Of a stretch of 64,000 bases of DNA, positions 1-64,000 are shown in pieces. A program made the position numbers and the translations under genes. Positions within the stretch are counted from its first letter, which is position 1, and each line of letters starts with the position of its first letter. The stretch is from Asterochloris sp. CNOR1 (taxonomy: Eukaryota; Chlorophyta; Trebouxiophyceae; Trebouxiales; Trebouxiaceae), in assembly GCA_963969365.1 (NCBI GenBank), contig OZ017761.1, positions 1,674,001-1,738,000 of the forward strand. Direction: 5' to 3'. The notes below the pieces were generated by a model. It saw only the letters and a program-made list of their open reading frames with translations. It did not search any database and was not told the origin of the DNA.

Positions 1-1
1 C

Positions 2-439
2 GAGCGTGCCCGCTCAGCCGATCTGCCAACTCGCGATGCCGCTCCGCTCAGAGTGCAGGTTGATGCAGAGCCTGCGCCCTATGCGGCTGGTGCAGATGGT
101 CTGAGCAGGCAGCAGTCAGGCACGGGGGGCCACCGCTCCCGCCAGCCCGAGCTGGCTGCTGCCCTCGGGCAGCATGCAGCAAATGCCAGCAATGGCAGCC
201 CCCAGGAGGAGGCTGGCGAGTCTGAGGCCCCCAGCCTCCCCATGGCACTGGCAGCTGAGACAGCCGCCACCAGGTCACGCCACCAGGCCCCAGCCGCTGC
301 CTCCACCCCTGTCAGCCACTTAGCAGCCCGCGTGAAGCCTGAGCCCATGGAGGTGGCCACAGGGGCAAGCACAGATGTGCCCGTGGAGGGGCAGGACGAG
401 GCCCCTGCTCCTGGCGCCGACTATCTGCCCCTTGCCTGA
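2..439 (+). CDS. 3'-terminal exon of an unidentified gene (partial)
   Basis: The reading frame is open from the left window edge to a TGA at 437-439, so this is the C-terminal part of a gene that starts outside the window. A consensus acceptor (gtgcag) just before position 59 means the true exon may begin there. The encoded tail is of low complexity, rich in Ala, Pro, Glu, Gln and Ser, with no recognisable domain. It carries a sumoylation-type motif, V-K-P-E (about base 333-344), and ends in an acidic stretch (GQDEAPAPGADYLPLA). Such tails are common in nuclear regulatory proteins, but that is only an inference and no function is assigned. The gene converges on the mL45 gene, with about 540 bases between the two stop codons. 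Confidence 0.5.
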   Translation, partial: ERARSADLPTRDAAPLRVQVDAEPAPYAAGADGLSRQQSGTGGHRSRQPELAAALGQHAANASNGSPQEEAGESEAPSLPMALAAETAATRSRHQAPAAASTPVSHLAARVKPEPMEVATGASTDVPVEGQDEAPAPGADYLPLA

Positions 440-979
440 CCAGCCAGCTGCAGTTGTCTAGCACAGCAGGTGAGCTTATGCTGGGTGGCTGTGATGTTGC
501 CATGGTTGGGCAGCAGATCCGTGCATGCTTTTGTGGCGCCATCAGCAGCTCGGGCAACTTGCGCTCTTGCAGATTTCTCAGATAGGCATTGTACAGACAG
601 CTCAAAAGTTGCAGGCACACTGGGGCCTGCAGCCACCGCTTGGGTGCGTCTCCCAGCCAGCAGAAGGTCCTACATGCTGCTCATGCCTGCCTGCAGGTTT
701 GAAAGTATCAGCCATTTAGTTTCGAGTCAGCTTTCAGTACTGCCACCCGAAGGTCCCTTGTGTGTGTTTGGTGTTCCACTGCTGCCAGCGTGTTGTCTAA
801 TGAGACCTCGCTGAGCAGCACATTTTATGTTTCAGTGCCGTGCCATTGCTGACCATGTGAAATGTTTTATATTCATGCTAGCTGCACCCAGAGCACCCTT
901 CCTGTCACACCTGGATACTTGTTATGTGTGTCCACCTGTAATTTTCAACCTTGGCTGTGACACTCCAAGATTGCAATTG
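440..979. other. Convergent intergenic region (3' flanks)
   Basis: This stretch lies between the stop of the left-edge + strand gene and the probable stop of mL45 on the - strand. It is slightly more T-rich than its surroundings. I see no gene, tRNA or conserved motif in it. It is most simply two facing 3' untranslated regions. Confidence 0.5.
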
Positions 980-3900
980 TCAGTCCTCTTGAAGCATGCT
1001 GGACCAATGATTGACAGTGTGAGGGAGTGGACCATAGAGTTGACCTTTCAGTGCTTCATGAGTGCAGGTTGTGGCCCAACACTCTGTGGTTGCTTTCTGG
1101 TAGCAGGTGTGGATGCGCCAGCTTCCAAGCGCTTTTGCTGGCGCTGCTGCTGTTGAGCCTGAATGGTTGCCATGGATCCTAGACGCCCTGCACATCTCCA
1201 TCTGCAAAACAGCCAAGCACCTTAAAGCAAGGACAACATGTAGGCTGGCTGAGGCACAGTTGCAAGATGTGTGAGCGCATGTCCAGGAGGTCAGCACGTG
1301 CACAGCGCAGCGGCCCAAGCAAGCAGTAGTTGTGGGTTGACCTGGCTGCTGGAGCATGTTCATCAGTGCTCATGCCACACTGTTAAACATGCTCCAGCAG
1401 CCAGGTCAACATGTAGCTCTTCACCCTGTCTGCTTGCTGCTGGATGTAGCTTCAGTTGAGATGCGCCCTAAGCCTGTCCAGGTTCAGCAGTGCCAGGCAG
1501 GGGCAGCAAGTAACACTGGCAGGCAGGACATGCGCAGCAGCTCAGCCGCCGTGACCACGACCACCTTTGAACTACGCACTTGCCTGCTGGAGATATCGTC
1601 CCTCAGAGTGCGCTCAAACACCCACACATCGTCAACTGGGACTGCCTTGTCTGGGTCCCCTTGTATGAGCTTGCCCCTGGCGTCATATGCTGCAAATGCC
1701 TGCTGGCTGGGGATGCGAGCAGTGAGCTGCACAAAGGCAGTCGTGTCGTCCTGCAGGCATGGGAGCACCTGGCAAGTCAGGCGCTTGGCAGGCATATGAA
1801 GTCCTAGCATGAGCAGCCGCACCGTGGCCACGTGTGCTAGTGTGGAGCTGCACAAGTCATCTGCACACACCAACATGCAGGCTCAATTCAGCAATCATGT
1901 CAGCTCCTGAAACCAGGAGAGTATGCGGGAGCCTGAGCCGCTGATGTGCTGTGACCTTCGCATCACACACGCTCACTCATAGCAGGGCATGACGGTGTAG
2001 AAGGGGTTCAAATTCCAGCACCACAATGAGGCAGCTCTTCCTCTCCAGGATGCACCATGCAGGGCCCTCATCTTGATGCACTTCTGGCAGGATGGACACT
2101 GCCGGAGCAGGGTTCATCATGAGAAACCATCCCAAACCCCATACGAGCACTGTGACATGCTGCCATTTCAAGTGCGTCCACTAAAACAGACACGCACATA
2201 CACACAGTTCTCTCATTCTGAGGCTGCTGAGGGCTGCCCACAGACTCTCGCCAAGAGACTCACTGCACCCATGTGTTCCTGTACATCTCCTGTATCTCTC
2301 TAAACACCGGGCTGTTTCGATCTCCCACCTTGGGGTTCATGCATGCTTGCACCATTCTGTCGTCTCTGAGAGGCGGCCCCTTCCCCACCATCCTGGCTGA
2401 GCCGGGCCCCTCACAGGCTTACCTTGGGGTTCAAAGCAATCACGCGCCCCTGAACCGTCTCCACTTCCCTGACCGCTGGGCCCTTCTTCATGGCCCAGTG
2501 CACCCGAGCCCAGCCCCCCTGCCGGCGCCTCTGGATCTCTGATTTCATTCCAGAGAATACAGCTGGTGTCGCAGCCTGCACAGCCCCAAGGCGTCAGGGA
2601 TGGGACACCCCTGGTGTTGCTGTCTGTGCTAGTCCTGGCATGTTGAGGGACACCCCACACAGCCTTGTGCCGAGGCTGAAAGCTTGTAGCCCAGTTGACA
2701 GCACTGGCCTCACCGATCAGGCAAGGTCCCTCAAAAGCTGTCACCAGTGGAATGTGAGTGTGAACAGCTATCCAGGATCACCCAGCGCAGAAAGAAGCTT
2801 GTACACAGCTCAATGTGGAGCAGCGCACACACACTGGACTACATGACAGCACACATGACAGCCATGCACCACAGAGATGCTGCGGGAAGGAAGATCAGAC
2901 CAGGAAGCCAGTAGCACAGACAGACCCCCTGCAGGCAGGCCGCAATGACCAGGAAGCCTACCTGACGGAGTGCAGAAAGGTCGCCGGCAGCCAGTGCCTG
3001 GCAGGTTTCAATGTAGGTCGCCAAGGCATCCTGCTTGAAGTCCAGCAAGCCCCACTTCTTGCTGGCGTCACTGTTTGACTGCAGTGCAAGCAACCAGATG
3101 GTCTGGGTAATGAAGATCAGGGAAGTGGTGTGTGCTGTCAGCATACACTGACCCCAGCAGGTCAAGGTGCCACCACCCTGTGATGCCACCTGCTGCTGGC
3201 AGGACCTGTCAGTAAGCACACTGAGGCCCGGATGGCAGGCCAGGCAGCAGGTGGCATCAGCATGGTGGGCAGGCAGGCAGAAGGTATGGCAGCAGGCAGG
3301 CAGCAGCAGATGGCAGCAGCAGGCAGCATGGCAAGTGGAGCAAGCTGCAGCTCAAGCTGGCAAAGTCTGACTGTGCTTGCATGAATCTGTGCCTCGCTCG
3401 CAGATGTGCAGTGAGGGCAATTCTGTGGAGCAGTGGATGCAGATTTTGGGACTGGGAATCAATGTGCGCAACAAAACGTCTTCAGGCGCTGCTGGTACGG
3501 CCACAACATCAGTCCTGAGTGCGGTCCTCTTGTTTCAATTCCGGCAGTCTTGCATACCAGATCTAGGCAGCTTGTGCATGTCTGCAGGTCCCCTTTCAGG
3601 CGCGGTCGCCACTTGTGCAGAGTGCAGCCCATTTTGGCCAGCCTTTGTGATGCCATGGTCTCAAGCAAGTCTACTCTGACGCACATGCAGTATGCCTCCA
3701 GCTCAGCGATCCGACTTGGTAGCCCCTTGAGAGCTGCTCAATATTCTGGGGTCTGTGGCAGGACAACTTGTTGCACAAAGGAACGCTCCAGGTTGACGCA
3801 CTGGCAGTACCTAAAACAATTATGAGGATACAACTGTGAATCTGGGCAGGCCGCACCTTCAAGCGCTGCCGGCATTTGTGCAGCGTGTAGACTGACTTGA

Positions 3901-4634
3901 AGTTACTCAAAAAACGGTCCTTCCGCTCTGCCCACCCTGCCCAGGTGAACCAGTCTTTCAGAGGCTGGCGCGGTCGTCGGCCCCTGCAAATGTGAGCAGT
4001 CTTCTCAGCTGCCTGCTCTGGCAAACAACTGGGTGCATCTCTCTCGACGGCTGCTCTTTACATGCACACACACCTGGGAGCTCATGAGTGCATGCCAGGC
4101 CAACTGAACAAGATCCTGAACCCTCACAGCTGCCTGCAGCTGCACATTCTCAGGCTAACATCTGCTGGGCCCTGCACAACTGAGCACCTCGTAAACTTGC
4201 CAAATGCAACATGCATGGGCTGCCTGAGTTGCTCTCAGCCCACAAAAAAATTCATGCATGCAAGATACCTACTTGTATGGCTCCACGATGACATTGACGC
4301 TGGACATGGACTGCTGCTGGAAGGCCCCCTTGCGGGCCATCATGGGTGTGTTTATGTTGGCTGTGTGGCCGCCCTGCGTTATACGCAGGGGGTTCTGCTT
4401 TGTTGGTTCTGGCTTCTCTGTAGCCTTGGCAGGGGCTGAGCGCTTGGCAGGCTTCTGTGCGAGCATCCGCTGGGAGAGGGCAGCTTTTGCTGGCTGGGCT
4501 GCATCAGAGGCAGAGGCAGCAAAGGACCTGCAGATCAGGATGCGAGACGGCCTCAGCAACAGCTCAACCCAACGATGTGCAGGAGGGACCATCAGATGGA
4601 GCATGCAATGGCTGAGTGGATGCAAAGCCAGCAA
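980..4634 (-). CDS. MRPL45: Mitochondrial large-ribosomal-subunit protein mL45 (Tim44-like domain)
   Basis: This gene has about six exons and encodes roughly 370 aa. Exon 1 (4634-4273) starts with a basic, Ser/Ala-rich mitochondrial-type presequence containing CRSFAASAS. Its end, VIVEPYK, resembles the N-terminal motif of plant Tim44-related proteins. Exon 2 (3983-3857) holds DWFTWAGWAERKDRF and KSVYTLHKCR. Exon 3 (3078-2962) holds DALATYIETCQALAAGD. Exon 4 (2575-2423) holds MKSEIQRRR, GGWARVHW and QGRVIALNPK. Exon 5 (1750 to about 1575) has the Tim44/mL45 core FAAYDARGKL and VDDVWVFERTLR. Phases close from exon 1 to exon 5. A last exon near 1130-980 carries GSWRIHT, matching the end of the mL45 family, but the exon 5 donor and exon 6 acceptor are unresolved. 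A downstream Met at the MVPPAHRW motif is an alternative start. The known role of mL45 is a structural protein at the mitoribosome exit-tunnel/membrane side. It is divergent from UVR8. Confidence 0.82.
1336..1410. repeat. Perfect 25-bp inverted repeat with 25-nt loop (hairpin)
   Basis: Arms 1336-1360 and 1386-1410 are perfect reverse complements over 25 bases, separated by a 25-base spacer. The hairpin lies in the last intron of mL45, between the Tim44-core exon and the C-terminal exon. It could be a small foldback element, a structured intron or a small-RNA precursor. Nothing in the sequence decides between these. Confidence 0.85.
3224..3360. repeat. GCAGGCA-type simple-sequence stretch in an mL45 intron
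   Basis: This purine-rich low-complexity tract of GGCAGGCAG, GGCAGCAG and ATGGCAGCAG units lies in mL45 intron 2. It is a degenerate short tandem repeat. It opens long frames but encodes only Gln/Ala-rich noise. Confidence 0.6.
3588..3692 (-). other. Degenerate partial copy of mL45 exon 2 inside the following intron
   Basis: Read on the - strand, this segment ends ...LHKWRPRLK then G. This resembles the end of the genuine exon 2 at 3857, ...LHKCRQRLK, including the nucleotide run CTGCACAA and CGCCTGAAA against CGCTTGAAG. The genuine donor (gtgcgg) is replaced by ggggac, so it is not a usable exon. Homology with exon 3 directly after exon 2, and phase 0 on both sides, show the copy is skipped. 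Confidence 0.5.
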
Positions 4635-5546
4635 GGGACCTCCGGCCTACAAGAGAGGCACAGGTAGTACAAAAGCCTGCTGGCCATCTTGCCATTGCAG
4701 CTGCAGATCACCACAGGGGCAGACGCATCAAAAGACCCGCAGCAAGGGCGCATCCTGGCTGGGTGACGCCTGATGCACATCGAAGAAGCAGTAATGCTGC
4801 TTTACAGGCAGAGGACCTGCCGTGAAGCGCAGGTGTCAGTGAGGACGCCAGTTGCATCTCAGGCAGCTGTAGCAAAGGGCCTGAGGCAGAGTTAGTAAAC
4901 GTATGACTGCAGGCATGAGGTGGCCGCAGACAACCAGAAGCACTGGGCGTCTTGCTGCATGCCCTCCAGGGCTGTTTATTAGCTTCTCTCTCAACCCACG
5001 CAGCATGCTCAACTGACAGAGTTGCTGCTGATCTGCATTGCATGTAGTCCCCGTGTTCACACTATAGGTGTCTGCTGGCGTGCTTGCATACCTATAGACA
5101 GGCAGGGATGATGTTGCCAGCTGAGGCCAGCGCTGAGCCTGAAAAGGTTGCGCAGCAGCCTGGCCGGGGTTCCCATGATCCCAGGTGCGCACTATCTCCC
5201 TGTCTGACTGCCAAGTAGACAGCGACTGAAGCCTGATCTGTGGAGCAAGCAGGGATGCTTGTATTGGCACCTGAGGCTGGGAGACGCTGCATGTGCATAC
5301 CTGGCATGCTCCTGCAAGCTGGATCTGCTGCATGTGAGAGAGCTGTTGTACCAGGTCACATGGCCTGCGCAGCAGGTGATCGAGGCCTCTACAGCCGTGC
5401 CACATAGCCATCTTGGCTCCTGCAGGCGTGGGCGTGATGCAACCTTGCGCTTTTCCGGTAGAAAGAAGGACATCTTTGGCAGCTACAACAAGACTTGTCT
5501 TCGTAGTCTGTGCTGCAACATGCTAAGCAGGTGGCCTGCACGATAG
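4635..5546. promoter_or_regulatory. Divergent intergenic region between mL45 and UVR8
   Basis: This 0.9-kb interval separates the start codons of two head-to-head genes, so it must hold both promoters and 5' leaders. I see no convincing TATA box or conserved element, and no gene of its own. Confidence 0.45.
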
Positions 5547-8500
5547 ATGTCGACCCAGGAGGGAGCTTCCAGACAGGATCCGTGTGCAGACTCCCAACAA
5601 CCTGAAACGGAGTTTAGAGTGCTCAGCACCAGCTGTGGCAGCTCACACACCCTTGCCCTCATCAGTGAGCAACGTCCTGGCTGCCTTGCCTACGCATGCT
5701 TGCGCATCTGCATGCTAGGCCAACATTGGTCACTAAACTTGTCAGGGGGCCCTTGCTTGGGCCTGTTCCTGCCAAGTATGCAGCGCATACATATGGGCGC
5801 ACATCTGCTCCAGCTGTGGTATGCTGAATGGGTGCAGGCGCAGATCTCGTTGTTTCCTGGGGCAGAGGAGAGGATGGACAACTAGGCCATGGCGATGCAG
5901 AGGACCGTGCCAAGCCACAGGAGGTGCAGGCGCTGCGCAACAAGGGCATAAGCAGCGTCCACTGCGGAGCAGAGTACTCTGTTGCCGTCTGCAGACGGGA
6001 GAAGCAGGTCTACAGTTGGGGCTGGTAAGTTGCACCGTGGCACAGCATCGGCTGAGCTGCACATGCTGCTGCTTGTTCCGGCTGCACGCCGTGTCTGGAT
6101 TTGCCTTGATCTGCAGGGTATTGGTGTTGTGGCCTGCGTGCAGAGGTTGCTTTTGAAATCCTCCAATCAGATCTGTTGGTTGGGGCAAGGTTTCAAGCTA
6201 GCTCATGCCACGGCGGCCGAAGGCTGTATAGATGTGCAGGAGGGGGGTGCACCCTACTTGGTGTCTCAAGCATCTACTTCCAGTTGGCATCAAAGGAAAG
6301 AGAGAATGACTGCAGCTCATGCTTCGCATTCATTGTGACCAAGGAAATGCATTCACTGTGGCAGGCCTGTGTCTCTCTGCCAATTGCGCATGCAGACAAG
6401 CAGGGCTACCTGCTTCTACAGCAGAGTGGCACTGACGGCGTGTGCTGGCACTAATGGCAGTGAAGAGGCCCGTGTACCTCAGCAGCACGCACAGCCCTGT
6501 GTGCAGGGGTGATTTCGGGCGCCTGGGCCACGGCGACTGCAGCGATGTGTTCCTTCCGCAGCCCATCAAGGCCATCTCAGGAATTGAGATAGTGGAGGTG
6601 GCCTGCGGGGACACCCACACGGTAGCCATCAGCGCTGAGGGGCGCCTGTACAGCTTTGGCCGCAACCAAAATGGGCAGCTAGGGCTGGGGACCAGCCATG
6701 ACGCCCTGTCCCCATCTCTCATAGAGGCGCTTAAGGTAATCTGGCAGGCACCACAGTCTGTACAATCTGTGAAATGGCTGCAGCTTGGGCTGAGCAGTCG
6801 TTGCTTCTACTGCTGATGATGCAACTCTTGCAGGTAGCAGTGAAGCTGTTCGTGTGAGGCCATCCTCTGAATTGTGGCAAGCTTGCTGAGTATGCAGGCA
6901 CCTCGCACAGGCTCAAGCAGGTGTCCTGCACATGGTGCTACATGGGTCACATGCATTGCTCTGGTGGCAATTACATGTTACCTGTTGGCGTTGCTTGAAG
7001 CTGGCCTGTAAGGCGTCTCCTGCAGGTAGAGACGTGCAGCTGCTTTGCGCCGCTTCTGACTGATGCCTGACAAGCACTGGGCCGGGGCGATCGCAGGCCA
7101 TCAAGTCACAGCTTAGTTGCCACAAGATCTAGTGCACAGTCTGGATTCCATATCTGCTGCAGGGCTCAGTTGTTGATTTTGCTGTGCAGGATCAGCGCGT
7201 GATCAGTGTAGCCTGTGGCGCAGAGCATTCTGTGGCCTCAGTTGAGAGCGGCGAGGTGAGGCTGGTGTGCTGAAACTCTTTCTGCAGTTGCAGTCACTTC
7301 CTGCAGAGGATGCGGTGGACAATTCATGGCAGCGTACACTCAAGTGCTATTTTGTCTGTCAAGCAGATGCCGCCAGTGAGCAGCATAAATGCTGTTGTTG
7401 TGGCCTGACATGGCCTGGTCAAGCTGCATTGCCCATGAGAGCTGGGTTGTCTGCATTTGCTGAACCTTGCTTGCAGGTCTACGCCTGGGGCTGGGGTCGT
7501 TATGGCAACCTAGGCGATGGTGACAGATCAGACAGGCAAGGGCACACTGATTTCTGTTGCATGTCCAAGTGTGCCTTTGTTGTTCTAGTGCAGCTTGCCA
7601 GGACATTAGCACAGCCAGCAGTGTGCCTTCTTGCCAGGTGATAGCGGCACCCAGCTTTCAGATCTGGTGTGGCTTCCAGCATCACTGCCCCTGTGGGGGT
7701 TGCAGCAGCTCCCAACACAATTGCTGCCTTGGCCATGCTTACCAGGCTCACTGCAGTCCCTTTCTGCAGGCAGCTGGCCAGCCGGGCGGACTTACGTATG
7801 CACTTGCCTTGTTAGTGTGCTAGCACGTTACCAAGGGACAGATCAAATTTGTATGTCTTTGCCTGACAGATGGGGGCCTTGCTTTGTTGGGCAGCTGCTC
7901 AGGGTGCGTGTTGGCAGTGCTCACTCTTCAAGCTCCTCGATCTGTAGAAATTGGTCCAGTCAGGGAGGGAACGGGGTAATGCTTGAGATCCAGAATGGCC
8001 CAGCTCACCGCTTTGTCTTCACCCGTTCTTTGCTGCTTCTTCTGCAGGTATCTGCCTAGCAAGGTGGAGGGCATTCAGGGCCAGAAGATGCACATTGTAT
8101 CCTGTGGCTGGCGTCACAGTGCCTGTGTCAATGTCCAAGGGGAGGTCTACACCTTTGGCTGGAGCAAGTATGGCCAGCTGGGGCATGGTGACTTTGAGTG
8201 AGTTGGCGTGAACAGAGCCCTGCAGCATGGGTTGCATAATTAGAAGTGGTTGCAAGCAGGTGCCAATACAAGCACAGTGGGGCCCAGCCAGCTGGTGGGG
8301 TAGACCAACTCACGATGGGTCGGAGCGCTGATATGGGTTGGAGTGCAGGCAGTGAACTGCAGTGCACCTGCTTTTGGGCTTGTGAGCAGCTAGCTGGTAT
8401 GAGGTGACTTGGACTGAGTTGAAGTACTCACACATGCAGCTGTCTCGTCAGGGTCGAGAGGTGCTGACTGAAGCATGTCAATCCAGCTTGAGTTGAGTGC

Positions 8501-10619
8501 TTGCGCTCGCTGATTGTGCTACGTCTGTCGGCATGCAGCTGGGCACCGTCACAGGGCTTCTTGGTGGCCAGCTGGGGCTTGATGACTTGCAAGTTGTGGC
8601 ACAGCATGTGCTGATCCCTGCAAAGGCTGCAGAATACCCTGTACTGCATCTGCAGCTTGCTGCAGATGTGCCACCTTTGGCAGTGCATAAGCAGCCACTG
8701 TCAGCCACTCTGTGACTTTAGCTCCAGCTGACAGACCTGTGGCTGTGCCCACGCCAAGATAGCCTCGTGCCTGCCTGCTGCTCAAGTCACTTGGGTGCCA
8801 AACGCCTCAGCTTGTCTGATGCCTGCAGGACCTTCCGACTCAGACTTGCTGAGGTCAGCAAATGTAGGCGTCTCCTGCCCGGCGTTCAGAGGCACGCGAT
8901 ACGTGATATGTCCAGTGCCTGCAGGGACCACTTGATGCCCAGAGAGCTGGAATGCAGGTACTGCCAATTGCCTTGCACCCCAAGATGCCCACCACCCACA
9001 TGCCTGCTGCCTGCAGGGACCACTTGACGCCCAAAAAAATCGAGGCCCTGGACGGCAAACAGATCACCATGATGGGTGGTGGCTGGCGCCATGCAGTTGC
9101 AGCGGACGACCAGGGGCGCATGTATGCCTGGGGCTGGAACAAGGTCAGTGCAGCCAGACAGGCTGCTGAGATTTCCAGGGCAGTTGTGCCCCATGATGTG
9201 ACCCCAGATCTGTCTGGGCCAAGAGCAAGGTCAGATCTTGGACTGGGTGGCCTTGCTGACATGCTGCAGCTGCTGAAGATCAGGGACGCATGTCTGCTGA
9301 GGACTGGGTGCTGTGCCAAAGCTGATGCATCCATGCCTGTGCCTGAAGCAAAGACCGTGCTGCCTGGGCTGCCCTTGTCCCCTTAGCTGTCCAGGTCTCT
9401 CTGTCTGCCTGGCTTCTGCTCATCCTGGCTTGCCGAAACGTGCTTTGTAGCTGAACAGAAGGATGCCTCCTCACCTGGGTCTCTGCCTGATAGCATAGCA
9501 GGTAGGTGCCTCTATCCTGTGACCACCTGCTGTGTTGACAGGCAAGCATCTGCCCATCAACAGCTCATTGTACATTTCAGAGCGCAACCCTGATTGCTGT
9601 GCTCTGACTTGACGACGTCCTGCACCCTGCAGCTGGGAGGGCTTTTCATGTCAGACTCTTCCTGCCAGATACTTGTTCTTTGCGTGACTATGGCCTGACA
9701 AGTTGCGCATTGCCCGCCCTGCAGTTTGGACAGCTGGGCCTGGGGCGGACGGTGGAGTACGTCAATGCCCCCCGCCAGATCGCCACCCTCCAAAATGACA
9801 GAGTCAAGGAGCTGTCTTGCGGGTGGCGCCACACAGTCTGCCTCACAGAAGCTGGCCTGTACTATGCGTGGGGCCGAGGGGTGAATGGCCAGCTGGGCCA
9901 TGGCGACAATGCTGACATGTGAGCATGTCATTGAACTGTGGAAAGACCCACATGCATGTGGAGGCAATCAGTGTCACAGAAGATTCAGAGACTGGGCAAT
10001 CCAGACCAGGCAGCACTGTGCTATGCGTAGATGATCTGAGCACCAAGGCACCATGCATGCAGCGGGCAGCTCTGTACCTGCCCTTGCTTTCCCAACCTGA
10101 CATGGTGGCTGAGTCTAGCTGGCACTTAGGTTTAACTCCGCCGCCACTAGAGCACCTAGCAGAAGTGTGCTCCTACAGCTGCCTGACACCTCACTGAGCA
10201 GCCAGGCCTGGCCTGACTCAGGCCGCACGCGCGCTGCACAGCCCCTTGCCGAACATTCGTCTTTGCAATTTGAGCCTCTGGCGTTCTGTCGTGCGCAGGT
10301 GGGTTCCCCGGCTAGTCAAGCCGCTCAGCATTGGCACTGTGAGCCTTGCGAGCTTTGCTGAGAGCAGCATCCCGCAGTCAAGTTATGTCTCACCTGCCGA
10401 CCGCTATGCGGTAGTGCCAGACCAGAACCCAGCCGACCAAAGAAATGGAGACATGGGCATGGTGAGAATGCAGGATTTGTTGACCTCTGGACAAGCAGCC
10501 ACGCAAGACACTGAGCACAGCGTGCGTCAAGCTAGCCCCTGTCTGTGCAGGTGCCGGAGATCTCTATCAGGAGCACCCATCTTCTCGAATCCAAGCGCGC
10601 CAAAATAACACAGCAGTAG
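5547..10619 (+). CDS. UVR8: UVR8 UV-B photoreceptor (RCC1-repeat beta-propeller)
   Basis: Ten exons close in phase to 453 aa, against about 440 in Arabidopsis UVR8: 5547-5664, 5838-6024, 6507-6735, 7190-7255, 7477-7535, 8048-8197, 9017-9143, 9725-9918, 10299-10461 and 10551-10619. The product is a seven-bladed RCC1 propeller with the UVR8 signatures [24 protein letters not shown] and [13 protein letters not shown]. All three Trp-bearing GWRH motifs of the UV-B-sensing pyramid are present, at about W241, W293 and W346. The C-terminal region has [11 protein letters not shown] followed by a Val-Pro pair (about 432-433) and a basic tail, as in the segment that binds COP1. In the known family, UV-B monomerises the dimer, which then binds COP1 and alters transcription. 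Intron 5 has a GC donor (gcaagg). The start Met gives a short N-terminus similar to plant UVR8. Confidence 0.95.
8560..8955 (+). other. Two partial exon-edge copies within UVR8 intron 6
   Basis: Intron 6 (8198-9016) contains a copy of the end of exon 6 around 8566-8590 (GGCCAGCTGGGGC, then ATGACTT), matching the exon end at 8173-8195. It also has a copy of the exon 7 start at 8919-8950 with its own cctgcag acceptor followed by GGACCACTTGA, matching 9010-9030. The decoy acceptor keeps the right phase but runs out of homology after DHLMP. Using it would insert 31 non-homologous residues, so exon 7 is placed at 9017. Confidence 0.6.
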
Positions 10620-11159
10620 CAGATTGTCCTGCTGGCCTGGCCCTGGGCACTGCTAAGTCTACGCTGATGCTTGCAAGGCGAACGTGCGATCGTGCAAAGC
10701 TTGTAAATTTCATGTTGATGAGCATGACTTTTACTGCCATATTCATTGTCCTTCCCACAGTTTTTATGTATGCCACCGCCAGCTGAAGCTCAAGACTTGA
10801 ATCCATCAGTGCAAACACATATGAAGCAATCGTAGGGCCCCAGCTGTGGCGACGAAAAATCTAATTGTCATTGCCCCCTCGATGCAAGTGGGGCACTAGG
10901 CTGCTGGTGTCACAGCAAGCCTGACCAGCGCTGCAACATCAGCGCCTGGCAGCCACCAGGACAGGGCATATCTCAGGACGCGAGGATCTGCAAAGAGGAC
11001 AGCCCTGCATTACTGGTCCAAAGGCGCTGCGTCAGGCGGATCACCAGAGAGGCAAAAGATGCCGCTCAGATGGAGCGCCTAAACGCCTCTGAGGGCCCAG
11101 CCTCAACATCTCAGACCTCTTGAAGCAACTGGGGCCCTGGAGGAGCCTATCAAGGAGCC
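10620..11159. other. Intergenic region between UVR8 and MED15
   Basis: This 540-base stretch contains the UVR8 3' flank (T-rich around 10690-10760) and the MED15 leader. No gene or conserved element is recognised. Confidence 0.45.
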
Positions 11160-14100
11160 ATGGCCCAGCAGATTGTCCCTCAACCCGTCAGTGATGAGGA
11201 CCGGCTGCAGGTCAAGCAGCACATGTGAGTTGCTGTGCATGCGCTGCATACCCGTACGCTGCTGTCAGGGGCCCCCTGCAGGCAGCTCAGGCCTTCCATG
11301 TCCCATGCTAGCATTGTAGGTTCCAGCTTGGACCCTGGCCACACCCCCACATGTCTGGCTGTGGTAGCTCCCCTGCACCTGAGTGGCAGCCTGCTGCTCC
11401 CTCACACGTGCCAGGCGCTCCAGGTCGACCCCAACTGACAGCAGGCAGAGTTATTGGTCTGGGCGGGCCATGGATGTGTGCCTGCCTGAAGTGTGCCTGT
11501 TGTGGGTTGCAGGCTGCATGGCATGCTGACAGCTGGAGGCAATCGGACCCAACAGGAGCTCGAGAAGACAGTGACTGAGCTGGAGCAGGGAGCCTACACC
11601 AAAGTTGCAGATGATAAGGTGTGGAGTCTGCAATGTCATTTGCTGCCGTAGTCATGCTCAAGGTACCACTTCTGCAGATGCACCACCGGTAAGCAGGTGA
11701 CACTGAACAGGTGAAATCATGTGTCATGGCTCTTTGGGGGCTTAAAAGTTGATTCCTTACTGATTCATGTAAGTGGGCCTGCTGAGACTCGGCGACCTAG
11801 GAGTCTGCAACCTGAGACAGCAGGAGCACAGGTAAGAGAGCCATCCCGCCTCTGCCTGCCATCCCACCGAGCGCCTTGCACTGCTGCGTGCACACTTCGC
11901 CCAGGCCCGGGGCTCCCCTCATCAGGGCAGCAGTGCTGCAGCATGACATGCAGACATGCGCTCATGAAGAGGGCCTTGCTGTACCCCAGAGGGCTTGGTA
12001 GCAGGCCTGTGATGGGGCGAGCAGGGTTGAGGAGGCCACCTGGCACTGACAGTGCAGCTGAGAAGCGGCCAAGTGTCCCCAGCAGAGCTGAGAAAGTGCC
12101 ATCTATGCACCCTCAGCACTGCTGTCTTGCTGCAGGTCAAGTACTTCAAGCGCTTGGAGAACTCTGTAACCAAGTACCGGAAGCTGGTGGACAAGGAGAG
12201 AGCCGGTATGTGTCAATGGTCACACTCCACGCATCACTATCATGACTGAAGTGGACTTGAAGGCATTTCAATGCTCGTCTGTGCACTGCTTACAGTGGCA
12301 CAGCAGCATCCTGCTCCAGGCCAGCCACATGCTGACAAAGCTGATGCGTGCCACACAATGGGACGCCAAAACTCAATCTACCTGCAAGCACAGGCCGCAG
12401 CCCAGCCTCAGGCATAGGCGTGGCGCACATGGCTTTGCTGATGATGAGTTCTTGACACAAGTATGCATGCTGCCTGCAGACTTGCAGGCTGCAGCGCCTG
12501 CCCAGGCAGCTCAGCCACAGGCCCAGGCGCAGGCCTCAGCTGCACCAGTTGGGGCTGGGCGCCCGCCCACGCCTGGCACTCAGCCAGGCATGTGGCCTGG
12601 CGCGCAGCCAGCAGCAGTGGCTGGTTTCCCGGGCACCGCAGCTCACCAGCTCAGCTCTCAGAGCATGACAGCCCACCAGCCAAGCTCGCCAGCCCACCTG
12701 CGTATGCCGCAGGGCATGCCAGTCCAGCAGTCGAGCTCCCAGGCCCAGCAGACTGCTTACATGCAGCAGCCCATAGGGCACCTGCACCAGCCGCAGATGC
12801 GCCAGCAGCAGGCACAGGGTGGGGGGCACCAGGGGCCCATGCAGGGGCTGCTGTACGAGGGTATGCTGCTACCTGGACACCAAGAGGTGGGCCACTCCCT
12901 GAATGAGGGAGGCAACAGCCAGAGGTGCATGGGCTGCCTGTTATACAGCGTGTTTGTTGTCTTTCTGCAGGGGCACTGCTGCAGCAGCAGGGCAGGCCTG
13001 ACTGGTTTGCCTGTCTGTGAGCACCTATCGCATCCAAGTGATGGCATGATGACCGCTGGCCTGCATTCCACATGCTTGTTGTGTTTTTCTAATGTAGTTT
13101 CCAGTATGCCCCATCAGACTGCCACCCAGGCCGCAGGTATTCACAAAGGCCTCACAACTGCTGTCAGCTCCCTCGCTGTGCGACAAAGTTGCTTGGGCTA
13201 GTTGCCAACTTCAGAAACTATTGAAGTGCATGTGTCGCCAGCTTCAGGGGATTTGGTGTTCGTCCGTCAGCAATTGTAGACACTGTGCTCATGCTATCTG
13301 CGAAGTGAAAGCTCCAATAGCCAACCCTTATACGCAGGTGTCGACAGTTTCAGGGGATGCAGAGTTCGCAGACATGGCCGCGGCTTTCTTCGACAGTAGC
13401 CCACAGCCCGCGCAGCAGGCACAGCAGCAACCTGCTGCAGCCTGGCCGCCCCCGCAGCAGGCACAGCAGCAGCATCAGGCCCTGCTCTACCAGCAGCAGC
13501 AGAGGCATCTCCAGCAGCAACAGCAGATGGGCATGTCTGGCGGGCCACACCCGCAGGGTCAGGCGGGAGTGTATGCTCAGGCTGGGCAGCAGTATTCAAC
13601 TGCCAGGAGTGCGTCTCAGCAGCAGGTGGGGCAACCCCTAAGGGCGCCCCTAGTGACCCAGCAGCAGCATTACCACCCAGGGCAGGCGGCTGGGCAGTAC
13701 CCAGGGCAGGCTTCAGGCCAGTCGGCTGGACAGTACCCAGGGCAGGTTGCCGGCCACCCTGCTGGGCAGTATCCAGGGCAGGCTGCAGGCCAACATGCAG
13801 TGACAGCAGGCTCACAGCAGCAGCGCCCTGGGCACTACCCAGGGCAGCAGCAACAGCATCCAGGGCAGCAGCAGCTGCATCCTGGGCAGCCTGCAGGGCA
13901 GGCTGCCGGGCAGGGCCACCCTGGGCAGCAGCATGCTGCAGGCCAAGCTGCTGCTACTCAGGAGACGCTGGCCCTGTTCCAGAGCACCTATGCCCTGTTC
14001 CAACAGAATGTGGACCTGGTCAAGGCTGCTCTGACAGAGTATCAGGTGGCCATCAGCAAAGGGCCCAGCGTGGCCAGCGCTGTGGGGGAGCATCAGCTGG

Positions 14101-17100
14101 TGAGCCCATCCTGCATGCAATGGTCAATGTCAAGCTGCTAATGGGGGTCCACCGCACCCAGCTTGTTGGTGGCTGCCCCCACGTCAGCTGCACATGGCCA
14201 CCTGTCCTAAGCCTTGCGATCGTAGACAGCCTTCTTCATACTGGAGTCTGCATGCCTAGCTAATTCTGTCTCTCCTGTGCCTTGTTTGGCTGTGTGCCCC
14301 TCCCCTTCTGGCAGCTGCCTCCCCTGGGCACATCCCCTTCAGCAGGCAGTCCCTCTTTCATATTTCTTTCTGCATAACTGTGCCGCTGTGGTCGCGCAGC
14401 CGCAGCTTGGCTGCGTTCCAGCGTCGCTGCGCTCCTGCTTTCTCCCATGGACTCGTGGGGCACCACTCATCAGCAGCAGCACCAGCTGGACCCTACAGCA
14501 CTGTTGGTACAGCCACGCCTTAGCCACCTTGGCCTGCCTCTTGTCTAACTCTGCATTGGGTGATCCTGCCACTGATGCTTGGCCTGAATTGCTGCTGGGG
14601 TTGCTCCTGCCATGTGTTTTGGCTCAAGGGCTGCAATGAACTGCGCATCTTGGCATGTCCCTGCTGCATTCCTTGTGCAAGGGGTTTGAGGCCTGTTGCT
14701 GTTCTTTGGCTGCTGCCGGTGTGCTGACCACGCTGTGCTGTCTGCCTGCAGAACACCTACGGCCAGGTGTTGAACACAGCGCTGAAGTCTCTGAAGGGCC
14801 GATGGAATCAGCCGACCCCAGAGTTGTCCAACAACCTGCAAGTGGTGAGTTTTCTGGCTGGGTCCTTTCAGGGGGACCAGTGGTGTCAACGCGCTTGTGA
14901 CTTTTCTTGCTTGCAGGCCGGCAGCACAAACATGCCTCGCGCCATGTGCAGGGCCGGCAGTGTGTACGCACCAGGCATGCTGCTCAAAGCCTGCCAGTGT
15001 GCTTCACAAGGGCGGCTAGTCTGCAGCACATCACAATGTGCTGAAGTGGGTGCAAGTGACACATCTGCACCAAACATGCTGCCCACCAGGCTTTGAAGCA
15101 GGCGCAGTCAGCACTCAAAACCTGCAGCAACTCATCTGCTACTTTGCCCTCACAATGCCAGCCCGCCTGCTGCAGATTACCATGCTCAAGCAGGCGCAAT
15201 CGGCCTTCAGCAAGCCGCAGCCTCAGCAGCCAGGAGAGGCCCCTGGACCCAGCTACGTGGAGACCTGTCGCGCCGTCTTGGCTGAATTTATTGCCAACCA
15301 GGCTGTCGCAGCGCCTTCCAGCATGGGCCCTCCAACTCAGGTGCCACAGCCGCAGCAGCAGGCTCCGCCGCAGCAGCAGCAGCAGGTGCCTTCTCAGACC
15401 GCTGCACACCAGCAGCAGCAGCAGGCAGTTCAGGCTGCGCCTCAGCAGCCGCAGCAGACACACACTCTCCCTGCCCCCGAGCAGGCAGGTGCTGGTGCAG
15501 GCTTGAGGGCCCAGGCGTCGGCAATGACACCAGCTTCCCAGCAGCAGCCACCTCTGCCCCAGCCTCAGCCTGTCATGGGTGAGAACACCTGTCTGGTTTC
15601 TCACCATGGACACAGCTGCATTTGCGTCACGTTGTGTGCCGTAGTGGCAACAGCACCTGCTGTCTGTGACTTGCCTGGCTGTCATGCAGAGCTGCGAGCA
15701 GAGCTCTGCTTCTCAAATTCTGTACATAAAGTACCTCAACTAGGTCGTCACTGAGTGCATGCCTGTGCAGTTGAGCCGGCTGCCCAGCAGGCCCAGGGGC
15801 AGACCTCGGGCCAGGCAGGAGTACAGCCAGGCGCACAGGGACCTCAGCATGGCCAGGTGTGTTTCTTCATGTCGTTTGTCTTACCGATGCGCTGCGTGCT
15901 GTGCCTTCAGAAGCGGCCTCAACCTGCACTTTGTTTTGAGCATTGGCTCAGCAGTGGTTGCGAGACCCAATTTACCTGCAGCTGCTTGCTGATGCTCCGT
16001 GCTGGGTCACATGCACGAGCTACATTTGCTGAGCTGCCAACAGGTCCCCATGTTGCATGTTGCTTGCTGAGCGAGGGCCGCTTGCCTGCCTGCAGGTTGA
16101 GGGGCCTACAGCCGCCCTGACCGCGGGCCAGATATTGTGCAACCTGGTGGGGACTGCACCGGAGCTGGCCTTGGACCAGACAGGCTCTGGCCTGTCTCGC
16201 ATGCTGTGGCACAGCGGCTGCCACGTGCCTGCACTGCCGGCCGAGCTGACGGCCCAGGCTGGCATCCAGAATCCCTTCTCTGTTGGGCAGCCCGGAGCCT
16301 GGCTGCCCTCAAGTGACCTCCTCCCAGACGGGGTGGCCGCCCATGGCGGGGCAGTGGCGAGAGTTGGCCCAGACGTCGCGAATGCCGGCCATCTCCAGGC
16401 CCAGGGGCTGGGTCTGGGACCAGGATCTCTTGTCACGGGCCATGTCAGCTCGCCTCTGCCCAGCCCCTTTGGCTTCTTTGCGAACCCAGCACTGGGGTTG
16501 ACGAGCACAGTCAATGGGACGCTGCTGGGCATGGGGCTGCGCAACATGGGGCTGCATGACCCCCTGCCCACGCCGCTGCCAGGGTACGGCCAGGCCCTGC
16601 CTGACAGGGCAGGGTCGGCGCCAGTGGCGGTTCTGGGAGGCACAGGCCTGGAGTCCAAGACATCCTCAGCTGAGGGTTGGATGGTCTCTGGGGGCAGGGG
16701 CCTTGGCAGCACCCTGGCGCGTGACAACAGCCTGGCCTACAGCAGCAGCCTTTCCAGCAATGCCAGCATGGCTAGCTGCAGCACCTATTTGGGCTCAGGT
16801 GACTGAAAGTGATGTCATCCACTCGCTCACATGCATTGTGCACGCTGTGCGCCTAGCTGAGCTCCTGCACATGCCACTGCGTCATGCAACATTGTCAATA
16901 GCATGCCATCCTACACCTGCTCAAGGGCTGCATGCTTTCAGCACGCAATGCATGCAGCAAGATCCAGCATTTGTTTGCCAGCAGTTGCATCATTGTTTGG
17001 CAGCCTGGAGGGGCTCTCACGACCTGTCATATGGGGAAGGATTGCAGCAGCAGCTACCAGGCACGGTGTTCCTCTAGGTTGCCTTTTGGGTCCCTGGCAT

Positions 17101-19694
17101 GAAGCTCCTTGTGCCTGCCATGTGCTGCGCTTGCCTGTCTAGCCGGAGCCAGGCAGCTGGTGCGCACCCAGCAGGTCCGCCTGCCCAGCACTTGTCGTTG
17201 TCTTCATATGCTGGCAAATTTCGAATTGCCTCCCCACAGCCACAGACTACTCTGCATCAAAGATGTACACCACTCTTCATGGCTGCAGGGATGGGCTCAG
17301 CAGCCTCGCTCCCTGTGTCGTTGTCTGTCCCCAACCTGGTGTTGTCCAAGGTCACCAGCCAAGCTGTGATGGAGGGCAGGGAGGCGCCAGAGTCCCCTGC
17401 CAGCACACAGTCACCAGCACTTGGTGAGAGACGCTGTTTGTACCATCCTGGGCACAGGCACAGGCCCTGTCTCACCCATGACACCAGTCCTAGCGCCCTT
17501 TTGGGCGCTCAGCATGCTGGGAGCCATCAGTGCGTCTGCATCACCCCTGGCGGACCCAAAGGGCTCTCTATGTCTGTCAGGCCATTGCCAGGCCTACGGG
17601 CATGCACAGGTGGCTGCTCAGGACAGCATCTTCACGCCCCGCACAGCCGCGGGAAAGCACTTACGGTCTGGGGCATGCTGCTCCTTGAGTACCCCAAGCT
17701 CCAGCTCAGAGTTGCCAGCAAGCTCCTGGCATGGTCTGTTTGCCATGGCCCAGTCCCTCTGCCAGCAGAAACGAAATTCTAGTACATCTGCAGCCCCCTG
17801 GTTGCTGTTGCTAGGGAGTCACACCTTGCTGCAGGGCAACTGCAAGTCTGCACTCTTGTTGTGCTGCCAGGCTTCTGAAGGCCCTGTGTCAAATCTTACT
17901 CCCACTGCAGCCTCCACACTGACGCCGCTGCTGGCCCATGTTGCCCGAATCCACTGCTGAGTAAGCACAGGGGTGCCACCCAGCCTTGTAATTCGCTTTC
18001 AAGCACGCCACTGATGCCACCCTGTTGTGCCTGCAGCCTCCCGGCCGCTGTCCCTGCTGGGAAAGCGCAAGTCGGCCACCCAGCTCGTGAACCAGGAGCG
18101 GGTGCTGCAGAAGCGCCAGAGGCTGGCCCACGTGGAGGAGGCAGTCAACACGGTGAACACATTGTGGCCGCTGTCCTGCAGCCAGCGCAATGGGATTTTG
18201 GGTGTTTTTAAGTGCAGCAAGCTTGTGTGGAGGGTGGCAGCGCACGTGTTGAGCGCACTTCGTGGGTCTTGGGACATGTTTGGGCCACATGAAGCCTGTC
18301 AAAACTGGACTTGGCCTGTGCTTGCTTGGCTGCCTGTGGGGGCTGCCCACTTAGTGGAGGCAGCCGGTAATGTGAGCATCAACTGAGATAGCTCAAGTCT
18401 GCAGCCAGTCATGCTCATAGACCAGAAGGCAGCTCTGCGTGGCATATGACTGCACTGCATGCTTGCTGCATCATCACCTCAGCAGCATGGTTACATCCAG
18501 CGCAGAGAGAGGAGGCATCCTTCTGAAAGTGCCTGCTCAGCACTTGCTGCTTTGGGTGGTTCAATTGGTGCACTGCTGCCTCATGTCTTTGTGCTCTGGC
18601 CCTTTGGTGTGCCATTGCTCAGCCCACCCTGTCCAGCCGCAATGTTGCCACGCTGCATCTCTTGTGGTCCACGCTACAGTGCCTGCAGCTTAGCTACACA
18701 TGGCTGATTGCTGTTGATGCTGGGCAACACCTTGGGCGCAGCTGCCTCGCTCACATAGCCCCTACCGTCCCCTGCAGTTGGCTGATGCCATGGCCCCTGT
18801 AGCCCAGCTGCACACGGCGGACTGCTCAGCCTTCGAGGACGCCATGCTGGTGTCCTGCACCGTGGGCAGAAACGCAGCGCTGCCAGAGCCCAACAGCCCT
18901 GACGGCACCCCCCAGTGGCGCACCCTGTCCCTGAGGGTTTCTGAGCGCTACCCTGCTGAGTCCCCGGTGGCGCTGTTCAACTGTCCATCTGATGGGCTGC
19001 CTGTTCCTCCACAGGTTAGCACCAGCAGGCCCAGCTGCTTCATGTCTGGCATGCTGGGTCGTGGGGCAGGCACTGTCGTGCGGGTGGTCGGTAGGTAAGG
19101 CAGGGCAGGGCATGCCCTGACACTGCCGCTCTGATGGGCAGCCCATGTTTACTCGAATGGGCACCAGCAGGCCTCTTCGGCCTGCAGCCTGATGTGCAAG
19201 CAGCAAATCATGGTGGAACTGCTGTCTGCAGCAGAGCAGGCCTCAAGCAGTCTTGTGAAGCCATGTTGAAGCTCGTTGGCGGGCAGGGGTTGCTGAAGCA
19301 AGACCAGCTTCCCCCTTCCTGTGACCCCTGCAAGGATGTGAGGCAGCCGTTGTACTTCACTGCACCGGTGGTGAGTGCATGTGACGTTGGGCTTGAGTCT
19401 GGTTAAACACCTTGGTCTCCCTCTGCCTCCCTTCTGCGTAGCCTCTCGTCCTGATTCTCTTCTGGCCTGCAGGCAGAGGCGGCGCGCAGCGTGTTTGAGG
19501 CCTCGGTGTCAATGCTGCCCCAGCCGCTGAACCTGAAGACCATGATGGAGTCCTGGCACAAGGCTATTGCCTCGGTGGACAAGGCTTACAGCTTACAGCC
19601 AGGTGCTCCAGCACCGTTGGCAGGCCCGTCGGGATCCCTGGCCTATGGGGGCCCATTGCTGGCTAATTCTCCCGCCGTGCGTGGCCTGCAATGA
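11160..19694 (+). CDS. MED15: Mediator tail subunit MED15 (KIX-like, Gln-rich)
   Basis: About 13-14 exons encode roughly 1,130-1,150 aa. Exons are 11160-11224, 11513-11618, 12136-12205, 12480 to about 12886, 13338-14099, 14752-14844, 15176-15578, 15771-15856, 16096-16798, 17289-17423, 18037-18152, 18778-19014, a possible 36-nt exon 19335-19370, and 19473-19694. Phases close, with the exon 4 donor least certain. Residues 1-80 resemble a KIX fold: QVKQHMLHGML, then ELEQGAYTKVADD, then KYFKRLENSVTKYRKLV, as in plant MED15. The middle is Q-rich with PGQ repeats. The C-terminus matches the MED15 family end: LRVSERYPAESPVALF, then SMLPQPLNLKTMMESWHKAI. A helical basic segment, GKRKSATQLVNQERVLQKRQR, precedes it. 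In the family, KIX receives activator signals and the C-terminus docks into the Mediator tail. Confidence 0.85.
13670..13945 (+). repeat. AGQYPGQ-type tandem peptide repeat in MED15
   Basis: This coding stretch of MED15 exon 5 repeats a unit close to AGQYPGQ (DNA CAGTACCCAGGGCAGG with variants) about five times, then grades into PGQQQ/HPGQ and AGQ units. It is preceded by CAG-rich poly-Gln runs at about 13410-13530. It is low complexity, probably disordered, and likely to vary in length between strains. Confidence 0.8.
15090..15126 (+). other. Partial copy of MED15 exon 7 start inside intron 6
   Basis: The run LKQAQSALK (TTGAAGCAGGCGCAGTCAGC) repeats the start of exon 7, LKQAQSAFSK, at 15184-15213, about 90 bases upstream of it. 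A caccag acceptor-like site precedes it. Its frame reads into non-homologous sequence, so the exon is placed at 15176, where phase 0 from exon 6 is kept. Confidence 0.55.
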
Positions 19695-20665
19695 TTGCAG
19701 GCGGCTGCCCGCCACCCCAGCAGGCGCTGCAGAGTCTGCTGGCTGGCTGGTTCTGCGGCGAGCTCGGCCTGTAGTTGCGGCAGCCCTGGCAGACATGCAT
19801 CTGGCACGCTGGGCTGCACGTATTTTTTGGGGCCTGCTGCAACCTCTGCCCGCAACTATGGCAGCTGCAGCGCACGGCAGTTCTGAGCTCAGGCCCTGTC
19901 AGTGCAGCAGCTGCCAGCAGCCCTCAAATTCTTTTGCATGTGGCGCGCATCTCAGAGTAATTGCATATCACTGCCACCATGCCGCCACAGCAAAACCCTC
20001 TGTGCAAAGGTCGCGGCCAGTAGTGTTGGCATGACACCAGTAGAATAACATGCGTGCCTGCACTTACTCAATTTTCTTGAGATGCTGCCCCAACAAACAC
20101 TTCTTGATGCGGAACAAGCCCTCACCGCCGGGAGTGCTGTCACATCCAGCTGCAGCACTGAATGTCTCACCCTCCAAATGTTGCCTCCCGCCCTTGAGTT
20201 GCAAGTGTGTGTGATTTTGATGAAGCAGGATGAGAACATGCAGAGTCCTTTTCAGACCCTGCAAAAAGAGCAGGACACCTCTTTTGCATTTGAAATGTTT
20301 CAAGCCACCCCCCAGCTGAATGTGGCACCCCTTCCGCACTTGGGGCTTTGTGACCATCACTGTTTGAATTTTGAATTTTCGGTACCGAAAGTCAAACCTC
20401 CCAGCTGCCTCCCCTGCCGGCGACATCAAGCAGTCTCGATGTTGTTGGCCGCATGAACATTTACAGCCTGCCACCAGGTAAGGGGATGGGCCCCATCCAA
20501 CCATGTTGGTTGCGGTTCACTGCCTCGGGCACTGGGGGGACAGGCAGCTGTATGTGAGCCTGGTGTCGACGCTGTCGCAGGTGCCGAGTGATCGAGGCGC
20601 TGTTTTTGTGGCGCAATCCCCCCTGCTGTGCAACTGGGGGCAGAGGACTGCTGTGAGGCGACATC
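19695..20665. other. Intergenic region between MED15 and the FAS1 gene
   Basis: This is about 970 bases with no recognisable gene. It holds the MED15 3' flank, an AT-richer stretch at 20210-20400 and a 14-bp palindrome (TTTCGGTACCGAAA, 20377-20390) beside a repeated TTTGAATTT. The right part must contain the promoter of the FAS1 gene. Confidence 0.45.
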
Positions 20666-22860
20666 ATGCTGGCCCAGGTTGCCAGGCTGTCAGTCAGAGC
20701 CCTCCTGACAGGGCTGCTTGCAGCAGTGGCATCTGGTGAGCGTTTCCCTCCTGGGCCCATCTTCGCAGGCGCGCCCAAGCAGGCACCTGCCCGCCGTGTA
20801 GGCCACATGAGCAGCGGCTTTCGTGGCTTGATGGCACCCAGCCCGCAACTTGCATGCTTCAAGGTCATTCTGGGCGTGTTTGCACTGCTCAGCCACCAGC
20901 CGCACCCGTAGTCTACACCTTCAGCCGCACGCTGCAGGTCAGGGGCTGCGCACAGTGGCCCTGCTCAAACCAGCAGCCATCCCTGTCGTCAGGACCGCGC
21001 CAGCAGGTGGGCGCCAGCTTTGCCTCACCTCTTGTATGCGCCTTGGCTCCATGCTCATGCACCTTCAAGTTGTTGTGCTTCTTTGGGTTTTTGCACAGAG
21101 ACACAGGCCCCTCAACCCCAAAGCACAGCGTGCAATCGCTGCAAGGCCACATGCACCGCCTGCCAAGCCCAGGCAGGGCATAGGCTCACTGCCAAGCACA
21201 GCCTCCAAGCTGCTGGCTCCCTGGCACAGCACTGGGGTTGCCTCAGGCCACTCACTTCAGTCCTCCGCCCTGCAGATGCTCCCAGCGCAGCTCATTCTTC
21301 CACTCCCTTTGCCAGCGGAGCACCAAGCATTGCCGCGGAGGCCCTGCCTGTGCCTGTGGCTGCCCCAGCGCCGGCGCCGCCACCAGCAGCCAGTCTGCCG
21401 GCCTGCCCCACGCCCCTGCAGGCCCTGCAGGTGGCGGGTGACTTCGACCTGTTGGCACAGCTGATTGCAGCCACCTCGCTGGGAGGGTCATCCCTGGTGA
21501 GCCGTATGCAGGGGCAGGCCTGGGGCGCTGTGCTGCGAGGGGATGCACAGTGAATGTCAAGCAGGTGGTGCCTGTGCCTTGGCCTCCTGGCTCAGCAACC
21601 TTGCTGCCACACTGCTGGGAGTTCCCGCAGGGGCGAGCCACAAACAAGGAAGGACTGTGGGGTGCACATTAGACCAGGGAGGAGGGTCTGCTTTGCTTGA
21701 ACTCGTACGATCAGAATGTGCTCCTTGACCCACCTGTGATGCCTCCCTCTCCCCTGCAGTTTGGCAATGCCTCGCTGCCCATCACCATCTTTGCCCCGAC
21801 AGACGCCGGGATCATGGCCACCATGCGCCAGCTCAACCTAAACATGAGCAGCCTGCAGCAATCCCCAAACACACTGACAGCCATCTTGAAGTACCACGTG
21901 CTACCCAGCCCCCTCATGGTGAGCAGCAGCAAACACAGTGCTGCTGAGGTGTTTGCAGCGGCACGCGCGCACTCGCACAGGGCTTATTGCATGCCTGAAA
22001 AATTACAACAGCAAACCAAAAAGTGAATGGGGTGTGAGTTCTTTGCCCTGCGGCAGGGTCATGGCTCTTGCACAGCCCCTCCATCTGCTGTCATGCCTGC
22101 AATGCTAACTTGAGAGTGCAGCAGCTATCCTTCTAGGGATCGCCACTCCCTTGATGGAATGCAGAAGGAGGTCTGGCATGGGAGTGTGGTGCAGTTCCCA
22201 TGTGCCACCAATGGACTTACTGCTGTGGTCTGCGGCTGCTGTGCACATGGCCGCTGTGTGATGCAGACTGTCTAGACGGGCCGCTGCATGCTGTGCACAA
22301 AACCCAGGACCTGTGCATGCAGCCCACAGCCTTAGAGGATGGCTACTCATTCAACACGCTGCTGTACGAGGGGTCGACGCCCAACCCTGAGTCCCTCACC
22401 ATCCGCAAGCCCACCGCGATCTCCACTGTAGTGCTGGGCGCCAAGAGCAGCGCCAATTTGACCACCATTCCCCTGCCCAACACGTGCAATGTAAGTAGTT
22501 TGCCGACTCAGTGAGGCTTTGATGACATGGGTCTGAGGCTGCAAGCCCTCCTCTGCACATGTCTGTGGAGCCATGCAGCAGGACACAGCCTGCAATGTGT
22601 TTCTCAAAGCTGCATGGGCCAGCCAGCTGCTTGTCGGGACACAGCTTGCATGCTGCAGGACATGGGTCGTGGTACGTTCAGCTCAATCTGTATGCTGCAA
22701 GAGCAGAAGCCTCTGCAGTGCACAGCGCGCTTGGTGAAAGCCTGTTCAGGACTTCAGCGCCACAAAGCATGACTCTGATATGGGGTAGCCCCAAAAGTCC
22801 TCTGTATGCATGCAGGCTGCCATCTACCCCTTAGCTGGCGTATTGCTTCCCAGCCTTTGA
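20666..22860 (+). CDS. Secreted single-domain fasciclin (FAS1) protein
   Basis: Five exons (20666-20735, 21276-21496, 21760-21918, 22323-22490, 22816-22860) close in phase to 220 aa. The first exon encodes a signal peptide: MLAQVARLSVRALL with a hydrophobic core GLLAAVAS. A Pro/Ala-rich linker follows to about residue 70, then one FAS1 domain: LQALQVAGDFDLLAQLI, ITIFAPTDAGI (the conserved FAPTD box), LKYHVLPSPLM (the YHV box), a beta-strand region with SFNTLLYEG, and a 45-nt last exon ending IYPLAGVLLPSL, the usual FAS1 closing strand. Two N-glycosylation sequons (NAS, NMS) are visible. FAS1 proteins are extracellular adhesion or matrix proteins; a cell-wall or surface role is inferred. No GPI signal is seen. 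Confidence 0.85.
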
Positions 22861-23210
22861 CTGAGGTACTGATCCTCATAGTGCAGCACCATGCTGCTGC
22901 TCTGTGACTTCACAAGGTCAGTGAAACAACAGGTGATAACTGCAACAGACACCATGCTTGTATCAGAACAAAGCATGACTTATCAATTTGATGAACACCA
23001 GTAGCCCACCAGTCCTTGGTTACACTGTACTCCCCAGCTGATAAGGTTCATTTCATACATGTCCTATCTTCTTTACCCTCAACACATTTCTCTGCTCTTT
23101 GTCTTGTTGTGCTCAAAGCGCAAAATCAGTTGTCACTGAGGGCTTGTAAACAGCTCACATCCTCTTTAGAAATGAGGCACCTAGTGCTCACTGACGCTAC
23201 TTGAGCAACT
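22861..23210. other. Convergent 3' flanks of FAS1 and the membrane-protein gene
   Basis: This 350-base interval is AT-richer than its surroundings and lies between two facing stop codons. No gene is seen. It probably contains the two polyadenylation regions. Confidence 0.5.
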
Positions 23211-26141
23211 TCACTTCCTCAGCAAGGAAGCCCCTGCATTGACTGTGGTGAATCCCCACAAACCAAGAAGGGCGGGCAGTGCATAGCCGCCAGTGCCTGA
23301 CAGGAACACTGGCACCAACACTGCCAGATGGCCAGCACCTGCGCCAGCCAGACCCAGGTTCATTGCCTTGAATGACCCCTCATTCAGGCGCCCCTGCTGC
23401 TCACCCTCCTGCAGGAAGGCATATAAAGGTTGGTGGAGTTGCTTGTTCACCATGCCTGGGAGCAACAGCACAACAGACAAGTCCAACCTCACAGCGGCCT
23501 CTGCATGCTGGTGTGCCTGGCATAACCCCGCCTGATGAAAGTTTTGCAGAGCAGAACAGTCTGACTTCTGACCAATTCTGCTGACTGGCAGCGCAGCAGG
23601 GCAATCCAGAGCTGGAGCCTCAGGGGTGCATGCAGGGGACACATGCAGCCCTGACACATGCATGTTACCCATATGCCAAGGCAGCCCCTCTAGAAGATGC
23701 GAGCACTTACCCGGCAACCATATGCAAGGGCAGGCAGCAGCGTTGCCAGAACGCCGCCAATGAAACGCCACAGGAAGATGCACTCCTCGCCCTTCACATT
23801 CCCAAACACTGCGTTCAGCGTCTCCTGCAACAGCGGACGCCAGAGGTTTTGCAAGTAGCCGCAAGCAGCTCAGGAAGGCTCTGCTGCTCGACAACTGGTG
23901 CACACTGAAAGTCAGTCCAGCCAGGCAGCTGTGCCCGGCAGAAGGGGCCAGAGAGGCGCTAAATCGATGTGCAATAACCCAGCCAGCTCTGCCACCCCTC
24001 CACGTACGCCAAGCTGCCGTGTACTTGGAGGTGGAGCTAAGCAGACAACGTGCCCGCAGCAAACTGCAAGGGCCAGACAGACCGAGGACGGCACGCAAAC
24101 AACAGCATAGGCCACACAACTCATGAGCAACCTGACAACTCTGCTGTTCCCACAGGCAAGCTAGCTGCTGCCGAGCAAGTAATATCATGCAGACAAGCTG
24201 CAAGGGCCAGGGAGGCGCCGCTGGCAAGTAGTGCAGTAGGTACAATGCACCAGAAAGCAGAGCGTTCAAGCAGTTTATGAGGCAGCCAGGACTGCTGTAG
24301 GCGGTGCAGTTAGCACACTGCAGAGCTGCTTCAACATACCTGGGGCAGGGCAATGTAGGAGATGCCAGACGCTGCCAAGATGATGCTGAGGGCTGTGTAG
24401 GCGCCGCTGGTCACACCACGAGGGCTCGGGGCATCGGCCACATCGTCCTGTAGTTTCTGCAGTTCACAAAGGCAAAAGACTTGGCCCGCAGGCTGAAACA
24501 GTGCACTGAAAGCACATTAGTGTGTAAAGGGACAAGAAAGCACATCTGCTTTCTTGTATATGACAGCTACCTGCTGCACGCCAACACAGATGCTACAAAG
24601 TGAAAAAAACGCGCACAAGGGCCTCAGAGGTCCAACAAGAAGCTATGCCTGGGCGACAGCGCTCAGCAACATGATCTTTGAAGCACATTCTGAACCTCAG
24701 CACATGTGAACAAAAGTGGAACGCAGCCTCAAGACGAAGATCGCAGCACAGCAAATAAGTTGAGGCAGGCCCATGATGTGTACCACACACGGCTGTCTGG
24801 CTCGTTTCTCTATCTTGATTGCAGCCAAGTGGACCAGAACAACTGTCTCACCTTGACTGCCCCAAGAGGCCCTGTGCGCTTGAGGGACAGACCATACTCG
24901 CTGTTCTTCCCATAAGCTCCCCATGCCACGGTGATGCTGGTGCCCAGGACAAGGGCAATCAGAGCAAAGCCGTTGAAGCTCAACACTGAGCCATTGCCGC
25001 CTGTGCCAGCATTGGAGGCTGCCAGCAGCAGCTCCACCGTTACCTGCAGCAGCATCAAGAGTTCAGTCTGTCTGGTGCCAGTGCATGCCACAGGGCCGCA
25101 ACAGTCAACACTAGTTATCAACAAACAAGGATTGTGCCAGGCCACATGCACAGCAACACTATCCATGGCTCATGTGAGAGGATGCAGCAGATAGCCAGCT
25201 TGCTGGGGCTCACCAGGGCGATGAGGGCCAGGTTGAGGCGCTGGAATGGACTCTCGCTCAAACTGTCACGCTTGGCAGCGATCTGCACAGCAGCACAAGA
25301 TGTCAGACCACACAACTCTCCCCTGGCCAGCCTCTGTGCAACGCTGTTCTGCTACATACAGCATGCTCCCACAGCAGAGATAGGAGGGATGAGCTCAAGC
25401 ATACAGGTGCCCCTCCCGCGTGGAGTAACTCAGCATCAGGCAGGCGTAAGATTCGGCATGCTGCAGCTCACGTTGAGGCCAAGGGATGCAGCAGCACCAG
25501 CCAGAGATCCTGTGGCCACCAGCCTGAGCAGGGGCTCATGCAGAGCATCATGGGGCTGAGCGCTAGCTCCAAAGAGGAAGTCTGCAGCCTGCAGGCATGA
25601 ACACAGCCATAGATTGGCAGGCCAGACAGTGAAGAACCCTCCACCCCCTGCAGGACTTGCGGCCTGCGCATTGAGCCGGCAGCAGCCTGCTGCCATGAGC
25701 ACTTGGGAGAGGGTCGTCGAGCCAGTGCTGTTCCAGCATTCTCAATGCAGAGATTGTGCTGGGACTGGCTGTTCAGCAGAGCTTAGCATGATGCTGCCTC
25801 GTGACTGAGCTACAGCAAAAGCCAATGAGAGGCCCTTCTTGCCCTTCCTGTGGACAATGCGCAGCTGTACGCTTTCAACCAGCCAGGCAGTTGGCTCATT
25901 AGTCAGGCTCCTCAACAATAGAATCGAACCAGCAGGGTTGCTGGGTGGGGAGCTGCAGCTGCATGAGAATTGACACCATGGCCATAAACCTATGAAACAC
26001 ACGCAGAAGGGCTCACCGTGTGGGGCGCAACTGCTGCAGGCAACGCCAGGATGGCGTACAGTGCAGCCAGTGCCACGTAGCTGTTGGGGCTGCCAGCAAC
26101 CTCATCTCCTGGCACTCCTGAGCGGTCGTCACCAACCTTCT
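23211..26141 (-). CDS. Unrecognised polytopic membrane protein with internal duplication (5' end unresolved)
   Basis: Seven exons are placed, with phase closing from the second to the last: 26141-26017 (phase 1 start, so at least one upstream exon is missing), 25588-25472, 25282-25214, 25043-24852, 24456-24340, 23824-23711 and 23408-23211, about 310 aa. The protein has around seven to eight hydrophobic segments. It consists of two similar halves. Half 1 has YVALAALYAILALP, then FLFGAS, then LLRLVATGSLAGAAASLGL, then RLNLALIAL. Half 2 has YTALSIILAASGISYIALP, then NAVFGN, then LWRFIGGVLATLLPALAYG, then RLNEGSFKAMNLGLAG. The exon breaks fall at the same points in both. I do not recognise the family. 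An organellar location is possible because the missing N-terminus could be a transit peptide, but this is not shown. Confidence 0.65.
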
Positions 26142-28018
26142 CTGCAGGCCCAGCAGAAGCACAGTGGGCATTGGGACGGCGCACATGACAGCTGGCGTGC
26201 AGGTCAGATTCCCAGGTTCGGCAAGTGGAGGCCCAAGGCCCGTAGTGTGCCGGACCTGTAGCTCAGCCTGCATGTGCTCCGTGGCACTCTATGTAGAGAT
26301 CAGGCACTACTTACAGACTTGGTAACACATGCGCAGCCACAAGCTGCGGCCGGGGGCAGTGCAGAGGCATCACGCACTGCAAGCATCCTGTGCATCTGGG
26401 CACTTCCTGTGCTGAACTCAGCCGTGCACATCCCAAGTGTGCCACTGCAGCAAGGCCTCACGTTGGTACTTCTCTGACTTGAGAGCATTCTTGGTGCCCC
26501 GCTCCTGATTGATGTTGCCTGCACGGACGACCAGCGCACCCTGCAATTGGCAATGCTGCATCTGAAGCCAGCAATTTTTGAAGGTGCCACTTCTTTGCTG
26601 GAATGGGTACAATGGTGATCACTGCTGCCCATGGGTGGGCTACTTGCCTGGGCCTTTGGGCTGCGCATGCTAGGGGTCACATAACATGGCCGCCACGCAG
26701 GTGGTTGGCTTGCTGTTCGGTGGCCAGCACAAGTGCAGTCCTTGCAAATGCTGCTTTTCAGCAGCGCAGGTGGGTGTAGCTAACTGCCAAAGGGCAGTCA
26801 GCAACACAAGCCGGATGATGCTCACCCTGCTAGCAGCCTTGTGTGTCCTGCACGAGGCCCTCAAGGTACAAGGCAGCTGCCTGTTGGCCTGCTGCCCAAC
26901 AATGGAAACTGCAGCAGCATGTCAGATCCAGTCCTAATCTAGCACAGAGTCCCATTCACAGACCAAGGCACTTGCGCTTAAAGCTTGTCAAGAGCAAAAC
27001 AGGCAGAACAGAGATGTGGGTCCTGATGAATAGGCACCGTGCCTGACCTGCTGATCTGCTTATGCTGGCCTGCATTGTGTCGATTGGTTTGCTTGATGGC
27101 AAGATCGAAAGCAGGCTCGACTGGGCTTGCAGTGGTATGAACGTGGTGTGAATTTTGGGCACGTCGACGTGGCCTATTCAGCACCTGATAAAAATTGTGA
27201 GACTTGTTTTCTCACAAAGACAAAACTTGCACTTGTTTCGTCCATCTGCAGGGTCATCCCAGTAGTATGCTTTGGGCCAGAGCATGCTGAAGCTACTTCT
27301 GATGGTCAAAGCCAGCATGTTTACAGGGAGCCAGCTGGTCTGCTCCTGAGCAAATACACTCGCTACCAAGGAATCAAGCATCAAAGCAAACACTTCAGAG
27401 ACCATAGACCTCCACAGATCAAGCTGCAGCATCAAATGAAATGTCACCAGCTGCAGACGGGTACACTCATTCAGTATGCTGGAAGTTCAAATGCTAGACT
27501 GGGAGGTGGCAGTCTCGGTCAATTCATTCTGATCAGACAGTCCAGACAAGCCTCATGTGTGGCCTGAGCAGTGTAGGGGGGCAGGGCATCTCACAGCCTG
27601 TCTGGTGGCTGAAGTGTCAGGAATCATCTGCGTCTGACATTCAGCAGGAGCTCCTGCGGGTGCTTGGGAATCGAGACTGCCCACAGTACTGCGCCCAGCT
27701 GCAGCACATGGGGACGTCCAACAACTAGCTGGGTGTGCAGCCATCAAACCTGGTACAGTTCTGCTGGTGGTCAGTCGCTTCTGAAAAAGCCTGAATCAAA
27801 AAAGGGTACCAGCGCCCATATATCTTGATGTGGGCGCTGCTGCTGCCACTGCTGGCTCAGTGTGCTCCCAGCAATGCCTTTTTGCGTGCCATACAGCCGA
27901 GGCATTGTCATCTGCTCACAGGGGGCTGAGGGTCCGGGTCTGATGCGGGCTGGGCGTGGCTGAGGGCCTTCACTGTGCCCAGCCCAGCCTGGGCTGACGC
28001 TCCAGAGGAGTCAGTCAG
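26142..28018. other. Region holding an unresolved 5' end and otherwise no recognised gene
   Basis: The first exon or exons of the - strand membrane-protein gene must lie in about 26150-26900. Several Ser/Arg-rich frames there could be a leader, but none gives a clean phase-1 donor. From about 27000 to 28018 the sequence is AT-richer, with only short unsupported frames. It forms the 3' flank of the WD40 gene. Confidence 0.4.
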
Positions 28019-31000
28019 TCAAGCAACCGTCCAGACTGCCACCTCCCCATAGCTGTCGCCGGAGACCAGGGTGTCGTGCTTCCCGGCGGCCAGGACTCTG
28101 ACAGGGTAGTGGTGGCAGAAGAGTGCACTGCTGTCGGGGGCCTCCAGCAGAGCCAGCTCCCAGCGCCTGACCAGCTGCAGTGCATGCCAGAACATACAGT
28201 CAGCACAAACCCTAAACTTTGACGGCAGCATGGACAGTTCCAAGCATGCAAAGCAGCTGGCGCCTCACCAAACTGCAGCGCAGCAGAGAGCACACCCAGC
28301 ACTGTGAAGCAGCTGCTTGCAGCATGCTGGGGTGACGGCACCACCAGCAGGCCCTGCTGCAGCAGCTCAGCTGCCCTGCAGAATGAGGGGTGCAGCCTGC
28401 AAGCACAGGATACTCAACAAACCACCTTGTCAGCCACCTGAGCAACCCCGGCTCCAGTGTGCACCAGTGGGGGCCACAGATGCAGCAGGTGCTCTCTGCG
28501 GATGCTCACCTTCTCATTCCTGCCAGTCCAGAGCGACCTGAAGAGCCTCCATACTCACGACCATCACCTCAAAAGCAGGCAGTGAACAGCAGATGCGATC
28601 TGAGGGTGCTCACCTTGTCATCGCCACCTGTGTAGAGCTTCCTGTCGGGGCCCACTGCTGCGCAGTTGATGCGCTGCCCCTCGTGTGCATTGTTCTTTTC
28701 CCCGACCAGCTCCATGGTGTTGGCGTCCCACATCTTGATGCTACCGTCGTAGCTGGTGCTGCAGGCAGACAGGCAAAGGCTTGAGTGCTGCACTTGGCCA
28801 TGCAGTCAGGTGCATCCTTGCAAAGCTCTAGACTGCCATGCGCAGGGATGCAGGCAGTGGCAGGTGCTCGAGTGACGCTCAAACAGGTGCTGGAGTGCTG
28901 GGTGCCCTGCAACAGGGACGCAAACACCTGCAGCTGCAGGCCAGCCAGCAGGCGCTGCAGTGGCAAGTCGTACTTCCTACTGCTGTGTGCAAAGCATTGC
29001 AGTCCAGAAGAAGTTCAGGCCAGCTACATGCCAGTGGCCCCTCACAGTAAGGTCTGTGGCTGGGGCAGCACGGCCCAAGGAGAGCAGCAACCTCTATGGC
29101 TGGAGAAGCAGCGTGGAGCACTGCCCCAGTGGCTGACCTGTAGAGGAAGCCCTTGTGCCACAGCACAGAGGTGACGCGGTCGCTGTGGGCCTTGTCGCGC
29201 CCGGCCGCCTCCCGCAGCTCGCCCTTCTTGTCAACGGTCCATGACCTGCGGCCAGAACGCCTGAGTTGATGACAGCCCCCTTGGGCTCAGTAGGCCCCTG
29301 CAGATTCTGAAGGAGCCTGCACTGATCGCCTGTCTGGCATGCCCTGTACACAGTGGCCCGAGGTGTGCATGCAGAAGTCTTGCCGACAACAGCCAAGTTC
29401 ACAGGATACAGGCTCAACCCCCAGCAGTTATCCTTGCTAAGACACATGTGGAGTCCAGGTCCAGCCAGCAGGGGCCATCGCAGGGCTCTTTGCAAGCCAT
29501 GTGAGCAACCCCGCTTGGGGTTCCAAGGGGGCGGCCACTTTGCAGATGATGCCCAGGGTGTCTTATGACTTGCAAGCAGGGTGCCAGAGACAAACTTTGG
29601 GAGCAAATGCTGCAGCTTTTGGCATATTACCTGATGCTGCACATGGAAGGTGCAGAAAAACACCGTATCGTGCCGCAGGCACAGCCCAGGGGACCCAGGG
29701 TGCTTGTGGCCTGCTCTGTAGGCCAAGGGTGACTCACTTGATGCTGCCTCTGGATGTGCAGGCAAAGAGCCGGTTGTTGCCTGTGCACAGGGCCAGGATG
29801 TCGCCGGTGAACAACTTGATGTCGCGCACATGCCTGGGGACTGCCCTGCTCATGTCCCACTGCTTTATGTAGTTACATCCGCAGCTGCAAGCAGAGGATA
29901 GTGGGTCGTGCAACCTTGGCTCTGATGCATCAACAGGGCACAGACAGCGCCCAAGGCGACAGCAGTGTGCGCAGGGGACCAATCAGCTTGAGACAGCAGG
30001 TACCCTGCATCTGGCTCACACAGGCTGGGCCAGGTGTCATAAAATGAGCCTGCAACCTGTCTCAAGTGCGTGGGCAGCACTCAGATGGGCACAGTGTAGC
30101 TCTGCTAACCAGTTGGTGGCCTACCTGACAAGCCACGTCCCGCTGGTGGTCAAGGACCTGACCTGGTTCACACTGGAGGCCTGTGTGGCTCACCTGAACA
30201 GCCACTTTCCGCTGGTGGCCAGGGACCTGACCCAGCCAGTGTGGCTGTTGAGCACCACCTTGGAGATCATCTCCTTGTCCGGGGGCTCCCAGGAGAGCAC
30301 AGACTTCCCGTGGTTGCCACAGAACACCTGCAGTCGTTGAAGGCGCTGGGTCAAGAGGGGGGCCGCTGCCGCCTCCCTGAGGCGGACAATCTGGTGTGCT
30401 CAAGACTGCAGCTGCACACAAAGCGCCTGCCTGTGCGAGTGTAGCCGCAGCTCAGCAGTGGGGTGTCGAAGGCAGCACGGTGGGTCACGCAATGCAACAC
30501 ATGCGAGGGACCCTGACTGTGTCTGCCTGCAGCCGGTGGGGCCCCTACCAGATCATCTGTCGGGAACATTCCCGGCTGCTGCACACAGCAAGTAGCCCAG
30601 GGCTGCAGCAAGATCGCCTTCCCATGGCAGCTGACCTGGTTGCAATCCCCCAAGCTGGTTCTGTCACCCACAAAGCCGTGGATGGCACTGTTCTCCTGCC
30701 TCCACCAAGCACGAGACAGCAGCACGTGCGGGTCTACGACTCAAGCAGCTCACCTGCTTGTGGTTCCCAAGGCTGGTGCTGTCAGCCACCAGGCTGAAGA
30801 TGGGCCCCCCCGCAGGCTTGAGCCGTGCCACCTCTGACATGGGGACAGCCCTGGACTCTGAGAGGTCACAGTCCTGCAGGCAGGGCAGTGGGTACAGGTG
30901 GGGACCACAAGACTTGATGAGTTCTTCTTGGCACACCAACGCCTCCACATCTTGCTGCTCGCCGCAGGTGAGTGGGCAAAGGCAGGCTTGCCACGCGCCA

Positions 31001-31939
31001 GCACTCAGCCAGCTGCAGGCAGGGCACAGGGCAGGAGGTGGAAGCGGACAGGTGCGAGCAGCGTATTTGTTGACTGCTAGATTGTCCATGGGCCACTGCG
31101 TCAACACCTTTGCACCACAGGCGGCCCCGTGCGAGACCGACTTTTGCAGCATAAGCACACAAGGGGCCACTGATCAATAGGGAGCAGATGATCAGGGACT
31201 ATCTGCTGCAGCTCAAACGCAGATGTCCGCCAACACTGGCAGCACAGGTTGATATGTCGCTGGTGTCCAGCCTCCAAGTCGCTGACCTGCAGTCTCCAAA
31301 GGGCGAGGCTCTTGTCCAGCGATGCTGTCACCAGTTCCCTCGCATCACCTGCAGAGCAAGCCATGCCGCTTGCAACAGCTGTGCTGTGCTTCCTCATGCA
31401 GCAGGTCAAGCCTGCCGGTGCTTGCGAAGAGCCTTCAGCAGTGAGCACATGGAGGTGCGATACGGCTGGGTTGCTGGCAATGCAGACACTGGATGTAATG
31501 GCCTCAGGCTATGCCCAAAGCTGCTCAGATTGTACTCAAGGTGGCTGCGGTGCATCTGGGCGGCCTGCAGTCACAGGGCGCCCACTGCCAGATTGTCACC
31601 TTTCTTGTCCTTCAGAACCAGCGCTGCCGTGAGGGCTGACTCGTGGCACCGTGCTCTCTTGCATAGTATGGCCTCCTGCCGCTTCTTCGATGGTTGCTGC
31701 GGCTGAGTGCATGCGAGTTCGGCACTCAGCAGGGAGGCCGCCAATCCAAAGCGCCCTCTGGACCGGCATCCACCAGGGGCTGCAATCCTGAGAGCGACAT
31801 CAGACCTCGAGATGCTAAACTGCTGTCGGATCTGGAAGGACCCTTGCATGCAGCTGGGCAGTCCTGGACGTTGCAAAGATATTCCAGATAACAGTGGGGG
31901 CTTGCCTTCACCGGGCCAGGCCTGTGCTGTCTCAGTCAA
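28019..31939 (-). CDS. Seven-bladed WD40-repeat protein
   Basis: Eight exons close exactly to 403 aa: 31939-31600, 31348-31287, 30873-30754, 30327-30194, 29884-29738, 29245-29138, 28758-28614 and 28174-28019. Seven blade ends are visible in order: LALWRL, LSWEP, KQWDM, KSWTV, KMWDA, RRWEL and AVWTV. Blade starts include NSHTGWVRSL, KAHSDRVTSVLWH and NNAHEGQRINC. These fill a complete propeller and leave only about 90 N-terminal residues outside it. The N-terminal part is basic and Ser/Gln-rich, with no clear domain; the start Met is the first in frame and could be wrong. WD40 propellers are scaffolds, so no specific partner or pathway can be named from sequence. Two introns contain degenerate copies of the preceding exon's 3' end. 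Confidence 0.8.
30121..30181 (-). other. Copy of WD40 exon 4 donor end inside the next intron
   Basis: On the + strand, 30123-30180 (ACCTGACAAGCCACGT, then CCGCTGGTGG, then AAGGACCTGACC) repeats 30193-30246 (ACCTGAACAGCCACTT, CCGCTGGTGG, AGGGACCTGACC). On the gene strand this is the end of exon 4 (RSLATSGKWLF) duplicated just downstream of its donor. The copy has a caggta dinucleotide context at its edge. Confidence 0.65.
30625..30690 (-). other. Copy of WD40 exon 3 donor end inside the next intron
   Basis: On the gene strand this reads as HGFVGDRTSLGDCNQ followed by GTCAGC. It mirrors the genuine exon 3 end, FSLVADSTSLGNHKQ followed by GTGAGC, at 30754. Both the coding edge and a plausible donor are duplicated, but the frame upstream of the copy is not the propeller frame, so it is treated as intronic. 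Confidence 0.65.
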
Positions 31940-34084
31940 ATGTTTAGCAGGTCAAAGCTGGGAAATTATCTTTGTCAGTATTCATGTCCCTGCTTCCTCA
32001 TGTGGGCCTTGCTCATCATGCCGTTTCCATCAGTGAGACTTTGAGCTAGTCAAGATCTCATCAAGCTGCTAAGTAGGCTGAAGCAGCTTGCAGTTCAAAA
32101 CGCAAGCTACAACCACTCTCTTTCCTTCATTCCGAAAGTGCCCAATTGCATCACGTTTGCTTGCTCGATCAGGTTGAGTCCTCCTGATCAGCCAGGCTAA
32201 CAGTCTAGTGACCATGCAGCATGCTCCCACAGTGGTGCTTCTCTGGCTTCACATGCAGCTGCAGGTACCAAGAGTGAGTCTCAGCCTCTCACAGACCTGT
32301 TGCGGCAGTTCTGTAAGGCTTAATGGTGGTCCCTGGTGGCTGCTCCCATCTCTGCAGCTCAGCCTGCAGAATCATTGCTGCCAGCCGTCACCGTGTATGC
32401 AGCAGTGACGGCTGCCAAGGGGATCTGCACCGTATTCCATTGTGTGATCTGCCGCTGCCATTACAGCAGCTCAGCAACCTGGCGCCATAGACTGCACGTC
32501 TGAAGGTGACTTTGCTTGAGTTTTGCTGGGCCTGTGTCCAACAAACAGACTGCCATTGCGCCAGGCTGCAGCCACTGCATCAACTTGTACCTTGCAGTGT
32601 CCTGCTGACTGCCTACATTGTGCTGGCCGACTGTCACCCTCTGTGCGTCTGCAGGGCAGATGTGGTTTCAAAGCAGAGCAGTCTGCTGTCCATGGCTGCC
32701 CAGTGTGGCAGCCCTATGCCTGGCAGCATGAGGCATGACGGACACAGCATGAGGCATGCTGCCCCCAGGGCAGCAGACCCTGCATTGTGACGACAATGAC
32801 ATGAGGGCTGCAGCCTGAGCTCTGAAGCAGAGGAGCCAGAATCATACATATGAGATGACAGCTGCAGCCATCAGACCAGCAACCTGCTGGCTTACAGCTT
32901 GATATAGCATAATCTCAGCCTTGCTGCAAAATGATGAGGGTGCAGCAGCCGGACCTGCACCACATCTTACCCTGCTTTGTGGGCAGCAAACTCTACATTG
33001 GCTGCCGTCGAGTCTCCTGGAGGCAGGTGAGAGCCCTCCTACTGCTCTGCAGGGCCCTGCATGCAGTCTGCTGCTGCACAGCAGCGATGTCGGTGGGTAT
33101 TTGTGATGCCTATGTCGCCTTATACAGAGCACTAATGCTGAACAGCTGGGAGTCTCTGCAGAGTTTTGCCTCGCTGGTCGTCTGCTGAAGGCCCTACGAC
33201 AGTCGCAGCGCCATGGGAATAGACAGGTGCTGAGTTAAGTGGAGTGTGCAGCATGTAAGTTCAAGTGTTTCGGCACACTGTCCTGCCTGCAAGTCAGGCC
33301 CTTGGGGGCACTGTTGCCTGGCAACAGCCATGCCTGCTGGACATGCCACTGTTGGGTTGTTTGCTGGACTGACAGCAGGGCCTTGCAGGCATTTTGCTGC
33401 AGGCATTGTGCTGCACAAACCCTTGTTGCACAGAGAGCTGGCAGCAGTGGGGAGCTGGCCCTGCATGCCATCTGTGACTGCGCGCTGCTGCCGCTCAAGG
33501 CTGGCAGGGCTCTGCCACTGCAGCCTCTGCAGCAGGCTCATAGTGAACAGGCTGAAGGCTGACTCAGCTAAGTGCCAGCTGCAGGAAGCACAAAGAGCTT
33601 CCCAGGACGCCTTTGCCATCGGACCACATGCAAGCTTTCAGGCACAGCACTGCCTCCCATTCACATGAGCTGCGTCTCAAGTACTCATCCATCCCCCTCC
33701 GCCTTGGGTGCTGCTGGCAATGAAGATGCTCAAGCCTATTGTATGAAGTTGATGTCTCATGTAATGCAGCACGTGCTGCGCCTGTGCGGCCTGCAGCTGC
33801 CGCGCCCTTGTGGGTATCCTTTCTTTGAAGCTATGACATGCGGCTAACATCATAGCTGCCACTCCTGCAGGACCAATTCTGCCCCAACACATGCACCCCA
33901 GTACCGGGTCTGCCGCTGTACTTGGTCTGAGCAACCTCCATGCACAGCGGCCATTCAATGGCTGCTACTGTTGTGGCATCAACACATGAATGGCCATGCA
34001 CTGCAGCGTTTGCGGCCCACCCCTGCATCCCTAGTTTACAGCAGCTGACGCTGTTCAACTTCATTCAACCGCAAACTAATAAGC
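31940..34084. other. Gene-poor stretch with one weak candidate exon
   Basis: This 2.1-kb interval lies between the WD40 start and the left edge of the lipase array. The only coding-like piece is a + strand frame, 32931-33026 (MMRVQQPDLHHILPCF, then SKLYIGCRRVSWRQ), ending at a gtgaga donor. I could not connect it to a second exon with homology. A short inverted repeat (CAGCCGTCAC and GTGACGGCTG, about 32382-32416) is also present. Nothing else is recognised. Confidence 0.35.
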
Positions 34085-34330
34085 AGCGTTGTCAATGTCC
34101 TTTCAGTACATGTATGAAGAATTCATCAAAATTCCTAAATCTGCCTGCACTACAGGTTTGCGATGCAACACAAGGTTTGCAGACTGATGGGCTGCATATT
34201 GGCAGTCTGGAGATCACCAGAGGGCTGCGCAGCAGTAAAATCAGACCAGTAATGACACGGCTTGCAGACAGGGCCGACTAAAATAAGATCTGATGCTTGC
34301 CAGGAGACAAGGCTGAGTCCCGTCAACTGA

Positions 34331-37300
34331 TTAGCCCTTCAGCTCAATCACTTTCCTGAAGAAGCTGCGGCTGGCAAGAATTGCTTTGGCCTGCTTCACC
34401 TCCTCCCCCACAATGTCCGCATCTAGGTCTGTGCTGTCTGTGCCAAAGGGCGCAGGAATTGTGCCAGAGTCTATCTCCAGGTCAGGCATGTGAGCTCGCA
34501 AGCTGCCAGCCTGCACAGGCAGGCAGGGAAGCAGGGCTGACTTCCGCAGAAGCCTGACTGCCCCACAGCGACATGTCCCTGCCAACTGCAGGTTTCTGCC
34601 ATTACAGGCCAGGTGCAATTGCACCTCTGTTATGCAGAGGCCCCAACAAAGACAGGTGCCCACCCACGAGCTGCTTCCTACCTGCCTACAGCGGACTGGT
34701 GCGTGACAAACTGTGCCTGCGCACCTTTGCAGGTGGCAGGCTCTGCCCAGTGCTGCTGGCAATGATAGAGCATGCACAGCTGCAGGCTCCGTCAGAGGCA
34801 GGCTGCGGTGTGCACAGCGTGGCTGTGAACCTATACATGGTGTAAGTGAAGCCAGGTAGGCGAAGGTCACCTGGGTGCTACTTCCTGCCCCCTCCTTGTC
34901 TGCCTCTAGGCGGTCATCAGCTTCCAGCTCCTCAGAGAGGGTCAGGCCGTTCTTGCTGTTCCGGCCCTGGAACCAGCACCGCTTGTTGAGCAGATCGCCC
35001 CGGCTGCCTGCCCTGATGTAGTCAAGCAGGTCCTTCTTGGTGATGCCAAAGACAGCCTGAAACAACTGCAGGCAGCGCAGATGTGGCAGTCAGAGGTGCA
35101 GGCATCTCTGGCAGCTGCTGAGATGCGGCCTTGGGTTATCAGGCATCAACCACCTCCTCAGCGTCCCTTTGACATGCCTGGATGTGGCCGTGGCCATGAG
35201 GTGTCACTCAGGGCTCCTCGGCGTGTAGCTGACATGCAGCGCAACTGCCACCCAGCTGGCGCTGCTTACTTGACTGGATGGCAAGACTTGCATGTCAACG
35301 ACCGACAACTGTCAGGCAGGTCGCGAGGGTGGAACCTGCTGAGAGTGCAGCAAGCTGGGCCAAGACCACCGGGCCACAAAATGTTCTGCTGCTGTCGCAT
35401 GCAGCGCCCCATTGACATAGACAAGCAGTCAATGCGCACATTGACCTGCAGGCGACTGCCGCCTCACCTCACGCATGCAGGGCTTGCTGGCCATGGCCAG
35501 CAGCGCCTGCCTGCCGTCCTTGCTGGCCTGGTCCATGGTCATGTAGCGCTGAATGACTGCAGCAAAGGACTGCAGCGCAAGGGAGATGAGTCTCTCTCAG
35601 GGCGCTCCGTGGGTGCAGTGCCTCTGGCGGCAAGCAGCTGAGAACTGAAGTCTCATATTGGCAGCATAGCCATCATTCTGGGTGATGGACTGGCGCCCCT
35701 TATGAGGTCTGCGTGCGTCATGGGGCCTGGTGGCGCACTCGCGGCTTTCCACAAACATAGGGCTGCGAGATGGTTACAGCAATGGGCAGGGAGATAACAG
35801 ACCCGAGAGTGAAGCCAGTGTTCTTGCCCTGTAAGCCTGGCAACTCCTGAGCACTCGACTGCCTACCTGCCTATCTCCACTACCCATTGCATTGCTGTTT
35901 CAGTACTCCATGTCAACATTCAGCATGATACATGTCTGTGGCTGCCATTGTGCCTACGAGGAGACTTCTGCTGAGACTTCTGCTGCCCACAGACCAGCTG
36001 TCATCACTAAGTAGCATGCAAACAGCTGCTGCACTCTCACCTTCAGATAGGCCGCCAGCAAATGATTCCTGACGCTGGTGTGCCTCAGCTTGCGCCAGAG
36101 GGCTGCCTCCAGAAAGCCGGGGCACACCAGCATGTCTCCCTTCTGATTCAGGAAGATGCGCTCCCCGGCCCTCTTGAACATCCCGAAGAGCTTGCCTGAC
36201 CTGGCCACAGCATCCTGGTCATTGATCACGCTCCAGCTCTCCACACCTACAGGCATGAGGGCAGAAGGTGCTTGACAAGAGTACAACCCAGCAGGCACTG
36301 CCAACCCTGCAGCCTGCCTATGAGTCATGATGCAGACCTCTACATCTGTAGCCACGGGGCAGAGTAGGGTTTCAGCATGCACAGGCACCTGAGGACTGCA
36401 TGAAGACATCCAGCGCTGTCAGCAGCACTGCCAAGGGAGGAGGCTAGTTTTACACAATTTCTGTTGCCTGGATGCCGTCGACCCTCACGAAGCACAGCAG
36501 ACATGGCACTGGCAGCACACCAAACCACAACATCCGACTGCCATGTTGCAGGCCGTGCTGGCTGGCAACGGGTCAAATTCATGTGCAGGCTCTAATGGTG
36601 CGATTGGGACGCATCGATCCAATGCTGACGGCAGGCTGCCATGTGGAAGAACATGGTGTGTCGCAAAGGCTCAACGAGGCAGCAAGACTTGGAGCTCACC
36701 ACTTGACTCGATGGCCGCCACGACAGGAAAATGCTGCTTGGCCGCGAAGCACCAAATGTGAAAGGAGTGCAGTCTATGACATGGAGGTCATCAGGCAGTG
36801 CGGGCATTTCCCACCTGACTTGTTAAAGGTGTCTGCAAAAGCCCTGTTGCCCACCCGTGGGCCTCCCAGGGGGTAGCAGCTGACCCACAGCCGGGGGTGC
36901 TGCGGCTTGAACTCTGTCTGGATGTCATGCGCAGCCAGCTGGGCAAGGGCCCCGCCCAGGCTGTGGCCTGCAAAGCAGTCGTGGCAACCCAGGCTTGAAG
37001 GTGCGCTGGGTTTCTGCAAGGCACACTGCCCCGCAAGGCCAGCCAGCTCCTGAAGGCCTGTTACAATTTGCTGTGGCCCCAGACTGGAGCAGTGGCACCT
37101 CGCCCACAAAGACGCACTGAACCTTGGCTGACAGTCTCTTGCCAAGGCAGCTGGAGGGCTGCCGCAGTGAGGTCAAGGACCCTTCTGCCAGGCAGGCGCA
37201 TCTGCCTTGCACACAGCACACTTGCAGGCAGGCACTGCTGCTCCAGCACACACTGCTGCTCCAGCACACAGCACAAGCTGACAGACACACGCCGACTGCG

Positions 37301-40300
37301 TCAACGCAGGCGCTGAGACCAAAGTCTAGGATGAGGCGATGTTCTGCAAGGGGGGGGCACAGCTCACAAGGAATGGTGACAGTTGGCTTGGACAACCGGC
37401 AGAAGTGCTCGCCTGTCAGCAGCATTGTACAGCGCTGGTCTTGTGCAAGTTCCTCCAGCAGGGCCCCCACACATGCCAGCACCTGCTCCCGCAAGCCGCC
37501 CCCCAGCCACGCTTGCAGGAACCCTGCAGGGCCCAGCACAGAGCCTCTCAGATGATGCAGGCTGGCAAGCAGTAGCCCAGCACGCAAGCCACTGGCTAAG
37601 CTGGGGCCAGCAAAGAGTGTGATTGCCATGGAGATAGGCAGACAGTAGCAAGCACTTGGCACTTCAGGGATCAAGCAGAGGGGCCAGGATGCACTGTGAC
37701 GCACCGCAAAGGGTGCCAGGCTGCTGCCTGGCACCACAAAGCCTTTCTACATGCAGATCGGCCAGCACACAGTGCCACTTGCTGTGCAGAAGAGCAGCCA
37801 GCACACGGTAGAAAATAGATGCTGCAGTCGCCAAGTAGATGCTGCAAGATCAGTTGCCTGTGATGTCATGCCTGCTCCAGGGGTCATCTGATTCAAGTGC
37901 ATGGCTCAAGTACCAGCCTGACCTTTGTGCACTTTGCTCCGTTGTCTGAATTGTGTGCCCAGCTTCAGATGAGAGGGCTGTTCCCGAGGCCAGGTAGTAC
38001 ACCAGATCTGCAGCAGACCACTATGCAGATGCACTAGCTGCTGCGTAACACAGTGACATACGCCTGAGGTGGATGTGTTGCTGGACCAGTGCAGGTGAGC
38101 TCTTGGCGCTTCATGGGGCTCACGCTGCCAGCCTTTCAGGACCTGTTGAATGCTCAGCACATGCAGCACAGGCGCTCTGGGCATGCAGCCCCTGCTATGT
38201 TCCAGTCTTTGTTGTGAGACACCAGGCAATGCCACCAGCGCACACGCAAGCAGCCTCTGCATGGACGCTGTACCCCTGACGGCATGGAGTGCTTCTACAG
38301 GATTTGTGTGGGCCACAGACAGAGAGGTTGGCATGCAGCTGCAGTGAGGTACACCAGTGAACATCAGCCACCGCACCTGGGCATCGCTGAGCAGGTTCTG
38401 CATGGAGGCAGTGCCGCGGAAGGACAAGACGATGCGCAAGGGAGCATGGGACTTAGCACTCCACCCCACCAGCACCTGCAGTGTGTGGAAATGCTCAAGT
38501 CCCTTCAAGACAGCGGTAGGGGGCCATTTGCTGAAATCCATATGTGCAGCAGGGCTTGGGCTGAACAGCCCACCCCGCACCAGCGGCTGACACAGTCAAG
38601 TAATGCCTGTGAGCGGTTGCAGCATCAGTTTACACTACATAAAGTGCAGCAGCTGTCAAGCTGACAGTCCAGGCTGAAGCATGGAGCTGTGCTGAAGGCA
38701 GCAGCCATCCCAGATCAGCTCCCACAACATGCTGATTGAGCCGCATTTGCAGCAGCCACACGGGCGGGAGCAGCATGGTGATCTGCCCATATGAGCAACA
38801 GATGGCTTGCCTTGATGTCTGTTGGCTTCACCCAGATCACTTTGTGGTGCTCCAGCCCATGCAGCTGCTTGGCTAACTGGATGTTGTACCGAGCATCAGG
38901 CTTCTGCAGGTGAACCCCCAGCACAGGGGTCAGAAGGTGGGACCCAGCCAGCTGTAGCTGTACGTCTGCATCATCAAAGGTCGTTTTGCAGATGCACCCC
39001 TACCTCATCGTGGTGCTTGTACACAAGACGTGACCAGTAGAAGGCCTGCATGCACCAGGGAGTCGTCAGCTCTTTTAGCATGCTGTACAGTCAGCTTGTG
39101 GCTTTGCAGCTCCCTGTGCTACTCGCCTTGATGGCTGTCTCAAAGCAGAACATGGGCATCCCCAGGTCACCAGCAGCAGCCAGGGCCTGGTCCTCTTCAC
39201 TCCAGGCATAGTGGTGCTGAAAGGCCTGCACATGAGCGCAGGGGCCTTGTGAGATGCAGGCAATCGCCCTGAGATGCAGAAGGGAACACAATGCCTCATG
39301 GATCTCTGCTCTTGTGTTGGGTAGCGGCTTACATCTACAAACACATATTCCACAACAACAGCACGGCAGGGCACCATGGACGCTGCGCTGAGCGAGTCCA
39401 GTGCAAGCTCTGTGTGACAATATTGAGGATTGCGCTGTGCACAACAGGCAGGGCTCAGGCTGCATCAGGGCTTGATGCTGAAAGAACAAGCCGTTGCCAG
39501 CTTGCCCACCTGAAGCGTTCTTGCTTCGACGTCCACATGGGGACTCAACAGGACACATGATACACAAACGACGGCGAGCATCACAGTTTGAATGGGAAAC
39601 AAACCCAGCCAGACCTGCAGGGTAGCACAGCAGCTGCTGGGCTTAGTATGACGGCAGCCTGCTGCTGTCAAGTTGAAGTTGCAAGGAGGGGCCAGCCAGC
39701 CGCCATCAGCGACGTGCACCGCGTGCCAAGCGGGTGCTTTGCCTGGCGAGCCGGGGGCAGCTGGCCATTGTCAGCCAGTGCAGACCGTGCAGCATGTGTC
39801 CTGCTGATGCTCTGCCTGCCTTGCAGGGCAAGCAACATGGAGACAGATTCCCCACCTCCAAGAGTGATGTGCAGTCGCCAATCTTTTGAAACCTGCAGGC
39901 AAATTTCGCGGCGTGTCGTGGCTAGGCCAGCATTGAGAGCGCAGAGGGCACCAGCCAGACAGTATGCAGACTCTGCAATCCTCTTTGCTCGATCACACCA
40001 GAGGAACTGCGTTGAACTTATCATGATCAGGAAGGACGTGGAGCGAAGATGAATCTGCACACAGATGAGCCTCACTCTGCATGGAGCTCAAGAGCTCTTT
40101 TGACCATCTGTCTGTAGCTGCAAGGGACAGTGATACTCCAGAAGCATGGAGCACCAGGCAGCTGGCCTGCCAGCAACAAGGCTGAGGCAAACGCTGGCTC
40201 ATGCGACACACAAGGAAGGCTGTTCCGACAGTGGGGATTTCACAGACCTGCATGTTCACAACCATGCTGACAACACGAACTGCAGTGTATTGCACTTGCT

Positions 40301-42642
40301 TCAGGCCTTTCTTTGCCTTCCACACATAATAAAAGTACCTGTATTCATATGGGGCATAAGGAGTTGACACATGGAGCTGAGACACAAGGAGACCAGCACA
40401 GCAAGCGCAACGAGCTGTCAAGTGCTTAGAGTGCCCTACCAGAACTCCCAGAGACAAGGGAAGATCTGTACGGCAGAGAAAGCTGGCCTTAGGAACATAG
40501 CTCAAGCTTCAGCTTGACAGCACAGGTTCCCTAAGGGCTCAGCAGTAACGCACCATGAAAATCGAGGTGAAGGCCTGAAATCTGCCTGTTGATGAGCACT
40601 CATAAGGCCATAGTCTACAGTCCCCTGCCTCCTCTGGAGTTGGGGGCCGCAATAGACAGAACAGGGATGTTATCGTGCATTCCGCTGCAGGCAGCGCTCA
40701 TGCGTCTACATGGCTTCCAAACAACAGCCTGCTGCCCTGACCCCAGCAGCCTGCCTTCATCACTGCCTCTAGTGCTGCCTTGGCAACTGGAACGCATGTC
40801 GCCTGGGCGGGTGACAATGCTTGAGGCATTAGGCATACAATGTGAACTCACGATCCTTAAGAAAGATGCTTGTGAAACCCCAGATGGAGAAGAAGAAAAG
40901 GCCAATCCATCCAGAGATTCTGCAAAAGGAGGTCCCTGTTAAGCGTGCACAAGCAAGCAAGTTCCCCTGGCAGTTCAAGTGGCAATTGGCCCCCGAAGCG
41001 CACCCACATGTTTACTCACAGAAGCAAGATCTTGGGCCAATGTAACCTCCAGAAAGGCTCATCTATACAGAAATGGCCACCAGGCTTGCACCAGCTGCTG
41101 CCTCGCACACTGCCTTTCTTCTTTTGCTGGGGCACATACACCTGATTGTGTGTCCCGATTGTTTGTAGGCAAAAGGTCTGCGACCAGTACGTCACACTCT
41201 CAGAATGACTGTAGCACCTCAGCGACAACTAAAAAGCAGCTGAAGGGATGGCATGCCCTTACAGTGAACCACAAGCTCCAGCGCACCACTGCGCAGGCAC
41301 TGACCTGCAGCGGCAGGGACAGCAGGATTGTGTCTACAAGTGCAGATGTTTTTAGATCTGTCTTCAGGGGCCATGCTGAGCACCTACCAGACTGTCAGCC
41401 CAGTGGCATCTCTGTACCAGGCTCCAGACATTGGGTATCAGGTATAGGGCCACATTGAAGAACTGAAGGACCAGCTCCACTGACTGCTGTACCACCATGG
41501 TCTTTCGGCGGTGCATCCTGCACAAGTGCATGCACTCGTGGACCAGGTTGGTCTTTCATCTGACAGCCATAGAGACTGCTCCCACCTTCAAGAGGCACAG
41601 CAAGCTTTTAGCCTGCCAGATTGTGGCTGCTGCTTGGTGGGGTCCCAATTCCTTGAGCATGGAACAACATGCAGCCAGGCAGACTTTTTGCTCACCAGAC
41701 TGCTCCCTTCTGATGGGTGTTCCAGACTGCTTTGAACCACCAGCAGCACATCCCCAGCAAGGTGGCAACGTAGAGGCTGGCTGCCACAATGTTCCAGATC
41801 TGCACCACGGTATGAGACAGTCAGGCTTCTGGGTTCCCCCTTTGCTTACAGCTGCAGTCACTGCAGCAGCTGGGCACTGGAAGGCAGCAACAGGGTGGAC
41901 TAAGAAAGCTGTGCAACAAAGCTGGATCACCTCAAAAATGGGGTGACGCAGCGCAGCACGGTCATCCTGTAGTGAAGTGAAGAAGCGTCAGGAGCCCGCT
42001 GCTGGCAGATTGTTGCATGCAGGACAAGGATATGCAAGAGGCAAGCTTCAGGAATAACAGCAAGCAGACTGGGAGCTCCCCTGGTTCATACCTGCACATA
42101 TTTCAGCACAATGAGGGGCACCAGGGACACCACAGCCACCACCTCAGCAGCAAGCACGATCCTGTCTGCCGCCTGCAGTGCCAGCCGCAATTGCTTGGAG
42201 GAGGTGCAGCGGATTGCAAGGTGACGCAAAGTAAAGGCTGCCGGGTGCAGCAGCATTGCTGCTGGCTGAGCTGCAGCAACAGCGCAAGCAGTTGGCAGCC
42301 TTCAAAAAGCTACAATACACCTGACGCACTTTGACATGGCGATGTCAGCGCTGCACATGCTGTAAGCCGCTGACCGAGTGCACTAGCAACAAGAGCCGGG
42401 TCGCTTCACTGACACGCAGCTGCTGAGCTCACCCGGCCCTCCTTGTCTGTCAGGAGCTCAGCGCGTAGCACGACCAGGGGCCTGCCCTCTGGCGTTCTGG
42501 TGAAACGGCCTCCAAAGTCCACATATGCCTCCTCTGGTTCCTGGTGCAAGGGCAAGTCCTCCGCTTTAAAATCCTCTGAGCAAATGGAGGCATCACTCGC
42601 TCTTTTGCCCAGGGGCTGGACATCGTTGAAGCCACTGGTCAT
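34331..42642 (-). CDS. Polytopic class 3 lipase, copy A (diacylglycerol-lipase-like)
   Basis: Twenty-two exons close exactly to 853 aa: 42642-42433, 42265-42092, 41966-41931, 41799-41696, 41517-41388, 41141-41020, 40919-40852, 40684-40554, 40465-40440, 40338-40248, 39614-39510, 39225-39127, 39045-39004, 38903-38811, 38475-38377, 38007-37923, 37523-37413, 36967-36815, 36246-36041, 35569-35468, 35065-34871 and 34510-34331. Residues 1-70 are soluble (YVDFGGRFTRTPEGR). Six or more membrane segments lie between about 100 and 425, including VVAVVSLVPLIVL and GWIGLFFFSIWGF. The C-terminal half is a Lipase_3 domain: IVLSFRGTAS, KVHKGFLQAW, then the nucleophile elbow GHSLGG (Ser about 578), Asp in VINDQD (about 638) and His in NHLLAAY (about 688). 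Membrane spans followed by Lipase_3 resemble sn-1 diacylglycerol lipases; the substrate is inferred. Introns 12, 14 and 17 have GC donors. Confidence 0.88.
37233..37268. repeat. Two perfect 18-bp tandem units in intron 17 of copy A
   Basis: The unit CACTGCTGCTCCAGCACA occurs twice back to back (37233-37250, 37251-37268). It is absent in this form from the equivalent introns of copies B and C, so it is a recent slippage product. Confidence 0.7.
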
Positions 42643-43500
42643 GAGGTCGCATCTGCCATCTAGATTGCAGGCGTTCGATGGGGAGAAAGGTCTGTCTGCA
42701 GCAGAGTTATGCAGACATAGAAGCAGTGATGCAGGCTGCTGGGCTTGCTTGCGTGCAGCTTTGCGTAATGTTGGGGCCGTTTGATAGCAGCGCAGGACGG
42801 TATGCAACAATTCTCAGAGCTGATGTCTACTTCCCTTCGAAAGGTAGTCATTCCAGATCTTTAGGCTGTGGTCAAGGAGTCATGCTGTCTGCCGTTCGGC
42901 ATGACCATGTACTGGTGGTTGCATGAGCACTGGATGTAGTACAAGCATCATGGCAGAAGCTCTCAAGGCCAGGTCTTGCCACATAGGTAGCAGCAGGTGT
43001 GTGGTCAGGATGCATGTCATCCAGAGACTTAAGGCCCTCCAGTGTGAGGCCCTCCAGCAGAGCTTGAAAGTCTGTCAGGCCAAGGCTGGCAGTATAAACA
43101 TCACCGTGCAGTCTTGAGGGTGCTCTGCTGTTGTGCCAAACTGAGGCCACCGGAGGGTCCCACAATGACGTGAGAGGGCGCCAGAGGCTGCTGCTTGCCC
43201 TCAGCACTGCCCACAAGAGCAGCATCATGCTTCTGCAGGAATGGCATTTGCAGGCTTCAGGCTGAGATGCCCAAATTTTAGCTAGTGCGTCACGATGGCC
43301 TGCAAAGCACTGACCCACGGTGAGGGAAAGTCTGGTCAGGATGCACTGATGATTCAAGCAGCTGGCTACAGAGGATTGTCCTGCAGCCTTTGTCTGAGGG
43401 AGGTGCATTCGCGTACTGCTGAAATGTTGGGTACTAAACATCCAGGAAGAGATACTGGGGCCCATAAACTGACTCAGCTACTAGCTCACTGTATCCTGAG
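42643..43500. promoter_or_regulatory. 5' flank of lipase copy A
   Basis: This is the upstream region of copy A. Parts align with the flanks of copies B and C, for example the block GTCAGGCCAAGGCTGGCAGT near 43074-43093 and its variants at 52814-52833 and 62214-62233. Long frames here are not conserved between copies, so it is taken as non-coding promoter and leader. Confidence 0.5.
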
Positions 43501-43511
43501 GAAGCTGTGGC

Positions 43512-43652
43512 TCAAATTGCATTGGCCTGCCTCACCTCTTCCCACACAATGTCTGCATCTGTGTCTGTGCTGTCTGTGGCAGAGGGAAACGTGCCAAAGG
43601 CTGTCTCCATGTCAGGCATGTGAGCTCGCAAGCTGCCACTTGGCACACGCAG
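43512..43652 (-). pseudogene. Orphan last-exon (exon 22) relic of a lipase copy
   Basis: The - strand reads SLRAHMPDMETAFGTFP, then DSTDTDADIVWEEVRQANAI and a stop. This is the last lipase exon, but its acceptor is lost (gccaag in place of tgcag) and it ends early. The flank 3' to it (43425-43510) aligns best with the ends of copies C and D, not A or B. It is a remnant of a former gene end left between copies A and B. Confidence 0.75.
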
Positions 43653-43855
43653 GCAGAGCAGGCCTGAATTCTGTGTAGGCCTGACTACTCCACAGCAATT
43701 ATTGATGACGTGTCCCTGCCAACTGCAAGTGTCTGCATTTGTAGGCCAGGTGCAATGCAGCTCTGTCATGTGGAGAGTGTAGAGACCGCTTTCAAGACAG
43801 CTTACCAGCAGTGTCAAGGTCTTTCCAGTACATGAAAATGGATTGCATCAAAAGT

Positions 43856-43877
43856 TTGTGAGTCTGCAGACTCACAA
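43856..43877. repeat. Perfect 22-bp palindrome
   Basis: The two 11-base halves (TTGTGAGTCTG and its complement) abut with no spacer. It lies in the spacer between the orphan exon relic and the 3' end of copy B. The equivalent place 3' of copy A (about 34120) lacks it. Confidence 0.75.
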
Positions 43878-44090
43878 GCCAGCTGGCTGCACAACAGGCT
43901 TGTAATACAACACAAAGTGTAATGACCGATGGGCTGTACATTGGCAGTCTGGAGAACATCAGTGGGCCGTGAGGCGGTCTGGTCCTGACCAGTAACAATA
44001 CGGTTTGCAGAGTGGGGCTTTGACTAAAACAAGATCTGATGCTCGCCAGGAGGCCAGACTGGGGCGGGACATACTCAGCAGTCTGGCTCA

Positions 44091-47000
44091 CTACCTCCTG
44101 AGAATGCTGCGGCTGGCAAGAATTGCTTTGGCCTGCCTCAGCTCCTCCCCCACAGTGTCCGCATCTAGGTCTGTGCTGTCTGTGCCAGAGGGCGGAGTCG
44201 GTGTGCCAGATTCTGTCTCCAGGTCAGGCATGTGAGCTCGCAAACTGCCACCCTGCACAGGCAGGCAGGGAGCAGCGCTGAGTTCTGTGTCAGCCTGAAT
44301 GCCCCACAGCGACATGTCCCTGCCAACTGCAGATTTCTGCAATCACAGGCCAGGTGCAATGCAGAGGCCCCAACTGAGACAGGTGCCCACCTTGGAGCTG
44401 CTTCTACCTGCCTGCAGCGGACTGGTGCCTGACACACTTTGCCTGCGCACCTTTGCAGGTGGCAGGTCCTGCCTAGTGCTGCAGGCGATGTGCTCAGGTG
44501 TGGCAGGTACATCTGCAGGAACTCTGAAAGGCAGGCTATATGCCTTGTGCCCCAGCGTGGCTGTAAAACTCATGTATACATTGAAGAAGCCAGGTAAGCA
44601 AAGGTCACCTGGGTGCTACTTCCTGCCCCCTCCTTATCTGCCTCTAGGCGGTCCTCAGCTTCCAGCTCCTCAGAGAGGGTACGGCCGTCCTTGCTATTCC
44701 GGCCCTGGAACCAGCAGCGCCTGTTGAGCAGATCGCCCCTGCTGCCTGCCCTGATGTAGACGAGCAGGTCCTTCGTGGTGATGCCAAACACGGCCTGGAA
44801 CAACTGCAGGCAGGGCAGCACATGGCAGTCAGAGGTGCAGGCAACTCTGGGAGCTGCTCAGATGCCGCCTGGGCCTTCAGGCGTGGACCATCTCCTCAGC
44901 ACATCCTTGAAGATGCCTGGATGTGGACGTGAGGTGTCTTTCAGGGCTCATCAAAACTGCTGAGATGCTGCGCAACTGCAACCCAGCTAGCACTTCTTAC
45001 TTGCCCGGGAGGCAGGACTTACGAGACTGCATGTCTATGACCCACGATTGTCAGGCAGGTCAGGTGGCAGAGAGTGCAGCAAGCTGTCCCGAACCCACTA
45101 AGCCGGCAAACGTTGTTATGCTGTCGCATGCAGCGCCCTGTTGAAACAGACCAACAATGAATGCACACAGTGACCTGGCAGCGACTGCCGCCTCACCTCA
45201 CGCATGCAGGGCTTGCTGGCCATGGCCAGCAGCACCTGCCTGCCGTCCTTGCTGGCCTGGTCCATGGTCATGTAGCGCTGAATGACTGCAGCAAAGGACT
45301 GCAGCGCAGGGGAGATGAGTATACCTCAGAGCGATATGTGTATCTGGTGCCTTTGGCGGCCATCAGCTGGGAACTAAAGTCTCACGCTTGCAGCGTAGCC
45401 ATCAGTTCTGGTCAGTGGACTGGCGCCCGTTGTGAACGTTGCGTGCGTCATGTAGCCTGGTAAGCACACGCGGCTTTTCGCAAACGTACAGCTGCCAGAT
45501 GGGACAACAGACCCAATGAAGCCCGTGTGCCCTCACTGGCAGCCTGGCACATCCTGAGCAATCCCCAGCACCAGGCTGCCCTGCCTGTCTCTGCTGCCCA
45601 CTGCTGTGATGACCATGTGTTCTATGCCAACCTTCAGGATCATCCTTGTCTGTGGATGCCATGGTGCCCACCAGGAGACTTTCGCTGCCCACAGACCAGA
45701 TGTCATCACCAAGTAGCATGCAAACAGCTGCTGCACTCTCACCTTCAGGTAGGCCGCCAGCATATGATGCCTGACGCTGGTGTGCCCCAGCTTGCGCCAC
45801 AGGGCTGCCTCCAGAAACATGGGGCACACCAGCATGTCTCCCTTCTGGTCCAGGAAGACTCGCCCTCCGGCCCTCTTGAACATCCCAAAGAGCTTGCCTG
45901 ATCTGGCCACAGCATCCTGATCATTGATCACGCTCCAGCTCTCCACACCTGCAGGCATGAGGGCGGGAGGTGCTTGACAAGAGTACAACCAGCAGGCACT
46001 GCCAACCCTGCAGCCTGCCTATGAGTCAAGATGCAGGCCTCTAAAGCTGTGGCCAAGGGCAGAGCAGGTGTTTCATGCCATACACAGGCCGCTGAACATT
46101 GCATGAGGACTGTCAGCAGCGTTGCCAAGGGAAGGGGCCTAGCTTCCAGAGGTTTTGTTGCCCGGACTGACAAGGCACAGCAGACGCAGCACTGCCAGCA
46201 CACAACAGCGCAAGTTCCGGCTGCCATGTTGCAGGCCACGCAACCAGCAGGTCAAAGCAATGTGCAGGCTGTAGTGTTGGGAAGTGCATCAGTCAGTGCT
46301 GAGGGCAGGTTGCCATGTGGAAGTGCACGTAGCGCTGTGAAGGCTGAAGGAGGCCAGCAAGATATGAAGCTCACCAGTTGGACTGACTGGCTGCCACGAC
46401 ATGGAGAATGCTGCTTTGGCCAAGTGGCACCAAACAGTTATAGGAGTGCAGTCTGTGATATGCAGCTTATCAGGCAGTACAGCGCTCCCCACCTGACTTG
46501 TGGCAGGTGTCTGCAAAAGCCCTGTTGCCAACACATGGGCTTCCCAGGGGGTAGCAGCTGACCCACAGCCGGGGGTACTGCTGCTTGAACGCTGTTGGGA
46601 TGTCGTGCGCAGCCAGCTGGGCAAGTGCCCCGCCCAGGCTGTGGCCTGTAAAGCAGGTGTGGCACCTCAGGCTTGAAAGTGCTCTCGGCTTCCGCAAGGC
46701 GCAATGGCCTGCGAGGCCCGCCAGCTCCCGAAAGCGTGGTGCAATCAGGTGGACAGCTTGCTGGCGTCCAGCCTCTGCTGTGGGCCCAAACTGGAGCAGT
46801 GGCACCTTACCCACAAGGGGCCCTGGTGCTCCAGCTGACTCACTCCTCCTCAGCAGGTCGCAGGGCAGCTACAGGGCTGCCGCAGCGAGGTCAAGGGCAC
46901 TTCTGCTAAGCAGACGCATCTGCCTTGCCCACAGCACACCAACAGGCAGGCACTGCTGCCTCTTGCACACAGCACCAGCTCACAGACACTGGCTGCATTA

Positions 47001-50000
47001 GCAGCAGGTGCTAAGATAAAAGGTTTAGGATGAGGGTATGTAGTCCAAAAGTGAGACACAGCTCACATAGGGATGTTGCAATTTGGCTGGGACAGGCAGA
47101 TCCGCTTGCCTGTCAGCAGCATTGTACAGCTGGTCTGGTTCAAGCTCCTGCAGCAGGTCCCCCACACATGCCAGCACCTGCTCCCGCAGGCCGCCCGCCA
47201 GCCAGGCTTGCAGGAACCCTGCAGGGCCCAGCACACAGCCTCCCAGATGCAGGCTGGCAAGCAGCTACCCAGCATGCAGGTCACTGGCCAAGCAGGGGGC
47301 CCAACAAAGCGTGCGATTCTCATGCAGGGAGGCAGACAGCAGCAGACACTCAGCACTTTAGTCACCAAGCAGAGGGGCCAGGACACAGTGTGACACGCCA
47401 TGAAGGATGCCAGGCGGCAGCCTGGCCAAGAAGAGATGCAAGTTGGCCAGCACCCAGTGTGACTTGCTGCGCAAAAGAGCAAACATGACGCAGTTGCCAA
47501 GTAGCTGCTGCAGGATGAGCTACCTGTGATGTCGTGCCTGCTCCACAGGAGAATTGATTGAGTGCACGGCTCAAGCAGGAGCCTAACCTTTGTGCACTTT
47601 GCTCCGTTGTCTGAAATGTTTGCCCAGCTTCAGATCAGAGGGCTGTTTCTGAGGCCAGGTGGTACACCAGATCTGCAGCAGCAAACCTTTCTGCACTCAT
47701 TTTAGCTGCTGAGCAAGACAGCGACATACGGCCGAGGCGGTGCTTGGACAGTGCAAGTGAGTCTGTGGCGCCTCGTCACGCTCAGGCTGCCTGCCTGTCT
47801 GGACCTGTTGAATGCCCAGTACATGCAGCACCGACGCTCTGAGGAAGCAGCCCCTGCTGTCACCCAGCTTCACTGAGGGACACCAAACATGGCCACCAGC
47901 GCGCCCGCATGCAGACTCTGCATGGAGGCTGTGCCCCGGCCGACATGAGGTGCGTGTATAGGGGATGTGTGAGGCCGCAGACAGAGGCAGGTGGCATGCA
48001 GCTGCAGTGAGGCACACCAGCAAATGTCAGCCACTGCACCTGGAAGTCGCTGAGCAGGTTCTGCATGGAGGCCGTGCCGCGGAAGGACAAGACGATGCGC
48101 GCCGGAGCCTGGGACTTGGTAGTCCATCCCACGAGCACCTGCAGTGTCCGGGGTTGCTGTGATCCCTAAGAGACAGCAGTAAGAGGCCATGAGCTGAATG
48201 ACAGGACCATGTGTAGCACGGCTGGGACTCAACAGCCCACTCCGCAGCAGTGGCTGGCACAGGCCGTTGTTTGTTTGACAGTTGAGTAGCGCCTCTGAAT
48301 GGTTGCAGCATCAGCTTGCGATACATGAACCGCAGGGGCTGTGGAGCTGTCAGCCATGGAGCTGTGCTGAAGGCAGCAGCCGTCCCCAGGTGAACTCCCA
48401 CAAAGTGCTGATAAAGCCGCATTTGCAGCAGCCACACGGGCATTCGCAGCATGATACGCTGCCCACACGAGCAACAAATGGCTTGCCTTAATGTCTGATG
48501 GCTTCACCCAGATCACTTTGTGGTGCTCCAGCCCATGCAGCCGCTTGGCCAGCTGCACATTGTACCGAGCATCAGGCTTCTGCAGGTAGGTCAACAGCAC
48601 AAGGGGTCAGGGGTGGGACCCAGCCAGCTGTAGCTGGACGTCTGCACTACCAGAAGCAAGCTTGCAGATGCACCCCTACCTTGTCGTGGTGCCTGTATAC
48701 GAGACATGACCAGTAGAAAGCCTGCAGGCACCAGGAGTTTGTCACCTCTGTCATCAGGCTGTGCAATCAGCTTGCGGCACTGCAGCTCCCTGAGCTACAC
48801 TCGCCTTGATGGCTGTCTCAAAGCAGACCATGGGCATCTCCATGTCACCAGCAGCAGCCAGGGCCGGGTGTTCTTCACGCCAGGCATAACAGCGCTGAAA
48901 CGCCTGCACACAAGCGCACAAGCCATGTGGGATGTAGGTGATTGCCCTAAGATGCAAGAAGGGACACTGTGCCTCATGACTCTGTGCCATTGTGTTGGGA
49001 GCTGATGGCATTGTGCAGCCAACTCCAAACAGTTATACATCAACATCAGCACGGCAGGGTACCAAGAACGCTGCGCTGAGCAATTTTGCTCAGCGCTCTC
49101 CAGTGCCAGCTCTGTGTGACAATGTTGAGGAATGCTCTGTGCACACCGGGCAGAGTCCAGGGAGCTCCTGCTGCATCAGGGCGTGATGCTGCAAAAAACA
49201 AGCCATTGCCAGCTTGCCCACCTGAAGCGTTCTCGCCTCAGCATCCACCTGGGGACTCAGCAGAACGCATGGTACACAAACGACGGCGAGCATCACAGTT
49301 TGCATGGGGAAAAGACCCAGCCAGACCTGCAGAGTAGCACAGCAGCAGGGCTCAGGGTGACGGCAGGTTCAGCTGTCAAATAGAAGTTGCAAGGTCGGGC
49401 CAGCCAGCCGCAGTCAGCCATCACCGCGGTGTGCAGCACGTGCCCGCCTGGTGCTTGGCCTGACAGGCTGAAAGCAGCTGGCTGCTGTAAAACAGCACAG
49501 CACGTGCAGCATGTGTCCAGCTGGAGCTTTGCCTGATTTGCAGGGCAAAAAGCACACTGACAAAGACAAATTGACCACCTCCAGAAGTGATGTGCAGTCG
49601 CCCATTAACTGGAACCTGCAGAAACAGCCTCGCCATGTCATGTCCAAGCCAGCATTGAGAGCGCAGAGGGGCACCAAACAGGCAGGTGTTGTGATCATCG
49701 TCGCTTGGTCGCACCAGAGGAACTGCGTTGAAGATATCATGATCAGAAAGGACATGGTGCGCAGATGAGTCTGCACGCAGATGAGCCTCGTTCTGCATGA
49801 AGCTTAAAACCATCCTGCCACCTTTCTGTGGGTGCAAAGGCCAATGCCCGCTCTGGATGCAAGGAGCACAAGGCAGCAGGCCTGTCAGGCACAAGGGGCT
49901 GAGGCAAAACATGGTAAACACGACACAAATGAGTGGCTATCCTGCCAGTGGGGTTTCACAGACCTGCATGTGCACAACCATGCTGACAACCAGAACTGCA

Positions 50001-52375
50001 GTGTACTGCACTTGCTTCAGGCCTTTCTTAGCCCTCCACACGTAATAGAGATACCTGCAGTTATGGGACACAAGGAGTTGACACACAGAAGTGACATACA
50101 AGCAGGCCAGCACAGCAATTCACAATCAGTTGTGAAGTGCTGGAAGTGCCCTACCAAAACTCCCAGAGACAAGGGAAAATCTGTACGGCAAGGGAGCTGG
50201 CCTTAGGAGCAGAACATAAGCTTCCGTTGGCAGCAAAGATGCCACTGAGGGCTCAGTAACAACATACCATGAATATCGAGGTGAAAGCCTGAAAGCTGCT
50301 GGGTGATGAGCAGATATAAGGCCATAGCCTACAATCCCCTGCCTCCTCTGGAGTTGGATGCTGAGACAGACAGCAAAAGCCTTTGGTTGTCTTGTAATTC
50401 CCTGCAGGCAGCGCTCGGGGGTCTACACAATTTTCAAGCCACAGGACCCACTGAACGCGACAGCCTTCCTGTATTGCTGTATCCTGTGCTGCCTCAATGA
50501 CTGAAGCGCCTACCGCTTGGGTGGGCAATGCTGCTACTACAGGCATTAGGTGTACAAGGTGCTCACCAACGACAAAGATGGTTGTGATACTCTAGAGTGA
50601 GAAGAAGAAGAGGCCAATCTATCCTGAGATTCTGCAAAAGGAGGTTTGTTAAGCGTGCACAAGCAAGCAAGTTCCTCTGGCAGTTCAAGTGGCAATTGGC
50701 CCCCACATTTTTACTCACAAAAGCAAGATCTTGGGCCAATGTAACCTCCAGAAGGGGTCATCAATATAGAAATGGCCACCAGGCTAATACCAGCTGCTGC
50801 CTGCTGCACTGCCTTTCTTCTTCTGCTGGGGCACAAACACTTGATTATGCGTCCCTATCAATTGAAGGCAAAACGTCTGCGCCCAGTAAGTCACTCTCTC
50901 AGAATGACTGCAGCACCTCCGCGGCAAAGAGAAAGCTGCTGAAGGGACATCATGCCCTTACAGTGAACCACACAAGCTCCAGCGAATCACGGCGCAGGCA
51001 CTGACCTGCAGTGGCAGGGACAGTACTTCCTGGCAGCAGTTTGTTTTGCAAGCATGATCAGAGATCTGTCTGCAGTGGGGCATGCTGAGCACCCACCACA
51101 TTGCTACCCCATTGGCATTTCTGCACCAGGCTATGGACGTTGGGTACCAGGTATAAGGCCACATTGACAAACTGCAGGACCAGCTCCAGTGACTGCTGTA
51201 CCACCATGGTCTTCCGGCGGTGCATCCTGCACAAGTGCATGCACTCATTGGCCAGGACTTGTTGATTTTCTCTGACAGCCATGAAGGTTGCTCCTACCTT
51301 CAAGAGGCGCAGCAAGCTTTCAGCCTGCCAGCATGCGGCTGCTGCTGGCGTGCTTAGGCAATGTGGTAGGGACCCAACCCCATGGCATAGAACAACATGC
51401 AGCCAAGCAGACGTCTTGCTCACCAGACTGCTCCTTTCTATGGGTGGTCCAGACTGCTTTGAACCACCAGCAGCACATCCCCAGCAAGGTAGCAAGGTAA
51501 AGGCTGGCCGCCACAATATTCCAGATCTGCACCAGGCAATGGAAATGCAGGCTTCTGGGTCCCCCTTTCTGTTACAGCCAAAGTTGCTGCGGCAGCTGGG
51601 CACGGGAAGGCAGCAGCAGGACCGATCCAGAAAGCTGTGCAACAAAGCTGTGTCACCTGAAAAATGGGGTGACGCAGCGCAGCACGGTCATCCTGTAGTG
51701 AAGTGAAGAGGCGTCCAGACACTTGCTGCTGGCAGATTGTTGCACCGAGGACAAGGAGATGCAAGAGACACGCTTCAGCACTTCATCACACTGCACAATG
51801 ATAGCAAGTGGACAGGAAGCTTTCCTGGTTCATACCTGCACATATTTCAGCATAATGAGGGGCACCAGGGACATCACAGCCACCACCTCAGCAGCAAGCA
51901 CGATCCTGTCTGCTGCAGTGCCAGCTGCAATTGCTTGGAGGAGGTGCAGCGGACTGCAATGTGACACAATCTTCAGGTTGCCCGGGTCCAGCAGCATTGC
52001 TGCTGGCTGAGCTGCAGCAACAGCGCAAGCAGCAGTGCCCTTGCCAACTACAAGGAGCTACACAAAACCTGACTCACTCTGACATGGCAATGTCAGAGCT
52101 GCGCATGCTGTTAGCCGCTGACTGAGTGCATCAGCACCAAGAGCCATGACACACGGCGCAGCTGTGCTTACCCGGCCCTTCTTGTCTGTCAGGAGCTCAG
52201 CACGTAGCACGACCAGGAGCCCGCCCTCTGGCGTTCTGGTGAAACGGCCTCCAAAGTCCACATATGCCTCCTCCTGGTGCAGGGGCAAGTCCTCCGCCTT
52301 GAAGTCTTCTGAGCAAATGGAGGCATCATTGGCCCTTTTGCCCAGACAGTGGACATCGTTGCAGCCACTGGTCAT
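44091..52375 (-). pseudogene. Polytopic class 3 lipase, copy B (decayed)
   Basis: Every exon of the 22-exon gene can be found (exon 1 at 52375-52172, last exon at 44252-44091), but the gene is broken. Lesions are a one-base loss in exon 4 (about 51440), a stop replacing a Lys codon in exon 6 (50784-50786), loss of the exon 6 acceptor AG (AA at about 50841), two stops in the membrane exon 7 (50619-50621, 50592-50594) and a two-base loss near the end of exon 17 (about 47130), just before the catalytic elbow. Exon 2 also carries a plus-one/minus-four compensated shift. The catalytic exons themselves still read well (GHSLGGALAQLAAHDI, VINDQDAVARSGK), which suggests recent inactivation or homogenisation by neighbouring copies. 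It could still be transcribed. Confidence 0.85.
48026..48390 (-). other. Near-identical tract shared with copy C (exon 15 and intron 14)
   Basis: 48026-48390 in pseudogene B and 57380-57745 in copy C differ at only about seven positions, intron sequence included. The matching stretch of copy A (38360-38700) and the flanking introns of B and C are clearly more diverged. This is the footprint expected of a recent gene-conversion event. Confidence 0.75.
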
Positions 52376-53472
52376 GAGGTTGCATCTGCCATATAGCCTT
52401 GCGAATACAGGCGTCCAATGGAGAGAGAGGTCTGTCTGCAGCAGAAGTTGTCCATACTGATTGCAAGGACCGTTCGACCGCAGCAGAGGATAGGACAGCT
52501 CTGTGATCGTTTCCCTTCCAAATTTTAGGTGAGTGTAGAAGCTGAAGTCTACTTTCATTCGAAATGTAGTCATTTCAGGTTTTCAGCTTCAGTGGGTGCA
52601 GTTAGAGGAGATGCGCTGTCTGCCGTTGGCATGACCACGTCTGGTATGAGGACTGGCCGTGGCCATGAGCACTGGCTGCAGCATCATGGCAGAAGCTCTA
52701 GAGGCCAAATCATGCCACATACATAGCAGCAGGTGTATAGGTGTATGGTCAGGATGTTCAGAGACACAATGCCCTCCAGGTGTTAGGCCTTCCAGCAAAG
52801 CTTGACACTCTGTCAGGCCAAGGCTAGCAGTATCAATGTCACAGCATGAGCAGGGGCGTCCACAAAGGAAGGATGCAGTAGTGGGAGAGGCTGCATGCAG
52901 AAATAATGTCTGCCATGGCCTTTGAGCTAGTCAACAATGCGTACAGTGACAGGGCGTGATCTGAGTGGGGATGCAGCCTGCTGAGGAGCACTGAGGAGGT
53001 TGCAGCTGGGCATGACACAGAAGCTGGCAAGCTAGCTTGCGTGTCTTGCAGCACTCATATTTAATGTGAGACTGCGCACCCAGTACGAGCCGTCCACTGC
53101 GCAGTCTTGAGGGTGCTGTGCTGTACTGCCAAATGAGGGCCTCCGCAGGGTCCCACAGTGACGTGAGAGGGCACCTGCGGCTGCTGCTTGCCCTCAGCAC
53201 ATTCCACAAGAGCGGCATCCTTCTCTTTGCAGGGGCGGCGCTGCCAAGCTCCAGGCTGACATGCCCAAACTTTGGGCAATGTGTCAGGGCGGCCTGCAAA
53301 GCACTGACCAATGGTCGTTTAGACAACAGGGTGCACTGATGATTGGAGCAGCTGGCAATGGAACTGGCTTTCCACTGAGCCTGAGGGGAGTGCCTCATTC
53401 ACTGCTGTGTGATTTGGGTACTGACCTCCAGGAGGCGTGACTGGGGCCCACAGAGTGACTCAACCTCAGTGC
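52376..53472. promoter_or_regulatory. 5' flank of copy B and spacer to copy C
   Basis: This 1.1-kb region is alignable with the flanks of copies A and C in blocks (for example 52790-52860 and 53100-53300). It has no conserved reading frame. It is expected to contain the ancestral lipase promoter. Confidence 0.5.
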
Positions 53473-56400
53473 TCAAGGCTTCCTGCGGAAGCTGCGGCCC
53501 GCAAGGATTGCATTGGCCTGCCTCATCTCCTCCCCCACAATGTCTGCATCTAGGTCTGTGCTGTCTGTGCCAGAGGGCAGAGGGAATGTACCAGAGTCTG
53601 TATCCAGATCTGGCATGTGTGTGCGCAAGCTGCCACCCTGCACAGGCAGGCAGGAAGCAGGGTTGGGTTTTGCATGAGCTTCACACCATCCATGGGCTAA
53701 TGGCCACAATGCGCAGATGGCCTCTGGCCTGTTCATAGAGCCTGCAGCTGTGCCCACCATATCATGAGCACATTGCCTGCGGCAATGGGCAGGACCACCT
53801 GCAAAGGTGTGCAGGCAAAACGCCATGCACCAGTCCGCCGCAAGCAGTAGGGAGCAGCTCCCAGGTAAGCTGATTAAGATGCGGCCTCTGCACTCTCTTA
53901 TGATAGAGTGCATTGCACCTAGCCTGTAATCGCAGACACTTGCAACTGTCAGTGACTGGTTGACAGGAATCTGCTGTGAGCAGACTGGTGAAGCCAGGTA
54001 GGCAAAGGTCACCTGGGTGCTACTCCCTGCCCCCTCCTTGTCTGCCTCTAGGCGGTCCTCAGCTTCCAGCTCCTGAGAGAGGGTCCGGCCATCCTTGCTG
54101 TTCCGGCCCTGGAACCAGCAGCGCCTGTTGAGCAGATCACCCCGGCTGCCTGCCCTGATGTAGTCTAGCAGGTCCTTCTTGGTGATGCCAAACACAGCCT
54201 GGAACAACTGCAGGCAGGGCAGAATGTGGCAGTCAGAGGTGCAGGCGACTCTGGCAGCCGCTGAGATTCGACCTGGGCTGTCAGGCACCAACCATCTCCT
54301 CAGCGTCCACTGGAAACAGAGGTGTCAGTAAGGGGTTCTCGAAGCTGCTGACATGCTGCAGCTGTTGCCATCCAGCAGGCGCTTCTTACTTACTAGCCCT
54401 GCAGGCAGGCCTAACAAAGCTGCGTGCCCATGAGCCACAGGTTCCAGGCAGGTCAGAAGGGTGCAAGGTGCTGAGAGTGCAGCCACCTCCCCAACTCCAC
54501 TGGCCATAAAGCTCTGCGCTGCTGTTGCATGCACTACCCCGCTGAGACAGACATGCAGTGACTGTGCACGGTGGTTGGCAGCACCTGCCGCCTCACCTCA
54601 CGCATGCAGGGCTTGCTGGCCATTGCCAGCAGCGCCTGCCTGCCATCCTTGCTGGCCTGGTCCATGGTCATGTAGCGCTGGATGACCGCGGCAAAAGACT
54701 GCAGCGCAGGGCAGATCGGTGGATCTTATAAATTGTTTGTGCATCTGGTGCCGCTGGCGGCCATCAGCTGAGAGACGAAGCCAAAGTAGGTAGTGGAGTG
54801 TCACACACTGCAGCCTAGCCATCAATTTTGGGATATAGACTGGCGCCCAGAGTGAAGCTAGCATGCCATATGGGGCCTGATTAGCCCGCATTGCACTCCA
54901 TAAGCATGGACCGGCGAGATGGTTGCAGCGATGGGCAGGGAAACGACAGACCCAGCGAAGCCAGTGTGCCCTCGCTGTCAGCCTGGTGACTGAGCACTCC
55001 CAAGCACTGTCCTGTCTCCCTGCCTGTCTCTGCTGCCCACTGCTGTAAGGCCCCCACACCCTTTACCAACCTACAGCGCACATGTAGTATGTACCTGCAA
55101 TCCAGCCCATGGGGAGACCTCTACGGCTCATGGACTAGCTGCCATCAGCAGATAGCATGCAAATAGCTGCTGCACCCTTACCTTCAGATAGGCCGCCATC
55201 ATATGATGCCTGACGCTGGTGTTCCCCAGCTTGCGCCACAGGGCTGCCTCCAGAAAGATGGGGCACACCAGCATGTCTCCCTTCTGGTTCAAGAAGATGC
55301 GGTCCCCAGCCCTCTTGAAGAGCCCCATGAACTTGCCTCCCCTGGCCACGGCATCCTGGTCATTGATCACGCTCCAGCTCTCCACACCTATATGTATGGA
55401 GAGCACAAGGTGCTTGACACGAATGCATTGCCAGGCACTGCCAGAAGTGTAGCCTAATTGGGAATCATGATGCCCTCCTCTGCAACTGTAGCCACAGGGC
55501 TGAGGCGGTACTGAGCATGCACAGGCCGCTGATAATTGCATGCAGCCAGCCTGCTGGACGGCTGCAGGCTGGTGCCCTGCCTGCCCCTGGCTCTCACAGC
55601 AGGTGGTTGACTTGAAGTCATGGTGCTCTATTGACAGCACTGCCGAGGGAGGGGCCTAACTAACGCACATTTTGCTGCCTGGATGCTGCTCGCCCTGACA
55701 AAGTGCAGCAGACATAGCAATGGCAACACACCAAAGCGCAAGTGCTGGCTGCCGTCCTGCAGGCCATGCTGGCTGGCAGCAGGTGAACTTCTATGTGCAG
55801 GCTTAGTGGTGCATGCTGGCAGGAAACAAACGCAGGCTGCCCTATGGAAGTGCATGCTGCGCTGGGAAGGCTCAAGGAGGCCAAGACATGAAGCCCCGCA
55901 CTCAAAACCACGCGCTGCCATGATGCAAAATACGCTGTTTGGCCATACAGCACCTTGCAGCCAAGGGGTGCAGTTGTAGTTCATCAGGCAGTGCAGTGCT
56001 CCCCACCTGACTTGTGGAAGGTGTGTGCAAAAGCCCTATTGCCCAGGCGTGGGCTTCCCAGGGGGTAGCAGCTGACCCAGAGTCGGGGGTACTGGTGTTT
56101 GAACTCTGTTTGGATGTCATGCGCAGCCAGCTGGGCAAGCGCTCCGCCCAGGCTGTGGCCTGCAGAGCAGCTGTGGCATATCAGGCTCAAGTGTGCTCTG
56201 GATTTCTGCAAGCTACACTGCCCCGCATCGCCTGACAGCTCCTGGACTCTGTTGCAATCAGGTGGGCAGCTTGCTGGCATCCCTATGCTGTGGGCCCAGA
56301 CTGCAGCAGTGGCATCTCACCCACAGGGGGGCCCTGGTGCTTCAGCTGACTTAATTCTGCCTCAGCAGGTCGCAGGGCGGCTCAAGGGCTGCCGCAGCGG

Positions 56401-59400
56401 TCAGGGCCCTTCTGCCAAGCAGGCACTGCTGCCTCTTGTGCGCAGCACACAGGCTGGCCACGTCAGCATCAGGTGCTGAGATAAAGCTCTAAGATGAAGG
56501 TATGTAGTCCAACGGTGAGACACAGCTCACATAGGGATGTTGCAACTTGATTGAATATGGGCAGATCTGCTTGCCTGTCAGCAGCATTGTACAGCGCTGG
56601 TCTGGTTCAACTTTCTCCAGCAGGGCTCCCACACATGCCAGCACCTGCTCCCGCAGGCTGCCCGCCAACCACGCTTGCAGGAACCCTGCAGGGCCCAGCA
56701 CAGAGCCTCCCAAATGCAGGCTGGCAAGCAGCTACCCAGCACGCAAGTCACTGGCCAAGCAGGGACCCCAGCAAAGCGTGTAACTCCCATGCAGGGGGCA
56801 AGCAGCAGCAGACACTTAGCACTTCAATCACGCACGCAGAGGGGCCAGAACACAGTGTGACACGCCATGAAGGATGCCAGGCAGCAGCCTGGTGCCACAG
56901 AGTGACTGGAGATGGATCTTGGCCAACACACAGTGCCACTTGCTTTGCAGAAGAGCAGACAGCAGGGGCACGCATGTGATGTGACACTGGAAGCGAACCA
57001 GCAGACCACCACGCATTTGCTTAGTAGCTGCTGCAGGGTCAGCTACCTGTGATGTTGTGTCTGTCCACAAGAGGAGTCATTCATGTGTACGGCTCAAGCA
57101 CCAGCCTGACCTTTGTGCACTTTGCTCCGTTGCTTGAGCTGTGTGCCCAGCTTCAGATGAGAGGGCTGCTCTCGAGGCCAAGTGGTACGCCAGATCTGCA
57201 GCAGACCACTGCGCAGATACTTAAGCCATTCGTTGGACACTAGACACTGCCATAAGTGCACCCAGCAGCCATTCAGCAGACACTGCATGGAGGCCATGCC
57301 CCAGACGGCAAGTTTAGGGCATGTATGGGCCATGGACAGAGGGAGTTGGCATGCAGCTGCAGTGAGGCAGATTAGTGAGTGTCAGCCACTGCACCTGGAA
57401 GTCGCTGAGCAGGTTCTGCATGGAGGCCGTGCCGCGGAAGGACAAGACGATGCGCACCGGAGCCTGGGACTTGGTAGTCCATCCCACGAGCACCTGCAGT
57501 GTCCGGGGTTGCTGTGATCCCTAAGAGACAGCAGTAAGAGGCCATGAGCTGAATGACAGGACCATGTGTAGCACGGCTGGGACTCAACAGCCCACTCCGC
57601 AGCAGTGGCTGGCACAGGCCATTGTTTGTTTGACAGTTAAGTAGCGCCTCTGAATGGTTGCAGCATCAGCTTGCGATACATGAGCTGCAGGGGCTGTGGA
57701 GCCGTCAGCCATGGAGCCGTGCTGAAGGCAGCAGCCGTCCCCAGGTAAGCTGCCCACCAAGTGCTCCGAGCTGCATTTGCAGCAGCCACATGGGCAGGTG
57801 CAGCATGGTACAATGCCCAGACGAGCAACAAATCACTTGCCTTGATGTCTGATGGCTTCACCCAGATCACTTTGTGGTGCTCCAGCCCATGCAGCCGCTT
57901 GGCCAGCTGCACATTGTACCGAGCATCAGGCTTCTGCAGGCAAACCGCCGGCACAAGGTCAGCAGGCGGGGTTCCGCCAGCTGTAGCTGGATGTCTGCAC
58001 CACCAGAGGCAAGCTTGCAAATGCACGCCTACCTCATCGTGGTGCCTGTATACAAGACGTGACCAGTAAAAAGCCTGCAGGCACCAGGAGTTTGTCACCT
58101 CTGTCATCAGGCTGTGCAATCAGCTTGTGGCACTGCAGCTCCCTGTGCTACACTCGCCTTGATGGCAGTCTCAAAGCAGAACATGGGCATCCCCATGTCA
58201 CCAGCAGCATCCAGAGCCGGGTCCTCCTCACTCCAGGCATAGTGGTGCTGAAAAGCCTGCACAGGAGCACAGGGACTCTGTGAAACGAGGAGACCGCCTC
58301 GAAATGCAAATGGAGAAACTATGCCTCTTGGGTCTGTGCCGCTATATCAAAGATGGCATTGTGCAGCCACTCAGATTTCACATATGCCAACATCAGCAAG
58401 GCAGGGCATACAGCATACTGTGCTGAGTGACTCCAGCACCAGCTGTGCGTGACCTGTTTCAAGAAGGCTCTGTGTACAGCAGGCAGACGCCCAGGATGCT
58501 CAGGCTGCGTCAGGGTTTGATGCAGGCCTTCCCATGACCACCTACCTGGAGCGTTCTTGCTTCGATGTCCACCTGGGGACTCAGCAGAACACATGATACG
58601 CAAACGATGGCGAGCATCACAGTTTGCATGGGGAACAAGCCAAGCCAGATCTGCAGGGCAGCACAGCGGCTGCTGGGTCTGCTGCTGTCAATCTGCAGTT
58701 GCAAGGGAAGGCCGGCCAGACGCCATCAAGCATCACTGCGCTGTGCAGCCCAGGCCCAGCTGGCGTCTTGTCTGGCAAGCTGGAGGCAGCAGTGGCTGTC
58801 AACCACCGCATTGCTGTGCAGCACCCGCCCAGCTGGCCTGGCGAGCTATATAGAGCAGCCGGTATCAGCCAGAGCAAAGATGTGCAGCATGTGCCCAGCT
58901 GATGCTTGGCCTCGCAAGCTGGGGAAGCTGGCCGCTGTCAGCCAGCGCAGCAGGTGCGGGACATGTCCAGCTGGTGCTTTGCCTGCCTTGCAGGAGAAGC
59001 ATACTGACAGATTGCCCACCTCCAGGAGTGCTGTGCAAGTGCCTATTTTCTGAAACCTGCAATACAGCATATCAATGTCACGTGCTGGCCTTGTGAGCGC
59101 AGAAGTCACCAGCCAGGAAGGCAGGCTCTGTGATGCTTGTGGCTCATTCGCACCAGAGGAACTGCGTTGAATGTATCATGACCAGAAAGGACATGGTGCG
59201 CAGATGAATCTGCAGGCAGGCTGAGCGTCAATCTGCATTGATCTCAAGAGATTTCTGTCCTGAGCTGTGCAACTGAAGGTACATATCGCATGTACTGAAG
59301 AGGCATGGAGCACAAGGCCACTGGCCTGCCAGGCACACGGGGCTGAGGCAGAACATGGTACATGCAACACACGAGGGTGGCTGTCGTGCCATGGGGCTCT

Positions 59401-61787
59401 GCACGGACCTGCATGTTTACGACCATGCTGACAACACGAACTGCAGTATACTGCACTTGCTTCAGGCCTTTCTTTGCCTTCCACACGTAATAAAAATACC
59501 TGCAATTATGGAACTCAAGGAGCTCACACCTCGAGCTGACACACAAGACCAGCACAGCAGTTCACAACGAGGTGCAGTGCCCTACCAGATCTCCCACATG
59601 AATGGGAAAATCTGTATGGCAATAAAGCAGGCCTTAGGGGCAGAGCACAAGGTGCAATTGGCAGCAGAGGTGCCATCGAGGGCTCAGCAACAGCAAACCA
59701 TGAAAATTGAGGTGAAAGCTTGGAATTTGCCAGCTGACTGACAGACAAAAGGCCACAGCCTACAGTCCCCTGCCTCCTCTGGAGTTGGGGGCCGAGACAG
59801 ACAGAAGAAGCTTGTGGTCGTGCAATCCCCTGCAGGCAGCGCTCATGCGTCCACACAAACTCCCAAGCCGTGGCAGCCTGTCTGCGTTCTGTGCTGCCTC
59901 ATTGATCAATGACTGGACCGCATAAGGCTGGGGTGTGCGACACTGCTTCAGTACAGAGGTGCTCACCGTGGAGAAAGATACCTGTGAAACTATAAAGTGA
60001 GAAGAAGAAGAGGCCAATCCATCCAGAGATTCTGCAAAGGGAGGTTCCTTTCAAGCGGGCACAAGCAAGCAAGTTCCTCTGGCAGTTCATGTGGCAGTTG
60101 TCCCCCGAAGCGCACCCATATATATACTTACAGAAGCAAGAACTTGGGCCAGTGTAACCTCCAGAAAGGGTCATCGATACAGAAATGGCCACCAGGCTTG
60201 TACCAGCCGCTGCCTGCTGCACTGCCTTTCGTCTTCTGCTGGGGAACAAACACCTGATTATGTGTCCCAATTGTTTGAAGGCAAAAGGTCTGCGAGCAGC
60301 ACGTCACTCTCTCAGAACGACTGCAGCAGCTCAGCGACAAAGAGCAAGCTGCTGAAGGGATGGCATGCCCTCACAGTGAACCACAAGCTCCAGCGAACCA
60401 CTGCGCAGGCACTGACCTGCAATTGCAGGGACTGTACTTCTTGGCAACACTCTGTTGTGCATGTGCAAACACTCATGTATCTATCTGCAGTGGGCCATGT
60501 TGAGCACCCACCAGGTTGCCAGCCCATGTGCATTTCTGCACCAGGCTGTAGACGTTGGGTATCAGGTACAGGGCCACATTGACAAACTGCAGGACCAGCT
60601 CCACTGACTGCTGTACCACCATGGTCTTTCGGCGGTGCATCCTGCACAAGTGCATGCACTCATTCACCAGGTGTGGTTGTTACTGACAGCTAACGAGGCT
60701 ACTCCCATCATCAAGAGGCGCAGCAAGCTGTAAGCCTGCCAGATTGTGGCTGCTGCTGCAGCGCTTAGGCAATGGGGTGAGGACCAACCCCTTGAGCATT
60801 GAGCAACATGGCAGCCAAGCAAATTTCCTGCTCACCAGACTGCTCCCTTCTGACGGGTGTTCCAGACTGCTTTGAACCACCAGCAACACATCCCCAGCAA
60901 GATGGCGAGGTACAGGCTGGCCGCCACTGTGTTCCAGATCTGCACCAGGCTAAGATACAGTCAGGCTTCTGGGTTCCCCTGTCTATCACAGCTGCAGTCA
61001 CTGCAGCAGCTGGCAACTGGAGAGCAGCAGCATAACTGATCAAGACAGCTGTGCAATAAAAGCTGTTTCACCTGAAAGATGGGGTGACGCAGCGCAGCAC
61101 GGTCATCCTGTATCAAAGTGAAGAGGCCTCAAGATACCTGCTGCTGACACATTGTTGCATGCAGAACAAGGAAATGCGAGAAATTTTAACAAGCTTCAGG
61201 AATGACAGCAAGCGAGGACTGGAAGCCTCGGTTCATACCTGTGCATATTTCAGCACGACCAGTGGCACCAGGGACACCACAGCCACCACCTCGGCAGCAA
61301 ACACGATCCTGTCGGCCGCCTGCAGTGCGAGACGCAATTGCTCGGAGGAGGTGCAGCGGACTGCATTGTGACACAAAGTAAAGGCTCCCAGGTACAGCAG
61401 CATTGCTGCTGGCTGAGCTGCAGCAACAGCACCAGCAGCAGTTCTCTTGGCAACCTCCCAAAAGCTAAACAATACCAGACTCACTGTGACATGGCCATTC
61501 CGCGCTGCGCATACAGTGAGCTGCCGACTGAGTGCACCGGCAACGAGAGCCATGACACACGCAGCTGCTGGGCTCACCCGGCCCTCCTTGTCTGTCAGGA
61601 GCTCAGCGCGTAGCACGACCAGGGGCCTGCCCTCTGGCGTTCTGGTGAAACGGCCTCCAAAGTCCACATATGCCTCCTCTGGTTCCTGGTGCAGGGGCAA
61701 GTCCTCCGCCTTGAAATCATCTGAGCAAATGGAGGCGTCACTGGCCCTTTTGCCCAGGGGCTGGACATCGCTGCAGCCACTGGTCAT
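53473..61787 (-). CDS. Polytopic class 3 lipase, copy C (diacylglycerol-lipase-like)
   Basis: Twenty-two exons close exactly to 847 aa: 61787-61578, 61412-61239, 61107-61072, 60939-60836, 60641-60512, 60253-60132, 60031-59967, 59829-59699, 59611-59586, 59499-59409, 58650-58546, 58256-58158, 58074-58033, 57933-57841, 57493-57395, 57195-57111, 56685-56575, 56159-56007, 55387-55182, 54698-54597, 54207-54013 and 53637-53473. The layout matches copy A: soluble N-terminus, six or more membrane segments (e.g. FLLLISGWIGLFFF), then Lipase_3 with IVLSFRGTAS, KVHKGFLQAW, GHSLGG, VINDQD and RHHMMAAYLK supplying the presumed Ser-Asp-His triad. It differs from A by one codon less in exon 7 and a shorter C-terminus ending FRRKP. 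The same three introns have GC donors. Hydrolysis of membrane glycerolipids at the bilayer is inferred from the family. Confidence 0.88.
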
Positions 61788-62868
61788 GTGCTCGCATCTG
61801 CCACCTAGCCTCGCGACTTCAGGTGCTTGATGGAGAGACAGGTCTGCAACAGAGTGCTAAACCTCAAGCAGAGATGCAGAGTCTGCTGGGCTTGCTTGCC
61901 TGCAGCTTTGTGTTGCCTTAAGGCCAAGCGAACGCAGCGCAGGATGGCAGACAGACTGTGGAGTCGGTAGGGCTGATGTCTACTTCCCTTCGAAATTGGT
62001 CACCACGGAATCTTCCGCGTCTAACGATGATCTCAGACAATGCATTGTCTGCCACTCAGCATGACCAGATCTGGCCTGAGCACAGCAAGGAAGACGCTCT
62101 AGAGGCCAGGTGATGCCACAATGCCACAGCTATAGCAGCAGGTGTAGGGTCAGGATGTCGCAAGACTTGATGTCCTCCAAAGTGTGAGGTCTTCCAGCAA
62201 GGCTTAGCACTTTGTCAGGCCAAGGCTGGCAGTGTAAATGTCACAGCATGAGCAGGAGCGTCCATGAAGGAGGCTCCAATGGTGGGAGAGGCTGCATGCA
62301 GAAGCGTGTGACTCATGTCTGCCAGGGCTTTTGAAAACCACCATTGCACGCTGTGACAGGGCATGATACATCCTGCTGGGGAGCCACTGAGGAGACTGCA
62401 GCTGGGCCTCATGTAAAAAGCTGGCAATCTGTCTTGCCCTGCTGACAGCATGCACATCCAGAAAGAGACTGCGCACCCAGTATGAGATCGCCCACTGCGC
62501 AGTCTTAAGGATGCTGTGCTGTTCTACCGGGCTGATGCCACTGGAGAAGGCCACAATGGCGTGAGAGGCTGCTGCTTGCCCTCAGCACTTCCCAGAACAG
62601 CAGCATCCTTTCTGCAGGGGCGGCGCTGCCAAGCTCCAGGCTGACATGCCCAACTCTCTGGGCGATGTGTCAAGGCGACCTGCAAATCACTGACCAATGG
62701 TCAGGAAGACAACAGGAGGCACTGATGACTCAAGCTGCTGGCAGTGGCAATGACTTTCCCACCTCCAGCCTGTGCCGGAGGGAAGTGCTTCGCTACTGCT
62801 GAGATGTCGGGTACTGACCTCCTCCGAGAGGCGTGACTGGGGCCCACTGAGCAACTCAGCCATGGTGC
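61788..62868. promoter_or_regulatory. 5' flank of copy C and spacer to copy D
   Basis: About 1.1 kb, alignable in blocks with the flanks of copies A and B (for example 62190-62290 with 52790-52880). No conserved reading frame or other feature is seen. Confidence 0.5.
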
Positions 62869-64000
62869 TCAAGGCTTCCTGCGGAAGCTGCGGCCGGCAA
62901 GGATTGCATTGGCCTGCCTCATCTCCTCCCCCACGATGTCTGCATCCAGGTCTGTGCTGTCTGCGCCAGACGGCAGAGGGAATGTACCAGAGTCTGTGTC
63001 CAGGTCTGGCATGTGAGCTCGCAAGCTGCCACCCTGCACAGGCAGGCAGGGAGCAGGGGTGGGTCTTGCGTGAGCCTATCTGCTCACAGCAGGTCTCTGC
63101 CAACATGTCATTGCCAAATGCAAGTGTCTGCAATTGCAGGCCAGGTGCCATGCACTCTGTCATAGAAGAGTGCCGAGGCTGCATTTGGAATAGCTCACCT
63201 GGGAGCTGCTCCCTACCTGCTTGCGGTGGACTGGTGCATGGCGCTTTGACTTGCACACCTTTGCAGGTGGCCCTGCTCAGTACTGCAGGCAATGTGCCTT
63301 CGACATGGCAGGCACACCTGCAGGCTCAGTCAAAGGCAGGCCAGATGCTGTGCGCGCAGCGTTGCTGTGATAAATTGAACTGAAGCTAGGTAGGCAGAGG
63401 TCACCTGGGTACTACTTCCTGCCCCCTCCTTGTCTGCCTCTAGGCGGTCCTCAGCTTCCAGCTCCTCAGAGAGGGTACGGCCGTCCTTGCTGTACCGGCC
63501 CTGGAACCAACACCGCTTGTTGAGCAGATCACCGCGTCTGCCTGCCCTGATATAGTCCATCAGGTCTTTCTTGGTGATGCCAAACACGGCCTGGAACAAC
63601 TGCAGGCAGCGCAGAATGTGGCAGTTAGAGGTGCAGGCGACTCTGGCAGCTGCTGAGATGCGGCCTGGGCTGTCAGGCACCAACCATCTCGTCAGCGTCC
63701 CCTGAAAACAGAGGTGTTAGGAAGGGGTTCCCAAACCTGCTGACATGCTCAGCTATTGCCATCCAGGGCGCTTCTTACTGGCCGCAGAGGCAGGCCTAAC
63801 AAAGCTGCGTGCCCATGAGCCACAAGTCAGGCAGGTCAGGAGGGTGGAAGCTGCCAAGAGTCCAGCAACCTGCCCCAATGTCACTGCCACAAAGTGTTGC
63901 GCTGCTATTGCATGCAGCGCCCCGCTGAGATAGACAAGCAAATTATGCGCACAGTGACCTGGCAGCTACTGCCGCCTCACCTCACGCATGCAGGGCTTGC
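62869..64000 (-). CDS. Polytopic class 3 lipase, copy D (3' part, cut by window edge)
   Basis: The last three exons are present: exon 22 (63033-62869, ending AGRSFRRKP), exon 21 (63599-63405, LFQAVFGITKKDLMDYIRAG to GAGSSTQ) and the 3' end of exon 20 from the right edge down to 63981 (SKPCMRE). Splice sites and phases are the same as in copies A and C and no lesion is visible. It is closest to copy C at the 3' end. Whether the whole copy is functional cannot be judged, because the membrane and catalytic exons lie outside the window. Confidence 0.8.

Follow-up and report, generated by a model that had tools for sequence, protein, structure and literature searches.

Degenerate direct copies of exon edges in the adjoining introns of Asterochloris sp. 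CNOR1 and their probable origin in short local duplication

The window analyzed here is a 64,000-nt stretch of the Asterochloris sp. CNOR1 genome (contig OZ017761.1, positions 1,674,001–1,738,000). Its genes include an mL45-like gene, UVR8, a MED15-like gene, a putative WD40 gene, whose name is the label of an earlier reader, and a tandem array of class-3 lipase genes. The mL45-like protein contains a Tim44-like domain according to Pfam, with no PDB match in a phmmer search, and the one piece of the MED15-like gene searched gave no Pfam confirmation of that identity. Exon edges were taken from an ab initio gene finder built for this analysis, with support from homology for the UVR8 edges and for a sample of the rest. 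The original prediction listed six exon-edge copies in the mL45, UVR8, MED15, and WD40 genes; pairwise alignment confirmed all six as direct and local, that of MED15 being the weakest. The copies and the exons concerned are as follows.

3595..3627, minus strand: mL45-like gene, degenerate donor-side copy of an exon end in the adjoining intron (against 3858–3890: 33 nt at 0.79 without gaps, 34/45 with gaps)
3857..3983, minus strand: mL45-like exon with the copied edge (gene finder)
8048..8197, plus strand: UVR8 exon 6 (alignment with Arabidopsis UVR8, PDB 4d9s, and GTGAGT at 8198)
8389..8421, plus strand: first UVR8 exon 6 copy, comprising the exon end and the donor (GT changed to CT; 33 nt at 0.76 to 8173–8205, offset 216)
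8565..8588, plus strand: second UVR8 exon 6 copy, of the exon end (22/24 to 8171–8194, offset 394)
8918..8941, plus strand: acceptor and beginning of UVR8 exon 7, copied upstream of the true site (23/24 to 9010–9033)
9017..9143, plus strand: UVR8 exon 7 (gene finder and UVR8 alignment; a second gene-finder run extends it to 9197)
9260..9307, plus strand: duplicate of the UVR8 exon 7 end within the following intron, absent from the earlier list (48 nt at 0.73 to 9090–9137, offset 170)
9327–9364, plus strand: another, weak duplicate of that UVR8 exon end (38 nt at 0.74, offset 209)
13228..13262, plus strand: copy of a MED15-like exon start or acceptor region (28/35 to 13334–13368, offset 106)
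19122..19173, plus strand: exon end with its donor, copied into the following intron, absent from the earlier list (52 nt at 0.69 to 18980–19031)
28483..28540, minus strand: putative WD40 gene, copied exon end with donor, absent from the earlier list (58 nt at 0.74 to 28587–28644)
30116..30163, minus strand: putative WD40 gene, copied exon end with donor (40/48 to 30185–30232, offset 69)
30627..30685, minus strand: putative WD40 gene, copied exon end with donor (44/59 to 30745–30803, offset 118)
38249..38282, minus strand: exon-end copy in class-3 lipase paralogue 1 (34 nt at 0.76, offset 141)
47911..47939, minus strand: exon-end copy in class-3 lipase paralogue 2 (29 nt at 0.86, offset 143)
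57257..57308, minus strand: exon-end copy in class-3 lipase paralogue 3 (52 nt at 0.73, offset 133)

The gene finder ends UVR8 exon 6 at 8187, against 8197 by protein alignment together with the GTGAGT at 8198. The start of the MED15-like exon is likewise uncertain, lying at 13363 by the gene finder and at about 13337 by eye, and part of 30627–30685 was called a weak exon. For the copy at 28483–28540, homology runs beyond the donor on the intron side. The lipase exon-end copy, likewise absent from the earlier list, occupies an aligned place in the introns of all three paralogues.

Recurrence in unrelated genes, as originally proposed, was borne out across three contigs. The junction set comprised 720 predicted splice junctions (105 from the window, 502 from contig 1, and 113 from contig 3) in 314 kb of one genome (0.56% sampled); junctions were taken only from exons with a coding score of at least 8 and a length of at least 40, and 735 were reduced to 720 by removing targets shorter than 40 nt. 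Tandem and low-complexity masking covered 3.5–4% of bases. At a score of at least 16, a match in the adjoining intron was found for 53/720 junctions, compared with 0 when the intron was inverted, 0.4 when a non-adjacent intron was used, and 0.33 after shuffling, the last two being the comparisons that the original prediction had proposed. At a score of at least 13, the corresponding values were 84/720 versus 14, 8.6, and 7. The six cases are thus instances of a pattern present at about 7–10% of junctions. Its rate is uneven: at the higher threshold, 5/105 junctions matched in the window, 26/502 in contig 1, and 22/113 in contig 3 (contig 3 versus contig 1, p=4e-6). GCAG and CTGCAG are very common in this DNA, which might produce similarity by chance; however, the controls rule this out in bulk, and as a general explanation chance has a negligible probability, although single weak pairs may be of this kind.

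The junction copies form part of a broader excess of local direct repeats, and inverted repeats show no excess. In the masked window, 34 direct pairs with a score of at least 17 were found at offsets of 30–1000, compared with one inverted pair at 30–2000, although the 34 include protein repeats and members of the tandem lipase array. Six far bands 500 wide, starting at 1000, 1500, 4000, 8000, 20000, and 30000, held 2, 1, 2, 1, 0, and 0 pairs. Masking of 9000–9015 had lowered the UVR8 exon 7 match to a score of 16, under the threshold of these window pair scans. Direct pairs at offsets of 30–250 amounted to 143–186 per 1e8 compared positions, against 0–7 both for inverted pairs and for bands at 4 kb or more; merging of overlapping pairs reduced 111 to 72 clusters in one scan and 211 to 202 in another. 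With probes confined to the exon edge, 26/720 matched the adjoining intron at a score of at least 16, and 0/678 matched the intron across the exon. Duplication also affects intron sequence distant from junctions and, where the frame is kept, exon interiors, so the process is not restricted to junctions.

Introner-like or transposable elements carrying splice sites would fit copies that are intronic and bear splice-like sites. Dispersal, however, is rare: only 15/189 copies have any match elsewhere in the 314 kb, 14 of these inside the lipase array. Two window copies searched against the whole genome gave no dispersed copies, matching themselves and, for one, the neighboring exon; since this search skips common words, its match counts are lower bounds. 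Among the matches listed for 8918–8941, the only other one was exon 7 itself. For 30116–30163 the query alone was listed, without even the adjoining exon, indicating that the sensitivity of the search is limited. An origin from such elements is very improbable.

The matched blocks are approximately 20–100 nt long, and the copies mostly lie 60–300 nt apart. In a list of 57 junction pairs, for which intron targets were limited to 500 nt, gapped homology extended beyond the splice consensus into intron sequence in 44%, versus 3% of controls. Copying of exon sequence alone at the mRNA level is therefore disfavored. In some pairs the block spans the offset, as at contig 1 positions 112562 (offset 79, length 89) and 124313 (offset 110, length 84 plus extension). 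In many others, near-identical ones included, the block is shorter than the offset (e.g., 31/33 at offset 91), so a simple tandem unit of offset length cannot account for all pairs. Introns bearing copies have a median length of 439, versus 344 under length-weighted sampling (P 0.0014); with the offset subtracted, their median is 278. They are longer roughly by the offset. Of the suggested tie to intron gain or growth, an association with longer introns is thus supported, but gain of new introns is not, since the offset equals the intron length in 0 of the 57 listed pairs.

Duplicate pairs within the same exon are in frame in 12 of 13 cases (p=1.7e-5 if independent; two places were counted twice). 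The mismatch rates of the copies at codon positions 1–3 are 0.218, 0.211, and 0.263, a nearly flat profile that does not resemble coding sequence. Among copies in non-coding sequence derived from edges or exons, offsets divisible by 3 are somewhat depleted (24/101, p=0.045). The donor GT is intact in 14/24 copies, as expected from neutral decay, while the acceptor AG is intact in 20/23, above that expectation (p=0.004). A coding alternative or mutually exclusive exon is not supported, given the flat codon-position profile and the loss of GT in 10/24 donor copies, though AG is mostly kept. The AG figure, together with the persistence of one edge copy in the three lipase paralogues, would agree with preferential retention of junction copies that function in splicing, either as decoys or as alternative sites. 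Such retention is unlikely: donor GT is frequently lost, the codon-position bias is slight, and the AG figure may reflect detection bias because acceptor matches are anchored on CTGCAG.

Collectively, the copies are direct, local, confined to the adjoining intron, non-coding, and not dispersed, and they are accompanied by a frame filter, longer introns, and, in many pairs, homology that crosses the junction. These features probably reflect short local direct duplication sorted by selection, in which units straddling a junction are silent and lengthen introns. Short stretches of DNA would be duplicated locally and in direct orientation inside genes, possibly by slippage, unequal exchange, or templated repair. 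A copy internal to an exon would survive almost only when the frame is kept, and one internal to an intron would be silent. A unit lying across exactly one splice site would also be silent: the splice site beside the intact exon would presumably stay in use, leaving the mRNA unchanged, and the spare exon edge would become intron, which would gain about the offset. The spare edge would then decay as non-coding DNA, while the true edge would be conserved.

Tandem genomic duplication has been reviewed as a source of introns (PMC3443670). As in the present case, exon sequence that carries splice sites is duplicated locally in tandem, with the protein unchanged. There, however, exon sequence is turned into a new intron, whereas here an existing intron is lengthened. 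In the potato RdRp gene, an intron–exon tandem duplication spans a junction and carries the acceptor (PMC4974935), as the units here would; it is one recent case that yielded a new intron and added exon sequence, whereas the footprint described here is recurrent and degenerate, with the spare edge apparently spliced out. The view that the process was undescribed therefore needs restriction, as tandem duplication, even across a junction, is a known intron source; literature searches found no description of a recurrent, junction-centered, intron-lengthening footprint.

Work on within-gene duplications as a source of intron change concerns larger internal duplications rather than short junction fragments. 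Close direct repeats and short tandem-duplication insertions also occur in genomes, and a local excess in direct orientation is common to both cases; such repeats are not known to have been described as centered on splice junctions.

Probes were slid across 658 junctions with introns of 100–1200 nt. The junction peak was 3.4 times the intron plateau in the pooled set, 2.2 times in contig 1 (the largest sample, at the loosest scoring), and 6.2 times in contig 3. A simulation of uniform tandem duplication with a selective filter gave 1.4–1.7. Relative to the plateau, matches 50–90 nt inside the exon reached 0.22, versus 0.67–0.99 simulated. Intron-side homology at an extension of at least 13 was 18%, versus 47–48% simulated. 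Uniform duplication with selection thus falls short on these points, as it does for the AG retention, the depletion of offsets divisible by 3, and the unequal rates of contigs 3 and 1. Since the peak exceeds its prediction, either junctions are prone to duplication or junction copies are preferentially kept.

A junction-linked mutational process, with duplications beginning preferentially at splice junctions rather than uniformly, for example via transcription or splicing or via microhomology at TGCAG and GTGAG, is a possible but less probable reading. The peak is present in the contig 1 and contig 3 samples, for donors and acceptors alike, and it sharpens under strict identity, where differential preservation should matter least: 14/658 junctions matched, versus 4/1146 over two pooled intron probes (p=7e-4), and the contig 1 ratio rose to 6.7 at the strictest scoring. 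Differential preservation of the exon copy, also insufficient in simulation, is thus rejected as the sole cause. True acceptors (27/331) exceed intronic YTGCAG (31/1063; p=1e-4), and true donors (22/318) exceed intronic GTGAG (5/366; p=2e-4). Matches at intronic YTGCAG are themselves about twice as frequent as in random intron (13/924; p=0.03), so the excess is partly motif-driven; splice-like motifs as the sole cause are nevertheless rejected, as these pseudo-acceptors remain below true junctions. On the other side, the loose contig 1 ratio is near the simulated range and contig 3 drives much of the pooled value. The window gave 5–6 matches, spread broadly over the exon edge, with none at the junction under the strictest scoring. 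The subset with both exons reliable holds few matches (9/338 edge versus 1/338 intron), and the test rests on a purpose-built gene finder. The original placement of duplication at splice junctions accordingly holds as a center in two contig samples, but not as a restriction, given the copies inside introns and exons. It is proposed tentatively that splice junctions act as hotspots in this lineage, with short direct duplications entering the adjoining intron through a mutational process linked to splicing or transcription, so that introns repeatedly bud off copies of their own edges.

Intron lengthening in the absence of transposons is a poorly understood process. If about 7–10% of junctions carry a spare self-copy, junction-straddling duplication would be a common and selectively silent route of intron growth in a compact algal genome, and every spare copy would be a possible source of alternative splice sites. 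Should the junction-centered excess hold under improved annotation, it would suggest that splicing or transcription is mutationally linked to local duplication. Outside the window, 48 junctions were matched; Pfam was consulted for 10 of the 20 junction proteins printed from these. A domain crosses the junction in 6/10, as judged by eye from the best stretches, and ends at the junction in one more (RNB).

Junction copies are degenerate direct duplicates of an exon edge or splice junction inside the adjoining intron. The original prediction reported six cases in four genes, and pairwise alignment showed that every one of them is a direct repeat.

Direct repeats in the four window genes (matching positions)
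mL45-like gene: copy at 34/45
UVR8, exon 6 end: copy at 22/24
UVR8, exon 6 end: second copy, 33 nt at 0.76
UVR8, exon 7 start: copy at 23/24
MED15-like gene: copy at 28/35
Gene labeled WD40: two copies, at 40/48 and 44/59

For UVR8, the identity was confirmed against the solved Arabidopsis protein (PDB 4d9s, alignment at 2e-107), and the same alignment settled where exon 6 joins exon 7 and where exon 7 joins exon 8. A Tim44-like domain was recognized in the mL45-like protein, which had no PDB match, and the one piece of the MED15-like protein that was tried gave no Pfam confirmation.

The source genome (56.4 Mb, 21 contigs, 57% GC) is rich in introns and carries a UVR8 gene; its gene content suggests a green alga. 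Together with the window (G000:C16:1674001-1738000), arbitrarily placed stretches of contig 1 (200 kb) and contig 3 (50 kb) made up a 314-kb sample. Genes were modeled ab initio with a small purpose-written finder, trained on the 314 kb itself; junctions were taken from exons that were at least 40 nt long and had a coding score of at least 8. Because the finder fuses adjacent genes and inserts tiny false exons, its intergenic labels are poor. Ten proteins flanking hit junctions outside the window were scanned for domains; the junction fell inside a domain in six and outside the best domain stretch in three.

Domains at hit junctions
Cyclic-nucleotide-binding protein: domain across junction
DEAD-box helicase: domain across junction
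5'-nucleotidase: domain across junction
Nup93-like protein: domain across junction
MCM amino-terminal domain: across junction
Bud32/TP53RK-like kinase: domain across junction; alignment to PDB 8k20 also runs through it
RNB ribonuclease domain: stops at junction

The original prediction also took such copies to point to a genome-wide process and proposed a comparison with shuffled and non-adjacent introns. When junction probes of up to 60 nt from 720 reliable junctions were matched to the adjoining intron, 53 scored at least 16, compared with 0 for inverted, 0.4 for non-adjacent, and 0.33 for shuffled introns. At a score of at least 13, the counts were 84 versus 14, 8.6, and 7, respectively. 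The 53 junctions represent 31 clusters and 51 introns and derive from the window (5/105), contig 1 (26/502), and contig 3 (22/113); the contig 3 sample (G000:C3:1000001-1050000) is about fourfold richer than contig 1 (p = 4e-6). The observation stands, and the phenomenon is common.

Exon-only edge probes indicate that the copies sit in the adjoining intron, with matches scoring at least 16 in 26/720 cases, compared with 0/678 in the intron on the other side of the exon; lowering the cutoff to 13 gave 60 and 5, with inverted controls of 4 and 3. The copies do not look coding, as their mismatch rate is almost flat over the codon positions (0.218, 0.211, and 0.263). Among donor copies, 14 of 24 retain GT, matching neutral decay; among acceptor copies, 20 of 23 retain AG, above that expectation. 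Junction copies are local rather than dispersed: of 189, 15 had a match elsewhere in the 314 kb, 14 of these within the lipase array. A whole-genome search with two window copies returned nothing beyond the queries themselves and, for one of them, its own exon. Its failure to return the exon of the other copy shows that its sensitivity is limited.

Self-comparison of the window and contig 1 (ungapped, masked) gave 143–186 direct pairs per 1e8 compared positions at offsets of 30–250 b, 7–32 at 250–1000 b, and 0–7 in the bands sampled at 1 kb or more. Inverted pairs numbered 0–7 per 1e8 at all offsets, with a total of 10 at offsets up to 2 kb. Among 72 merged clusters (offset < 500), 31 joined an exon edge to non-coding DNA, versus 7.4 under random placement, and 22 joined two non-coding stretches, versus 40.6. 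Direct-repeat coverage was 0.016–0.044 for bases 500–1500 nt away from an exon. DNA labeled intergenic by the HMM, which is weakly labeled and amounts to only 15.5 kb of the sample, had a coverage of 0.003 per base versus 0.06 in introns; this near-absence may mean that the duplication process is tied to transcribed DNA. Local repeats of ~81–84 b crowd the contig 3 sample at ~36169–36600; on visual inspection, this looks like coding sequence for a repeat protein that the gene finder overlooked.

The best-supported mechanism is local duplication of short stretches in direct orientation, with selection sorting the products. For pairs with both copies in one predicted exon, the offset was divisible by three in 12 of 13 (p = 1.7e-5 if independent, although two places give two pairs each), compared with 24 of 101 edge or exon copies in non-coding DNA, a slight depletion (p = 0.045). 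The same process therefore appears to hit exons too. Among exon duplications, only frame-keeping products would be left, whereas products straddling a junction would be free of selection and would silently lengthen the intron. Copy-bearing introns have a median length of 439 versus a length-weighted expectation of 344 (P = 0.0014); minus the offset, the value is 278, and match-free introns have a median of 253.5.

The median offset was 133 (57 pairs, score at least 15). Some pairs are clearly tandem, with 84 nt at 90% for an offset of 110 and 89 nt at 93% for an offset of 79. Others are short, nearly identical matches flanked by unrelated sequence, e.g., 31/33 at offset 91. Gapped homology extended into the intron past the splice consensus by at least 9 in 44% of 57 edge pairs, versus 3% of controls and 57–59% of simulated tandem events. 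At an extension of at least 13, the data fall below the tandem simulation (18% versus 47–48%). The sample looks mixed, and no single molecular mechanism is claimed.

The surprising part, beyond what duplication plus selection predicts, is the higher density at the junction itself, a peak that depends on the home-made gene models and simulation settings. With sliding 40-nt probes (658 junctions, offsets 60–260, score at least 14), density per million cells was 0.7 at 50–90 nt within the exon, 11.2 at −30..+10, 10.6 at −20..+20, and 2.5–3.9 in the intron from +30 onward; non-adjacent controls averaged at most one match at every position. When tandem duplication was simulated as uniform, with mRNA-changing events rejected, exons constrained, and introns decaying, the peak-to-plateau ratio was 1.4–1.7 versus 3.4 observed, and the inner exon probe relative to plateau was 0.67–0.99 versus 0.22. 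Limiting the simulated units to 50 nt of exon lowered the inner probe to 0.02, but the peak was only ~1.0. Slower decay of exon copies could also raise junction matches, yet strict scoring (+1/−3, at least 15) gave the opposite of what it predicts: 14/658 at junction probes and 3, 1, 1, and 0 at successive intron probes (two non-overlapping intron probes pooled, 4/1146, p = 7e-4). A small strict subset with both exons reliable (score at least 16) gave 9/338 at the edge versus 1/338 in the intron. From loosest to strictest scoring, the ratio was 2.2, 3.9, 4.4, and 6.7 in contig 1 and 6.2, 8.0, 8.4, and 5.3 in contig 3; the pooled 3.4 is thus largely due to contig 3, and the contig 1 case rests on the stricter scorings. 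The window had 5–6 matches only, spread over the exon edge, and the strictest scoring left no match at its junctions. Copies occurred at 31/1063 intronic YTGCAG and 5/366 GTGAG pseudo-sites, 13/924 random intron positions, 27/331 true acceptors, and 22/318 true donors, so that the acceptor-like YTGCAG accounts for some of the acceptor peak and the donor-like GTGAG for little of the donor peak.

New introns arising from tandem genomic duplication are a known neighbor of this process (PMC3443670, PMC4974935). Judging by titles and opening lines of abstracts, none of the papers listed by full-text literature searches, which excluded most subscription papers, describes the junction-copy footprint.

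Further features of the window
34400–64000: tandem array of class-3 lipase-like genes, ~9.4–9.7 kb per unit
39713–39828, 49431–49536, 58717–59000: degenerate ~66–73-b repeat present in every lipase unit and multiplied to several copies in the third
1336–1410: between two predicted genes, an inverted repeat with perfect 25-bp arms and a 25-nt loop

The same edge copy lies at corresponding aligned positions of the three paralogous lipase introns and thus apparently predates the gene duplications, unless it was spread by conversion. Identity between units is 0.85–1.00 in the compared exons and 0.67 to 0.94 in the compared introns, and the exons at 0.99–1.00 suggest patchy conversion. For the 1336–1410 repeat, a genome search allowing up to two mismatches listed its own two arms as the sole matches. 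The surrounding 101 nt have a predicted fold of −61.1 kcal/mol (z −9.3), and the predicted hairpin resembles a microRNA precursor.
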